Shown: piece by piece, positions 1 through 64,000 of the stretch
Numbering within the stretch: position 1 is the first letter of the stretch
Layout of the letters: each line of letters starts with the position of its first letter
The notes under the pieces: model-generated
Told to the model about the DNA's origin: nothing
What the model saw: only the letters and a program-made list of their open reading frames with translations
The model's database searches: none
Origin: Asparagopsis taxiformis
Lineage: Eukaryota; Rhodophyta; Florideophyceae; Bonnemaisoniales; Bonnemaisoniaceae
Direction of reading: 5' to 3'
Length of the DNA: 64,000 nucleotides
Assembly: GCA_030407315.1 (NCBI GenBank)
Contig: JALQPE010002916.1
Location: forward strand, 1 to 64,000
Translations under genes and position numbers: made by a program

Positions 1-2
1 TG

Positions 3-2885
3 GCTGTGCTTCGCCGTATCACCGAGCAGAAGATTCGAGTGCGATTGATTTGCGTCTGTGGCAAATGTTTGTCAGCATGGGGACTCAATGCAGAGATGGG
101 TGATTCTCCGAGGATGGTTGAGTTTCCGAAACAGGTGGGGGTGACTAGTTCTCGTGCCGTCGAAATGTTTGGCAAGACACCCCGCGGAGAATTGTCCTCT
201 CCACTGAACCGCGAACTGCTTTCGAGCAGGTACTTTCTAGACGGCGCTACATCCGACATGCAAGATTCTTTGCAGGCTAGCCAGAAGCGGTTCAGGAGGC
301 TGATGGTTATGATGTGCCAGTGTATCTTGGCTATTCGCAGTAAGGAGATGGGCAGTGCGCCATCTAGGCGGGCCAGAGCCACATCCGGGGCCATTGGTGG
401 TGGTGGAATGGTTGGAATTGCAACATCCAGTGCGCAAGCCAACCAGCTTGGATTTGTTGTCGACCGTGTGTTAGCTGCGTGGGATACCGGGGCAAGAGTG
501 TTGGGGTATGAGGATGTTGAATCGATGTGCTGGCCGTTCATGGTATTCGATCCTGCGAGCCTTTGCTTCAGGTCACTCCCGAATCGGTCTGATGGCTGCG
601 CGGTCGAGGAGCATCGGAAAAACCTGACCATTGTCCCGAAAACTGTAGACAGTGAAAACGGGTTCTGTGCCGACCTTCCAGTGGCTGTGGATGCAAGGCT
701 GCGATCATTGACAAGCGCCTTCCTGCTGTCGATACGCCAATGTGTCACTGAGGTGAATGTGTTCGCCGAGCGTGGTCAGCTGATGCAGAGACTTCGAGCC
801 TTGCTTTTCGACACTCCTGACAAGTTCGGCTTGAACTCGTTCATGCGAGCCAAGTTGAACACGTCTCATGCCCTGGATGGTCAGAGGAGGCTGAAGGCTT
901 GGTTATTGCGAACCCGAGAGCAACGAAAGCTTCCTCTGACCATGGATGAGTTGCACAGTCTTGAGGATACGCCCGAGCCTGGCATCCTTGAAGGTGCACC
1001 TGCGCAGATGGAAATATCCGCAGCAGTGCCAAACAATGGCAGCGAGGATATAGAAGAGGATAGTCTGGAGCCACAGAGGAAGAAGGCTAGGCTGGAGCGC
1101 GGTGGTGGAGAGGACGATAATGCGGCGGTTGCTAGCGAAACAGCAACAAGAGAAGGTGCGGCCGAGGATGACGCTATGGAGGTTGACACTGTATCGCCTA
1201 CAGAAGCACCGCTCGTTGACGTCGGAAAGGAATCCAAGCCGGAATATGTCACCAAGCTGGAAGCTGTGATGGGGCGTTACATTCACACTGTGAATTGTGA
1301 CGCCACTGATGTAGCCAAAGAGGTGGAGGACAAAATTAGTTTCCTGGAAGATGGCGTGTTGGAGGACAGTGTTCAGCTTGTGCTCACTGATCCTCCATTC
1401 AACACGAGGCGGGAAGGCGGCAGAGAAAACTCGGAGTACGATATTCTGGAGCCGGAAGAGTTGGCGAGTGTTGCGTGTGAAATAGTTCGAGTTCTTCGGC
1501 CTGGCGGTCATGCTCTAATCTATTCCAGCGTGCGCCAACTCGTGGCATGGATGGATGCAATCAGAAATGCCGAGCCTGGCAAGATGATTGTGGACAGTGT
1601 TCCAGTCGTGCTATCTCGCCGACCACACAGCTTTACGTCCAATCCATCGACGAAAACGTGCACACTGCATAATATGCACGATTTCGTTATCCATGCGTAT
1701 AAGCGGGGGAAGGGTATGGCTGCATACGATATGGTGGATTACAGGTTGCACAATCCGGACATATCGAGGCACCCTGGGTTCACCAACGCGATTGACAACG
1801 TTCCGAGGTTGTCGGCTGGTGAAGCTCAATACGATGGGCAGAACAACCGACTGCGCCATGAGCAGAAGGCGTTGACCACTCTTCGTGAGCTTCTGGAACG
1901 ATTTTCGAAGCAGAACGATATCGTGATGGATTTCTTCTCGGGAACATACAGCACAGCCATAGCGTGTATGACGTTGAGGGATGGTACGTATCGTCGGTTC
2001 ATTGGGTGTGAGAAGGAAAAAAGGTGCCACGATGCATCGCAGGAGTGGATACTGCATGCTTTCGTCAGTGAGGTGAAAGCCGGGCGATATGGGGGGATCT
2101 TGCAGCGTGAGGTGGAGAGTATTCTTGGGGACGAGTCGGTACCGGTCACAGGAAAAGCTCCAAGGCTTCGTCAGAAGCACATCTCAGATGCACCAGAAGG
2201 TTTACCTGCTGTGACAGCATTGCCGAACCATCTGCTTGTGTTCGTTGCGTCAATGAAGAAGGACGGTTCTATGCTTCACAGATTGAGCGGGGTGCCTATG
2301 GACCAGTGGCCGGCCGAGGACATGCACTCGTTTTGGAGCATAGACCCGGACGCGATTCTGGCTGCTGATGCCGCATTCTACGGTGTCTATGTTTCGCAAT
2401 CGGAGGTAAGAGGTGGTGGGTTTGGCGTATTCGCGGCGAAGAAACTGAAGAAGGGGACGGTCATTGGCTGGTACAACGGGACGATTTTCTATGCGAAGAT
2501 TCGAGACTCGGAACCGCAGAGATCAGTGATGTACGGCCCGGAAGGATTTGGGTGCACAGGACAGAGGTTCCAGGACTACAACATGGAATTGGAAACCACG
2601 TACATAGGGAGGGGTGCACCTGTTCGGAAGGTCTGGCTCGTTCCAGCGGTCTATAATTGTACCAGCTACCTCAATGATTGTCGGGTCATTGACGGAACGG
2701 AGAAAGCGACCGAGGTGAGTCGAACACAGTCAGCCGAGTTTCGACAAGGCGATGCCATAGACAAACCGGACTTTGCTTCGAATATCAAGAATCCCCATGC
2801 TGTCAAGGTCGTTCTGACCAGAGACGTTGAAGCTGATGAGGAGATATTTGCTGACTATGGTAGAAAATATTGGCCAGCTAACTGA
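3..2885 (+). CDS. DNA N6A/N4C methyltransferase fused to SET domain, copy 1 (5' end outside window)
   Basis: The frame is open from the left edge, so the N-terminus is probably missing (959 residues visible, counting from base 6). Residues 1-320 are of unrecognised type, and residues 330-410 are acidic and low-complexity. A beta-class DNA amino-methyltransferase follows, with motif IV LTDPPFNTR near residue 460 and the SAM-binding FxG motif DFFSGTYST near 640. That order, DPPF before FxG, is typical of the N6_N4_Mtase family. A SET domain sits at the C-terminus: GGGFGVFA near 804, NCTSYLND near 885 and DEEIFADYG near 943. It should therefore transfer methyl groups from SAM to DNA and to protein lysine, probably histone. 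The ORF has no internal stops, so it may be functional. The second copy at 36850-40047 shares the architecture. Target base and histone site cannot be read from sequence. Confidence 0.82.
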   Translation, partial: AVLRRITEQKIRVRLICVCGKCLSAWGLNAEMGDSPRMVEFPKQVGVTSSRAVEMFGKTPRGELSSPLNRELLSSRYFLDGATSDMQDSLQASQKRFRRLMVMMCQCILAIRSKEMGSAPSRRARATSGAIGGGGMVGIATSSAQANQLGFVVDRVLAAWDTGARVLGYEDVESMCWPFMVFDPASLCFRSLPNRSDGCAVEEHRKNLTIVPKTVDSENGFCADLPVAVDARLRSLTSAFLLSIRQCVTEVNVFAERGQLMQRLRALLFDTPDKFGLNSFMRAKLNTSHALDGQRRLKAWLLRTREQRKLPLTMDELHSLEDTPEPGILEGAPAQMEISAAVPNNGSEDIEEDSLEPQRKKARLERGGGEDDNAAVASETATREGAAEDDAMEVDTVSPTEAPLVDVGKESKPEYVTKLEAVMGRYIHTVNCDATDVAKEVEDKISFLEDGVLEDSVQLVLTDPPFNTRREGGRENSEYDILEPEELASVACEIVRVLRPGGHALIYSSVRQLVAWMDAIRNAEPGKMIVDSVPVVLSRRPHSFTSNPSTKTCTLHNMHDFVIHAYKRGKGMAAYDMVDYRLHNPDISRHPGFTNAIDNVPRLSAGEAQYDGQNNRLRHEQKALTTLRELLERFSKQNDIVMDFFSGTYSTAIACMTLRDGTYRRFIGCEKEKRCHDASQEWILHAFVSEVKAGRYGGILQREVESILGDESVPVTGKAPRLRQKHISDAPEGLPAVTALPNHLLVFVASMKKDGSMLHRLSGVPMDQWPAEDMHSFWSIDPDAILAADAAFYGVYVSQSEVRGGGFGVFAAKKLKKGTVIGWYNGTIFYAKIRDSEPQRSVMYGPEGFGCTGQRFQDYNMELETTYIGRGAPVRKVWLVPAVYNCTSYLNDCRVIDGTEKATEVSRTQSAEFRQGDAIDKPDFASNIKNPHAVKVVLTRDVEADEEIFADYGRKYWPAN

Positions 2886-3190
2886 GCTACTTTGATAGAT
2901 TTGAGTAAACACGCATTGACAGAGACAATAGACTGTGCATCATCTTCCAAGAGCGCTAGATATTATAGACTACACTACAACAATCGTGACATGACTGCAG
3001 GAAGGCATCTGCGGCCTGGAGTGCAAACTATCCACTTTTCAACTGCTATACCTATGGATACGAAAGGGAGAGAAACTAGAAAGATGTGAGTGCGAAATTG
3101 TGTAGCAACGCAGCATGTAGAACACCAGTAACAGAGCGATGTAGGAGAAGCAGTCACCCCATTACAGTGCGGGCCGTTTACCGGGGATGC

Positions 3191-3590
3191 TGACAGCAAA
3201 GTCATCGTTACGATGACTTTGCTGTAAGAAAACAAATCATTACAGCAGCCATGATTTCTTTACCGGGTAAAAAAATTGTGGCCGCTGTAATGAAACGTTT
3301 TCTTACAGCAAAGTCATCGTAACGATGACTTTGCTGTAAGAAAGCAAAACATTACAGCGGCCACAATTTTTACCCGGTAAAATTTCTTGCTGATTTTTTA
3401 CCCGGTAAAAAATTCTTTGGCCACTGCAAGGAAACGGTTCCTTACAGCAAAGTCATCGTTACGATGACTTTGCTGTAAGAAAACGTTTCATTACAGCGGC
3501 CACAATTTTTTTACCCGGTAAAGAAATCGTGGCTGCTGTAATGATTTGTTTTCTTACAGCAAAGTCATCGTAACGATGACTTTGCTGTAA
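3191..3590. repeat. Array A: four 37-bp odd palindromes
   Basis: Near-perfect 37-bp palindromes start at 3191, 3303, 3442 and 3554. Each has 18-bp arms running from TTACAGCAAAGTCATCGT to its complement around a single central base, T or A, which marks orientation. Spacing is 112, 139 and 112 bp. The spacers hold a second inverted repeat (CATTACAGC...GCTGTAATG) and a 17-bp odd palindrome, TTTTTACCCGGTAAAAA. The 300 bp before the array (2886-3190) show nothing recognisable. Confidence 0.92.
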
Positions 3591-3621
3591 GGAACCCTGG
3601 TAAACGGCTTCAGCTGTAAGC

Positions 3622-3697
3622 AGCAGGGAGTTTCGTCCTTCTCCCTTCTTGGTAAAGGTACCTTTACCAAGATGGGAGAAGGACGAAACTCCCTGCT
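3622..3697. repeat. 76-bp near-perfect palindrome centred on GGTACC
   Basis: The arms are 38 bp each with one mismatch and read AGCAGGGAGTTTCGTCC... inward to GGTACC. One arm recurs at about 4505, 9665-9690 and 21205-21240, always beside a 37-bp array or its relic. It therefore belongs to the same repeat module. Confidence 0.85.
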
Positions 3698-4182
3698 GTC
3701 TCACATGAGAAGCGAAGTGTGAAGTAGGGAACATCACGGGAGGATGGTTTGGACGGCTGTTGGTCGCAAAATCTACTCCTTGTGCCGTGAGCCACAGCGA
3801 CCATATGGTACCTGTGCCTCACGGCATAAAATATATATTCAACCCGCCCGGGCGGGAACCGGCGCCGGTTCCGGTGCACTATAGTCGTCAATAAGTAGGA
3901 CTCTAGCTACTCACTATACAACTATAATCGTAAGGTAGGATAGCCTAAGATCGTAGTACGGAAGAGACGGATGGGAGGGTGTGTGTAGAGGAAAATTAAG
4001 GCGGCAGTACGAGTAGCCTATCGTGGTAATAGACGAGTATTTCATTGCGAGAGGGGGCGTGAGGGGGGAAACGAAAGGCGTCAGTCGTCACCAGAGAGGC
4101 TGGGATGCTGAAGGCGGAGTAGAGAAATGGGGGAGAGGGTGAAGCCAGACTGCTTACAGCTTTGGCAGTTCCGGCGGGGTGC

Positions 4183-4470
4183 TGACAGCAAAGTCATCGT
4201 TACGATGACTTTGCTGTAAGAAAACAAATCATTACAGCAGCCATGATTTCTTTACCGGGTAAAAAAATTGTGGCCGCTGTAATGAAACGTTTTCTTACAG
4301 CAAAGTCATCGTAACGATGACTTTGCTGTAAGAAAGCAAAACATTACAGCGGCCACAATTTTTTACCCGGTAAAATTTCTTGCTGATTTTTTACCCGGTA
4401 AAAAATTCTTCGGCCACTGCAAGGAAACGGTTCCTTACAGCAAAGTCATCGTTACGATGACTTTGCTGTA
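4183..4470. repeat. Array A': three 37-bp odd palindromes
   Basis: Palindrome cores lie at 4183, 4294 and 4434, with the same 111- and 140-bp spacing and the same spacers as array A. The tail after the array (AACCCTGGTAAACGGCTT...) is a close copy of the tail after array A. Bases 4560-4976 show no gene. Confidence 0.9.
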
Positions 4471-4976
4471 AGGAACCCTGGTAAACGGCTTCGGCTGTAA
4501 GCAGCAGGGAGTTTCGTCCTTCTCTCATCCTGGTAAAGGTAAGAAGCGAAGTTTGAAGTCGGGTAAATTGCTCAGCAAAGGTCTGTACGGCTGTGAGCAG
4601 CTCTCAGGAGTATTTTACCTCACGTGGTCTCTGTTCAGGTTATACCCTGTATATATATAGGTAGCCTAGTGTAGGTGGGAAGATAGACGAAAATTCTACA
4701 AATAATTTATCACAGTGACGGCTCTCGTAGTCGAAATCTGCGCGTTGTCAAGGGTTGAAACTAGTCTCCCCCTACGGCCTAGCTAGTAAAATCATATAAC
4801 GTTGTAGACTAATATTAAAAAGTAGCAAGCAATCTGCTGAGTAGCACTAAACTATGAGATGAAGGACAGATGTATAGATGAGAACTGAAAAATGGGCTAA
4901 GGTAACAATGTTGAGATGAGAAAGACAGAACTTTATAGCAGGGAACAGTAGTATAGGTTTTAATACTTCTGATATG

Positions 4977-7900
4977 CTATCTATTGCTCCTATCGTACTT
5001 GTAATATTCGACGGTGTGGATGTGGTCCGTGAGGACGTCCTTCTCCGTCTTCAAGTAGATGTGGCCGCGCGTGGGCAGGCCATAGACTAACTTCTCGCCT
5101 GCAGGAAGATCTCCTCGGCTGAAGCCGACCCCGTAATGGTAAAGGTCACCGCGACCAACCAATACGGAATAGGGTGGCACCCAAAAGATGAGAGGGGGAA
5201 CCTTCCACATATCGGCGCCCGGACTGGCCAGGCATACATGACTATAAGGGGCAACTACTATAGAGAACCCATCGGCTCCGCTCGACATCATGAAATATGA
5301 TGGAGACGTGGTAGGACTTCCAACACTATTCGTCGCTACCTTGAAGTCCGTGTGCCCATCCTGGTCCGCAGCCCCATCTGCTGTAAGAAGCAGCCGCAAT
5401 CCTGTCTTCGGGAAGAAGACAGGATCCTCACCCTCCATTCCCAACTTCAAGAACTCCGCACAAACACCAAGAGCAAGCTCTGCCACCAACTTGTTCTTAT
5501 ACATCTCCAAATTCCCCTCCTCCAACTTGTCGCACAACTCACGCCGCGGCAGAGAGAGGCGCCCACGACCACCATCGATGCGGCCCTTCGCATCACCCAC
5601 GTTGTGGATGAACTGCCACGGCGAAGGATCGAAGCCGGGCTTTGCGAAAGCTGGCGGCTCGTCCTGTGGCTCCCTGTCGTCATCGTTAGAATCAGACTGC
5701 TGGGAGGGTTTTTCAACCTCCTCAACCAGCGGGAACTGCCTAGCGAAGTGACCGAACAACTCATGCGTCGCATTACCAGCCGTGGACGATGCCAACAGGC
5801 CTTCCATAACAATAACCCCCAAGTTTTCCAACAATGCCTTCTTCACCGCAAAGTACCTGTCCACCACCGTATCCTCAGCACCCGGCGATGCAGCTGCCTG
5901 GAATGCTGCCGCCCTCATTTCCGCCCGAACCGTCTCCACCGTCGTACTTTCCATATAGTACTTCATCCGGCTGCCAGACGCAATTGCGCTGGGGAGAACG
6001 GCGGCCACATTCTCATCGACGATGCTGTCGGGAATGGGATTCTCCTGGGCGTCGTCGAACTGGAGAACCGGCTCCCGAGAGCGACCTCGGGAAGCCGACT
6101 TGGATTTCTTTGACGACGACTTTGATGAAGTCTCACCGAGCCTTCTCTTTTTGGTAGAAGGCTCGGGCGTCGCAGAAGCGGCTTCCAAGTTACGCTTCCC
6201 GAGGATGGAGTTTTCACCCGCATCCTCGGGGGCGCTCTCCAGCTCGACGACCTCCACAGCACCACCCGCCGTTCCACCACGACCGGAACGACTCGCTTGC
6301 AGGCGGGTACTCCTTCTGGGCATCACTTTCCTCCCAGAAGTTTCCACTCCGGGCGGTGCAGAATCACTGACTTCAATGACATCTTCGTCAGGATCTGCAC
6401 CGCCCTTCGCACTGCTGCCCTCGACCACATTCTCGGGAGTAGGGCCCTCCGTCGAAATCCTCGCAACCGTCTTCTGTCCAACCCCACCGGATGGTGAAGG
6501 GACGAAGCTGTCATCGCTGGAGCTTCCCGAACTGCTAGCAGATGCAGAACGGGAAGCTTCGACAGCGGGGGCCGGAGCAGCAGGGTGCTGCTCGGCAGCC
6601 GGAGTCGCAGGCTCAGGCTGCGAAGCCGGTGAGACCTGCTCCTGCGCGGCTTGGACAGGACGGTTGGGGGTACCAGTCCCGGCGTGGGAAACTGGACCAG
6701 AGCGTTCGCTGCCATCCTGGGGACCACGCGCAGTCGGCTTGACCGGGGTCACCGCAGGGGAGGATGCAGACACGGCAGGGGTAGAGACAGGAACAGGGGC
6801 AACCTCGGAATTGCTGGAAGATTCCAGTTGAGGTGGTGGGGGCAAAGGAATGGAGGATGAAGGGATGGGCAAGGAATTGGAAGAGGAAGGGATGGGGGCA
6901 TCATCACCACATGTGGCTGGGAGCGCAGCATGTGGGATGTCTGGGTACATCGCGTGAAAGCGTTTCCGCATTTGCATGTCGCGGTACCCAGTGACGCGCA
7001 GGAGCATTTTCCTGGCGTCCTTCCCGAAGACAGACTTCTTACGGGGAAAAATATTTTCGTAACTGTAACCATCGGGGGGGCCTTCCTTGGGACGGAAGTC
7101 TGCCCAGCACCCCTTCTTGGGGACCATCTGAGCAAGAACTTCGACAACGCGCGAGCGAATGTCGAAGCTCTTGCTCGGGTCACCCCGCTGGGAATTGACC
7201 CATCCAGCATCCTCAACACATCCGACACGTTCCAGTACTCGGCCACCTCCTTCACGTACCCGAAGATTTCCAACAAACCAGCAATCCATTCCTGCCCAAT
7301 GGTACCAACCGAGTACGGTTTCAGCCCGGCCGACCGACGGCTACAAGTGTAGCGCGCCGTCATCTCCAGGATGAAACACTTCTGCACATCCGGAGCACTC
7401 CTGAACGACCCATTGAACAACAAGTTCACCGTACACCCAGCCAGATCCTCTGTCGAAGAAAACTGCACGAACTCCGGCCTGTTCGGGATGCTCGACCAGT
7501 ACTTGAAAGCAGGGCTTTCAATGGTCTTGAACCCTCGCGCGATCGAGACGTAGCGCATGAGCTGTCTCGGACGAATCCAGCTCAGCGCTTTCCGTTCTTT
7601 TATGTATTGAACGGTCGGCTCGATCTTCTTCTTTCCCAGGCGGTGGATATTGATGAACTCCATCACAGAGCACACATTGTCAGCAACTGTTACCTCGCTG
7701 ACATTGTGGGTGTGGAAGTTCATCAGCCGTGAAAGCGGGAGTACTTCTTCGGAGCAGAAGACATCCCGGCCAAGCCGAGTCGGTGGGAGGAGAAAGTCGA
7801 CTGGAATAGTTCCAAAGCGACGGTAGATGTCAGACTTGACAAACTCCTCCCACTCTGGACTGTCCTTCGCAGGAGCAGGTCCAGCCGACTCGAGAATGGC

Positions 7901-8623
7901 CTTCAACGCGGTCACTCGGTGAGATCCATCGACATATTGCAGTCGTACTTTTGCATTGGAATCAATCACCTCGCAGACGGACACGCGTGAAGCAATCACG
8001 GAAAATCCCTGAGTGAGAAACGTTTTCTTCAACTCATCAACGCGATGCGGCCTGACCACCCTGGACACGACTGCCGGAGGAGAAACATCCAGGGGGGAAA
8101 TGAAGACTGGAATGTTTCGGCAGCTCTCCGGACTTATGTCGTAGTCCACATCCACCGGGATGGGCACTGTGCCAGGGTAGGCCAGCCTGGTGCTGCGGAG
8201 AGGCTTGTTCGGTACGATGTCACGAGCGTTGTGATCATCGACCTTCTCCGCATCCTCTGCCAAGTCGCTGCCGGACGCGATGATCATGTCCGGAGCAGGC
8301 GAGCTGGGCAGAGGAGCACCAGATCCCTCGACGGCTGGCGCCGCTTCGGCAGATTGAGCCGGAAGCGGAGTTGCGGGAACGCCAGCGTCGATTGTCGGGA
8401 CAACCGCGGGATCGGAAGCGGAAGGGGGGGAGGGGACGGGCTTAGGTGCTGGGCTGAGCTGGGTCAGCGCTGCAGCAGCTTCGCAAACGTCCATGGGGAC
8501 AGGGGGGGCCAGAGAAGGAGAAGGAGAGGGAGAAGGAGAGGGAGAAGGAGTGGGAGAATCGTTGTCACGGCGGCTGGCAGAGCGCACCTGGCGGTCGAAA
8601 GCGTTGGGGGATTGTTGAGCCAT
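4977..8623 (-). CDS. ParB-like domain + Fe(II)/2OG dioxygenase, copy 1, with one frame break
   Basis: ATG at 8623 (residues MAQQSPNAF) gives a ParB/sulfiredoxin-like domain with the signature YVDGSHRVTALKA. The product continues to about 7200 in one frame and must then switch frame. Evidence for the switch is that the downstream frame (RSRVVEVLAQ..., RPKEGPPDGYSYENI) continues the similarity to copy 2. The C-terminal part carries a long Pro/Ser/Ala-rich linker with basic patches (KKRR, SRGRSRE). A dioxygenase core follows: GHTDF supplies the HxD pair, LYHYGVGF the distal His, and PTRGHIYL the Arg expected to bind 2-oxoglutarate. Likely role: oxidation of a DNA base or bound protein in the nucleus. 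ParB-like domains can bind or cut DNA, but which applies here is unknown. The break is either decay or a frameshift at about 7150-7230. Confidence 0.72.
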
Positions 8624-8857
8624 TGCTTTGGTGAGTGATTGACAAACGAAGAGTGAAAGATTGAGAAAGAGAGAAGAAGATCTGAACGACAAGCTGTTTT
8701 GCTGCGTAAGCTGAGTAAGATAGGCGAAACTTAGAGATCTGACATATTCCTATTAGTATACACCCTGGTAATGATATTCAGCGGTTGACCAATCCGAACC
8801 TTCCACATCACTTTTCGTTGTACGACAATTACAGCTCAGGCAGTTTACCAAGGATCC

Positions 8858-9121
8858 TTACAGCAAAGCCATCGTTACGATGACTTTGCTGTAAGGAAAC
8901 GTTTCATTACAGAGGCCAGGAATTTTTTTACCGGGTAAAGAAATCATGGCCACTGTAATGTTTTGTTTCCTGACAGCAAAGTCATCGTTACGATGACTTT
9001 GCTGTAAGAAAACGTTTTCATTACAGCGGCCAGGAATTTTTTTACCGGGTAAAGAAATCATGGCCACTGTAATGAAACCTTTCCTTACAGCAAAGTCATC
9101 GTAACGATGACTTTGCTGTAA
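8858..9121. repeat. Array B: three 37-bp odd palindromes
   Basis: Cores start at 8858 (one substitution, AAGCCATCG), 8971 and 9085, with 113-114 bp spacing. The spacers carry CAGGAATTTTTTTACCGGGTAAAG variants of the secondary palindrome. The array begins about 235 bp upstream of the ATG of ParB-dioxygenase copy 1. Confidence 0.9.
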
Positions 9122-9722
9122 GCATCCCTGGTAAACTGCTCCATCTGTAAGCCGTTGGTCTCAACCCTCGCTCTCGTTTCTGTTGTCCTCCTTCATCATC
9201 TCCACCTACCTTCCCCCTACACACCACCTCTCTAATGTCACTCTACCCACCCTTTGGTGCATGAAATATTTTCTTACCACTGCCATAGTCTACACATACT
9301 GCTGCCTTCATACCTCTGCATGCCTACCCTTCAATCTTTCTTCCATCTTTCTCTACCGTGCTAGGCTTAGACCATGCTCTGTGCACATCTGACTTACTTA
9401 ATATCATTGTATAGCTAGAAACTAGAATAATAATTACATCACTAGAGTACACTGCAAATGTTAGTAACTATGGTTGGTGTGGTACACAACACCCTAACTC
9501 CTTCATGAGTAAACTTTGCGCACAGAACCGTTCAATACCAGGTAGTGCAGCCAGCGCAAACCAGGCTTGCACGACGCAGAGTGCTCCCCAGAGCCGTCAA
9601 CAGTCGTCCAAACCATCGTTGTACGATGTTCCCGGCTCCACACTTCCCTTCTCACCCTTCCCAGGGTGGGAGACGGACGAAACTCCCAACCGCTTACAGC
9701 CGAAGCCGTTTACCCGGGATGC

Positions 9723-9948
9723 TTACAGCAAAGTCATCGTTACGATGACTTTGCTGTAAGGAAAGGTTTGATTACAGTGGTGAGAAAATTTTACCGGGTA
9801 AAAAAATCAGCAAGAATTTTTTACCCGGTAAAAAATTGTGGCCGCTGTAATGATTTGATTTCTTACAGCAAAGTCATCGTTACGATGACTTTGCTGTAAG
9901 AAATCAAATCATTACAGCAAAGTCATCGTAACGATGACTTTGCTGTCA
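9723..9948. repeat. Array C: three 37-bp odd palindromes
   Basis: Cores start at 9723, 9863 and 9912. Spacing is 140 and then only 49 bp, so one spacer is deleted. The last two cores have opposite central bases (T and A), meaning opposite orientation. The last arm ends in CTGTCAGC instead of CTGTAAG. Confidence 0.9.
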
Positions 9949-10199
9949 GCACCCCAGCGAAACTGCATCATCTGTAAGCCTTCCTCACCTCAATGTTGTA
10001 ACCAAAGACGACTGCGATATTACCTTGTTCTATTCTAGTAGTGCCCACCATAGTTTCCTCCCCTTCTCATATTAAATTGAGTATTGTATATCTCTCGACC
10101 CGTCTACATACGCAAACGTCATGTACTAGCCTAACTTTCATCGTTTACTTGAAGGCGGCCTTGATGCCTGCCATAGAATGCTATTAAGAACTAATTTCA

Positions 10200-13100
10200 T
10201 CAGATATCTAAACGCTCCCAGTAGTTGACATTGAAGGGAGGCTGTAGCAACTTCTCCCTGGAAGTTCGCAGTGATAGATGGGACCGGATAGGATGCTGGT
10301 ACCTCACCGAAGAACGACCCTCCGCGAATCCCATTCCTCCGTGATACACGTCCGTTCGGCATACAAGCAGGGAATACGGTGGGATGCGCACGTTCGTCAC
10401 TGGCACGCGGTACTTTTCTTTCGCTGGATGACTTAGGCACACATGGCTGAACTTGGCGATACGAATGATGAACCCATCCGCACCAGCAGCCATCATGAAA
10501 TATGATGGCGAGTTGAGAGGACCAGTTCCAGTTCCCTCACGGACGGGAACATCGGTATGCATAAGTTGCTCCTGACTACCTTCTGCGGTCAAAATCAGAC
10601 GAAGACCCGTTTCTGGAAAGACCACCGCTTCTTCTCTTCCAAACCCGAGCTTCAGGTTCTCCGCACAAATCGCCTTACCTAGCTCCAGAATCAGCTTGTT
10701 CCTGTACTGCCGCGCGCTTTCTTGCTCAAGGTCATCGCAGATGCTTTTCCGGTCCGTCTTGAATACACCAGTGCTGTCTTTCGGTCGAAGTGGTTTCCAC
10801 GGGTTCTTCTGACTTGCACTTGAGCCACTTGTAGTACCTTGGAATGTGCTGGCCATCTGTGTGAATAACTCGTGCGTAGCTGCTCCCACTGTAGTAGAAG
10901 AGAAAATGTCTTGCAACACCACGTAACCAAGCTCGTCGATCATTCTTCTCTGGTAGCTGAAGTATTGTTGGCTTTCACAAGAACCGAGGGGACATACCAA
11001 AGTAGAGTAGCCTGCAGCTGCTTCCATTATCTCCGTCCGGATTGTATCAATGTCTTCTTCTGTGATATAATACTTCATTCTCGAGTTGGAAGGAACGCAT
11101 AAAGGCAGCTTCTCAGGTATGTCCTCTGCGAATGTGCGGTCTGGAAGGGAGTTTTCTTGCTCGTCAGTGAAGAGTGGTGCTTCTTCTCCAGTCGTTCGTT
11201 TCTTGCATTGACTCTACTCTTCTTTTCCCGGGGAGGCCCAATCTCAATGTTGTCATCCGGCGTATTGGGCTCAGAAAACTTCGCGCTAGTATCTTCCCTT
11301 CTTCGCTTCTTATCCAACCTGGACTCGTTTTCATCGCCGCTTCCACCAGAACTCCTGCTTCTTCCCGAATTCTCCTTGTCCACTTCGGCCGGGCTAGTGC
11401 TGTAAGTTTCTGGTGTCCTGATTCGAAGTTTCAATATCACAGAGCGGTTCTGCGCATCTCCAGCTTGTTGTCCAGGCGTGTCTATGTCCATGCGACCACT
11501 ATTGTCCAAGTTGATATCCAGACTTTGCGTATCGCCGCTTTGTTTCCTTCCCTGAGGAAGATCTTCTCTGACAATCCTTCCCGGCGAATTATCCCTGGCA
11601 CGACTTTCCCGCTCTGCCCTTGAAGCTGAAAGACGTTCCTGTTCTTTTTGGAGAACAGCAAGACGTTCTGCTTCCCTCTTCTCAGCTGCTGCAAGACGCG
11701 TGGCAGGACGTTCCTGTCCTCCCTCTTTTGCTGCGGCAGGACGGTCTTCTGCTTCTTTCGGGGTGCTCAGAGGTGCCTCTTCTATTGCTTTCGTCGCGAC
11801 AGCAGGAATCACTTCTTCAGCCACCACATTTGGAGTAATTTCCTGTTCTTCCTCCACAACAGCAGAAACTTCCTGCTCTGCTTGGGCTTCGGCAGATACT
11901 CCTTCTTCTGCTTGAACAGGACCAGAAGTTTCCACAGTTTCCTTCTCTGTAGAATTATTTCCCTGTTCTGCGGCAGTAGGTGCTTCTTCGTCTTCTGCTT
12001 TGGCGCCATCAACAAGTGCTTTTTCTATTTCTCCGGGGGTCATGCGATTCCGTTCCCTCTCCTCCTCCGCTTTCGTCTCCTGCATTGCCTTTGTCCCGGT
12101 AGCATATTCCAGTTTGTCGTAAAAACTGTTTGTAAACATCCCGTTCTTGGTTCTCAGACTGCTACTGTCTACCACGTCGTCATGAAAGTCGACAAGGACG
12201 AATACAATGCGCTCTCCAATGCGATGATCATTATCCCCGACCTCCTTCGCGTTTTCTGCTGCCAAATCCGTTCGCACGAATTCCTCCATCGTTGCAGAGT
12301 TCAACCACTTGCGGACGACCTCTGCCATATCATAGATGGCCAACAGAGCCAGTAGCCAAGTGCGCATCGTGAACGGACTTCCGCTTCCGATATTTCTGAC
12401 AAGTCCTCTCTTCCTCCTCATCCTTGTCCACGACGCTGTCATCTCGAGCACAAACCACTGGAACCACTCCTTATCGCGCGTCCCGCGTCCGTCCGTGCCA
12501 TTGCGGAATATTGCGTTATTGACAAGATCGAGCACGCACCCGTACATATCGGCAGAGTCAATTCGAGAAAAGTCCGGATCTCTTCCCTCGGTTCTTGCAT
12601 CCTCGATTTCTCTGTTCCTATCCAAAGCATTGTAAACGCTAGGGATAGAGCTCCAGTACACGAAAGCAACGCTGTCTGTGCGATTGAACCCCTTCGCAAT
12701 GTTGATGTACTGCCTATACGAGTTCTCCGAACGGTTCCTGTCGGACGGCAGAATATAGCTCACTTCTTTCAGAATAGGAATAAGCCGGACAACAGGAAGA
12801 TCCATCTGGTTGGAAAACCTGAGAAACTCTATGACCGCACACACATTGTCGGCAATGCTCACAGAAGCGACATCGTGAGTTTGTATATTGGCTTCGAGAG
12901 ACAGTTTCAGAACCTCCAGCGCATCGAAAATTAGACGCCCGTTCGGCGCAATCAACTGTTGTACCCAAACCAATTCCAAGGAATCCCTGTTCTTTCCTGA
13001 GTACTTCTCCAGGCATAGTTGCAGAGCAGCTATGCGATGAGAGCCATCGATGCAGTAAAACTCGTCTCCTTCGTTATCTTCCATTTTGCAGACTGTAATC

Positions 13101-13459
13101 ATAGTTCCAGTGGTAGAGAAACCTCTATCCATGAAAATGCTGGCCAGTTCGTTTACACGACCCGGTCGCACCAAACGGGAGGTCACTGTCGGAAATTTCA
13201 CTTTGCGAGGATCAACTTGCACTTTAGAAGAGCTGTACTGAGCAATAGTGATGCTTTTCTCTTCAGCAGAAGGAGAATTGCTCTTCTCCGCTGTAGTATT
13301 CATGATACTATTGTCTCCCATTGTAATCCCTGCAATCTCAGTTCGTTCAATCGGTTCTCTGTTCAAATGTTGTGTAGACGATGAAATCCACAATTGTGGT
13401 ACCTCCGAGTGCGCTTCCCGTCTCTCAGCTTCCTCTCTTATACTGTCCGGACAAGACAT
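10200..13459 (-). CDS. ParB-like domain + Fe(II)/2OG dioxygenase, copy 2, with one frame break
   Basis: ATG at 13459 opens a 794-residue frame with a ParB-like core (YCIDGSHRIAALQ), an alpha-helical middle, and a long Glu/Ala-rich low-complexity tail. The dioxygenase lies in another frame, 11200 to 10200, with QLMHTDVPV (HxD), DVYHGGMGF (distal His) and PIRSHLSL (Arg). Reading that frame upstream gives APLFTDEQENSLPDR before MKYYITEED. This matches AQENPIPDS...MKYYMES in copy 1, so the shown ATG at 11078 lies inside the domain and the gene is one unit broken near 11200. The break is at a different place from copy 1, which favours independent decay. The catalytic residues remain. Confidence 0.72.
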
Positions 13460-14159
13460 TCCCTACCTACGTTCAGTCCTGATGAACCTTACGCTGCACC
13501 CGCTCAGCACCTCTGACTCTACCTGATCCTGATACCTCCACAAAGCGTTTAGCCCTTTCCATCAATCTACACCTAATAGTATGTACCTCTAGCGCATATA
13601 ATGCAATCGAACCCGTTTACCTCACCACGTCAATTATCATTCATATTCCAACAACCTATTTCATCCACACTCTCCACCTCGCTTCTTCTTCCGTACCATT
13701 GATTCCTATCAATCGATTCTACGTGAGTTTTATACATTTACTACGATCCACCTCTCCTACAAGTCTGAAAAATTCATTTCTACACTAACTTTTGCTACTC
13801 ACAAATGAACGGTTCCCGTGCAGGCCACTGCTTGAATTTCTTCCTATTGGCGTACTCGGCTGCAAAGGATTCATAGACTATTTAAACGGTGATCATATAA
13901 ATGGTTTTCAATGTGCTCCAATGGACAATACACCAAAGAACATCAATATGAATTCATTTCAACTACCTATTCACTACTGCGATTCAGTTTTCTTGCATAC
14001 CAAATCTCATTGCGTTCCTACCCTAGTCGATTCAAAATGCTTCCTCTTCGTCAGTTGATCAATATTCCTTATTCCTTACAACGAGCAGGTCCTCTGGACA
14101 TCCTAAAGTTGGTTACTTAACCTTAACTATCGATGAATTTGCTGTAATGAAACGTTTTC
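13460..14159. other. Intergenic, no gene seen
   Basis: AT-rich sequence between ParB-dioxygenase copy 2 and array D. Only short ORFs with no recognisable domain are present. Confidence 0.6.
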
Positions 14160-14673
14160 TTACAGCAAAGTCATCGTTACGATGACTTTGCTGTAAGAAA
14201 AGAAAACATTACAGCAGCCATGATTTCTTTACCGGGTAAAAAAATTGTGGCCGCTGTAATGAAACGTTTTCTTACAGCAAAGTCATCGTTACGATGACTT
14301 TGCTGTAAGAAAAGAAAACATTACAGTAGCCATGATTTCTTTACCGGGTAAAAAATTGTGGCCGCTGTAATGAAACGTTTTCTTACAGCAAAGTCATCGT
14401 AACGATGACTTTGCTGTAAGAAAGCAAATCATTACAGCGGCCACAATTTTTTTACCCGGTAAAATTTCTTGCTGATTTTTTACCCGGTAAAAAATTCTTC
14501 GGCCACTGCAAGGAAACGGTTCCTTACAGCAAAGTCATCGTTACGATGACTTTGCTGTAAGAAAGCAAATCATTACAGCTGCCACGATTTTTTTACCCGG
14601 TAAAACATTCTTGGCCACTGTAATGGAAACGTTTTCTTACAGCAAAGTCATCGTAACGATGACTTTGCTGTAA
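14160..14673. repeat. Array D: five 37-bp odd palindromes
   Basis: Cores start at 14160, 14272, 14383, 14524 and 14637 (spacing 112, 111, 141, 113 bp). This is the longest and best preserved array. It separates ParB-dioxygenase copy 2 from the 3' end of the transposase gene. Confidence 0.93.
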
Positions 14674-14794
14674 GCATACCTCCCTCCATCCTCTCAGATC
14701 CTCTCCCCACTACTTTGCACCAATCCACCACCGCCCTAGAGTGTACAATTCATATGTGATGCATCTGGTTATTCATTTTATTCTTCCCTAAAAA

Positions 14795-17700
14795 TCATGC
14801 AGCCCTCGGTGGAAATCCGTCTCGCCTACATAGTGCATATATCTCTCCACCCTCCAGCAGTCCGGGTCCGTGCCTTACCTCCCTCATGTTCTCATCATAT
14901 TCGCATACACTCCCATTGCAATAGTGCATACCAAACACCTCAGTGACTCCCTCACTCATCTCCACAATTACTGTTCGTCGCCTCTCTTCGACCTTGAACA
15001 CTCCTTCATCAGTTTTTTGCAAACCCAGGCAAACTCCATAAGCTGTACCTTGCTCATCTCTCGCACTCTCGTTCCTCAGGATAAAGAACGCTAGAACAAT
15101 AAAAAACCGCGGTTCATAATTAATTCTTCCCCGCATTATCTCTGATGTGAGACGAGACGCCGGGTACAGAATCGCTTGTGAAGTTGCACCATCCTCACAT
15201 TTCATCTGTTCAGGGCAAACAGCATGGATGATAGCTCCTGATTCTAGAGAGCCAGACCTCTGCACTGTTTTCCTTCCCCACTCTGTCGTAGTGCTTCTAG
15301 AAACTCTTCTCACCCATTCGGCATACTTTCCACACCCGCTTGTTCCGCTTCCGTACCTTTCGGTAAAGAACCGTTTGAAAACACCTACAGCACCCTCTGC
15401 CATATCACATTTTCCATTCATGTACTCCTTGACCTCGTCAATAGATATACCTCCATGCCCTCTCCACGTCACAATTTCACCATCCGCCGACAATATCTTT
15501 CCTCGACGCTGGGAGAGAAGCTGGAGAACCGGTTCCTGGAAGCAGTTTTTCACTACCTCGTCTTCCACATCTATTTCTCTCCCTAGCTCCTGTGAAAGAA
15601 CGTTGACCATTTGAGAGCATTCGGACGAGGACCAATGTTGTGGCTCCATGCCGATTTCGCGCAAAACAATGGCCACTCTCGTCTGCCAGTCATCCGCAAG
15701 AACTAATTCCAGCGCTGAAAGCTGTTCGCTTTGGTGATTGGACATTCTCACACCTTTCTTCAGCGGCTGATGCATCCGTTCGAATATAAGCTCCTGCACG
15801 TGCTTCACAGAGCCGTAGGCAGGAAGCGTATGAACACAAAACTCGACAAGACGATGAACATTAGGCTTGTCCAAATGTGCTCCTGCTCCCTTCACTTTCC
15901 GACAATACTCATTCAACGTCTCCACGTAGTCTACAGTTCTTCCCAGAATGTATTCATTCCTGCCACCTTCTCCGTCAGCCGTCTCTACTTCATGGGGACC
16001 GTCTTTCCACCATACGGGCATGAAACTAATACACGAAACCAGCTTCTGAAACATCACTACTAGTTTGACGGCCCCATCAAATTTTTCACGATGACCTTCC
16101 CCTTTCCCATCCATCATTCGAGCTGCGTTTTCGAATGCCATAGGTGCTATCAGAAGCACACTGAATATGTCACTCATGTTCATGGAAAGCAGATTGTTGG
16201 TTCCAAATAAACGGTTCTGCCTTCCCATCCTGAACTTCTTCAGAGCGCCCAGAATTTGCAATTCAGCTACCTCTCGAATTCGTGGGCTGGCAGCTGAAAT
16301 ACAAGCGTTCAGTACATCTTGTGCCAGTCCAGACAATAGATGGTCAGGTGCTATCACTGCGGAACGGTACGGGTCAAAAATTGCTGGGACAACTGAAACT
16401 CCGTTTTCCGTCTTCGGTACTTCTTCCTGCACTGCTTCCAAGGAAGTGCTCAGGACATGAAATGGTAAATCTTCCCCTTCTTCTGCAGCCAGTCCGAGAG
16501 TGCGAAGCTGGGTTTCTGTGGCATCCTTACGTGTCGATGCATTCCGATACTTGCTCCTGGCATGCGTCGATGTTTGCCCGTTCACTACCGAAGTGTATGC
16601 ATTCTTCGTGCCACCAGTACTGCTCAGGTCATATTTGCGGAAACTGCAGATGTGGCACGGAGAGTTTGATGTGTGTCCAAGAACATCCAGGGTATGTGAA
16701 ACTGCAGGATAGTCTCCAATGCTCCCCACTGGGTCTAGAAATACCACAATATCTTCTCCCTCTGCATTTTTCGTTGGGAAACCCTCTGTGCTTCCTCGCA
16801 CTATATCTTGAACGATATATCGCAATACACAATTTGTGGACACTCCCGGAGGTGGCAAACCAATCACTCGAACCGCTTGGTAGCTTCCCCTTTTCCGAGG
16901 CGGTAGATTGAGAGGTAACATATAGCATCCACCAAAACTTCCCTTCCTGCTTGTGAATGGTTCAAAGTCATCCGTGTAAAGGAGAAATCGGTAAACAAAG
17001 TAGTTTCGACCATCCTCCAGCTTTCCCCAACATGGTGCATCTTCTCGCGGAGACGCTGGGTGCCATTGCGACCTGTGGTCTCCGAAACCATCCGAGAACA
17101 CCCCTGAAACACGAATTTCTTCATAGTTGGGGCTTCCTAGTCTATCGGGCGGGTTTCTGGCTTCAGCAAAGCTCGCGCCCGGTGAAAAGCAAAGTAACAT
17201 GGTGGATGCTTCTCCGACCTGCTCTTTCAAATACCTGTTCACCAATACGACGTGTGGAACAATATCACCCTCTTCCATTCCAATTGGTAATAGAACGGTT
17301 ATCACGTCCCCAGCTCGTGTTCCTTTTCCCTTGGCTCCTGCTCCGATTACACATTGCGATATCGCTCGCAGAGCATGCTGCCTCTCCCATTCCAATAGAT
17401 GTGACATTCGCGGCTGCAGATATTTTTCGACATGCACATCATGCTCACCGTCGTGTCGAGCCTCATAGGTAACTATGGTCCTAGCATGAAGTTCCCACAA
17501 CGACGTAACCGCCACTCTTCTCCTCTTCGGTTTCCCACCATCTCTGTCATTCTTCCTGAACCCTTTTGCTCTTTCGATGACGGCAACCTGACGAGCTCCT
17601 GGATGACATCGGATTCGAATTGCTGTTCCATCAGGTACATAAATGTGCTTCAAACCCTTTTTCCCATCGCTGTCAATGGGAACAACTGCTGTGCGAACGA

Positions 17701-18598
17701 ATGGGTCGCTCAAAACACCCCTCCTGCACTTTGCAATGAACGAATCTTCAATGCTGCACTCTGCGGTTGATTTTTCTCCTTCCGAGCTTCGATTGTTCGC
17801 ATCACTGCGGAATGCTTTAAAGATTGGTCGAGTCTGGACATCTTTCAGAGCCCATGTGCTTGGGAGTACAATACGAACTTTCGCCATTCCTCCACAATTG
17901 TCTCTGTCATCTGTTGTTCCACGGGTTCCTACTGCACCTCGATGCTGTGCAGCTCTTGCTCCGCTCTTTCGAAGGTCTATCGGAAACTCGATGTCACAGC
18001 TCTTTGCATAGCAGTGTTTCCTCAAGAATGGTAGTATCTTCTGTCGCATCACAGAGTCCGACGGGACGTGCTCACTTGGATCTCTGCGGAAATTCATTCC
18101 GAACAGGGTACCTTCATAGTGGGCTCTTGTCATTCTTTGAGTTCCACTCAGCTGAAGAGCCCCATACATCGCAGGCCATTGTAGTAATGCCTTGAAATCA
18201 CCACATGCTTCATCCCCAGCATTTCGGTCTATCGGGCCTCCAGTTGAAATGGAATCAGAACCTCGTCCGGTTGCTTCTTCCGATTCCATTAGCGTGCTCG
18301 ATGCTACGTAGATGTCACTTCCAGCTTCATCGTTGTTGCTGTACACATCAATACAACCTTCTATTGTGTCACCCATAGGGATTGGGGACTCCAATAGGTC
18401 ATCTGTGGTACACTCACGTCGTAGCTCATTACCTCTCGGGATTTCTTTGTTCATGCAGGCTGCATCACTGCTGCGGATTTCTCCCTGCAGTTTCCCAGGA
18501 AGCTGTTTACTGGGACTGGCCACATTGAGTGAATCGAATCTCGCCTTTGTCCTACGACTTGTGGTTTTCTTTCGAATAGGAGTCCGTCTCGGAGCCAT
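14795..18598 (-). CDS. Large DDE-type transposase, KDZ/CMC (Plavaka/EnSpm-like)
   Basis: A single 1267-residue ORF with ATG at 18598 and a basic, Lys/Arg-rich N-terminus. Three blocks resemble the core of KDZ and EnSpm/Plavaka transposases. FLDPVGSIGDYPAV plus GHTSNSPCHICSF lies near residues 616-650 and fits the 'GD-P...GH...PC-x2-C' zinc-site block. DHLLSGLAQDVL near 750 fits the 'D-x-M/L-H-N-L-L-x-G' block. ERMHQPLKKGVRMSNH near 942 fits the 'E-x2-H-x-x-x-K' block that carries the last acidic residue. No stop or frameshift is seen, so it may be active. It would cut and move elements with matching ends. The intact gene sits just beyond array D, and it is a candidate mover of the neighbouring cassettes. 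Family placement is by motif memory, not alignment. Confidence 0.62.
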   Translation of the reverse strand: MAPRRTPIRKKTTSRRTKARFDSLNVASPSKQLPGKLQGEIRSSDAACMNKEIPRGNELRRECTTDDLLESPIPMGDTIEGCIDVYSNNDEAGSDIYVASSTLMESEEATGRGSDSISTGGPIDRNAGDEACGDFKALLQWPAMYGALQLSGTQRMTRAHYEGTLFGMNFRRDPSEHVPSDSVMRQKILPFLRKHCYAKSCDIEFPIDLRKSGARAAQHRGAVGTRGTTDDRDNCGGMAKVRIVLPSTWALKDVQTRPIFKAFRSDANNRSSEGEKSTAECSIEDSFIAKCRRGVLSDPFVRTAVVPIDSDGKKGLKHIYVPDGTAIRIRCHPGARQVAVIERAKGFRKNDRDGGKPKRRRVAVTSLWELHARTIVTYEARHDGEHDVHVEKYLQPRMSHLLEWERQHALRAISQCVIGAGAKGKGTRAGDVITVLLPIGMEEGDIVPHVVLVNRYLKEQVGEASTMLLCFSPGASFAEARNPPDRLGSPNYEEIRVSGVFSDGFGDHRSQWHPASPREDAPCWGKLEDGRNYFVYRFLLYTDDFEPFTSRKGSFGGCYMLPLNLPPRKRGSYQAVRVIGLPPPGVSTNCVLRYIVQDIVRGSTEGFPTKNAEGEDIVVFLDPVGSIGDYPAVSHTLDVLGHTSNSPCHICSFRKYDLSSTGGTKNAYTSVVNGQTSTHARSKYRNASTRKDATETQLRTLGLAAEEGEDLPFHVLSTSLEAVQEEVPKTENGVSVVPAIFDPYRSAVIAPDHLLSGLAQDVLNACISAASPRIREVAELQILGALKKFRMGRQNRLFGTNNLLSMNMSDIFSVLLIAPMAFENAARMMDGKGEGHREKFDGAVKLVVMFQKLVSCISFMPVWWKDGPHEVETADGEGGRNEYILGRTVDYVETLNEYCRKVKGAGAHLDKPNVHRLVEFCVHTLPAYGSVKHVQELIFERMHQPLKKGVRMSNHQSEQLSALELVLADDWQTRVAIVLREIGMEPQHWSSSECSQMVNVLSQELGREIDVEDEVVKNCFQEPVLQLLSQRRGKILSADGEIVTWRGHGGISIDEVKEYMNGKCDMAEGAVGVFKRFFTERYGSGTSGCGKYAEWVRRVSRSTTTEWGRKTVQRSGSLESGAIIHAVCPEQMKCEDGATSQAILYPASRLTSEIMRGRINYEPRFFIVLAFFILRNESARDEQGTAYGVCLGLQKTDEGVFKVEERRRTVIVEMSEGVTEVFGMHYCNGSVCEYDENMREVRHGPGLLEGGEIYALCRRDGFPPRAA

Positions 18599-19499
18599 CT
18601 TGATGTTTTTGTTCTTTTCTTCTTCGCTCAGTTTTGTTGCATAGAATACAACTCTAAACTTCTATGACATGACTACTATCTCAATACAGTACTACTACTT
18701 TTAACCGTTACGAAACCTTTCCAGGCTTTCATTCGATCCAATGAACTGGTTCACCACAATGCTTTGCCCTATGCTCATTGCTTTATGCACATTGATTGCT
18801 ATTTCATCCGGACTCAACATCGTTTTGCTATCTTGTATCGCATCCCCTAACCACAAACCCAGCCAAGATGTATCCATTTCCGGAAAACGGCCGTTTATTT
18901 CGCAGTGATGCTCTAGGCACTAATACTGAATCTGATTTTCTCATACACGTACTTCCTACTCGTATACTCTACCATTTTCGGCCCTATTTACAAGTTGAAA
19001 GCACAATCTCTCGTTGAATCGTACTCGGTGTGATATCTTAAATTAGCATAAATTTATATATTGCAATGCAGATTCACTGCTCGCTTGCAACATGAAAATT
19101 ATAAAATTTCTCCCACACTGCTGTTTCCTAGCCGCCCACATCCACGTGGCCCGCTTTGACTGCCTGCCAAGTGTGCTCAGAGCATGCAATGACGTCATCG
19201 ATATATACCGTCCAAATCATCACTGGAAGCGCGGACTCCTCGTCCAGGAAAGTGCGCCATTTTTCCTACTCCTCGCCTCCCCCTTTCCAGTAGGCCCGAT
19301 ATGCTAGTGTTTTTCCTATATTTCTGTAGTGATGACGTCATTATAGACTAGAGAAGGCGGTAGAAGATACAATAATTTTGCGCCTGTTCTGCCAGGTCAT
19401 GTGCTTCAAAGCGTAATTCGCACCCTAGGTATCGTTTTTCTGGGCCTCCCATCGCACCGCTCCGTTTCAAATTCATCCCTCTATTGTTAGAGTACACGT
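18599..19499. other. Intergenic with two ATGACGTCAT palindromes
   Basis: No gene is seen. The 10-bp bZIP/CRE-type palindrome ATGACGTCAT occurs at 19189-19198 and again at 19332-19341, upstream of the hairpin locus at 19560. These may be its promoter elements. Confidence 0.45.
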
Positions 19500-20140
19500 C
19501 ATTTCCGCCCGCAGAGTGCTACTTAAACAACAGATTCTGGAGATCCCTGTTTCCATCTTCATATCCGTCGGAAGCAAAGCAACAACCCTGGCCGTGGAAG
19601 CCGTATAGATCATCTAAACTGCTTCCAAAGCGTAAGTTTTAGATCATCAATACGGCTCCCAAGGCCAAAGTTGTTGCTTTGTCTCCGACGGATATGAACC
19701 ATGATGGTACGTTTCCACAACTCACGCCACTAACCCAGTTTTCTATTCGTTTTCTCTTTCTCAGGTTTCCAGTCGGTGAGTGTTCCAATTCTACTTTCAT
19801 TTATCTTTCTCTCTTACCACTTCTCCACTAATTTTCTTTTCTGCCTGTGAGTACATATCTCAATTTGGGATGCAATGGTATTTGTTAAGGTACGTTAGTC
19901 TCCTAATCACCATCAATTTCCCTCTCCAATTCAACGTCACTAACTTGTTTCCTTTCTCTACATCATTTTTTCTTCTTCTCTTCATTTCCTAGCTTATTCA
20001 TGCAGCTCAATCAGTTGATAGATTTCTAGACTTTTCTAGTAGTTTTAGTTTTACTCGTCGGAATAGTGTTAGTTGTAGTAGCATTTTTAACATAGGGATT
20101 GTTTATTCTCAATGTAGCCTGCGCAAATAAACAAATCCAG
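19500..20140 (+). ncRNA. Putative spliced non-coding transcript hosting the hairpin
   Basis: Downstream of the hairpin are strong intron signatures. GTACGT at 19707 runs to TTTCTCAG at 19764 with CACTAAC before the acceptor. GTACGTTAG at 19890 runs to TTTCCTAG at 19992 with CACTAAC near 19937 and a long pyrimidine tract. A GTGAGT donor lies at 19776. No protein-coding exons join across them. An AATAAA lies near 20126. Exon limits are approximate. Confidence 0.4.
19560..19696 (+). ncRNA. Long imperfect hairpin, miRNA-precursor-like
   Basis: The arms at 19560-19619 and about 19638-19696 pair over roughly 60 positions with about ten scattered mismatches. CATATCCGTCGG at the 5' base pairs with CCGACGGATATG at the 3' base, and GCAAAGCAACAAC pairs with GTTGTTGCTTTG. 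The loop is about 18 nt. Interspersed mismatches in a single stem fit a miRNA precursor better than a fresh inverted duplication. A decayed MITE with fold-back structure is the main alternative. Putative introns lie just downstream. Confidence 0.5.
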
Positions 20141-20400
20141 AGTGAAGCTTCCCATATCGCACCCTCTTAGATTGCTACCTATCCTACCGCGTATACCTCT
20201 CGCTAGCTCATAGTCACTACGAAATAAAAATTCCTAGCCGTACTATTCTGTCCATTCCCATATGAATACCGTCCATGCCCCATCCTCATAGCGCTAGAAC
20301 TGCCTTCCTCTACCCCAGAAAGATGCCCACGACAGCGTGACGCTCCATCTCATCCACCACTCCCAGACACCGAATTTTACTATATCAGGACACTACTTTT

Positions 20401-20856
20401 ACTGTCTCCAGGTGCTGCCCAGGGCAGCACGAAATACTGTCTCCAGGTGCTGCCCAGGGCAGCACGAAATACTGTCTCCAGGTGCTGCCCAGGGCAGCAC
20501 GAAATACTGTCTCCAGGTGCTGCCCAGGGCAGCACGAAATACTGTCTACAGGTGCTGCCCAGGGCAGCACAAAGTACTGTCTACAGGTGCTGCCCAGGGC
20601 AGCACGAAATACTGTCTACAGGTGCTGCCCAGGGCAGCACAAAGTACTGTCTACAGGTGCTGCCCAGGGCAGTGAAATCACTGTCTACAGGTACTGCCCA
20701 GGACAGTGAAAATCACTGTCTCCAGGTACTGCCCAGGACAGTGAAAATCACTGTCTCCAGGTACTGCCCAGGACAGTGAAAATCACTGTCTCCAGGTACT
20801 GCCCAGGACAGTGAAAATCACTGTCTCCAGGTACTGCCCAGGACAGTGCACCGTGT
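20401..20856. repeat. 35/36-bp tandem array, about 13 units
   Basis: The unit starts ACTGTCTCCAGGTGCTGCCC and contains the palindrome GCTGCCCAGGGCAGC. The sequence shifts in order along the array: GCTGCCC...GGGCAGC units first, then a CTACAGG variant, then ACTGCCCAGGACAGT units of 36 bp. This is the pattern left by stepwise local duplication. Confidence 0.93.
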
Positions 20857-20984
20857 TGGTTCCATCTATTGTCCCAGGCAGCGTATTTCACTATCCGGCC
20901 ATGTTGCCTTGGCCAATACAAAACACTATCCGCCAACACTGCCCAGTACAGTAAATTACATCATATCCAACTATTGAATAAATC

Positions 20985-21190
20985 ATTAATTTTTACTGTC
21001 TCCATTCACTGCCTCAGACAGTACTGTGAGACAGTGTTTTTTACTGTCTGCAGACAGTGTTCCGTACTGTCTGCCAGACAGTGCAAATCACTGTCTCCAA
21101 GTGTGGCATTAATTTTCATTTGCCGCATAGTGATTTTTACTGTCTCAGACAGTAAAAATCACTGTCTCGCAGTACTGTCTGAGGCCCCCT
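20985..21190. repeat. Irregular ACTGTC/GACAGT palindromes
   Basis: ACTGTC and GACAGT half-sites alternate many times, with palindromes such as ACTGTCTCAGACAGT. They look like degenerate continuations of the 35-bp array. The block ends at CAACACCGTAGTG, also found at 29637-29649. Confidence 0.75.
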
Positions 21191-22000
21191 TTTCAACACC
21201 GTAGTGTTGGGAATTTCGTCCCTCTCCTACCTTGGGAAGGGTGAGCTTGAAATTGTGAAGTCGGGAACTTCGCGAAGGGATGGTTTCGACGACTTTAGGC
21301 GGCTTTGAAGAGCAATCTTTGTCTTGTTCACCCATTCTGAAGTACCTCAGAAGTTTAGTATTGCGCGAGGAGCACGACAAATTTCGAACACCATTTTCTC
21401 ACGACAGAGATTCTGGCGGTCGAAATTCAAACTCGCTAAAATGGACTAGAGTCGGTGTGAACACCTCTAGGACCTCTGAAAAAAGTACTGCTCGCACAAT
21501 TTCCGAGGCTATAAGAGGATGTGCTTTCCAATTGGAATCTATGCTTAATATTAATATCAAGCATAGATTATCGGTGCGCAAAATATACTCCTGGTGCTGT
21601 GTAGCACATTGACTATACAAAACCATCAACGAATTCGTTAACTCGTTACAATACACTCTACTCTCAAGTAAGTATGAATCTAGATATTCATGAATAAGTG
21701 CACTTTAGTGTAAATCTACATCGATGGTTATGAAGTAAGTTAGCCTAAGAGGGTAGGCATGCCATGCATGGAGTAAAATGGAGGCGGTAGTATAAGTAGA
21801 CAATCGCAGCTGCGATTTTACCACTAGTGGTAGACATTTCTACTATACCTACGAATATACCTGCAGGTATTCAATTCTCTGGAGGGGCGTGTGGAGTGAG
21901 ACCAGAGGCACGGTGCGTCACAGGAAGGGAGGCTGGGATGATGAAGGAGGACTAGAGAAATGAGAGAGAGTTTGTTGAGGCATGATTCTAGCTCTAGTAC
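21190..22000 (+). repeat. Relic copy of the array-flanking module
   Basis: It contains GGAATTTCGTCCCTCTCC near 21210, GGGATGGTTTCGACGAC near 21277 and GAGGCTGGGATGATGAAGGAGGAC near 21928. They are in the same order as at 3600-4130. No gene is seen. Confidence 0.6.
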
Positions 22001-22167
22001 ATAACTAAATTGCTCCTCCACAGGCCACGGTAATCGATTCCAGCAGTCCAAGAAAAAATGGACTATATGAATGCTTCATTTCAATATCAGCACTGTGCAG
22101 TTGAGCCCCTTCAAGGTCCAAAACCTTGTCTAGAGTACGCTTCCCGGCCACTTGGAGGCATCCAGAC

Positions 22168-22695
22168 CACTTGCACATCGTTCCGACAAAGTTCAATTTT
22201 GGCCATCACATCTCCAGTTGTAAGAATCTGGTGACCAAAAATCGATGCATTATGTCAGGCCTAACGTGAAAGCCAGAATCTTTACGAACGCATAGAACAC
22301 TTTCCCGTACTTCCCAGAGCCACTCCATCCCTTACAGATCACTTCCACATCGTTCCGACAAAGTTCAATTTTCGCCATCACATCTCCAGTTGTGGGAATC
22401 TGGCGGAAAAAAATTAGTGATCTCCGGAAGCTCTACCTCGCAAGCCACCAGCTTTCAGGGCGAATAAAACCCTTTTCAGTACTCCCCAGATGCACCCCAA
22501 CCCTCCCAGGCCACTTGCACTTCGTTCCGACAAAGTTCAATTTTGGCCATCATATCTCCGGTTGTGGGAATCTGGTGACAAAAAATCGATGCGTTCTGAC
22601 AGCCCCAACGCGCGAGCCGTCAGCTCTCAGGTCGAATAAAACCCTTTTCAGTACTCCCCAGACCCACCCCAACCCTCCTAGACCACTTTGCAGTC
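22168..22695. repeat. 171-172-bp tandem repeat, three units
   Basis: Units begin at about 22168, 22339 and 22511 with CACTTGCAC/TCACTTCCAC followed by TCGTTCCGACAAAGTTCAAT. They share CATCTCCAGTTGTGGGAATCT and CCTTTTCAGTACTCCCCAGA. A partial fourth start is at 22681. It sits between the relic module and array E. Confidence 0.85.
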
Positions 22696-22792
22696 TTCTT
22701 CGTGAGGTCCGAAATCGTCTCCTTCTTCTTCCCGAGTGCGAAACTTCAGTCCCTCTCGTATGCTTACAGAGAAGTTGGTTTACCATGGTTTC

Positions 22793-23165
22793 TTACAGCA
22801 AAGTCATCGTTACGATGACTTTGCTGTAATTTTTTGTTTCCTTACAGCAAAGTCATCGTTACGATGACTTTGCTGTAATGTTTTGTTTTCTTACAGCAAA
22901 GTCATCGTTACGATGACTTTGCTGTAATGTTTTGTTTTCTTACAGCAAAGTCATCGTTAAGGCGGGTTTGCTGTAAGCAACCTGGGGAAACTGCCTCTGC
23001 TGTAAGAAAACAGAATAGCAGTTCCGACAGCTTGTCCTAAAGAAACAAATCCGCCTTAACGATGACTTTGCTGTAAGAAAACAGAGTAATTACAGTTGTG
23101 ACAGCTTGTCCTGAAGAAGAAAACCCGCCTTAACGATGACTTTACTGTAAGAAAACAGAGTAATT
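22793..23165. repeat. Array E: compacted 37-bp palindromes plus inverted half-units
   Basis: Perfect cores lie at 22793, 22842 and 22891, only 49 bp apart, with TTTTGTTT-type spacers. A fourth at 22940 has its second arm altered to AAGGCGGGTTTGCTGTAA. The inverse of that altered unit (CCGCCTTAACGATGACTTTGCTGTAA) appears near 23051 and 23122, so a larger inverted repeat surrounds 22976-23047. Confidence 0.88.
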
Positions 23166-23349
23166 ACACTTCCGACAGCTTGTCCTGAAAACCCATCCTC
23201 CCGCACCAGTTTATAATCTGTTACCTACCTCAGAGCTCTACTGAAATTCCCTGTCTGAAATGTCGTACCACTTGATCATCACTCTCTTGTACTATATTTG
23301 TATGGATAAACACATTAGAATCATCGTTGCTGGACAGCATCCTTTCTGT

Positions 23350-24267
23350 TTATTGTTGGTGATAGATCGGTACCGAGGGTTCAAACGCTGCTGTTCCATA
23401 GTTGACAATAAATTCGTTTCGAACAGATGCATACAAATACCTCTTCTCAAATGCGCGAAGTGAGGACATGAATTCTAATTCCAATATGTTAGTATCACTC
23501 GACATGGCGAGTAGTAATCCATCCTCATCTCTCGGTCACAACTCCTTCGCTGTTTCGCCTAAAACCTTTTCCGCCATTCCCATTAAGCCGCCTGGAATGA
23601 ACCGATAAACATATGTTTGATATCAAACTTGTACACCCCACAATGCGAACTTGCAACCGCGATAAATCAGCGTCCTATGAAACCCGCAATCAGACCTGTT
23701 TCCTCATTGTGTAGCTTTGCAGATGCGTAACGCACATACAAGCCACCCAACGAGAAAGCTATTAGACTTATTGCCTCCAAATTGTCATTCTCTGCAACAA
23801 TTCTTTGCACATCTTCGGCCAATGTCAAGCCTCCCAGTACTCGTACGTACGATAACATCATGCGTGTTATCCATATTCACCATTTTCGCAAGCACTAATA
23901 ATTCGCCGCTCAAAGCTGCTGCTGCCGTTGCTTGCAGTCCATCCAAAAACATACATAGTATGTAGTCTTCTTCAGCACCCTGAAGCCTATGAGCGAGGAT
24001 TTGTAGTTCTGTGGGAGGTGCGCGTATGAGCGCGTCAGGTGGCGATACGAGGGGTGGAGACGCTGTATTTTGGACTGATATTGCAGGAGGAACACGGTAA
24101 CATTCATCACTATTCCCCTGATCCCCCAACTTCAGTAGTAATTGAGACGACTCTTCCCCGGCATGACCACCAATCATTCCGTAACCGCACGCTTCACTGC
24201 TCTGTAAAAAGGACGTCCTTTTATGCATAAATGTACATGTACATTCAACGCGCATTGAATTCCACAA
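23350..24267 (-). pseudogene. DUF676-type serine esterase/lipase pseudogene
   Basis: Fragments in different frames follow the order of the DUF676 family: THDVIVRTS near 23865, then LGGLTLAEDVQRIVAEN and the nucleophile elbow AFSLGGLYVRYA (GxSxG-like, here FSLGG) near 23740, then GMAEKVLGETAKEL near 23570, a TGA stop, and LRAFEKRYLYASVRNEF with VNYGTAAF near 23400. The frameshift between the first two blocks and the internal TGA show that it is broken. The part upstream of 23900 is less certain. Confidence 0.6.
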
Positions 24268-24269
24268 TT

Positions 24270-25300
24270 GTTGCCAGCATGTATGAGAATGGTCGTTGAG
24301 TGGAGAGAGCTATCTTACAGATTCCATCTGCAATTTGCAAGATGTGTGTAAATGCGGGAGTCTTGATGTTTGTTAAGGAAATATCCTTAGATATATCTAA
24401 AGTTATAGACAGCGTCGAAAAGATCAGCGCACATGAGCGCTCAAAATTCGACGCGTTGTAGCGAAAAATCGCCCGCTTCACTGGGGACTTGAAACGAAAC
24501 TAACACCGCATGAAGGGCGTTTTGCGAATCTTCATCGTCGTGATGTACGGAGTAATAATATTCACATCAGTCCCGGCACCTATAGGTGTTACTATAGTAA
24601 CAACAACGCCTGTAGAATCAGATCCAGAATACAAAATCAATCCGTTTCACAATTCCACTATCCATCCAAACGATCCTCATCGACAGGCAACGAGGATATT
24701 TTCATACGCTGTTTCCACAAAACGAAAATTGCTGCTACTTGATAGGAAGACTGTTTACGATGACTTCCATAGGGCGTATTCGAAGCCGCAATCCAATACG
24801 CCCAACCATCAGCCGCCGAGAGAAACGCCCTTTGATCGCTAGCTCTCAAACACGTCGCCAATAAATGAGAGCAGGCTTCCACAATGAAGTTGCTTTCCGC
24901 AGATGCATGTTTCATCAATTCGTCAACATTCGCATCGGACCGGCCACACACATCTTCTGCAATTGCATAATGACCCGCACCACGGTGTGGCGTTTCCTGT
25001 GCGGCATGGAAAGCCGAGTTGAGTTGGCTGCAAATCATGTGAAGCAGCTGATGGGAAGTTTCCGAATAAGCGACAACTATCTACAGCACGGCGACGATTA
25101 CACATGTGTCATCGCAAAGAGGTATGCGCACGCGACGCGGAATTCGAAAGGCGTCGATACGCTGTGCTTCATCGGTGAACATCAACCAATCGCTTTGGAA
25201 GCTTAAGATAACGATCGGCTTGTGATACTTCTGTGTCGCGGTCGAGTGTGGTTGAAGCGGCTAGATCCATGAAATCTTCCATTGGATAAACTGTCGAGAG
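24270..25300. other. Decayed duplicated segment, partner of 27240-28700
   Basis: Parts of 25050-25460 match 28020-28690 at moderate identity, for example GGCTTGCGATACTTCTGTG against GGCTTGTGATACTTCTGTG, and TGTCTCAACACAC with CTGCTCGC. TTAGATATATCTAAA occurs at both 24386 and 27267. Open minus-strand stretches occur (24658-25038) but no domain is recognised. Confidence 0.4.
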
Positions 25301-27215
25301 CACTGTTCAGCGCCTCACTACCCCATTTTTGGACACTTGTCTCAACACACGTCCTGCTCGCCAATTGGCTGTTTTACACGGCGGCGTTCTCTACACTGTC
25401 AGTATGTCTCTCACACGTCTACACGTCGCTGGATGCAATATGGCATGATCTTATTCTAGGTGGACAATTGCGCTACCGTCAAAGTGTGTGACGCTGGGGT
25501 TAGTCGATCGGAGAACGTCCAGACAATCAACACAGGCCAACAGCACTTGGTCGGCACCATGGCATATTGATCCTGAAATTTTTGAGTATCGCCCGTACAG
25601 AGCAATTGTCGGTGTTTGGAGCCTCGGGTTTATTTTCCACGAGTTGGGTGTAATGCAAATGTTTTTTCGGATCCCTGAACATGTAAATGATGAGTTAAAG
25701 ACGTCTTGAAATTATGTTGGGTATGGGAACTGCCACAAAGAACGTTGGAAAGATATCTTCATGGAGAAGATGGATCCTGCAGGATCCATTCATTACTAAG
25801 GCACGAAAGTTCAGAAATTCTTTGAAGCTATCAAGTAGATCATCAGATTCCAGTACACCCCATACCAGTGCCATATGCTTAATGGATTAATTTGAACTCC
25901 ACAGATTGTACCTTTCGGAATTTTTTGATGTCATGTATGTCACCTACATCCGATCATTTGACGTTGATTGACGAATCGAAAGTTGTTTTCTCTGAACTCA
26001 CCAATGTGACTACTCAGTCAATAAATACCCACTTCCACAATTTGTACAATCTAATGTCATGCATAATCATGGTGCGAACGAGGACTAGCCTATAGCGCAG
26101 GAACGATAGTGCAAGCAGCACAAGTACAGCGTGGATGTGTATGTGCTGCAGCACATAGCCATGGCTTGCGGTGCGCATGTTTCCAGCAGCATGTTGTCAT
26201 TCTGATCTCGCGTTGCAGTGGTGGATTGACACTGTAGCGAGCAGTGCCATAAATGTTTCTACTGAGGTGGATACAGCAGCAATGGCAATGCCTTTTAGCT
26301 CGAGCACGATTATAATCGTTTTTGTCGGTATCGGCGATGATTGCGCCGTCTGCAGAATAGGTATTGTAGAGAAAAGCCACCAGTCTTATAGGAGATGCTC
26401 TCAGAGAATCGTTAGTTTAAAGAGTGTCAATAAGTACGTGCGTACGCACTTCCGCAATTTGTACAATATAAGGTTTATAGTAAACTTTTCAATAGCGTAT
26501 TCCAGCCTATCGAGAAGAAGTTAAAGATCGTCTGCGATCACTCGGCGCAGGTAACTGCTATTGGGAAGCAACTCTTTTGTGGGTCTAAGGGTGCAAACAA
26601 GGATGTGCGGCTTACTATGCAGCTTTGTGAAATGTGCATCGACAAGTGTAATAGAAAACGGGCCATGATAGTGCTGGGGGAAGTACTCACGGGGAATACC
26701 CATAAAATGACAAAAGACGTTGATCATGCAATGAAACTGTTTCAGTAATCTCACTGCATCGAGCTTAATAACGAAGCAAACGCACGGGTGTGGGATATGG
26801 TATATGGAACTAGACTGAATCGAAGAATGTGGCGGTTGCTAAATACTTGTTTGAGGGTTTAGTAGAAATGAGAAATGAGCGATTCGACATAGCTGGTCAG
26901 GGGAAATCTGGTTGAAAACACAGAGTGATAGTGAGTACATTCGTCGCAGTCTTGAGCTCTGTGAGATTTTTTTCAACTGTGAGGGAGTAGTTGGAAGTTT
27001 ATCCCATTTAGCGATAGAAGTATAATTATACATTATAATGTTCCAAACAAGAGGATAATTGAGCAACACCGAGCTGACACGGCAATTGTACGAGATGTAC
27101 ATGGAATCACGGAGTGAATGAACGCAAGCTCCAGCGTGCCATGGTTATTCTTGCTAAAGTACTGGTAGGCAACATATCAAACAGTAAAGAAGCTGAGCGA
27201 GCAATACATCTGTGC
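25300..27215 (+). pseudogene. Protein kinase-Sel1 repeat pseudogene
   Basis: VDNCATVKVCDAGVSRS (DFG region, here CDAG) and HLVGTMAY (activation segment) are read at 25460-25567. After a frameshift, PEIFEYRPYRAIVGVWSLG (APE and DxWSLG regions) follows at 25569-25640. At 26562-26747 come Sel1-type repeats (RAMIVLGEVLTGNTHKM, KDVDHAMKLFQ) and at 27114-27210 another (RAMVILAKVLVGN, EAERAIHLC). Stops and frame changes separate the blocks. Kinase plus Sel1 arrays are a known protist architecture. Confidence 0.6.
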
Positions 27216-27239
27216 GTCTTCCACCATAAAAGCGCCTGC

Positions 27240-29340
27240 CGAACCAGTTAGTTGTAAACGCTATAGCGTTTAGATATATCTAAAAGTTGAATTGCGACCT
27301 TGTAAAGTCGGCTAGGTTGGTTTTTGGTGCTTAATTGGGCGTTAGAATTGTCAGCGTCTGTGTGGAGAGACGCCCATAAACGCCGCACATATTCGGCTGT
27401 GCGTGATACCGTTCCGACGTCAATTTTTGTTGTGGTTTCCATTATCCCTGCAATGCTGGTGGCAAACTCGTGTCCGCCGCACATCGCTCTTCTGCGCTCA
27501 CACTGCCATTCATTTCGCTGATTAAATGCGGTGCAATCCCGGCCACCGTTTTCTGCCAGCACGCCTCGCCGCTGTGGGTGCGCTTTTCTCATAACAGTCC
27601 TTGGGCAGATTCATGCACGACATTGTCACTTCCAAACGATGCCATCAAAATTTTTCCACTCATCCTCGCTTCTATTCGGCGCTTGCACATTTTCACGCGC
27701 GCCATCCACTGTCGAATTGCGGCGATGAGTGTCGGCAGAATGGCCAGGTCGTTCGAATAGGCATCCCAGGCTTGCAAACAAGAGACCGCGGCACGGATAT
27801 TACGCAAGGCTGCATGGTCAAGATGGGCGGGGATATTGGCCTATAAATTGGCGAGCATAAAGAGAGTTGCCTGCAGAAAAAGTGTGCATTTTGGGCACAA
27901 ATGAGGTGCAAAGGCTGCGTCTCTGCGCGTTGAGCTTTGAGCATGACAGCCGACATGACGAGACATGTGCGCACATGGTCGTCGGCGAGTACGCAGCCGC
28001 TAGCGGAGGTCGAGCCACGTGGAGATGCGCAGCGACGATTGCACATGGGCCATCGTGGAGAAGCATGCGCACACGAAGAAGTGAGGGGCGGAGAGGTGAT
28101 GGAGCGCGAAGGCACGAGGCGGGATTCATAAGGCGTAGATGCGTTGTGCGTCATCGTTCAACATCAACCAATCGGTTTGGACTCGATGATGCAGCGTCAT
28201 GACGTCGAACAGACGCGCGCGCTTCTACACGCGCGAGTGGCGTCGCATCGGTGCCAATCAATTGTGTTCATATGGAACATGGGGGTTGGGAATGACGCAC
28301 GGCAGTGAGATATCGATAGGCTTGCGATACTTCTGTGCCGCAGTCGAGTGTGGTCAAAGCGAGTTGCACGGTAGCGAGGGAGAATTGATGTGCGCTTTTA
28401 TGGATTGTGATTGGCGAATTGATCCACGAAATTCTTTTTTAGATAAATTTTCAAGACTGTGTTGTGGTGTGGGTCGTTTGGTCAATGATTGACGCAAGCA
28501 AGATTATCTTGCGTTCAGCCTTTCTGTGTGCCTCTCGCCCCAATTTCCGTACACCTGTCTCAACACACATTCTGCTCGCGCATAGGCTGTTCCACACGCT
28601 GGTGATGTTTTAAATGTCAGCATATCTCCACCACTTGTACACCTCACCAGACGCAACGTGAAGACCGCACTGGATCAGACTCCAACAATCTACGGTTTGA
28701 TCCACTCGGCGCATCAAAACTGTGATCGTAAAAGGCTCTCAAACTGAACAATAATCAGCCATGTAAAAATTTTGTTCTTTCCTCTCAAGGCGTCAATTGG
28801 TGTTCTTGGTTGAAACCGGTGGTGCTAGGGACAATAATGTTATCTCCCATCACTACAGAACTACATTTGATTCTATTCGCAAGTGACAGCCACGCTCTGC
28901 ACGTGCCCATGGCCGATGCGCGTACAGCTCAATACTCCAAACCAGCCGTTCGACTAAACTACTCCCTCACGCCGCATACTCTCCCGTGCAGCTCTAATGC
29001 ACACTTCTTGTGCCTCCTCACACAATATAGTATACATTTCTCCATCGCTCTCACGAAAACTTGGATGTCCCGTAGTACCATCAATCATAATCTTCTTTCT
29101 TTTCCTTGTCTCTTTCAATTCCATTTGTACTTGTCGATAGGCAGTATGAGGAAACCAGTCTTGAATTCCAATGCTGCACTTCAACTTTAGTTTCAGCCAT
29201 CTTACTACGCAGGCCTAGTACCAGATTATCTACCTTCACAATCACAATACGCAGTTTATTTCCTCTCAAGTCCACTCCACCAGACAGTCTTGTCAACCAA
29301 TGCACTGTTCTACCCGCAGACAATAAATTTGCTATCTACA
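27240..29340. other. Decayed region, no intact gene
   Basis: Minus-strand open stretches at 27248-27807 may be remains of an unrecognised gene. 28020-28690 duplicates 25050-25460, including a second trace of the kinase region (YLHHLYTSPDAT near 28630). Nothing else can be supported. Confidence 0.35.
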
Positions 29341-29394
29341 CTACTGTCTACAGATTTCCCCAGACAGTGCAGTAATCCAATACAATGCATTGCC

Positions 29395-29632
29395 TCAGAC
29401 AGTAAAATGTACTGTCTGCACATACTGTCTGGCGGCAACACTTCCGGACAGTAAAATTTACTGTTCTGGACAGTAAATTTTACTGTTTTTGGTACTGTCC
29501 AGATTTCGTGCCAGTTTATTGCTGCAGCAGTATTCTGAAATTTCCAGACAGTAAATTTTACTGTCTCCGCGCACTGTCTTGGCCAGACAGTAATTTTTAC
29601 TGTCTCAGACAGTAAATTTACTGTCTTTTTCC
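29395..29632. repeat. Second block of ACTGTC/GACAGT palindromes
   Basis: Alternating GACAGTAAA and TTTACTGTC half-sites lie immediately 3' of, and just overlapping the stop of, the minus-strand gene at 29618. They resemble 20985-21190, and CAACACCGTAGTG lies at the junction in both places. Confidence 0.75.
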
Positions 29633-31624
29633 ATTCCCAACACCGTAGTGGAAGCCGCCGCCACTCGCAAATGCGTAGGGATCGTTGCGACCGCCAACGG
29701 GCGGTGCGTAACCACGAGTCGCCGCGGCGAGACGCTCGGAAATCGCGCGCTCCGTCGCCAAGCGGGCAGTCAGGTCCAACGTCTGGGCCCTGAACTCTTC
29801 GGCTGCGCGAGCCACGGATGAGATGAGGGAACGAATAACCCAGCCCTCCGCACGAGGCGGAGCGGCCATCGACGTATACGTCGATATACCGAGAAGCCGA
29901 CGGGCATCCTCATCGGAGACGCGGTCGTCCAAGCTAACGAAGCGTGGCGCGCGCTCGGCCGGCGTGGCCACATCCGGACGACTGACGTGGGCAACGTTGC
30001 CCCCTCCCGTAGCCTCGCGTGGCACGATCTCTCGAGGATCCGGCGCACGCGGCGCTTCGTTTTGTTGGCCACGACGACCAGAACGCGTCCCTCGGGGGCG
30101 CTCGTTGCCCCCGAGGCCGCCGAAATAACCGGTACGATTGCCACGACGGCGTTCGGAACGGGAAGCGACCCGCGGCACGTAAGCCCCATCACTTCGTACC
30201 TGGACGAACTCTTGGTTGTCCCCGGTCGCGTAATCCGGGCGTACAACGCGATACTCCGGCCCCAACGCAAGGGCGCCGCGAGCCTCAGCCAACGCGCTGG
30301 TAACGGAGACAAACGTGTCGGAACCGTCCACCGGGATTGCACGAAGCATCTCGTAGTCGGCCAGGAAGTCCAACGTGGACTCCGGCAGTAGGCACGCGCG
30401 CCCGAACACACGACGTTCCACGAACAGCGAGCATGCGAGCATCGCTGCGTGTTCGATATCCACGGCCATGAGGAAACGTTCCTTCACGGGGGCAGGCGCG
30501 TCCTTCACGGCATCGGTGAAATAATGTACCACGCGTGGTAACAACGTGGACGACCCACGGGGGTACGGAAACTCCTCTACTACTTCCGGCAACGGCGGGA
30601 AGTAGAGCTCGCTCGGGACGACCCACGGAGCTGACGCGTGCGACACGCGGTAGTCGTCTGCGTTCACGTGACGGAGCGCGAAGTGGTCGTCGTACGACAC
30701 GACACTTTTGGAGATGACGCTCAACGAAAGAGCAGTCTTCCATTCGGCACGTTGCCGTTCGGAAAGTGTCCGCGGACATACGAATACGGACGCCACCGAG
30801 ATGAACGGCGGTTCCTCGGGCGTCCCCTTCCACAGGAAGGCGTCCATACGATCGACGTAGATCGCGTCGTTGACGTCACGCAACCACGAGCGGTCGCAAC
30901 GTATCGACGCCGGGATCTGGTAACGTTCCGATCCCGGTGGCCCGTTGGCGAAACGACGCCCGGCTGCCCGCCCCCACGTATCCTCGGCGGAACGCATATA
31001 GTCGACGACCGCGCGGGCGTCCCGACGATCTCTGGCCAACGTGGCGAGATCGTCATCCGTAATGCCCACGCGGGGCAACGCAGCCCACGCGTGGGTCAGG
31101 ACGCCTACGTTTAGCGCCGCACCGCCACGTGAGGCGGTGCCGACTGTCCCAACGGGGTCACCACCCTCCGGCGAGGGATCCTGGCGAGGGGAACGCGGCG
31201 AGCCATCACGACGAGGCACGCCCGTGCGGGCCGCCGCCACAGCACGACGCGAACGAGCGGCCGCTGCCATCGCGGCTGCACCCGTCGACGGGGCCGCGGC
31301 AGCCGGAATGACGGGTGACGAATTCCCCGAGTCGGACGCCGTTGCGTCATCATCACGTGGGGCATCGGCCCTATTAGCCTCGGCAGGCGTCACGGAAGCC
31401 ACCAGGCGAGACGGAGCCATCGGGCGAGACGAAGAGGCGACGGCCTGCGAAGCAACGGCTTGACCCGCCCTAACGGATGGGGCGGGAGCGACGGACGCTT
31501 CCGTCGCTGGCGGCGCACCGGCCCCGACGAGGGAGGGAGCGCCCTGCGAAGGGTTCCTCGCTCCACCTCCAGCAGAGCCGGCGGGCCGCGGAGTGTGGTT
31601 ATCGGTGCTACGCGTAGTGACCAT
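29618..31624 (-). CDS. GC-rich gag-like protein, unknown family
   Basis: The likely start is the ATG at 31624 (MVTTRSTDNHTPRP), giving 668 residues. The open frame upstream of it begins only at a TTG and encodes a hydrophobic stretch, so I did not use it. There is an Ala/Pro/Arg-rich disordered N-terminus, a central globular part with many aromatic and hydrophobic residues, and then a basic Arg/Gly segment (RSERRRGNRTGYFGG, TRSGRRGQQ). A low-complexity tail follows. This order resembles retroelement Gag proteins, but no zinc knuckle, protease or polymerase follows. The stop codon lies inside a repeat block, so the true C-terminus may be lost. Base composition is clearly more GC-rich and CpG-rich than neighbouring genes, which suggests a different origin or age. 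Confidence 0.5.
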   Translation of the reverse strand: MVTTRSTDNHTPRPAGSAGGGARNPSQGAPSLVGAGAPPATEASVAPAPSVRAGQAVASQAVASSSRPMAPSRLVASVTPAEANRADAPRDDDATASDSGNSSPVIPAAAAPSTGAAAMAAAARSRRAVAAARTGVPRRDGSPRSPRQDPSPEGGDPVGTVGTASRGGAALNVGVLTHAWAALPRVGITDDDLATLARDRRDARAVVDYMRSAEDTWGRAAGRRFANGPPGSERYQIPASIRCDRSWLRDVNDAIYVDRMDAFLWKGTPEEPPFISVASVFVCPRTLSERQRAEWKTALSLSVISKSVVSYDDHFALRHVNADDYRVSHASAPWVVPSELYFPPLPEVVEEFPYPRGSSTLLPRVVHYFTDAVKDAPAPVKERFLMAVDIEHAAMLACSLFVERRVFGRACLLPESTLDFLADYEMLRAIPVDGSDTFVSVTSALAEARGALALGPEYRVVRPDYATGDNQEFVQVRSDGAYVPRVASRSERRRGNRTGYFGGLGGNERPRGTRSGRRGQQNEAPRAPDPREIVPREATGGGNVAHVSRPDVATPAERAPRFVSLDDRVSDEDARRLLGISTYTSMAAPPRAEGWVIRSLISSVARAAEEFRAQTLDLTARLATERAISERLAAATRGYAPPVGGRNDPYAFASGGGFHYGVGNGKRQ

Positions 31625-31819
31625 CGTGGTCAGTTCGTACGCAACGAAGACGAACAGTGCAACGAGCACGAAAACGAGAGCCACGCGGGCGAGACGAAAC
31701 AAGAGAACGAAAGGAACGGAGGTAGTAGTACCCAGCGGGGGAAAGAGGTAAGGGAGAACGAAAGGCAACGGCCTGGATGACGATGGTGAGAGGAAGGGTG
31801 AGCGACGATCGCTATCACG

Positions 31820-31844
31820 TTAAGCCGCGGCTTAAATAACCTTC
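31820..31844 (-). promoter_or_regulatory. 16-bp palindrome with TATA-like box upstream of the gag-like gene
   Basis: TTAAGCCGCGGCTTAA at 31820-31835 is a perfect palindrome. On the minus strand it is preceded by TTATTTAAG, a TATA-like sequence about 200 bp before the ATG at 31624. The rest of 31845-32893 is GC-rich with no supported gene. Confidence 0.35.
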
Positions 31845-32893
31845 GGACGACCGTTGTCGTAATGCCCGCTGGCAGATTCACGAAAGGGCCGCGGCCTGCG
31901 CACGTATCGCGCTGAATTGAAGCACACCCGCGTGGTGGAATTGGACACTGCATTCGTTGCAGGGAAACGCCTAAGCGAGGCATTGACGTACGACGCCAAC
32001 GGGCGGGCCGCGATGATTACGAAAGAGCCGGAGCGCACGCGCGCGCTCCGGCGCCGTGGCGATTCGATCAGCCAACCGGGCCGCGTACGTTTAAACGAGA
32101 TTTTCGGGACAACTGCCACGTCCGCAGTTGTACCCGAAAAGGCGCCACGGCCCCGTGTCTCAGGCGCGTCCTGAAGGGCCTCGCGTGGCCGGGACGTCCA
32201 CGTGTGGGGGTGGGGCTGTGTAGTATACGTGGCAATTCCGAAATTGCAAATATTTACGTTTTTCCGCGGAATTCGAATTTCGGCGGACACGACCGGCGAC
32301 AGCAATGCACGAACATTGCTGGCGCATGCGCGCGCGCAACCGGCACACGTGTGCAACGAACGTACTGGCAACGGCCAACGGACCAACGGGTCCCTACGTG
32401 TGACCCACAAGGTCCTTTCCCATTCGGGGACGTTACGAGCAGTGTTTACACTGTAAAGCGATGCCATCGTGGCTATATAGGTATTGGCATCGTGCCGGGA
32501 GGGAAATGGGACAATACATCGATGGGGCAACGGCTCTAGTCTACGACTGACTTCTACGTTTTACGTTTACGTTTTGCCTAGCGAGGCTTCGTCTCCGTCG
32601 AGCTGCGTACTCCCTACCCATCGCCGCACGTAAGGCTGATTGCGTGTAGTGCCTCCGGGCTTGGTTGAGAGCGCCTCCGGTGACGTGCCACCTCGTTCGC
32701 TAACGTAATCCTCGCGTGGATTGTTGCGTCGTGACGCTCGTGTCTACTCGCTAACCATTCTACCTTCTACCGTTCTAACAATACAGTCAAACACCAGCGG
32801 GTGGACTGCTCGTTTCGTTTCGTAAGGACAGCGTGTCCGTAGCTCGTACCAGCTATCTAGAACTAACGTTGTTCCACAGAGACAATTCGCCAC

Positions 32894-33829
32894 ATGGAAT
32901 TCTCCTTGGCCACTCCAACTGGTCACACCCCATCGAACACATTGGGAAACGCACGCATGATATCGCCCACAGACGGTGCAGTACTCGTTCGCGACGGATT
33001 CACCGTTGCACTGCACGACTTTGCCTCCCTGCTGCCCGATGCAACCCTCCTCGTTGCAGATATCGACGGACAGCCCGATCCTGCCACTCTTTTGCCTCTG
33101 CACAACTCCTCGTTCCCGTCTGGCACCATAACGCTATTCCAGCAACTCGGTGACACAGCTGCACAAGCGTTCCTCACCCTCGCTAGACTGCGCGCCACGG
33201 CAGAAGGCCCTCCAATACATGACATGGACATTTCCGTCACCGTGGTAAAGTCCGCCTACGTCATGGGAGGGTACGTCCCAGATGCCGACGACTTTGACCC
33301 GCACAGTGGCATGCTTCGCCCCACAAACGTGTCGAGGCACAAGCAGCAGCGCGTCTTTGCAACTTCATCATTCGGCCCCGCAAAGAGATCGCAGTACTCC
33401 TTTGTCGTCATCTCCGGAACTGCCGATGACTACAGAACCATATGGGTAGGGCGCGTCCTGGCACTGGTACGCCTGCAGTCTGCAAACCTGTTTCAACCTG
33501 TAGAACTCGCTTTCGTTCAGTATATGACCTGCTTTGCCCCAAAAACCGCTGTGGAGAAATCACTTGGGTGCATTTGTTTAAAGTGGTCCACATGGGACCC
33601 GGACAACGGATCCGTTCACAGCAATGACACTGCATCCCACAGTGCAGGTGGTCCTTGGTTTGACCTCATTCCTGCATCTACTATATCTGGCACCGTGCAC
33701 ATCGTACGAAGTAACTTTCCAGTCAAGCCATTTACGAAACAAATGCACTGGTCGGACCACCGTTTCTATCTCAACCGCTTCTACACCAACACTGATTACC
33801 AGTTCACAGATGATAATGAAGAAGAATAA
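32894..33829 (+). CDS. BAH-like protein, transposon-associated type
   Basis: ATG at 32894, 311 residues. The first 150 residues are not recognised. The second half (SFVVISGTADDYRTIWVGRV, FVQYMTCFAPKT, LGCICLKWSTW, DLIPASTISGTVHIV, HWSDHRFYLNRFY) resembles the BAH-like tail I associate with KDZ/Plavaka-type transposon proteins. BAH folds bind modified histones or nucleosomes, so it could steer an element to chromatin marks. The acidic C-terminus (DDNEEE) looks natural. It may be the separated C-terminal part of a former transposase ORF. Family assignment is tentative. Confidence 0.45.
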   Translation: MEFSLATPTGHTPSNTLGNARMISPTDGAVLVRDGFTVALHDFASLLPDATLLVADIDGQPDPATLLPLHNSSFPSGTITLFQQLGDTAAQAFLTLARLRATAEGPPIHDMDISVTVVKSAYVMGGYVPDADDFDPHSGMLRPTNVSRHKQQRVFATSSFGPAKRSQYSFVVISGTADDYRTIWVGRVLALVRLQSANLFQPVELAFVQYMTCFAPKTAVEKSLGCICLKWSTWDPDNGSVHSNDTASHSAGGPWFDLIPASTISGTVHIVRSNFPVKPFTKQMHWSDHRFYLNRFYTNTDYQFTDDNEEE

Positions 33830-33906
33830 ATCTAAATCGCAGCACTCTATTGATAATGTACTACATGATAAGCCTTCTAGTCAACGTCACATTTACTGCA
33901 CTAATT

Positions 33907-34563
33907 TCAACCATCCTCCATTACGCCAAAACCGTTATCAGCAGTGGCTGCATGGCGCCGCTCCATGCCCCCATACTGTGGGGCATTGATTTCTACATTC
34001 AGGTTTGCACTCAGGTGTCCAGCATATGGGTCAACGACGAAAAGTTCTGCGCCAATTAGTCCTTGCGCAATCACACAATCCATTACAGCACCGAGGTTTG
34101 ACGTAATATGCGATTGAATCCAATCCTCGGACACTAGAACAAGTGATGAGCAGCGGTTTACATCATCAACGACATGAACAATTCCAGACCCCTCTCCGCT
34201 TTGCCACACTTCAACAGCCTCTCTCGTCACAGTACGGCTTGCAAACACATGCCGTGACTGTGCACTAGTCCGCTGTTCGCTCTCGACAACGTCTGTTTCT
34301 TCCCTTGCTTGCGAGCCTTGGAGACAAGACATGCAGTACACCACCATACCAACTAATTGCTGAAAAGCTACCCCCACATATTGACTGTACCGCCTTGTAA
34401 ACTCCTTCTGCCGTGCACCTCCTTTCCCCTTCGGTTCATCCAAACACTCCACAGTAGTCACTAGCCAAGCATCCAGGCGCGCCAGCGTTAGTATGCTCGT
34501 CTCTATGTCCATTACTTGTTCTGGTCGTATCGAATAACCCCTGAAGATGTCCAGCACATTCAC
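33907..34563 (-). CDS. Unknown protein, ORF c of a three-ORF set
   Basis: 218 residues, mixed alpha/beta composition, no domain recognised. The listed start is a GTG, and the frame is open upstream past it (HRVAVNVLD). It overlaps the end of the preceding ORF (stop at 34566), so it may be the 3' part of one gene with a frame break. Confidence 0.4.
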   Translation of the reverse strand: MNVLDIFRGYSIRPEQVMDIETSILTLARLDAWLVTTVECLDEPKGKGGARQKEFTRRYSQYVGVAFQQLVGMVVYCMSCLQGSQAREETDVVESEQRTSAQSRHVFASRTVTREAVEVWQSGEGSGIVHVVDDVNRCSSLVLVSEDWIQSHITSNLGAVMDCVIAQGLIGAELFVVDPYAGHLSANLNVEINAPQYGGMERRHAATADNGFGVMEDG

Positions 34564-34565
34564 AG

Positions 34566-35549
34566 CTACTCGGTGTTAAACCATGCATCACCATTCACTT
34601 CCATTTCGAAGCTGTCAGGAACCATGCCTTTGCTGTATCGCAGCTCTGAGAACGGTGCCGTTCGCCACCTCCCCATATCCAAATCACCGTTGCTTTCCCG
34701 TTTCAAAAGCTTCTCAGAAGCTTCGCGCTTTTGATCCTCTCGCTCGTCCATCTCAGCTCGCGTCGTCAGCGTCGTGCATCTAGACATTAATTTCGTGTAC
34801 CCCAGCGAACCGAACAATCTGTCCCTCGCATTATGCTTCCGTGCACTCATCACGTCTGACAGTTTCTGCGTCACCTTCACTTTCAATGCCTTGCTCCCCG
34901 CCACAGCCTCTTGACAGCACACACGCTGCTCCTCATCGGAAAACACATCACACCACGGACTTTGACGCAGTACGTGTCGCACCAAGTCATTCAGCAGATC
35001 ACTCTCGTCCCTGTACGAAGGTGTATACCACTGCAGATTCTTGATGATGTAGCCCGGAGGGGTAGCAATATATCCTACACCGTTTTCGCTCCAAAGTGTC
35101 CCTTCTACCGGCTCTACCTCGATGGTACGTCCAGTCCAACGTCTCTGCGTTTGTTCCGCTATAGGGTCCAGCTCCATAGTCTCGTTCTTGCACCACTTTG
35201 TCAGGTTTTCCTCAACCGCCCTAAGAACTCCAAGGTATTTCACAGGAATGGCTCTCTGTATTTTCGACTTACCGCCACCGTGATCACTGATTCTACCTGT
35301 TCTCGCAATTGCAGTAAGGCTGGCATTTTCCGCCTGCAGAGTCTTCACCTTAGCCTCCAACGCAACTATCTCCGTGGTGAGCGCCTTGTTTGCTATGTCC
35401 TGGCTAAACACTTTTTTTCCAGCTCCGCGATCTTCTTCTTCTGCGCATTGATGCGACTCGCCATTAAATCGATGGATTCCGGCGGATGCAACCTCTCTGC
35501 CCTCACCGTCCCCCATCTCGCACGCTATCGGGAATATGATGTCCTCCAT
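34566..35549 (-). CDS. Unknown coiled-coil protein, ORF b of a three-ORF set
   Basis: ATG at 35549 (MEDIIFPIACEMG), about 327 residues. A leucine-zipper-like coiled coil (ALTTEIVALEAKVKTLQAEN) lies near residues 55-75. A conserved-looking globular segment follows (LVRHVLRQSPWCDVF, EEQRVCCQEAVAGSKA, SARKHNARDRLFGSLGYTK). The latter has the look of a DNA-associated helical domain, but I do not recognise it. ORF a ends 17 bp before this ATG, in another frame. Confidence 0.5.
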   Translation of the reverse strand: MEDIIFPIACEMGDGEGREVASAGIHRFNGESHQCAEEEDRGAGKKVFSQDIANKALTTEIVALEAKVKTLQAENASLTAIARTGRISDHGGGKSKIQRAIPVKYLGVLRAVEENLTKWCKNETMELDPIAEQTQRRWTGRTIEVEPVEGTLWSENGVGYIATPPGYIIKNLQWYTPSYRDESDLLNDLVRHVLRQSPWCDVFSDEEQRVCCQEAVAGSKALKVKVTQKLSDVMSARKHNARDRLFGSLGYTKLMSRCTTLTTRAEMDEREDQKREASEKLLKRESNGDLDMGRWRTAPFSELRYSKGMVPDSFEMEVNGDAWFNTE

Positions 35550-35565
35550 CGGCAATATCCTGACG

Positions 35566-36189
35566 TCACGGGGGCGTTACGCGCATATTTGGCACCAATG
35601 ACAGTCTGTTGTGACGAGGCCCGCACTCCGGCTGCTCTCTCCCCTCAGTACCACCTGACCGCCGATGATAGTTGGCATCCTGTGAACGTTGCTCAGAAAC
35701 AACATCCCTTGCCGCTATCCTCGGGTCCCTGACTGCATTACCTGCTGGGGCTGATGTACTCGGCATAGTTGGCGCAGTGGGGGTCACAGCCTCCAGTGTG
35801 TCGGAAGCCCCCGGCTGGGACTCCGTCTGCAGCACCTCCGCATCTGCCAACCCGGGAGGAACTACCTTTGCCATAGCACTCTGCCGCAATTCCAACATGT
35901 TTTGAGCCACTATCATGTCATCATCATGATGTTCACTGTCCCTGCGAGCACGCTTGCCTCGGTCAAGCCCCATCTCTCTCCGCGCCGTTCCTCCTTCCTC
36001 ACTTTCTCGCTGCGGATCCCCAGTTCTGCGCCGGTCCGTCTTGCGACTACCGGACCGCGGTTCAATGCTGCCGGTAGGCCCAGACCGCTTCTTCGCACGG
36101 GATTGTCGGGCACTCGATACAGCAGCTGCTGACCGGGTTTTCTGGAGGCCCGGAGGCTTTGGAGCTTTCTTCGCAATACGCGGCGGCAT
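35566..36189 (-). CDS. Basic disordered protein, ORF a of a three-ORF set
   Basis: ATG at 36189 (MPPRIAKKAPKPPGLQ), 207 residues. It is highly basic, with several Lys/Arg clusters (RAKKRSG, RKTDRRRTG, RGKRARRD) that could be nuclear localisation signals, followed by a Thr/Ala/Pro-rich stretch. It may be the N-terminus of one protein continuing into the next ORF after a frame break near 35566. Confidence 0.45.
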   Translation of the reverse strand: MPPRIAKKAPKPPGLQKTRSAAAVSSARQSRAKKRSGPTGSIEPRSGSRKTDRRRTGDPQRESEEGGTARREMGLDRGKRARRDSEHHDDDMIVAQNMLELRQSAMAKVVPPGLADAEVLQTESQPGASDTLEAVTPTAPTMPSTSAPAGNAVRDPRIAARDVVSEQRSQDANYHRRSGGTEGREQPECGPRHNRLSLVPNMRVTPP

Positions 36190-36420
36190 AATGAAGCTTT
36201 CTCCGAAGCGATGGAACGATTGAGTTGCACGAGATACTAAAAAGGTTGCTGTATAGTGTCGGTACCCACAACGGTCTGCGATGAACGTTCAGGTCAGGTC
36301 AAGTACCGGAGAATACGCCAACAGCCCAGATTGTATACGGTAGGCAGTCATCAACAGTATTTAATGAGGTACAATTACAGCTGTCGAGCTAGGCCGCGAG
36401 CACCCCTATGTCCGGAAGAC

Positions 36421-36635
36421 GTCCTGATTTGAATTAAAATTTGGGCTATTCTCAAAAACATGCACATGTGAACATGTTTTTGAGATGGGGGTGTGCCATA
36501 CGGCACAATCGACCCGCTGGAATCGATGTTTTTCGCAATATTTTTTTCTGCCCTGAATTTTAGAATTTCTGGGCTGGACAGCAATGCAACTGAGCTGGAC
36601 ATCCACCGGGCGTCCATTTCAACTTGGTCGTGTAT
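36421..36635 (-). repeat. Left terminal inverted repeat of the methyltransferase-SET cassette
   Basis: About 210 bp, starting TCCTGATTTGAATTAAAATT at the outer end. It contains the hairpin CTCAAAAACATG...CATGTTTTTGAG and GTGCCATACGGCAC, and ends with the inner segment GGACATCCACCGGGCGTCC. It matches 40361-40564 in reverse complement. Confidence 0.85.
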
Positions 36636-36849
36636 TTTGCATCTGCACGCATAACAGCATCCAAGCAGTCAGGTTCACTGCTCGGACGAAGTGCACCTGG
36701 AGTGTGAACGATTGGTTTTTGACAGGCGAGTACTGCTGAGTAGGTTTCACCCTGGACTAATGGTGGCTGGACATGCTGCATTATATGATATACTTCAACT
36801 CTGGAATGTAGCTTTATTTGTAGTCGAAATGGAAACATCTTTCGTGACC

Positions 36850-39800
36850 CTAATTCCATGCTCTAAACGCTGTCCCATAATGAACGTAGAGCTCCTGCCC
36901 TGGACGGATATCGCGGATTGCACGTACTACAATGATCTTCGGATTTTCTAGGTCCTTCGCCTTGAGCTTCTTCCCCGTCGAACCGCTGCTGTAGTTCTCG
37001 ACAAACTCGACGTTGGCCATCCGCCTGGTGTCTTCCGCCGGAGTGTCCTCACCTCGCAAATACCGCGGGTCGTTGATGAACTGCGCCGAACAGAACAGAG
37101 CCGGAACAATCCAAATTGTATGGTCGATGTTTTCGTCGTCCTCCGCTGTTGTATACAGCTTGATGGCATACATCAAGAATGTTTCCTTCGTTATCGCCAT
37201 GTGACCCTCTCCGTACGCGAACCTCATCGACTCCTTGCTCATATCAGAGTACACAACAGTTCCGTAGTATGCACATACTTCGTCGCCAACATTAAATGTC
37301 TGTTCAGCGAAGAGCCCTCTTCCTGCATTTGGATGCTTAATCAGCGATGGTCGAACGCTCAATTTTTTCGCAACACAATCGTGTGCCCGCATCACGCGAG
37401 GGTTTTCAGTTTGCAACCAGCGGCGCAGGGAAGGTGGCCAATAATGTACCGGTTTTTCCATGTGCTCGTGCGACGCAATCGACTCTGGGCACAGCTGCCA
37501 GAGGTACTGCCGAATATATTTCGGGAACCTCTGGTACAGGGGAAGGCCAGGTGGGGGTTCGATGATCCTGCGTTCCCTCTGTGTACGCATCGTGACAGAG
37601 GGGGACGCCAAGAACTTCTCAGCACTCTGTTTCGCTTCTGTCGTGACCCTCATGTCAGTGTTGTTTGAAAGAATTACACGTGACATGACTGCACACAGCT
37701 TTGGAAGCGATCGTGCCACACACAATTTGTCCATGTCACTGCCGACGAAAACACGGTGCTCAGGCAAGCTCATAGCTGCTTTTCCCGTTGCGAAAGTGCC
37801 AGAGAATGGATCGACAACAATATCACCAGGCTGTGAATGCTGGCTGATCAACTCCATCATGAGAGCGACGCTCTTCTGCTCTGCACGAACTCTGACCGTA
37901 GCACCGGTTGTGCTCCTTGTTCGCCACACCATCTCATTCGAATCGATGGCGGGCATATTGATGGTGACGTTGCACCACGCCGGGTACGTGCCGTCCATGT
38001 ATCCGTGGTTCCTATAGGCCACCATCTCGCTTCCGGTCTTGAACGGAACACCTCGCTTCCAGAAGTGGATAGCGACCTCTGCCATGTTCATGCGTTGGTA
38101 CCTCTTCCGCCCCGGCATTTGATAGAGGTGCCCAGGTAGTCGGACAAACAACAGAGGTACCTCGTCAACGAAGAAAACTGAATTCCGAACGACGTCCTCC
38201 TCCTCCTCGTCCTCCTCCTCATCCGCACTTTCTTCGCCACTGTGCTGCGATGCTTCGGAGTCCGAATTCATGGACGTAACCTCTTCTTCATCCGACCCGT
38301 CATCACTGGCAGCATCATCGGTTGGGCCTTCTGACTGCGGTCCTTTGTACGTTTCCAAGTAATGGAACCATTCGTAGAACTGCAAAACGGAGCAGAACAC
38401 GATGCCGTGGCCACCGGGGCGCAACAGCTCGTCAAACACTTCGATGCTAGCCTGCATATCTTCTGCAGTTAGCCTGTCGTACGAAGAGTTGGAATCGTTC
38501 CTCTTACGACGAACATTGTAGGGCGGATCAGTCAGAATGAGCTGAACGTTGCCCGTGATGGGCACGTGTTCTCGGCTCTCGTCGGCACTGACCAAATCTT
38601 CGAAAGGGACGTCGTACACCCGGCAATACTGACTCATTTTCGAAAGAAAGTCCTTTGCGAGAGCCTGCCCTTCACTTTCCTGCTCTTCTGTCGCATGGGG
38701 TGACGGTGACGGGGGAGACGGCCCTTGGGCAGTAAGACTGGTCCTACCAGGCCCAAGTTCAAGCTTGGTTGTGTGTCTTGTCGACGGAACCAAACCTCTC
38801 CCTCCTGTGTTGCGACGAGTGGGAGTGCCATCAACCGGCTTGGCGACCTTTTCTGCGTCCGCGGCTTGTGGTGCCGGGCGGAGGACAGCCATAACGTCTT
38901 CGGCGAGGGTGTCAAAGTACGCTGGCAGCTTGTCCGGATTTCCGCTTGACAAGTATATTTCCAGCGCCCCCCAGCGGTCGGACTCCGGCCAGGTGTACAG
39001 GTCCGGGTTGACGATAAGAAACTGCAACCGGTCGAAGAACTTCCTCACAAGGTCCCTAAATGCACTGTGCTGCGCACTGGTTCTTGTCTCTACTTTTCCA
39101 CCATATCCATCAGGATGAGATAGGGGAGCTTTGTCGTGGTAGAGATCTAGCTTCTGCTCCATCGGTGCGAATAGACCTTCATCGAGCACGTCAAACCAAT
39201 GCTCACTGCTGTCGAAAATGATGTACGGCGCCATCAACTCTTCGAAGCTGGAAAACTTTGCGGCGTAGGCCACATCGGTCCAAGCATGGTATAAAACTTG
39301 AACCACGTAACAAGCTCGATTAGTGCTTTTTCGATGGGCTGGGACGCGTGCGGCTTCGTTCCCCTCTTCGGCCGCATCGCCTATTCGGCGACGCGGCAGG
39401 TTCTTGTTGTGATTTCGGATGATAGACAACGCTTGGAAATACATCAATACCTCGAACGTTTCCGGTGGAGCAAGAACGAAGGCGCTTGGTTCCCCGCGCT
39501 GCGGCGCCTGTAGTGGCGAAGGAAGCATGTTACATCCAATAAGGAAGGTCTGCGGCACGATCCCAGAAAGGATGCAGTGCTCAACCCATTGCCCGATACG
39601 CTCATCCTGTCTTGAAAACTCGGCAATGGGTAATGCCAGACGAACAATCTGCTTGGCTCGCTCAACGTTCATCTCTGCCATGACGATTTCGGCAACATCC
39701 GCCTCGACTCCAGCATTCTTCGAACGACCGCTGAAGGACATGCTGAGTCGACCTTGCAGTGCCACAAATTGTTCTTCCGTGCCCTGCGCAACCCAAGCGC

Positions 39801-40047
39801 CAAGGTCCGCGTATGTGAAACCTCCCGGCTTGTCCGTCAAGTCTGCGAAACTTGAGTGGGCGAATAAATCCAGCAAGAGGCGGAGGAAGTCTTTGCCAGC
39901 GAGAGTAGTTTCGCGGGCGGCGCGACCTACGTTTCGACGTGTACCCATGTCACTAGAATCCTCCCAAGGGCTAGCGGGTTCGCGCAGAATTGGCACGGTT
40001 GCGTCGTCAACTATCGGATTGCTGTTGCGCCTGCGCTTATTCGTCAT
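36850..40047 (-). CDS. DNA N6A/N4C methyltransferase fused to SET domain, copy 2 (intact)
   Basis: The ATG at 40047 (MTNKRRRNSNPIVDD, basic NLS-like start) gives 1065 residues. The longer frame upstream lacks protein character, so I rejected it. An N-terminal region of about 450 residues has no recognised domain. Then comes the beta-class methyltransferase: LTDPPYNVRRKR near 505, an acidic Glu/Asp insert near 580-620, and the SAM motif DPFSGTFATG near 745. The SET domain is at the C-terminus: HPNAGRGLFAEQTF near 906, FINDPRYLRG near 988 and LYVHYGTAF near 1056. DPPY is the usual motif of adenine-N6 enzymes but does not exclude cytosine-N4. It lies between inverted repeats at 36421-36635 and 40361-40564, so it looks like the cargo of a TIR element. 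No transposase is inside. Confidence 0.85.
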   Translation of the reverse strand: MTNKRRRNSNPIVDDATVPILREPASPWEDSSDMGTRRNVGRAARETTLAGKDFLRLLLDLFAHSSFADLTDKPGGFTYADLGAWVAQGTEEQFVALQGRLSMSFSGRSKNAGVEADVAEIVMAEMNVERAKQIVRLALPIAEFSRQDERIGQWVEHCILSGIVPQTFLIGCNMLPSPLQAPQRGEPSAFVLAPPETFEVLMYFQALSIIRNHNKNLPRRRIGDAAEEGNEAARVPAHRKSTNRACYVVQVLYHAWTDVAYAAKFSSFEELMAPYIIFDSSEHWFDVLDEGLFAPMEQKLDLYHDKAPLSHPDGYGGKVETRTSAQHSAFRDLVRKFFDRLQFLIVNPDLYTWPESDRWGALEIYLSSGNPDKLPAYFDTLAEDVMAVLRPAPQAADAEKVAKPVDGTPTRRNTGGRGLVPSTRHTTKLELGPGRTSLTAQGPSPPSPSPHATEEQESEGQALAKDFLSKMSQYCRVYDVPFEDLVSADESREHVPITGNVQLILTDPPYNVRRKRNDSNSSYDRLTAEDMQASIEVFDELLRPGGHGIVFCSVLQFYEWFHYLETYKGPQSEGPTDDAASDDGSDEEEVTSMNSDSEASQHSGEESADEEEDEEEEDVVRNSVFFVDEVPLLFVRLPGHLYQMPGRKRYQRMNMAEVAIHFWKRGVPFKTGSEMVAYRNHGYMDGTYPAWCNVTINMPAIDSNEMVWRTRSTTGATVRVRAEQKSVALMMELISQHSQPGDIVVDPFSGTFATGKAAMSLPEHRVFVGSDMDKLCVARSLPKLCAVMSRVILSNNTDMRVTTEAKQSAEKFLASPSVTMRTQRERRIIEPPPGLPLYQRFPKYIRQYLWQLCPESIASHEHMEKPVHYWPPSLRRWLQTENPRVMRAHDCVAKKLSVRPSLIKHPNAGRGLFAEQTFNVGDEVCAYYGTVVYSDMSKESMRFAYGEGHMAITKETFLMYAIKLYTTAEDDENIDHTIWIVPALFCSAQFINDPRYLRGEDTPAEDTRRMANVEFVENYSSGSTGKKLKAKDLENPKIIVVRAIRDIRPGQELYVHYGTAFRAWN

Positions 40048-40360
40048 AATGGAATGAGTGGAAAACTCGGTACAGGATGGCGACCGCTCGGCGAGACAGT
40101 CAAATTTGACGACGTATCTCGTGACGTTTGCACTCTTTCGTGAGGAACACTGGTTGATATCGAACGGAACAGAGTATACGGGTACACAGCACTGGAAAGG
40201 TCTTGAAACCCGTAACCGGTGTAGGTAATAAGTTGTGACGCATACGTGGTAGAGAAAAAATTTTAAAAAGATTGTGATTCCCTGCCTTTGAGTGTTGTAC
40301 TGCAAGGCCGCCAGTCACATAGGTTGTCACAGGTGCCTCACGCTTACCAGGTGAGCGACA

Positions 40361-40564
40361 TCCGGACGGCCACTGGACGTGGGGATGTCCAGCTCAGATG
40401 CATTGCTGGCCAGCCCAGAAATTCTACAATTTCGGGCAGAAAAAATATTGCAAAAAACATCGATTTCGGCGGTCGATTGTGCCGTACGGCACACCCCCAT
40501 CTCAAAAACATGTTCACATGTGCATGTTTTTGAAAATAGCCCAAATTTTAATTCAAATCAGGAT
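40361..40564 (+). repeat. Right terminal inverted repeat of the methyltransferase-SET cassette
   Basis: Inner end GGACGTGGGGATGTCCAGCTC, then ATTGCTGGCCAGCCCAGAAA, GTGCCGTACGGCAC, the CATG hairpin, and outer end AATTCAAATCAGGATG. It is the reverse-complement partner of 36421-36635. Confidence 0.85.
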
Positions 40565-40861
40565 GCAGATATTCGTCTTCTACCATTGTCAGAACACATT
40601 CGTATAACCACATTTGGAGAACCTGAGCCCAGAGCTATCGGTTTTGGCGGGAGCTAAGCCATATCTCATCCAATCAGTAACTACTTCCCGCCAGCTGAGT
40701 GGTGGAACCCCTGCTATTTCTACCAACGACACATACGGAGTGTCAACTCGGCAATCGTATATGATTCGGGTGCTAAATTTATTCAAGAGACGAATGGGCT
40801 TCGAAAAGGAGCCCAACAACGTTTTCTTGTGATCCATGGGTATAGGACTATTCTATTCTTC

Positions 40862-41200
40862 TCCAGGCTTCCACCATAGCCTCCTCCACCACCTCCGTTA
40901 ATGGATCGATTATCCGAACCGCACCTCAACATGCTTTTCTTCTCACCCATGGGTACTGACATCTCCGAGATGTGAGTCACATGTTCTGCAGGCTTCCACC
41001 GTAGCCGCCTCCTCCGCCTCCGTTAATGGCAACAATATCCGAACCGGACCTCAACATGTTTTTCTTCTCATCCATGGGTACTGACATCTCACATGTTCTC
41101 AACATGTGAGATGTTAGTACCGGAGAAGTTCTCCAGGCTTCCTCCGTAGCCACCTCCTCCACCTCCGTTAATGGCAACAATATCCGAACCGGACCTCGAT
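40862..41200 (-). repeat. Three 125-139-bp tandem units encoding a glycine-rich peptide
   Basis: Units start near 40864, 40989 and 41128. On the minus strand each encodes a variant of INGGGGGGYGGSL preceded by SGSD. Short minus-strand ORFs (40783-41180) span them. This could be the remains of a glycine-rich protein gene, and no full gene is visible. 41230-41730 holds nothing recognised. Confidence 0.55.
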
Positions 41201-41732
41201 CACTCGCTCGCGGAGGGATCTGTGGGAATCAACACGACATCACCACTGCGTCTTACCTGACATCCACATCTCTCCGGGCTGAAAACGGAAGGACGACATT
41301 GGGTTCGTTCCGCTGCGTAGACGTTTAGAATCTTGTTAGAAAAAAGTAAACGAAAGAGAATGACATCTCATCTCTGTCGCAATATGTTCCATTTTCAATT
41401 TCTCGGGTTGCACACCCATCAAGGCCTGGATCGAACCCTCTTCGATGGATAGGACAAATAGTGGAAGGCTTTTAAGCCTTTGACCAAGCGGCTATTGATT
41501 GGTTGGAGGAAAGAAATTACAGAGGAAATATAGCTGAGTACGGTGCTCGCGATAGCTGTTAGGTTAAAGTCAAATATTTGTTTCGATTATTTTTCGTACG
41601 GAAATGCCTTGGAAAAGACGATGCTTTGTCGTTCTCTTGGAGGGAGACCGTTGCATTGCACTCCATTCGAGAGCATCGTCATGAAGGAGAGGATTCTTTC
41701 TGCTTGTTAGAATCGGTTTAGAGCAGATAGCT

Positions 41733-42407
41733 ATTGCATTGCTGGCCAGCCCAGAAATTCTAAAATTTCGGGCACAAAAAAATTGTAAAAAATCATCGAT
41801 TTGGGCGGGTCGATTGTGCCGTACGGCACACCCCCATCTCAAAAACATGTTCACATGTGCATGTTTTTGAGAATAGCCCAAATTTTAATTCAAATCAGGG
41901 TGTCTAATTTGGCCACAACGGCCCCAGGAACCGGAGCCGCCGCCCCGAGCGGGGTCATCACTGGCTTCTGTAAGCACTAACTGTAAGGCTAAATGGCGCC
42001 GAAAGATGGGTCGATTCCAGGCTTCAAGCCTAAGTTATGCTAGGGTGACATCGTTTCCCCTGTTCCATCATGGTCCCGCCTTACTCCTCCACGACAAACA
42101 CTACTCACCCATCACGTTACTCATATTCCGTGCACTTTGTATGAGTAGTGAACTCGCCTGCTTAGTTGCTGCAATGCGTGGATGTAGGCAGCACACGACC
42201 AACCTGGAATGGACGTCCGGTGGATGTCCAGCTGAGATGCACTGCTGGCCAGCCCAGAAATTGTAGAATTTCGGGCACAAAAAGTATTGCAAAAAACCTT
42301 GATTTCGGCGGGTCGAATGTGCCGTACGGCACACCCCCATCTCAAAAACATGTTCACATGTGCATGTTTTTGAGAATAGCCCAAAGTTCAACTCAAATCA
42401 GGGTGTC
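41733..42407 (+). repeat. Left compound direct repeat (two TIR-family units and a linker)
   Basis: It has two same-orientation copies of the 200-bp unit (41733-41904 and 42195-42407) around a linker. The linker has TAATTTGGCCACAACGGCCC, GGGTCGATTCCAGGC and CCATCATGGTCCCGCC. The same order recurs at 46973-47505 on the other side of the 42751-46704 gene. Confidence 0.8.
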
Positions 42408-42750
42408 CCCCGGATAAAGGGGTGCTCGCAGCCGCCCCAAAAGCCGTCTAGCTTGACAGCTGTAATTTTAACACATTACACATCAAGGACACTGCCTGCT
42501 TCACGCCACCTCGTCAGGTTTCGAGAGCCCGACTCGGGCCCGTTCCGAACGGACACTCACATCTCGATTGCCTCTCTTGCATTCCAGCGGTCACGATAGG
42601 TGTGTACCTAACAAAATTTCGGTTCTATTGTGTTATTATTTCCAGCGATTGGCGTTCACGACCATTCTTCAACGCAACGTGAAACATACCATCCACATCA
42701 CTCCAATACGTCAACGTCAACCATCTCTTTTCCTTTCCAACTCAACAACC

Positions 42751-45700
42751 ATGGCGGATACGCATTTCAGCAGCTTGTTTTCAACGGTTTGCGGCGATCA
42801 AGTGAGCGCGTCAGCGGAGTCGCGCGGACTCAAGCGCGGCGCCGATGTCAATTTGTTTGCGGACGTGGACGGTGCGGCTGTGCATATTGGGACGGCTTCG
42901 GTGAGCACTGCTGGTGGCGATGTTGGCCTTCCGCGCACGCTGCACAACCACAAGCTGCCGGAAACCGACGAGGCGGACTATATCGTCGTGCGCAACATTG
43001 CGACTAAGGACAAGTTCAAGGACCTCCCGTTCCCGTACATGTTTGATGGCGCCGAGGGACCGCCGGAGACGATGGGTGGAGCATACGCCGCGGCGTTTTA
43101 CCCTTGGGATACTCGTATGATGCGCCCCGCTGCGGAGGATGGCCCTAGCGACATTCGTACCCCTGCTGCAGCGTCAAACTTCAACGCAGCGACGAACCAG
43201 GCCAGCTCGGGACGGATGCCCAGTACCGGTCCAGCAGGCGAAATCACTGGTTCGGGGGGTACGAAGCATCCAGCACGCTCCGTCCCGGTTTCGGGAGGCA
43301 CGAAGCGCCCTGCTCGCTCTGCTAGAGCCTCCAGTGGAGGCACGAAGCACCCTGCTCGCTCCAACGTCACCGAAGCTACTACGCAGGACGTAACCGAGGT
43401 GGACGACGAACCGGAGGTGGCGGAGAGCATTCGTGAGCAGCAGGGGACGCAAATTACGGTGCCCAAGTTTGTGACGTCGGATTACGTCGGAGAAGGAGCG
43501 ACTGTGTTGGTGAGGCAGCTAGTGGAACCGGCCGTGACCCTTCGGGATGTGAAAGAAGACCACGTGGAGGACGTGCGCAACAATATGTTGGCTGTGGGGT
43601 ATGTGAGCTCTTCGCGTATCACTGTGACGGTGCTGAGGTCGCAGAACACGCATCTGCCCGCCGACACGCGTCTGTTCCAGAATGGCAAATTCCATGCCAA
43701 TGCGAACGTGACCGTGATCGACGGACTGCATCGTCCCAATGCTATGCATAGCATTGCGGATGACTTCACGCGCCTCACCCGTATGCACAGAACCAAGCTG
43801 CCACAGGACGCAAACCGCTTGCGCTGGGTTACTCAGCTTCTGGATGTGTACTACCTTCGCCGCAAGGACGACAGTGATCTTCAGCCTCATGAGATCATCC
43901 ATAAGAGTGCAGAGTCGAACCATACGACTGGGACGCAACTGACGGAACGCTCCCTGGTTCGAATCTTGTCGTCCATCCAGCAGTTCATCCGTACGATTGC
44001 TGTTGCAAATAACGTGGAAAACGCTGGCGACTTGCGTGAGTCTGATGTCATCCGAACATTGTTCGAGGCGCAGTTCATGGGGATGATGAATTCGACGAAC
44101 ACGGCCCGGCGGTGGACGCGTTTGGCTATAGCAACGCTGAAGCATCCTGTTCTCGACGAAGTTTTGCGTGAGCTGAACAATTCCGAGCGCCGCAACGAGA
44201 TTGGGATAACGCACCTGGACCACAAGATAGTGCGCGAGTTGCTGGAAGAAAACTTTGTCTTCGTCTTGCGTGGTCTTTCGGAGTACTTGAACCCTGCTCA
44301 TGGTGGACGTCCGGATGGACGCTTTGACGTGAACGACTTCTATACATACGTCCGTCGCGTGACTGCAATAGCAAATTCTCTGTACGCTGCGTATGGGCGC
44401 CCAAAGAGTATTATGCGCAAGTCATTTCTGAGCACAGAGATGGCAATTGGGTCGGTTAAGCAGCCGAAGGAGTTGCAATGGCATCTCACCAATGCCATTG
44501 CAATGTATAGAGGGGACGACCGGAGCAGTGAGGCTCGAATGCGACGGAGAACCACGCGTTTACAGGATTTGGAAACGAACTTGAAAGAGTTTTTCAATCC
44601 GACATTGAAGAAGAAGACTAAGGCTCGACGCAAACGCCGCCCTTCTGCTGCCAATGTGAGACTCACTCACAAGAAGCAGCGAAACGTCGAACACGAGCCT
44701 GCTTCGCATGGCATCCGCCGCCGTTCACAGCGACTTCGCTCGACGGGAAGCACACGCCTCGAGGAAGAACAGCCGGTTGCGGTACAACAATCCGCCGGGG
44801 AAGAAGAGCAGGCCGTTGTTGATAAACCCACCGATCAACAACAAGCCACTGCTTCCGGTGATGAGGGTGAAGAAGACTCCGCCCGTTCCCCCCATTCTGC
44901 CGTTGAGATTGTCCCCCAAGATAACCAACGTGCTGGTGCGACTCCCTCCAACCAAGAATCTGTCCATAACGTTTCGGACGAGGAAGAAAACAACAGTGCA
45001 GATGAGGGCCATGTCAAAAGCAAGGGGGTCCGCGAAGTGACAATTACACTCACTGTTCCGGAAGGAGTGGAAGTCGATGAAGACGGTTACATCGTTCGTG
45101 ACTCTCCTTCTGAAGACGACCTACTGTTCGACGACCGTATGCCATCTATTCCTGACGATTTCGAAGCCAAAGACCGAGCCGAAGGGCATCATCTGGCGCA
45201 GCGTCCCGCGGACGTCATCGCATCGGTGAGGGTTGGCTGTCTGCCCCCGATTGAGCTCAGGTTGTTATTGGAGAGTGTGGAAATCGATGAGGAGGGCAGA
45301 GAGGTGAGGTATTTGAAGCAAGTGGCGATGGACCCTGTGTTTGAGGGGCTGCATATTCCGGAAGAACATCGGGCTCGTGTGCTATTCGAAATCTATCACG
45401 TCTATCCGATGTTCTTCGCAGCGTGGAAGATGGCTGCCAAGGCGATGTGTGAGCCTACATCGACGTTTCTACCCTCGAGACTGGACTTCGCTCAGGTTGC
45501 GCGAATGTCTACAAGCTGGAAGGATTCGTATGAGGCCGGCACTGGTATGGCGTACTTCCACAATTGCCGAACGGAAATCAATGAGCGAGGGTATACGGTG
45601 ATGCACAATTTCGCGGATGTAAGCTACCTCGATGCGTCGGACAAGTTCCCATTTGACTTGGGTCTCATGGAAGAAATTCCTAACCAGGAATTGTTTGGGT

Positions 45701-46704
45701 ACTTTTTTGGAACGTGGGAGGGTGAGGAGGTGCACAAGGACCCTGGGAACCGGCAGCTGTGGAGTCCCATTGTCAATACAGGGGGCGATGAAACAGATGA
45801 GAAGAACCGGAATGAGGGGAGGGCTCGCTTCACGTCTACACGCCAGTGCCTGGTTGACTATGCCGAGAACGACGAGTCGCGTACCGACCGGTTCAAGTTT
45901 GTGACGCGACGAGCCCTGCTGGATGTGTGGTTGGGAATCCTCGTCCGGCTGATAGGACTGGAGGAGTGCGGTTTACCGGGAGAAAAACTTGTCATGCCGG
46001 CATCTGGGGGACGGTTTTTGATAACGGGAAAGGGGTGTCCTCGGCAGGTCCCACACAATGATTTCCCTGTTCCTCCTCGCGACCGCAAAGATCAACTTCC
46101 GGGTTACTTTGTTATTGCCAACGGAGATGACCCATTCCCTATCTGGGTGTGTCCAGGGTCTCACAAGTACGTCTTTTCCAAAGCGCTGGAATTAGATATG
46201 TACGCCAAGACGATGAAGCTGAAGAAGGTAATCGTTCCGCCACGTTCAGTCTTCATCGGTCACGGCCATGTACAACATGCCGGGGCAGGGCATGTCGACA
46301 GAGTTGTGTCACACACGACAACGAGGTATCACACGTATTTCAGGAATGCGTCGTATCTGATTCCCGACAATGTTTCGTTTGGTTTTATCAGGCGGTTGGG
46401 ATTCGAAGAAGAAGTAATCCCCAATGCTCCGCGCCGATCTGCCAGGCAAAGTCAACCGGCACCTGTCAATGTTCGCCACAAGACAGTTGTTCCCATCCCG
46501 GTCAAGAAAGATCGTAGGCCAAAGACAGGGCAGCTCGGAATCATGCGGATGAAGACGACAGAAGCTCCCAAGAAGAGAACCCTCACAGCGGGTGAAGAAT
46601 TCATCTTGAGCAGATCAACTCCACAGTTGCCGATAACGCCTATTCTGCCGGGAGATCCTGAATATAGTGGGGACGAAGAGGAAGAACAATTTTCCGACGG
46701 CTAG
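42751..46704 (+). CDS. ParB-like domain + Fe(II)/2OG dioxygenase, copy 3 (intact)
   Basis: The ATG at 42751 sits in a good context (CAACCATGGCG) and gives 1317 residues in one frame. The N-terminus is disordered, with short GGTKHPAR-type repeats near residues 170-210. The ParB-like motif is VTVIDGLHRPNAMHS near 321, inside a domain starting near VRQLVEPAVTLRD. A helical region follows (450-600), then a basic linker (KKKTKARRKRRPS) and a Glu/Asp-rich stretch. The C-terminal dioxygenase has the metal pair H1102 and D1104 (VPHNDF), distal His H1176 (HVQHAGAGH) and candidate 2OG-binding R1192 (TTRYHTYF). Copies 1 and 2 have the same residues in the same order. As the only unbroken copy, it defines the family architecture. 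Likely nuclear; substrate unknown. Confidence 0.78.
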   Translation: MADTHFSSLFSTVCGDQVSASAESRGLKRGADVNLFADVDGAAVHIGTASVSTAGGDVGLPRTLHNHKLPETDEADYIVVRNIATKDKFKDLPFPYMFDGAEGPPETMGGAYAAAFYPWDTRMMRPAAEDGPSDIRTPAAASNFNAATNQASSGRMPSTGPAGEITGSGGTKHPARSVPVSGGTKRPARSARASSGGTKHPARSNVTEATTQDVTEVDDEPEVAESIREQQGTQITVPKFVTSDYVGEGATVLVRQLVEPAVTLRDVKEDHVEDVRNNMLAVGYVSSSRITVTVLRSQNTHLPADTRLFQNGKFHANANVTVIDGLHRPNAMHSIADDFTRLTRMHRTKLPQDANRLRWVTQLLDVYYLRRKDDSDLQPHEIIHKSAESNHTTGTQLTERSLVRILSSIQQFIRTIAVANNVENAGDLRESDVIRTLFEAQFMGMMNSTNTARRWTRLAIATLKHPVLDEVLRELNNSERRNEIGITHLDHKIVRELLEENFVFVLRGLSEYLNPAHGGRPDGRFDVNDFYTYVRRVTAIANSLYAAYGRPKSIMRKSFLSTEMAIGSVKQPKELQWHLTNAIAMYRGDDRSSEARMRRRTTRLQDLETNLKEFFNPTLKKKTKARRKRRPSAANVRLTHKKQRNVEHEPASHGIRRRSQRLRSTGSTRLEEEQPVAVQQSAGEEEQAVVDKPTDQQQATASGDEGEEDSARSPHSAVEIVPQDNQRAGATPSNQESVHNVSDEEENNSADEGHVKSKGVREVTITLTVPEGVEVDEDGYIVRDSPSEDDLLFDDRMPSIPDDFEAKDRAEGHHLAQRPADVIASVRVGCLPPIELRLLLESVEIDEEGREVRYLKQVAMDPVFEGLHIPEEHRARVLFEIYHVYPMFFAAWKMAAKAMCEPTSTFLPSRLDFAQVARMSTSWKDSYEAGTGMAYFHNCRTEINERGYTVMHNFADVSYLDASDKFPFDLGLMEEIPNQELFGYFFGTWEGEEVHKDPGNRQLWSPIVNTGGDETDEKNRNEGRARFTSTRQCLVDYAENDESRTDRFKFVTRRALLDVWLGILVRLIGLEECGLPGEKLVMPASGGRFLITGKGCPRQVPHNDFPVPPRDRKDQLPGYFVIANGDDPFPIWVCPGSHKYVFSKALELDMYAKTMKLKKVIVPPRSVFIGHGHVQHAGAGHVDRVVSHTTTRYHTYFRNASYLIPDNVSFGFIRRLGFEEEVIPNAPRRSARQSQPAPVNVRHKTVVPIPVKKDRRPKTGQLGIMRMKTTEAPKKRTLTAGEEFILSRSTPQLPITPILPGDPEYSGDEEEEQFSDG

Positions 46705-46972
46705 ATAGCTTAACAACTACTACTTTGGTAAACAATTATCGAGAATATAATCATCTCCTTTATCACTTTCAATCTATGAACCTACTATAATGTACTTCCG
46801 TTCCATGCTTTCAAACTAGATTGTCCATTCCCTCGTGGGTTGGAGCATGATTTCCAGGACGATTCCCTCACATCTCTAGACTCGATGGTCTATGCTAGAA
46901 ATAGCAGAACAATTGGGTTTGTACGTGCTTCATCGCCTACTTGCTTCCGGTAATGGGTGGACGTGCACGATA

Positions 46973-47505
46973 CACGATCAACCTGAAATTGACGTCCGGT
47001 GGATGTCCAGCTCAGATGCATTGCTGGCCAGCCCAGAAATTCTACAATTTCGGGCACAAAAAAATATTGCAAAAAACATCGACTTGGGCGGTCGATTGTG
47101 CCGTACGGCACACCCCCATCTCAAAAACATGTTCACATGTGCATGTTTTTGAGAATAGCCCAAATTTTAATTCAAATCAGGGTGTCTAATTTGGCCACAA
47201 CGGCCCCAGGAACCGACCGCCGCTCCGATCGGGGGCTATCACTGGCGTCTGTAAGCACCAACTGTAAGCCGGAACCGGCCGCCGCCCCGATCGGGGCTAT
47301 CACTGGCTTCTATAAGCACCAACTGTGAGCCAAAATCGCGTCTGACGAAGGGTCGATTTCAGGCTCAACACGTCAGGGACAGGTCTTGGTCCTTGTTTCA
47401 TCATGGTCCCGCCCCACTCTCTCACGACCAACCTGAAGTGGACGTCCGGTGGATGTCCAGCTCGATTGCATTGCTGGCCAGCCCAGAAATTCTAAAATTT
47501 CCGAA
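46973..47505 (+). repeat. Right compound direct repeat
   Basis: A full 200-bp unit at 46973-47186, then a linker starting TAATTTGGCCACAACGGCCC, then a truncated unit at 47423-47503 that loses similarity after TCTAAAATTTC. Same orientation as 41733-42407. The linker holds an internal duplication (CGATCGGGGCTATCACTGGC twice). Confidence 0.8.
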
Positions 47506-48850
47506 AAATCAATTTGGTGGCCCAGCATCTCCTGTGCCGAAAATTCCCGCACTCACTTCTGATATACTATATCGTAATAGTGGTAGTCTAGACGTGTTTC
47601 GCACTTGTACGCATCAGGGAAGGCGTCACAGAAGGTTGAGACTACGCTACTTGTGTACCGCGTCGTCTGAAATAGCGAGTAGTGTTTGTTGTATAGTTGT
47701 GGAGTATGCGTCTAATGGTTTGTAAAGCTTGCAGAACGGGATAGGGATGTGGGTGGCCCTATTTTATGAATACATGAGTACCAATATTCAGGGGTGACAA
47801 AGCGGAAAGGCATAGGCTCATACATGTTTGAGATTGCATAGTGGAGAAAATATTTACATCGAAATTTACATGGAGCTGATGGAGGTTTTAAGGATGAGGT
47901 ATGAGAGGAAGAAAATTCTTCTGTGGTATGAGGATGTGTTCTGTGGGGGGTGGATGGAATCTTGGGATGGGATGGTACAGGGGGAGGTGGAAAATGTACG
48001 GAGTGCGGGTTTAGATTGGAGTGTGATTCGGAGAGGAGTGCCGACGAGCATATTATGGGGATTGGGGAGACGCTGCGGGGTGTTGGGGTAGTGAGGGCGG
48101 AGGAGGTGTTTAGGTGGGACCGTAGGAGGGTGCGGTTGAAGGCGCCGAGAGGAGGGGTTTTAGGAAAGTGAGGAGAAAGTGGCGGGAAGGGGGTGGCCGT
48201 CTGTTCTGGCTGTGGTGAGTGGGGATGTGATGGAGAAGAAGGGGGTTATTGTATTTGGGGAGGGAGGGGAGTGGGAGGATGGGTGCGAGGTGGGGGGTTG
48301 ATATGTGGTTCAGAGCGGGGAGGTTTCTGGGGAGACGGCGGGGGAGCGGGAGCGTGGGCCGGTGGTGGTGGTGTATACGGTATCGAAGATGCGGATGGCG
48401 TGGGGGCATGGAGCAGCTGAGGGAGGGAGGGGTGGAGCAGGTCGGGTATGGGATGGGGAGTGAGAGGTTTTGGAAGAGTAAGCTGCAGGGGAAGTTTGTG
48501 TAGAGGGCGAAGGAGAGGGGTTGAAGGTACAGGAGAGAGGGTATTGAAGACCAATACGTTTCAAAGGTGTTGGGGGAGACCATGGTCGAGGAGATAGGGG
48601 GTGTTTTGCCCTATTCTGAGGTAGTATGAGGACTGGTTATACGAAATCTGTACGGTAGAGCAGAAAAGTAGGTATGGAATGGAGGTGTGCACCGTGGAAG
48701 CGGGGATAGGTAGCTGAAAATGCGTGCTAGAGTGGTATTGGGGGTGTTTGAGGTACAGTACGGGGGAGGTGAGCTCCAACTGGAAGGGGGTGTGAGCGAG
48801 AGGATGAAAAAATTAAAGACAAAATTGGAGTCGACAGACAAGGAAAAACA
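47506..48850. other. No supported gene; strongly purine-skewed plus strand
   Basis: 47900-48550 is very G-rich on the plus strand, so the minus strand shows spurious Pro/Ser/Leu-rich ORFs. A short plus-strand ORF (47828-48091) has no recognisable domain. Confidence 0.5.
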
Positions 48851-48854
48851 GAGT

Positions 48855-49146
48855 GGTCGCCGTGATGGATGCGGACATCCATGTCGAGCACGGCGGCAGA
48901 AATTTCTGGGGTCGAAATTTTTGAATTTCTGAACCGGCGCCCGTCCTAGGTTGACATAGACATGGTGGAAGTCCATCCCGAGGGGGACATCCGTGGTACT
49001 AGAAACAATGAATGTCGTCCTAGTAATACTAGACGTACTAGACCGCATGGACGTCCGGTTCTAGGCGGACATCCAAAAATACTGGAGAACATGGACGTCC
49101 GCCTAGTAATACTAGGTGTACTAGAGGTTGTGGACGTCCGCGTCCA
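48855..49146. repeat. Small repeat built from GGACGTCC/GGACATCC and CTAGTAATACTAG motifs
   Basis: ATGGACGTCCG or its variants occur at least six times, in both orientations, with two CTAGTAATACTAG-type palindromes. It adjoins and slightly overlaps the broken 3' end of the copia ORF, so it is a likely insertion that removed the end of that element. Confidence 0.6.
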
Positions 49147-52018
49147 TTTCCGAGAACACAGACGAATATCGTCCGAGGTAGCCAACGATGAATGCAATAT
49201 CTGGCCTTGTGCAGTCAGCAAGATATCGCAATGAACCTATAAGTCCAGTATAGTCGCATTTGGTCTTGTCGAGGGGTTGGGAATGTTGGTTACCTGACGC
49301 AAGAAGTTCCGATGCAATGGGGGAGGGGCTTGGCTTGGCATCGCAATGGCGATATTTCTCAAGAATGGACTGTATATAACCTGGTTGAGATATGGAGATG
49401 CTGTCTTCACTGTGTGTGACTTTCCAGCCGAGGATAGTGGAGACTTGACCGATGTCTTTGATAACATACTTTTCGGACAGCAGGGTTTTGATGGATTCTG
49501 TAAGTGCCATGGAGTTTGATATAACAAGAAAATCGTCTACAGTAATGATTAGTAGAACGAAGTGAGTAGAGTGCGAGGGGTCGCGGTGGATGAAGGAACA
49601 GGGGTCAGAGTGAAGGCGAGTGAAGTTATTGCAGGTGAGGAATGTTGCAAGACCTTCAGTGAAGATACGACATGCTTGTCTACTTCCGTACATGTTGCCG
49701 GAAAGTCGTGCAACGTGGCCAGGGTATTGGAGGGATCCGTCGAAGCGAGACGGTTGGTGGACAAATATGTCGTGAGTGTCAGAGAATTTCTCATGCAGAA
49801 AAGCTGCTTCAAGATCCCAGTGTAACGTGTGGTAGGAGTGCGAAGCGGCAAGGGCTAGGGCAGATCGGACGGTGTCACGATGTGTCACGGGGCTGGATAG
49901 GTGGTCAGGATCGAAGTGTATGCCAGGAACTTGTTTGTCGCCGCGGACAGTACATCGCACCTTGCGTACAGAGGGAGTACCATCACTGTCGTGTTTAAGT
50001 TTGAAAACGGTAGTAAGAGGAAGGATTTTGGCATCAGGGGGAACATCGGAGCGTGGAATATAACTGAGAATGCCTCGAAATTCTAGGTTATCCATTTCAG
50101 TGTTCCAAGCCTTTTCCCATTCATTGGCGTCCGGTGAAGCGCGGGCCTGTGACAGTGTTTTAGGCTCTGTGAATATCTGATTGATAGACTGGATTGTGTA
50201 AGCCGAGTCAGATGAGGGCAGCGTGCGAACGGGGTCTGCGGAGGGAGAGTATTCATGGAAGTCACCAGTACGACAGCGGTGGACGCTGCTATTGGATGGA
50301 TCAAAAACGAAGTAGTGGCGATAATCGCATCGTGAAAGGTAATACATAAGTTTTGCTCGCGCCTCGAGTTTGTTGTGGGGTGTGCGATCATGCACATAAC
50401 CTGCAGTACCGAAAGGCAGGAGGGTGTCAACCTCAGGAGCATCGTTGTACCATAGCGCGGCGGGCAGGTTTCCATGTGCTGTGTGCGGTGTATGATTGTA
50501 CGCATCGGTTGCGTTCATTATGGCATAATCATATAGGGTATGAGGGAGTCCAGAGCTAAGGAGGCTTGAACGTGTGGCGTCAAGTATGGTACGATTAATG
50601 CGTTCAGATAGTGCATTTTCCTGTGGCGTGTGTGGCACGGTTGGATGCGTGGTGATGTGTTCAGTATCGTAGAAACGTTGCAGATCCGAAGAGTAATATT
50701 CGCGTGCGTTATCAGATGTGAGGTGTTGTATGACGTGGGGTGTGTGATGGTGTGTATGTGTTATATGGGTCTTGATGTGGGCAGCAGCGTCGGATTTCGT
50801 GGGACTACAATATACGACAAGGAAGCGGCTGCCTTCATCGAGGAAGGTTGAAAAGTATTTGTTTCCGTCTAAGGAAGTACATGGAAATGGTCCAGAGATG
50901 TCGGTGTGTAGGTGTGTTCCGACGTCCGTAGTGCGTTGGCGGCGGTGGAAAGGTGCAGCACTGGTTTTGCCGACAGCGCATCCCGAGCAGGAAAGTTTTG
51001 GCGGTGAACGGAGGAGGGTGGCTGGCAAATGTGGTACGAGTTTGTTCTTTGCCATGTGATGTATTTTAGTGGGATGCGCGTGGTTGAGTTTGAGATGCCA
51101 GTGGTGGTAGTCACGTATGACGTTTGACATGGATACCTTAATTTTTGGTTTTAGTTTTGAGATTTGGACGCGTTTTGTCTGGTTTGTTTTGCGTGATGGT
51201 TTTGTTTTCATGTGAGAGTTGGATTGAGGTTGTTTGTTGATTGGCCGAGCAAGAGCAGTGAGAGGGCTTCGCATTGTGGCTTGGCGACGTGTGGATGCAT
51301 GCTTGCGTCGCTCGAGATTGGAGGGGATGGCACGGGCTGCAGTTGCCAAATAAGGGCGACGTGCTTTGCGGGGCGGGCGAGAGCTGGAGAGTCTGTAGAG
51401 TCCTTTACGTTTTGGGGCAACAGCAATGATACAAGCTTTAGGGGGAGGCGGAGCCGGTTTGGTTATGTACGCTTTATCTTGCTTGAAGATTATATCGTGT
51501 GTCGCCGTGATCTGTGATACAGAGAGCAGGTTCGAGTGTAGATTTGGGCCGACCACTGCAGTGTGAGGAGGCAGTTGAGTGTCATCATCAGTCGGAATGA
51601 TAATTTCGTCCCGATGAGTAATCTTGGACAGTGTTCCGTCAGCTGTTCGAGTTTTGGAGGGGCTCACTGTCATGCCAGGAGTGGGTTTCGTCAGGTGCGA
51701 AGGGTTAGCGCCAGAGTCAAGGATGTAAGACGTAGACGGGGATGAGGGGTGACGTACGACTGTTGACTCATTGTCATCATCAGAGGCCTCAATTTCATCG
51801 TATTCGATGAGGCGCTCATCTGCAATTGCAGATTGTACTTTGATCTTGGATCGAGAGTTGGACGGTTTCTGTTGTGGGGCTGGGAGGGAGAGGAGTCGAC
51901 GGAGGCGGCACTCAGAAGTAGAGTGAAAAGGAGATCCATGGACTGTACACCAGGGTCCAGTGTGACCTGTAGGAGGGGTTATGTTTGTGTTAGGATTGGT
52001 GTGTCGGGAGGGGGGTGC
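49121..52018 (-). CDS. Copia pol: zinc knuckle, protease, integrase, reverse transcriptase (3' truncated)
   Basis: The frame is open upstream of its first ATG (51673). It reads a knuckle-like CTVHGSPFHSTSEC near 51945 and the aspartic protease site YILDSGANPSHLT near 51710. Then follow the GAG-pre-integrase zinc site (LNHAHPTKIHHM, CSGCAVGK), the integrase triad (HTDISG, TSDNARE, PQENALSE) and the RVT_2 domain with LHWDLEAAFLHEKF and the catalytic ITVDDFLVI. The last has Thr where copia elements usually have Tyr before VDD. It ends in DADVHNL just after GLIGSLRYL, so RNase H is lost. The frame differs from gag. Confidence 0.88.
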   Translation of the reverse strand, partial: APPSRHTNPNTNITPPTGHTGPWCTVHGSPFHSTSECRLRRLLSLPAPQQKPSNSRSKIKVQSAIADERLIEYDEIEASDDDNESTVVRHPSSPSTSYILDSGANPSHLTKPTPGMTVSPSKTRTADGTLSKITHRDEIIIPTDDDTQLPPHTAVVGPNLHSNLLSVSQITATHDIIFKQDKAYITKPAPPPPKACIIAVAPKRKGLYRLSSSRPPRKARRPYLATAARAIPSNLERRKHASTRRQATMRSPLTALARPINKQPQSNSHMKTKPSRKTNQTKRVQISKLKPKIKVSMSNVIRDYHHWHLKLNHAHPTKIHHMAKNKLVPHLPATLLRSPPKLSCSGCAVGKTSAAPFHRRQRTTDVGTHLHTDISGPFPCTSLDGNKYFSTFLDEGSRFLVVYCSPTKSDAAAHIKTHITHTHHHTPHVIQHLTSDNAREYYSSDLQRFYDTEHITTHPTVPHTPQENALSERINRTILDATRSSLLSSGLPHTLYDYAIMNATDAYNHTPHTAHGNLPAALWYNDAPEVDTLLPFGTAGYVHDRTPHNKLEARAKLMYYLSRCDYRHYFVFDPSNSSVHRCRTGDFHEYSPSADPVRTLPSSDSAYTIQSINQIFTEPKTLSQARASPDANEWEKAWNTEMDNLEFRGILSYIPRSDVPPDAKILPLTTVFKLKHDSDGTPSVRKVRCTVRGDKQVPGIHFDPDHLSSPVTHRDTVRSALALAASHSYHTLHWDLEAAFLHEKFSDTHDIFVHQPSRFDGSLQYPGHVARLSGNMYGSRQACRIFTEGLATFLTCNNFTRLHSDPCSFIHRDPSHSTHFVLLIITVDDFLVISNSMALTESIKTLLSEKYVIKDIGQVSTILGWKVTHSEDSISISQPGYIQSILEKYRHCDAKPSPSPIASELLASGNQHSQPLDKTKCDYTGLIGSLRYLADCTRPDIAFIVGYLGRYSSVFSEMDADVHNL

Positions 52019-52704
52019 GTTTCGAGAACGTGTACTCTGCGGTTGAATCGCATGGTGTTGTGACTTCTATTGGGTGTTGATGCACGTTTGGAAATGGCAT
52101 CATGTTTTGCCATCATGGAAACAATAGTGTTCATGGGCAGGGGGCGTTGTGGTTGGATGGTGTTGTGAGCTGCTATACTTTGTAGGAACACGGTCCAATC
52201 AGGATGTTGTTCCAATCCTTCAAGGATGAACCGGATTGTGGTTTGATCGTTCGAAATTTCCGGGTAGTTGGCGCGGATCATGAGTGCTCGTACGTCATTG
52301 TGTTTCGCGATATATTCCGATACAGTTAGTGAGGATTCCCATTTAATCGATTGGGCTTTAGCTCGTAATTTTTCATCGGTGTGCTCTGGGTTACGCGCAG
52401 TTAGACGGGTCTTGATCTTGTCGAAAAGCAGGTGGATTGGACCTTCGAGCTCAGCATCGGTGAAGAGAGCAATCACTTCAGGCGAGAGGGAAGGAACCAC
52501 GAGGAGCTGCGCTTGACCATGGTTGCGGAGGTGAAGTTCGGATTCGGCTGCTGTAGTTGCTGCGGGAGGGGCCTGAAGGAGGTAATGTAGAACATTTTGG
52601 GAACGAGCGAAGTGTTGTACGCTGATGTTCCATGCAATGAAATTGGAGAATATAAGAGGAGGTATTTCCAGTTGGTGCTGGATGGAATGGGGTGGATGAG
52701 ACAT
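51979..52704 (-). CDS. Copia gag
   Basis: ATG at 52704, 241 residues, with the copia Gag/UBN2 pattern (NFIAWNISVQ, AKAQSIKWESSLTVSEYI, FILEGLEQHPDW). The C-terminus overlaps the pol frame, so gag-pol needs a frame change. An in-frame ATG at 52897 (MDPDAPSATNPP) in a third frame precedes it and may be the original N-terminus, separated by another shift. Confidence 0.8.
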   Translation of the reverse strand: MSHPPHSIQHQLEIPPLIFSNFIAWNISVQHFARSQNVLHYLLQAPPAATTAAESELHLRNHGQAQLLVVPSLSPEVIALFTDAELEGPIHLLFDKIKTRLTARNPEHTDEKLRAKAQSIKWESSLTVSEYIAKHNDVRALMIRANYPEISNDQTTIRFILEGLEQHPDWTVFLQSIAAHNTIQPQRPLPMNTIVSMMAKHDAISKRASTPNRSHNTMRFNRRVHVLETHPPPDTPILTQT

Positions 52705-53004
52705 AGTAGAGGTGTTGGCGGTAGGTGTCGTCGCCGGATTGCGGATGGGGGCGGGAATTGTCGTCGCCGGTAACTGACGCTGCGGGTGGCAATGAAGGCG
52801 AGGACGCGGAGTTGGCCGATTGAGTGGCAGGCGTGGTTGTGAGACAGAAGTGGATGTGGGTGGGTGGGTTTGTGGCGCTAGGTGCGTCTGGGTCCATAAC
52901 CTGTGGAAAGAACTGTCGTTCCTTAATCGTTTTACTGTGAAGATGGACGGACGACGGAGATTAAGTACTAGTCATGTCCTGTAATTACAATGGTGTAAAG
53001 TAAG

Positions 53005-53475
53005 TTATTTGTCACGCCGCATTTCTTCCACAGACTGCGATCTCAATAAACGGCCAACAGCAAGAAAGAATCTCCGAACAAATTTGAATAAGTCAATATA
53101 TTGATTTTTGGATACAAACTTCTGGATTTCAAAGGCATTTGCTAGCCGAGGACACCCTTCAATTTTTGAAAGATTTCTATTAGCTGGCTCACAGCGGTAA
53201 TCCACAACAGATGGTCCGGATCGGACACGAAACACGTCAACTGCTTCATTTCATATCAACCTTCGGATGCGTATGTAATTCGTCCGCTGAACAGCTATCT
53301 CGTCAAGTTCAGCATGTGTGCTATTCAGCAGAGATATATCCGTCAGCGAAGGAGTGAAGACATCGCACGTAATCTCCCCGTCCCAGCGAAACTCAAACCA
53401 ACTCGAAGCTGGAACGTAATCAACGCTCAAGTCAAACGGTTCACGAGATGATAACACGAAATGGGTGCGTGGGAT
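53005..53475 (-). pseudogene. Unknown gene fragment with one in-frame TGA
   Basis: The two open stretches (53475-53251 and 53248-53005) are in the same frame, separated by a single TGA after NYIRIRRLI. The composition looks protein-like (WFEFRWDGEITCDVF, FKFVRRFFLAVGRLL). No family recognised. It could be an exon of an intron-containing gene. Confidence 0.35.
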
Positions 53476-53630
53476 AAACCATCACTTCAGTCCTGTTATT
53501 TGGTGGATACCACGGCTTCGTAGGATCTACACATTACCTGTAGGCACACCAGCCATAGTCTATCCACTGCAAGGTCATAACAAATTACACACCAACACTA
53601 TGGCGGGGAAATATTCGGTGATTCATGCAC

Positions 53631-53636
53631 TATAAA
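53631..53636 (+). promoter_or_regulatory. TATA box of the first secreted Cys-rich gene
   Basis: TATAAA lies 85 bp before the ATG at 53716. The same spacing, 80-90 bp, occurs at 55132 and 59849. Confidence 0.5.
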
Positions 53637-53715
53637 TGTTGTTCACCAGCAGCGTACCCGCCAGCATGGCTAAAGATCTGATCCCTACGTTCATAACCAA
53701 TTTGCCTTGGAAAAC

Positions 53716-54510
53716 ATGAGATGCACATTTTTCTTCCTCTATGGTGTACTGTGTGCGTTAGCCCCTGCAAGTATATGTTCTCAACTAAAGGTAGGGAACC
53801 AAATGGTTCCGCCGAAAGCGCTATTTCATCACACCTCATCTCCGGGGATGGAGAGCTCTTCCCATTCAAGCTTACCGCTAGTGACTACCCGAGTGAGCAA
53901 CGGAGTTGAAACCAAAGAAACAAACATGGGTGTCGTTCTGTCTTTGCAATCCTTATTGTACAGCATTTTCTGTATTGTTTCTCCTCAAACCGAAGTGTGC
54001 TCCAACTCGACTACCTATTCTAATTCCACTGGAACCGCATCTTCGAATTTTACACACAACCTCACCCAAATAACTCTGGCTGCGAACGAAAGCAGAAGAG
54101 TTTCTACACTTGGGATCGCCACATTAGAAATTCCCGCTCCAGTAATCCATGGTGAAACCCCAGCACAGCACCCCGCAGAAGAAAATAACGTTGCACAGTA
54201 CCAGAGGAATGCGTCGAAGGGAAAGAGGTCGACAAGATTACCGCGATTCTGTAGATGTCGCAAGAGCAATGCTCCGAGAAGCGTTTGTTACTACAGGACT
54301 AAAAGTAGTCGTAGGAATTGTCGCGCACGATATTGCGACGCGAAATATATGTGCGTGAACGGCGGAAAACGTCGTGGGACAACTCTCTGTATCCGCAGAC
54401 GCGCGACGAGACTAACGGTGAAGAATCCGCGACGCATCGGCCGGTGCGTCACGATTCGCATTAACAGGACTTTCTATGTGCCTTACCACCGGGATTTGAG
54501 AAGAGTTTGA
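53716..54510 (+). CDS. Secreted basic cysteine-rich protein, long form
   Basis: ATG at 53716; I rejected a TTG nine bases earlier. 264 residues: signal peptide MRCTFFFLYGVLCALAPAS, then a Ser/Thr-rich spacer with at least five N-glycosylation sequons (NSTTYSNST, NFTHNLT, NES). The C-terminal basic domain has eight Cys in the pattern CxC-x9-C-x10-C-x4-C-x5-C-x11-C-x18-C and ends in RTFYVPY. The neighbour at 55212 has the same fingerprint without the long spacer, so these are paralogues. The domain is very rich in Arg. Likely extracellular or cell-wall located; no known family recognised. Confidence 0.7.
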   Translation: MRCTFFFLYGVLCALAPASICSQLKVGNQMVPPKALFHHTSSPGMESSSHSSLPLVTTRVSNGVETKETNMGVVLSLQSLLYSIFCIVSPQTEVCSNSTTYSNSTGTASSNFTHNLTQITLAANESRRVSTLGIATLEIPAPVIHGETPAQHPAEENNVAQYQRNASKGKRSTRLPRFCRCRKSNAPRSVCYYRTKSSRRNCRARYCDAKYMCVNGGKRRGTTLCIRRRATRLTVKNPRRIGRCVTIRINRTFYVPYHRDLRRV

Positions 54511-55131
54511 TGTAGTGCTAGACGAATATTGCAATCTTAGATGACGTCCGAGGCGGGGAATAGTATGTCGTGTTACGGTGGATCAGTGCTTGGCTGCGTT
54601 GAGACGTACGAGTAGTAAAGACGATTCGAGGCTTTCTCGATGGTAAAAAATTCTGATGGAAACCCCCGCAGTAACGAAGCGCTTGAATGTAGAATGAAAG
54701 CCACCGAAAACATCGGCGGTTGATTGCAGGTGTTGGTGAATGCCTTTGCAAGTTGCCCACCGCCGCTATGAAGCAAGCGGAGAAATTTCCGTCGAACATG
54801 CAACCCGACAGTACGTCAGCAGTTGACGCCATGTCGCTCGCGCCCAGTTCCCCAATTCGGTGCCAGAGAGGCGATGCGGGCAGTCCATTGCGGACAAGTG
54901 GACGAGTAGGATTGCTTCGGATTTTTCAAAATTTATTTGGAAAATTATGTTTCAGAATGAAGAAAAGCTTTTTGTAGGACAAGCTGTCCATATCCAGACA
55001 ATGTGCAATATACCGGGAGATGCTGTTGTCATCATTGCAACAAGAGCTAACCACGCAAGTTTAGAGTAGTCCCCTTCGATTTTATCGCCTGCTGAGTAAT
55101 TATCATGAGAGAGATCCAAACCACTCGCTGA

Positions 55132-55137
55132 TATAAA
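55132..55137 (+). promoter_or_regulatory. TATA box of the second secreted Cys-rich gene
   Basis: TATAAA (GATATAAAGCAG context), 80 bp before the ATG at 55212. Bases 54511-55130 hold no supported gene. Confidence 0.5.
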
Positions 55138-55211
55138 GCAGTGCCTTTGCAGCGAAACCAAGTTACTTTTCTGCATCTCAGACTCTGTCATTGTAATGCA
55201 CTACAACAAGC

Positions 55212-55673
55212 ATGAAACTTCTTCTGACGATCCTGCTCGTAATTTCTGTGGCCAATGCTCAGAAGGTAATTCCAGCTCGAGGTGGAAAACAGCAACTCAA
55301 TCATTTTACCATTAGAGATGCTTCGTCAATACAGGACCGATCTCCACGTTTGTCAAAGCCGTTCATCCGCTTCCCAGATTATTGCTCCTGTAAACAAGTG
55401 AAGAGTTTGAAAGGGATGTGTTACTACTTTCTGAAAGGAAAGGGTTACAAGTGCAAGAAAAGGAGGTGTGTGCCGAGATATGTGTGCGTCTCGAAGGATA
55501 ACCGCCGAACGAAGAAAGGAAGGCTCACTGTTTGTATTAAACGTGTCACCAATAAGAAGATCGTACCATGGGTGACGAAGCAGAGGGGGAAGAGAAAGGG
55601 GTACTGCAAACCTATTTTGACAAGGAAGAGAGTTTTCTACGTGCCTTATGTAGGAGAGCTCAGTACACGTTGA
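55212..55673 (+). CDS. Secreted basic cysteine-rich protein, short form
   Basis: ATG at 55212, 153 residues: signal peptide MKLLLTILLVISVANAQ with probable cleavage after NAQ. The basic domain has eight Cys as CxC-x9-C-x10-C-x4-C-x5-C-x15-C-x23-C and ends in KRVFYVPYV. It is a paralogue of the 53716 gene. Lys replaces many of the Arg residues of the partner. Function unknown; an extracellular role is inferred from the signal peptide and disulphide-rich design. Confidence 0.75.
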   Translation: MKLLLTILLVISVANAQKVIPARGGKQQLNHFTIRDASSIQDRSPRLSKPFIRFPDYCSCKQVKSLKGMCYYFLKGKGYKCKKRRCVPRYVCVSKDNRRTKKGRLTVCIKRVTNKKIVPWVTKQRGKRKGYCKPILTRKRVFYVPYVGELSTR

Positions 55674-56388
55674 GTACCTTGATAGACTTTGTTGCAATCA
55701 CAGGAATGGTCACACTCTTGCCGGAAAAGAGTAGATGGACAGTGTGTGCAAACACCATTCTCTTGTTGCATACTTGTTGGAACTAGACTGTTCTCAACGA
55801 GAACTGGTGAACTTTTCTGAGTAACGCTGCGCACTTCTTTTCGTTGTGATCGTCGCAACCTTTATAAATTAAAAAAAATTCTTTGGTTCAAGAAATTCTA
55901 AATCTGTCGACGTAATCAGCTACTCGAAATCTTGTTAGTGACAGTAAGGTGTAGCCTTTTTCAGATGATGAAAGATACGGGGCAAACAGCAAACCGACTA
56001 TGCCATTAACCATTCAGCTGTCTAGGAACTGCATTAAATCAGTTGCGTTCGATTCTTCATTTTGTTTCGGAGACTACATGGTGAACTCCTCTGCATGGCG
56101 TCAGCATTACCATCGTTGCTTCCAAAGTTATGTATCTATTTGTCCCCTCCACTTCCTCCTTATCTATTAATATCTTGTCTTCTTACCATGGCTTCTTGTT
56201 TACACGCATTCACTTCTCTCATTATTGCCACCCCCTCACTGACTGACGAGATATCAACGGCTAAAAACCTGCTGGACATTATCCTCTCTCCCTTTATAAC
56301 TGTCGACTGCTATCACCAGCTGTTCACAACTTCATCAACCCAACCCATTCGTTTATCATTCAACTTCTTTCCTTCACCACCCATCGAC

Positions 56389-56808
56389 ATGGCACTCTCT
56401 CAAGTATTCGTTGTCCTTTTCGCCCTTGTTTGCGCTCAGTACACAAACGGAGCAGTTGCCCCAGGTACCCTAACTCTCCCTAAAGTTGAAGATCAACTTC
56501 TCGAATGCGAGATTTCTGTGAAGACAATGGGCACTCGACTGCCAAGATGTATAAACAAAGATGGTTACTTCTACACGGTCAATGTAGAGGTAAACACATG
56601 CGGACGCCACATCATACCGTGCACAGTGACCACGGAACATTGTACATCATTGTCTGAAGCCCAGAGTCGATGTGCTAAAGTCCTCGACTGTTTGAATACT
56701 GCCCACCCCCCCTGCGACAGACTCCCTTCAAGAACTATGGCTGAACAGTGTGCACGAAGAGTGGTCAGCAACTGTGCATCTAAAGGAGATGGTGTTGCCA
56801 GGCTGTAA
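56389..56808 (+). CDS. Small secreted cysteine-rich protein, unrelated type
   Basis: I chose the ATG at 56389 (MALSQVFVVLFALVCAQYTNG) because a clean signal peptide begins there. The longer upstream frame is mostly Leu/Pro/Ser-rich and looks non-coding. 139 residues with ten Cys in the mature part (LECEI, PRCIN, NTCGR, PCTV, EHCTS, RCAK, DCLN, PCDR, QCAR, NCAS). It does not share the CxC-x9-C fingerprint of its neighbours. Family unknown. Confidence 0.6.
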   Translation: MALSQVFVVLFALVCAQYTNGAVAPGTLTLPKVEDQLLECEISVKTMGTRLPRCINKDGYFYTVNVEVNTCGRHIIPCTVTTEHCTSLSEAQSRCAKVLDCLNTAHPPCDRLPSRTMAEQCARRVVSNCASKGDGVARL

Positions 56809-58080
56809 TTTGTTCAAATGTCAAGAAAAGTTGGGTTGTCAGCAAGGTAGCACATGCTGGGTTACGTTCCGCATAGCTTGGGGAATGAAACTATTTTGAA
56901 GCAGCAGAGTTTCTTAGTACCATGTGACTTTTCATTCGTATTGTGAAATAGATTTTCACGTCTTCCGGACCGATTTCAAGATTGCCGCCTTCTCTGCTAC
57001 CAAAAGCAACTGCACACGTTTCGGAGAATTTCGACGGAAAAAGTGTGACTGCTACACTGACAAATGAAGACGGTGGCATACCTGAGAGCAGTTCCTTTCT
57101 TCGGTTCTTATTTTTTGTTTTCTCGTCACCTTCCAAAGATGCTAGAGGGATGTTTCTTCGTGCCGTCATCTGTTTACAGAACCTCATGTCACAGATCTGA
57201 AATTCCCCTTTTAAGTCATGTCCGGTGTTTTTTTGGTACTGTAATTTATGCTAGTGGACGAGGTAGCGGAGGTCAATAAGCATCAGGACAAAAGTGAAAT
57301 TAAACACAGTCATCTCGGTTGATATGACTTTAGCATTATCTTGTAAACACATGAAATTGGGATTTAAAATGCCAACCCTTACAGTTTACTCCAAAGGGAC
57401 CACGAACGGATTTCTTTGAGAAGATTTGAGTTTTGAACACAATACTAAAATAAATGTAGACGTTGATGACATGATTATGTTTCGTCTAGGACCATTTGCT
57501 TGTTCAAGCGATAGATCCACTTTACTTTGCCACGGCAACAGTCACGGAGAGGCACTACTATTGATAGTCAACAATTCATCTTAGAAAAAATTTACTCGTG
57601 GGTGTAATTCGTTTGTTCGTGTCGCCCAATAATATGTCTCCCATCGCCGCAACTCCAACATCTATTGAGGTCTTTCATCATTCTGCTCATAATTGCTGTC
57701 TTCCTTGAAACAAGCGTGGATTGATTTTCTTCTATAGATTTACTCTTTTCTTGTAGAGCCTCTAACAATAGTATCAATTCAAAACAAGTGAGCAGTAGAA
57801 AGAGAAGATCAAAATACCATTTCAACTGCTTTCTCCGAAGTGAACTTTGCTCTAGGAACTAACAATCTGGCGTGGTGGGGCTGAATGAATATGGGAGTAT
57901 CGCAAGACGAATAACATTGAACCATTGTGTGACCCTCATATATTTTTCACTTTTAAAAACATAACTATACTCGTACAAATATACATACATAGTCCATCTT
58001 CAAGTCTAACTTTTGAAGAAAAGCACCTTAGACTCGAATCTGGAAGAGAAATTTTCATTTCATACTCACTGATAAGCCGA
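56809..58080. other. Intergenic; one weak minus-strand ORF at 56891-57187
   Basis: The 98-residue ORF starts with ATG (MRFCKQMTARRN) and ends RNSAASK, with no domain recognised. The rest is AT-rich with nothing supported. Confidence 0.35.
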
Positions 58081-59759
58081 TCATACCATATCGGTTGCGC
58101 TAGAAGCGTCTGATTCCACTTCTCTTGCCGGTTTCACCTCTACAGGAACATCGCCATCGACGCTTTCCGTAGGTCCATTTGCTTGTAGATCGCCAGTGCT
58201 CTTCTTTTCGGTTTTTTTTGGTGGGCGCCGGTCGAAAATGATCACCAAGAACATGAAAAATCCGGCACTATATGCTAATATAAAGAAGAGACGCAATCGA
58301 CTGAAGGTAATCACGACAGGATCATCGACAGAACATAAACCACGATCCTCAAAGTACTGTTCCAGTGTCCGAAGAGCGCCTCTCTTCTTGAGCGCCAACG
58401 TAGCATTTCCAAATTCCAAAGAAAGTGGAGAACCTTTCGGAAGAAGGAAAGAGCCACCACTTGTGAAGAAAGGTTTTCCTGTTGTTTGAATGTCACCACA
58501 GAATGGTCCATTGGCAAAATCTTCCGCTGTTCCACCCGAGAGAAGAAAGAAGTTGCAGGTGCCAGACATGAGTTTTTCAATCCCTTCCCTGACCTTTTCG
58601 ACTAAGATCGCGTCATTGTTTTTCTCTTGCTGTTGGCAGTTCCTGTGAAGATAATGGCGCAAGGGTGAAGTTTATCGTCAGCCTTTGTTAACATTTAGCT
58701 CGATAGGACAGAGCTGAAATCAGAATACGTACGATTTTGCAATAGCACTGTTCCAGAAATCCTCTATTGCTCCACCACCCACAACACACACTTCCCTTGC
58801 CATAATTCGACATTCTGCGAAGTCTTCGATCGATCTGAACCTTGATTGATTTTGCTCCACAACGAGCGATGCACTACGGGAAATAGGTGATAGGAGCTGT
58901 TAGCAAAACCAAAAGAATACAAACGTAATGACACAGAGCGATTAACTTACGTCATGGCTGCCTCATAAATAAGAAGAAGAAAAAGACCACAAAGAAATAT
59001 TATCAAGTTGACTGTCCACTGGCGGGTAGAGTCACTATCGCCTGGAGCGGCACGGCCGGACTGATTGACCATCTTGGAAAGAACGCTTTGACAGGCCTTT
59101 CTGATTCTGTACAACACGGGTTCTTTCACGAGAACAGAGCGAACCGTGCGGCGTAGATTGGATTCTTCCCCTTCTTGCGGCCGAGGGGCCGGTGCAAATC
59201 GTCTATCGAACAGTTTAAGGATGACGAACATGGCGAAAAGACCTAAAAGTGCGAGCCATACATCCCATTTGAATGCTCTGATGAAGAAGGAGTGGTTGGC
59301 GTCATTTCCTTCGAGTGAATCTTTGCGAACAAGGATTCGAAAATCATCAATAACAAAAGGTGGAAGAAATTCAACCCTTCCAAGGCGCTCTTGGTTTGGT
59401 AGCCAACAACCAACGCCAATATCACAGTTACACTCTGGCGCGTCTCGCACTCCGCCTTCGTCCGTGGTGCAGTTTTCAAGCGCTCTCACAAAGCCGGTGA
59501 AACCTTTGAATTCTTCCTTGGTGGCGTTGTAGATTTGCAGCGGGTTGCATGTGAAGCCGAGCTCCCGTTGCAGATGCTGGATGTAGTCCACTGCGATTCC
59601 ATCGAGGTTGTTGAAGTTTGGTGCGAGAGAGCTCTGGAATAATGTGGGCCGTTCGATGAGCGCGCAACAGCGGAGTTGTCGACCTCGCACACTATCCTGT
59701 TGTGCACAGACGGACAAGGAGAGGAAGGAAAGGACAAACAGCTGGAAGAGCATAGTCAT
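58081..59759 (-). CDS. Ionotropic glutamate receptor-like membrane protein, three exons
   Basis: Exons 59759-58951, 58873-58733 and 58642-58081 join in frame to 503 residues. Intron 1 (77 bp) is GTAAGT...CCCGTAG and intron 2 (90 bp) is GTACGT...TTCACAG. Signal peptide MTMLFQLFVLSFLSLSVCAQ. An S1-type ligand lobe follows (GIAVDYIQHLQRELGF, GRVEFLPPFVIDDFRILVRK). The membrane segments are WLALLGLFAMFVILKLF (M1), TVNLIIFLCGLFLLLIYEA (M3) running into MTASL across intron 1 (compare the SYTANL gate), and FFILAYSAGFFMFLVIIF (M4). S2 lies between M3 and M4 and the tail is acidic. The M1-M3 link lacks an obvious hydrophobic pore loop and is instead basic, which is odd for a channel. A TATA box lies at 59844-59849. 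Confidence 0.72.
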
Positions 59760-59843
59760 TAAACGCTCGGAATCGTTTAGGAGGCACTCGAGGGATGGCG
59801 CACATCTCTCTTCATAGATCTGATGTAGTGAAGAGCAAAACAA

Positions 59844-59849
59844 TTTATA
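59844..59849 (-). promoter_or_regulatory. TATA box of the glutamate-receptor-like gene
   Basis: TATAAA on the minus strand (GCATATAAATTG), about 85-90 bp before the ATG at 59759. This matches the spacing of the two Cys-rich genes. Confidence 0.5.
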
Positions 59850-60119
59850 TGCATATGACACAACGCATACTCAGGTGTAGGCAGCAATGATGACAACGTG
59901 ATGTGAGGTTTTTGCTGCGATGGACCACGAAGCAATGCATCGTAACCGTTTTTTGCAGTTGAAATTCAGGGCTCGTATGATCGACGACTCGTGTAGCCTA
60001 CACAGCACGTGTGCGTTATCAAGTTTGCGATTGTTGGATGTCGCAACAACATATATATCAGATGGACACGTACAACTTTTAGGAAATAAACCCCGAAAAT
60101 AAAAAGTTTTAAATGTTTT

Positions 60120-62234
60120 CTAAAGTTTTTCACCATCACCCGTCAATTTATGGACCTTGGCCATGTGTCGATTGAGCGTGCTCCGTCTGGCGAAGCACGA
60201 CTTGCAAACCTCACATTCCAGCTTGTCCGTCAAATTGTCATGCGCTGACCGCACATGCAACGCAAGATCCCTCTCCGTTTTGAACGTCCTCGGACACTCG
60301 GCGCATGCGAACGGCCTCCCGAGATGCACCGCATTGTGGTGCCGTTCCAGGTTGAGTCGCGTCTGAAACTTGCGCCCGCAATTGTTTTCGGTGCATTCAA
60401 AGTTTCTGATCTTATCGTGTTTGTTCGCAATATGTCGATTCAAGTTGCCCTTCTTCCCGCGAATCAGCACCCCGCATTGGTCGCACGCCCACATCGTCGT
60501 CGTCGATGCGCCGGTGGAGCACCCGGCCGCCGCCGCCGTGGAGCCGTTTCGTGATGACGGCCCGCCAGATACGTTCCCTGAATCCAGACCTGTTGTAACT
60601 GTACTGTTTGTGTTCACGCCGGTTTCAGATTGGACGCTTGCCATGTTCGAGCCCTGAAATGATGTCGGGTGTGATGAGGACGCTCTATGCGAGTCAAATG
60701 TGAAGAGTGGTGATCCTAAGACTCGCTGCGGCACGTTGCATGGCCAGCAATTTTGTGCGTATTGCGATACTGTTTGTGGCGGTGTGGTTGTAATATCCTG
60801 CCCGGGCTGTGGCGCTTGAAATTGCACAAATTCCGAGAATGATGTCTGTCGTTGTCGTTTTGGCAATGGTAGGTTACGCGCTTGTTGAGCACTGCTCTTC
60901 TGCATGCTTCCCGCTCCGGTTATGAAAGAAGCTGACACAGATAATCGCTCGGGTGCAACGCTGTTGGAAACGTCACCTATCTGTAAATCATCCTCGTCGA
61001 AAAACGGAATCACATCTATTTGTTCGTTTCCACTGAACATACGTGGATCAGGGTCTGCTGTATTATCGAAGAGCTGCGCCCCCTGCCCAACTTGCTCGCA
61101 TATACTGTGCCACTCATCAAGGTCGTCATCCTCAAAAAATTGCTGAAACGGGTTATCGAGCAACGGCGACGCATCAAGAATACCTAGTTGCGAGCAGAGG
61201 TGTTGGATCCGACCATATGTATTAATGCCCGTCGTCGAAAGTATGGTGTACTTCACTATGCGGTCGTAAACCAAGGTTGGCTGCACACGTCGGCCTCCAA
61301 ATCTCTTGCACAAGTAGGAATAATAACTGCCGGTGCGGTCAGATTGGGCAACCATCTGTGAATATGGGTTCCAAATTTGCACAGTGCCTGCTTCAAGGCC
61401 AGGCACCATATCACGGATATTGTTCGCTCGTGGCCTCTTGAGCACTGGAACTGTTGCGCGGGGTTCGCTCGGCAGTTGGATATGCTGCTCCACGGTGAAT
61501 TTGGGGCGCGGCGATGAATTTGACGAGGGCGTTGCAAGGGCGGTACCATCAGCGGAATCGATCGGTTCGCGCAAAGTATAAATGTAGCAATCATCAGGGG
61601 GGTCTAGAAAGTGTGCTGGCAGCTTGTTGAACGGCGGTTTACTGGCATATCTGTAGCGATGATGTGTTTGCATGAGTCTTTCGGCGGAGGCACTCGAGAA
61701 GACTCTATAACAGAGACATCTGAAAAACGGGGCGGAGATTTGGTCGCGGTCGCGCGAGGCGACAATGGGATGCAGAATAGTGGAAACGACTAAAACGCCC
61801 GACTCGAGCCAATTGAACTCGAGCGCGAGAAAGCAATCGGCGTCTGACAAGTTGACACGCTGTTTAACGGCTCGTCGACTGGTGACCCTGGAGTTGCGCA
61901 GCAATGGGTCGCCGGAGATTTGGTAGAGCATGGGAACGAGCGGCTGGACACTCTGATAGCCATAGTGCAAGCAGAATACGGTGTCGCCGGATCTGTGGTG
62001 CACGCAGAGGAGATCGCCAATGTCCGGGTAGGAATGGTTGGGACGCACCTCGTCGCCGAATATATAGCCCACGAGAACGGGGTTGGAGAGCAGGGAATTT
62101 ACGGTCTGCGAGATGGGCGGCGGCTCGCGTTGGAAGAGCCAGTCGCGAGCGGCGGCGTTGCGCATGAAGAAGGCCCAGGTGGAGCGCCAGGAGTCGGCGT
62201 GGGCGGACGAGCGTCTGTTGTCGAGGAGAGACAT
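60120..62234 (-). CDS. C2H2 zinc-finger protein with unknown N-terminal domain
   Basis: ATG at 62234 (MSLLDNRRSSAHADS), 704 residues in one exon. Residues 1-340 form a globular region of unknown family (GDLLCVHHRSGDTVFCLHYG, ALEFNWLESGVLVVSTI). A disordered Ser/Thr/Gln-rich linker carries LPKRQRQTS, a likely NLS. Four Cys/His fingers lie near residues 582-700: CDQCGVLIRGKKGNLNRHI, CTENNCGRKFQTRLNLERH, CAECPRTFKTERDLALH and CEVCKSCFARRSTLNRH. Likely a nuclear DNA-binding regulator. The gene at the right edge is a tandem paralogue. Confidence 0.8.
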   Translation of the reverse strand: MSLLDNRRSSAHADSWRSTWAFFMRNAAARDWLFQREPPPISQTVNSLLSNPVLVGYIFGDEVRPNHSYPDIGDLLCVHHRSGDTVFCLHYGYQSVQPLVPMLYQISGDPLLRNSRVTSRRAVKQRVNLSDADCFLALEFNWLESGVLVVSTILHPIVASRDRDQISAPFFRCLCYRVFSSASAERLMQTHHRYRYASKPPFNKLPAHFLDPPDDCYIYTLREPIDSADGTALATPSSNSSPRPKFTVEQHIQLPSEPRATVPVLKRPRANNIRDMVPGLEAGTVQIWNPYSQMVAQSDRTGSYYSYLCKRFGGRRVQPTLVYDRIVKYTILSTTGINTYGRIQHLCSQLGILDASPLLDNPFQQFFEDDDLDEWHSICEQVGQGAQLFDNTADPDPRMFSGNEQIDVIPFFDEDDLQIGDVSNSVAPERLSVSASFITGAGSMQKSSAQQARNLPLPKRQRQTSFSEFVQFQAPQPGQDITTTPPQTVSQYAQNCWPCNVPQRVLGSPLFTFDSHRASSSHPTSFQGSNMASVQSETGVNTNSTVTTGLDSGNVSGGPSSRNGSTAAAAGCSTGASTTTMWACDQCGVLIRGKKGNLNRHIANKHDKIRNFECTENNCGRKFQTRLNLERHHNAVHLGRPFACAECPRTFKTERDLALHVRSAHDNLTDKLECEVCKSCFARRSTLNRHMAKVHKLTGDGEKL

Positions 62235-63000
62235 TTTCGGTGGCGCAGTGTGGGCGGAACGAGCGGGGCAGGATACGAGATTTAGCGAGGTTGCACATGG
62301 ATGCCGGTCGGTCGGGTGTGCAGGGAGTCGCGAGGCGTTTGGACATGCGCGTTTAGATTGACATTGAGAATGGATATTTGCGTTAACGACAGTTACTAGT
62401 CGTATTGGGCGACCAATGGTGGTCGCGGAAGCGGTGACTGACTTGGATGCGCGCGTGGTAACATAGCGTCACACAGTCACAGGTCGGCCTAAAAATACGA
62501 GTGTAAGGATGGTTGCAAACGAGGCTGGCGTCGCGGTAACGGGATGTAGCGGCGAGCGTGCGCTCGCTGCGCGACAGCAATGATCGCCGACGCACGATCA
62601 TATCGTCATGCGATGATTGAAACGGATGCAGACGCGTGGCAGCACAAGATGTGTTTCTCGGCGCGCGGGCAGCGAGTTGTTCGCGGCGGATCTGGAAACA
62701 AACACCGGCGATGTATGGACGACTGATGTGACAACAACACCCACCACGTAATAACCAAACCGGACGCGAGCTAACACGCGCTGTAATCCGGATACTCTCG
62801 AGTCGATTGCATCTGCCATGTCTGGCCGCTCGTCGTGTACATCCACGTTTAAAAAAACTCTACGCTGGCGAAATAAACACATCCTCATTGGCGTATTCAT
62901 CGCCCACTCACTACACGTCCCACGCGTGTCACAAACCAATCATACAATTCCACCCAACGACCGCCAGCCTGTCCGACGTGCCCCCACCCCGTCCAGCCCT
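62235..63000. other. Intergenic between the two zinc-finger genes
   Basis: GC-rich with many CpG. No supported gene; the short ORFs lack domains. Confidence 0.5.
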
Positions 63001-64000
63001 TCACCTCATCCGCTCTCCGCCGCCGCCGTCCGGACGCACATGGTGCACGCGCATCATATGCCGCTTGAGCGTGCTGCGTCGCGAGTAGCAGCGACGACAC
63101 ACCGCGCACGCAAGCGCGGTCGCCGCGTCTTCATGCGCCTGCCGCGCGTGCGCCGCGACCGCAATCGGCGTCTTGAATGTGCGCGGACACACGCGACAGG
63201 CAAACGGCCGGCCGCGATGCACCTCGGCCACATGGCGCGCCAGATTGGGACGCGTTTGAAACCGTCGGTTGCATCCCGTCTCTGTGCACGCAAAGTTGCG
63301 GATGTTATCGTGCGTGTGCGCGATATGTCGCATCAAATTGCCACGTTTGCCGCGGATTAACGCCCCGCATCGATCGCACATCCACACCGTCCCGTTCCGA
63401 TCCGTCGCACACCCGTCCCGCGCTGCCGTCCCTTCCGCTCCCGTAGTTACAACGCCCCGTTCCCGTCCCGCATCGCCCCCCATGTCCGCGGACGTCGCCG
63501 CCACCCACCCGCGACGCGCCCCGCTATTCCGCGTGCCGAGGCGGCAGCCGCTGCGGGGGACGCGTGCCGCGTCTGTAATGTGTGCGCGTGTGCATGCGGG
63601 ATCGCAATCTCCGGGACGTCTTCTGGTGGCGCAGATGGGGCAAGTCGCTGCCGTTTTGGTGATCGCACTTGTGCGTGCCGTTGTGCGGTTGTGTTTGGTG
63701 TTGGGTGATTTAATGTGTTGAAGGTGGTGGTCTCGGTTTCGTCCCCTTGAGAAGTTGACTCGGATTCTTGGCTGTCGGAGAGGGGTGCTTGCTCGGTTGT
63801 CGCGTTCGCGGATGGATTTGGATTGACCGCGTCGGGATTGTATGTGTCGAGTATGAGAAAGTCGGCTTCGTCGCAGAAAGGAATCGCATTGGAGTCTTCG
63901 TTATCGTTCAGCAACGTCGGCTCACTCGCAATGCTTGCGTCGAAGAGCTGCAGACTTTGGCCATCGGGCTCAAACTGCAGGAATTGGCCATTGGGCTCGA
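63001..64000 (-). CDS. C2H2 zinc-finger paralogue, 5' end outside window, one frame break
   Basis: The four fingers (CDRCGALIRGKRGNLMRHI, CTETGCNRRFQTRPNLARH, CRVCPRTFKTPIAVAAH, CAVCRRCYSRRSTLKRH) match those of the 60120-62234 gene one for one. Upstream, in another frame, NAIPFCDEADFLILD and SPKRQRLAPS match VIPFFDEDDLQIGD and LPKRQRQTS of the neighbour. The frames overlap at about 63447-63530 in a GC-rich stretch. The gene is therefore either frameshifted or holds a sequencing error. GC content is higher than in its paralogue. Confidence 0.7.

Follow-up and report, generated by a model that had tools for sequence, protein, structure and literature searches.

The stretch of the Asparagopsis taxiformis genome analysed here (the window: 64,000 nucleotides, positions 1 to 64,000 of contig JALQPE010002916.1) carries members of two DNA transposon families, both composite, namely element A, with CACTA termini, and element B, with a Plavaka-type transposase (Table 1). 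Each of them encodes a transposase and a methyltransferase-SET protein (here called the writer), along with ParB-dioxygenase-like proteins (here called ParB-2OG-like), two in A and one in B, and within one element these genes keep a constant spacing. The transposase domain of element B was read in copy C279, the window having only the part behind this domain. The host genome is 141 Mb in size and phycobilisome-bearing. The cargo families are common to A and B, as diverged members, despite transposases so dissimilar that no BLASTP similarity was found between them (best E 0.15); the 537-aa ORF of A and the 539-aa ORF of B also lack similarity to each other.

The original prediction, made from the letters of the same DNA, described independent, interleaved mobile cassettes bounded by palindrome arrays and by inverted or direct repeats. 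Such repeats are present, but they lie inside the two composite transposons, and we reject the separate-cassette reading because the gene spacing is fixed. A viral insertion was also discarded, as the Pfam scan of the element ORFs gave no viral match. What the prediction held about joint travel was borne out, since writer and ParB-dioxygenase-like protein move together on mobile elements of two transposon families in one genome. It had also considered that the homologues might be solitary host genes; the copies that we saw are in repeats.

Table 1. Features of the two composite transposons and neighbouring sequence in the window.
Feature	Position	Strand	Remarks
Element A (CACTA-type)	1..21206	-	far end cut by contig start
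Element A writer: (ParB-like) - N6_N4 methyltransferase - SET	3..2882	+	5' end missing (contig start)
Palindrome array 1, 7 copies of 33-nt palindrome	3116..4621	.	between 3' ends of writer and ParB-2OG-like 1
Element A ParB-2OG-like 1	4980..8749	-	ParB part 8749-6752, 2OG-like part 7340-4980, two overlapping frames
Palindrome array 2, 6 copies	8810..9979	.	upstream of ParB-2OG-like 1
Element A ParB-2OG-like 2	10203..13462	-	frame broken in window copy
Palindrome array 3, 5 copies	14085..14681	.	upstream of ParB-2OG-like 2
Element A transposase, 1288 aa	14798..18661	-	GD.PA...C..C motif (by eye)
Subterminal 35-bp repeat array and terminus of element A	20330..21206	.	
Element A transposase-side terminus CACTACGGTGTTGAAAA	21206	reverse	
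Decayed A-type sequence	22795..29650	.	4 palindromes (22795-22942), GGAA-type terminus at 29650
Element B (Plavaka-type)	32878..49165	.	left part missing
Remnant (C-terminal) of Plavaka-type transposase ORF	32878..33829	+	part of 769-aa ORF in C279
ORF with weak coiled-coil-type matches	33907..35576	-	539 aa in C279, two frames in window
Element B inverted-repeat block	36392..36696	.	25-nt palindrome at 36550
Element B writer: N6_N4 methyltransferase - SET	36853..40314	-	PF01555 3.8e-15, PF00856 9.8e-7
Element B repeat block	40383..42407	.	palindromes at 40413, 41749, 42252
Element B ParB-2OG-like gene, 1410 aa	42472..46701	+	
Element B repeat block	46933..47540	.	palindromes at 47031, 47481

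Structure and termini of the two elements

Copies of element A are near-identical. The one in C1862 aligns to positions 5569-21206 of the window at 99.4%, with the alignment switching exactly at 21206, and a full copy (C74:32666-57929) has 25,264 bp between its two termini, with both the transposase and ParB-2OG-like 2 inside. CACTA...TAGTG termini were found at both ends of this copy and of copy C1830 (CACTACGGTGTTGA at both ends of the latter), and exact termini of element A number 1834 in the genome, against 0 for the control.

CACTA/EnSpm elements have a short target-site duplication, usually of 3 bp. Of the 11 outer end pairs of element A (pairs ending at an internal terminus were excluded; in the C59 pair, such a terminus lies between the two ends), five showed a 2-bp duplication (p 3e-4), six lacked it, and none had a duplication of 3 bp. 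Target duplications are of 2-5 bp in the wider CMCT group and of 8 bp in Zisupton (PMC12730594); inspection by eye of the 11 pairs of 8-base flanks revealed no 8-bp duplication, the matches reaching 2 bp at most. The original prediction called the large transposase KDZ-like. A large transposase-like ORF is indeed there, but a KDZ identity of element A is unsupported by these termini and flanks, and the protein (P0004) matched no Pfam family at E 10. The KDZ transposase domain PF18758 had no match in the genome, nor did 14 control genomes give any. A GDYPA...CHIC motif is visible in the protein, the EnSpm criterion being a C(2)C motif after the second D. Among the scored matches listed, all 36 transposase copies were 100% identical.

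The right end of element B (...GAGAACACAGACGA at 49165) is shared by C1862 and C222, whose flanks differ, and its exact 16-mer occurs 397 times in the genome, compared with 2 in the control. The termini of fungal Plavaka elements, TGT..ACA in PlavakaA and CATCA..TGATG in PlavakaB, are not matched by this right end (...CACAGACGA). The Plavaka transposase domain PF18759 was recognised in the ORF of C279 with E 1.2e-16, and had 123 scored places among the genome matches listed. The BAH-like protein announced in the original prediction was not confirmed; a candidate for it, at 32867-33829 (+), turned out to be the C-terminal remnant of this transposase ORF. Copies C222, C279 and C1862 were read at length and were picked because they hold both genes; the unbiased test of co-location for element B is the count of distances from B writer to Plavaka transposase given below.

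Linkage and selection

In element A, the transposase and ParB-2OG-like 2 lie on the same strand with starts 4.5-5.2 kb apart in at least 19 pairs, with 0.32 expected (36 x 42 listed places). Writer and ParB-2OG-like 2 form at least five pairs at 9.5-10.4 kb (0.47 expected), and transposase and writer at least two (0.51 expected). In element B, a Plavaka transposase is found within 15 kb of at least 39 of 140 B-writer places (3.7 expected), and 37 of these cases show one or the other of two fixed geometries; the ten top-scoring of 150 SET places, ordinary SET genes by their score, are excluded from this sample. Of the 33 places of the B ParB-2OG-like gene (two pieces of C1784 counted once), at least three have a listed Plavaka place at 25 kb or less (about 1.4 expected) and at least five have a listed place of the B SET domain at that distance (about 1.6 expected), and because these genome counts are so small the linkage of this gene rests mainly on the loci read. 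Around 12 of its loci, chosen by score, the flanks match those of the window partially, with a coverage of 0.15-0.72 in 11; the remaining locus is that of the window itself.

The domains of the B genes are under purifying selection. In the ParB-2OG-like gene, dN/dS was 0.22 for the ParB plus helical part and 0.23 for the 2OG-like part (11 of 12 copies; L011, interrupted by a stop, was shorter than the minimum length), with linker and tail relaxed (0.62 and 1.65). In element A, the writer was stop-free and 100% identical in 40 of 40 scored copies, and ParB-2OG-like 2, broken in the window, has an open 1087-aa frame in 42 of 42, both among the matches listed; these copies are too alike to demonstrate selection alone. 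ParB-2OG-like 1 has its two parts in different frames in C1862 as well, plus further breaks. Gene capture by transposons is frequent, and the genes might be passive captured cargo, co-located by hitch-hiking within abundant repeats. We regard this as highly improbable, considering the constrained domains beside relaxed linker and tail, the presence of the same cargo pair in two families and, in the listed copies of A, the intact frames. CpG o/e in the elements was 0.87-0.98, which gives no indication that these copies are heavily silenced by 5mC, a point against the function proposed below; nor was CpG depletion seen in them as a trace of host 5mC.

The methyltransferase-SET writers

The two methyltransferase-SET genes of the original prediction were confirmed, and the methyltransferase and SET domains of both writers can be assigned firmly (in A, PF01555 at 1.7e-16 and PF00856 at 3.3e-6). 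Only these two families rose above the Pfam cut-off, and no chromodomain was found. The full form of the A writer is a 1186-aa frame at L038:778-4335, with an N-terminal ParB-like part. The B writer, in which no ParB-like part was recognised, is 25% identical to it over 628 aa (E 1e-48).

The motifs TDPPF/Y-N and FSGT are invariant in the four rows of the writer alignment. The best solved relatives of the methyltransferase are DpnA (1.7e-12) and CcrM (2.2e-6), together with MboIIA and RsrI, and a solved cytosine-N4 enzyme trails these adenine enzymes (0.0099). By these relatives, the enzyme is of the beta-class N6-adenine type, adenine being its predicted base. SET domains usually have NH at the motif position, where the writers have ND; N1086 and Y1147 are invariant, and EZH2 and KMT5A (0.002) are among the solved relatives.

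A relative with the whole ParB-methyltransferase-SET order exists in JGI-held sequence, with 30% identity across the whole length. A search of 5.8 billion protein sequences returned little except near-identical sequences: with 8000 scored candidates each, P0001 had one match, the writer alignment two and the ParB-2OG alignment one. Viral contigs contributed a single locus related to the writer, matched by the methyltransferase part alone.

The ParB-like domain and its possible targets

A ParB-like domain, for which the support is moderate, appears to be common to the A writer and to the dioxygenase-like proteins of both elements. In the A writer, it reaches phrog_1033 at 5.9e-4 and four further ParB-like phage families at 0.03-0.21, and it contains the motif DGxHR as DGAHR; Pfam and PDB gave no match. 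The ParB-2OG-like proteins have DGSHR or DGLHR, and three of their four scanned fragments, which do not include the B protein, reach phrog_1033 weakly (E up to 10); B and A proteins align pairwise at E 0.019. When the ParB part of A-type writers was compared by hhalign with that of the ParB-2OG-like proteins, the probability was 88 (E 3e-6), while six unrelated profiles gave at most 0.9. Neither the writers' ParB profile nor the ParB-2OG-like one had a match to two phage ParB-methyltransferases in their ParB part (probabilities of 0.5 and 0.1).

The window contains 22 copies of a 33-nt palindrome and 47 of its half-site, compared with 0 and 1 in the reversed sequence, and six copies of a second palindrome, also with 0 in the reversed sequence. 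Palindromes of A differ from those of B. They flank the cargo genes and occupy spaces between them, but some gaps have none, and in copy C1830 the half-site is absent from both gaps beyond the writer.

The 2OG-like domain

The three ParB-2OG genes of the original prediction stood in part. All three have ParB-like and HxD...H regions, but the 2OG fold, the only one of the four folds proposed that no search recovered, is indicated by motif alone. We infer a 2OG-Fe(II) dioxygenase from the conserved HxD...H...RxH pattern: none of H-x-D, the distal H and R-x-H varies among the three proteins, although two of them share no more than 40% and 27% identity with the first. Pfam, NCBIfam, PHROGs, PDB and hhalign yielded no match to a 2OG fold; PDB and profile searches returned either nothing or antibodies and other unrelated chains, and tblastn against phages and plasmids was empty. 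Against two cyanophage 2OG families (phage P-SSM2, IMG/VR) the hhalign probability was at most 0.6, far from a match, with controls at 0.1 (transaldolase, PstS, epimerase, haem oxygenase, PsbA and the writers' ParB part; near-duplicate loci were excluded, and transaldolase was represented by 7 of its 80 loci). Tet_JBP (PF12851) had no Pfam match in the ParB-2OG-like proteins, and a genome search for it was empty, as were the controls.

These searches would agree with a C-terminal domain of another fold, or with a protein hydroxylase, in place of a dioxygenase that acts on DNA, leaving the writer alone as epigenetic. We find this rather unlikely, since the three residue sets are invariant in proteins so diverged and the 2OG-like part of B is constrained.

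A proposed function

The function that we infer, to which we give an even chance, is that writer and eraser are guided by ParB to the element's palindromes and keep the element switchable, transcribable and outside host silencing. The ParB-like domain of the A writer and of the three dioxygenase-like proteins would recognise the element's own palindromes, a guess by analogy with the ParB family. There the methyltransferase would write 6mA, and a histone lysine of the same nucleosomes would receive its methyl group from the SET domain. At these sites the dioxygenase-like protein would oxidise a methyl mark, be it element-written 6mA, host 5mC or a histone mark. Writer and eraser may also time transposition, much as Dam methylation times that of Tn10. 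No ParB part was recognised in the B writer, so shared ParB guidance is not general. We advance more tentatively, as somewhat less probable, a self-targeted transposon chromatin system in the full sense, where a phage-type ParB-like domain in writer and oxidiser would read the palindromes between the genes and bring 6mA, histone methylation and oxidative removal onto the element, with the element and not the host setting the state, a system useful enough for two divergent families.

The writer might instead repress the element's own promoters, by histone and DNA marks, to limit copy number, with the dioxygenase-like protein relieving this at transposition. Such self-restraint would suit the joint possession of a writer and a putative eraser, the palindromes upstream of ParB-2OG-like genes and the presence of EZH2 and KMT5A among the SET relatives. 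We hold it to be unlikely: at least dozens of near-identical copies per gene, and the abundance of termini, hardly give the look of a restrained element, and SET specificity cannot be read from sequence. Less likely still is a hypermodification of DNA, whereby methyltransferase and then dioxygenase would produce an oxidised methyl base protecting or labelling element DNA, as in phages. The relatives of the writer are phage and bacterial adenine-type methyltransferases, one phage contig protein joins a ParB-like part to a methyltransferase, and serial methylation and oxidation in phages has been discussed (PMC12730594). Nevertheless, the scanned element ORFs have no glycosyltransferase match, the 2OG fold is unproven and the SET domain has no role in such a scheme.

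Comparison with known systems

As in the writer-eraser proposal, TnpA of En/Spm and the Vandal anti-silencing proteins of plants are encoded by an element and control its epigenetic state in a sequence-specific manner, but they are DNA-binding regulators and not enzymes that write or oxidise marks. The Vandal proteins are mentioned in PMC12730594.

Transposons bearing TET/JBP or SET singly are already known. Fungal DNA transposons (KDZ, EnSpm, Plavaka and others) carry TET/JBP (Kojima 2025, PMC12730594), and they resemble A and B in that EnSpm and Plavaka are among the carriers, several lineages are involved and the dioxygenase is thought to counter silencing. A and B differ from them in lacking a Tet_JBP match, in the ParB-like fusion, in having a methyltransferase-SET writer aboard and in their algal host. 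HarbingerS and MuDR transposons of Phytophthora, cited in the same article (PMC12730594), carry a SET histone methyltransferase, whereas in A and B, which are of CACTA and Plavaka type, the SET domain forms one protein with an adenine-type DNA methyltransferase and has a dioxygenase-like gene as its partner. In the open-access literature searched, we did not find the combination of methyltransferase-SET and ParB-dioxygenase-like genes on transposons.

N4CMT of bdelloid rotifers is likewise a bacterial-type, beta-subtype amino-methyltransferase tied to eukaryotic histone-based chromatin; as described in PMC8885841, it is a host gene and a 4mC enzyme with a chromodomain that reads, while the writers of A and B are transposon cargo with adenine-type relatives and a SET domain that would write. 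A phage fusion (L083, on an IMG/VR contig) combines in a single protein, as the A writer does, a ParB-like part with an N6/N4 methyltransferase behind it, but it is 403 aa long, without SET, belongs to a prokaryotic virus, and its ParB part has no hhalign match to that of the writers.

If the proposal is true, an element with both a DNA/histone writer and a putative oxidiser, the two sharing a domain for DNA recognition, would amount to an epigenetic switch that is autonomous and mobile, for which concrete predictions are 6mA on the palindrome-rich blocks and binding of palindromes by the ParB-like domain. The proposal also points to a way in which methyltransferases of phage type may enter eukaryotic chromatin. 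Two transposon families, each with its own marking enzyme and a possible mark-removing enzyme, suggest a self-managed silencing, which may help to explain the expansion of DNA transposons in such a genome.

A Methyltransferase-SET Fusion in Two Transposons

We found a fusion of an N6_N4 methyltransferase with a SET domain, here called the writer, in both the CACTA-type element A and the Plavaka-type element B of Asparagopsis taxiformis, with PF01555 and PF00856 above cut-off in each. The two writers have the methyltransferase and SET parts in common at 25% identity over 628 aa and the fusion is, therefore, probably older than both families. The DPPF/Y and FSGT motifs and the N and Y of the SET domain were invariant across four writer rows. 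The writer profile matched DpnA (1.7e-12) and MboIIA (2.6e-6), adenine enzymes according to their entry names, as well as CcrM (2.2e-6) and RsrI (0.0013), which we take to be adenine enzymes; a DNA cytosine-N4 methyltransferase (8s9m) came behind these (0.0099), suggesting adenine as the target. The profile also matched SET enzymes at 0.002, among them EZH2 and KMT5A. The writer of element A has an additional N-terminal ParB-like part, and all three parts occur in a JGI-held protein (P0012; 30% identity over the full length), whose ParB-like family match is weak by itself (0.093).

Read from the transposase end, element A carries the transposase, ParB-2OG-like genes 2 and 1, the writer, two ORFs and the other terminus. 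The 467-aa ORF had no Pfam match; its start resembles, by eye, a small beta-barrel reader domain. ParB-2OG-like gene 1 is split into two parts in different frames, both in the window and in contig C1862, whose copy has further breaks; an intron, a frameshift, an assembly error or two proteins are candidate explanations.

Features of the window and of related loci
Feature	Position	Strand	Length	Remarks
Element A transposase			1288 aa	First gene from the transposase end
Element A writer			1186-aa frame	ParB-like, methyltransferase and SET
Element A ORF beyond window	L038:4714-6114		467 aa	Divergent from writer
Element A ORF beyond window			537 aa	Weak coiled-coil-type matches
ParB-2OG-like gene 1	4980-8749			Element A
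GC-rich segment	29651-32877			63% GC, CpG o/e 1.43, unlike adjoining elements; holds most of a 733-aa ORF with no Pfam match
Copia-type polyprotein	49124-52066	-		Directly beyond element B end; RVT_2 6.9e-36, integrase core, GAG-pre-integrase
C2H2 zinc-finger ORF	60123-62468	-		PF00096 1.8e-10
C2H2 zinc-finger ORF	63004-63900	-		PF00096 8.4e-9
IMG/VR phage contig protein	L083:7689-8900			ParB-like part (phrog_4715, 1e-11) and N6_N4 methyltransferase (3.3e-19)

The window covers the initial 64 kb of contig C2787, in a genome of 141.5 Mb and 3156 contigs; the published L6 assembly is given as 142 Mb in 3308 contigs, with 33.48% DNA transposons (PMC12115072). Long intron-free frames are present in this genome (up to 4042 aa among places matching the SET profile), and the phycobilisome-linker domain was found at 13 places over ten contigs (C469 may be plastid) in open frames of 256-892 aa. 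Both features suggest a red alga, a glaucophyte or a partly contaminated assembly being less likely.

Copies and Ends of Element A

Element A has spread recently: all 36 scored transposase copies were at 100% and, among the scored matches listed, so were 40 of 40 writers and 42 of 42 copies of ParB-2OG-like gene 2, the latter two sets being stop-free. Its genes keep a fixed spacing, with at least 19 same-strand pairs of transposase and ParB-2OG-like gene 2 at 4.5-5.2 kb (0.32 expected), at least five pairs of writer and ParB-2OG-like gene 2 at 9.5-10.4 kb (0.47 expected) and at least two of transposase and writer at 14.3-14.7 kb (0.51 expected). Moreover, each of 12 transposase loci compared extends across the gap and takes in the first 160 bases of the ParB-2OG-like 2 frame.

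C1862 matches window 5569-21206 at 99.4%, breaking off exactly at 21206, past which it runs on into a copy of element B. On the reverse strand, the terminus at this point reads CACTACGGTGTTGAAAA. In C1830 the opposite end of the element, absent from the window because the contig begins within the element, reads CACTACGGTGTTGAGAA. The genome contains 904 + 930 instances of the terminus pattern CACTACGGTGTTGRRAA (reversed control 0), and in C74 two termini lie 25,264 bp apart with the transposase and ParB-2OG-like gene 2 between them. Flanks matched over 2 bp in five of 11 outer end pairs (C74, C104a, C104b, C19, C59; chance of at least five, 3e-4) and over 3 bp in none of the 11. The six pairs with no 2-bp match were C64, C44, C10, C21, C101 and C1830. 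An internal terminus bearing a constant flank turns up repeatedly, which makes some of the end pairs composite. Tandem A-type termini about 6.47 kb apart (e.g., C4, C21, C101, C116, C117), the internal one followed by tataagggctggagtggctc in the six contigs read, represent a high-copy derivative, either composite or nested. A termini also adjoin copies of element B (C1862:15656 at window-equivalent 36338, C1830:100827 at window-equivalent 47451), that is, element A inserts into or beside element B.

Element B and Selection on Its Genes

The shared right end of element B (...GAGAACACAGACGA, window 49165) has different flanks in C1862 and C222, and its 16-mer occurs 397 times in the genome (control 2). 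Window 32878-49069 is present in C279 as three aligned pieces, and beyond the cut point of the window copy C279 encodes the Plavaka transposase domain (PF18759, 1.2e-16). Of the 140 B writers listed, 39 had one of the 123 listed Plavaka places no more than 15 kb away (3.7 expected). The orientation was opposite for 28 of them, at about 5.0-5.5 kb, and the same for nine, at 9.5-10 kb; two were arranged otherwise. The same-orientation geometry is likely a consequence of an inversion as in C222:886-6404, where, compared with window 36423-42027, the writer segment (36423-41100) is inverted between inverted repeats, possibly a recombination switch or plain repeat recombination.

The dN/dS ratios refer to B genes only, the A copies being too alike. 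For 11 B ParB-2OG-like copies they were 0.22 in the ParB and helical part, 0.23 in the 2OG-like part, 0.62 in the linker and 1.65 in the tail; four B writers gave 0.24-0.40 across six pairs. The conserved parts are thus constrained and the spacers freer, which speaks against passive cargo.

ParB-like Domains and Palindromes

A fragment of 136 residues from the N-terminus of the A writer matched phrog_4272, of unknown function (4.3e-7), and ParB-like phage families (phrog_1033 at 5.9e-4, four others at 0.03-0.21). This ParB-like domain is probably shared, as the ParB part of the ParB-2OG-like proteins aligned with that of the writers (hhalign probability 88, E 3e-6, as against at most 0.9 for six unrelated profiles); a phage ParB part gave no hhalign match to it (0.5). 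HxD, a distal H and RxH are kept in the C-terminal part of all three ParB-2OG-like proteins. None of the searches made recovered a 2OG fold there, so the name "2OG" is our inference; alternatively, this domain may not be a dioxygenase.

Allowing up to six mismatches, the window has 22 copies of a 33-nt palindrome, ACAGCAAAGTCATCGTNACGATGACTTTGCTGT (reversed control 0). The three spaces separating the four A genes contain seven, six and five of them, and the other four sit in a decayed stretch at 22.8 kb. The half-site of this palindrome was counted 47 times (reversed control 1), with one instance inside element B (34622). The pattern is not general: the upstream side of the A transposase bears another repeat, and in C1830 the half-site was found only beside the writer 3' end, with none in the gaps on the writer's far side. 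Both cargo genes of element B are flanked on both sides by a 25-nt palindrome of unlike sequence (six copies, control 0). ParB proteins act on plasmids and chromosomes, and on this basis the palindromes may be read by the ParB-like domain.

Relation to Known Systems

TET/JBP genes are carried by eleven lineages of fungal DNA transposons, including Plavaka and EnSpm, and SET genes by HarbingerS and MuDR elements of Phytophthora, according to the available text of Kojima (2025; PMC12730594). A 2026 review covering 5mC and 6mA in fungi names, in its available text, TET/JBP as the transposon-encoded enzymes (PMC13297926). The rotifer N4CMT, a bacterial-type methyltransferase tied to chromatin, is described as a host gene (PMC8885841), whereas the writers found here are transposon cargo. 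A pairing of writer and ParB-dioxygenase-like protein on a transposon was undescribed among the open-access literature matches listed, as judged by title and abstract opening.

The cargo might instead serve self-restraint of the element, or DNA hypermodification. Most likely, the element would mark itself, writing its own marks and editing them, presumably by oxidation, and the outcome may be anti-silencing.
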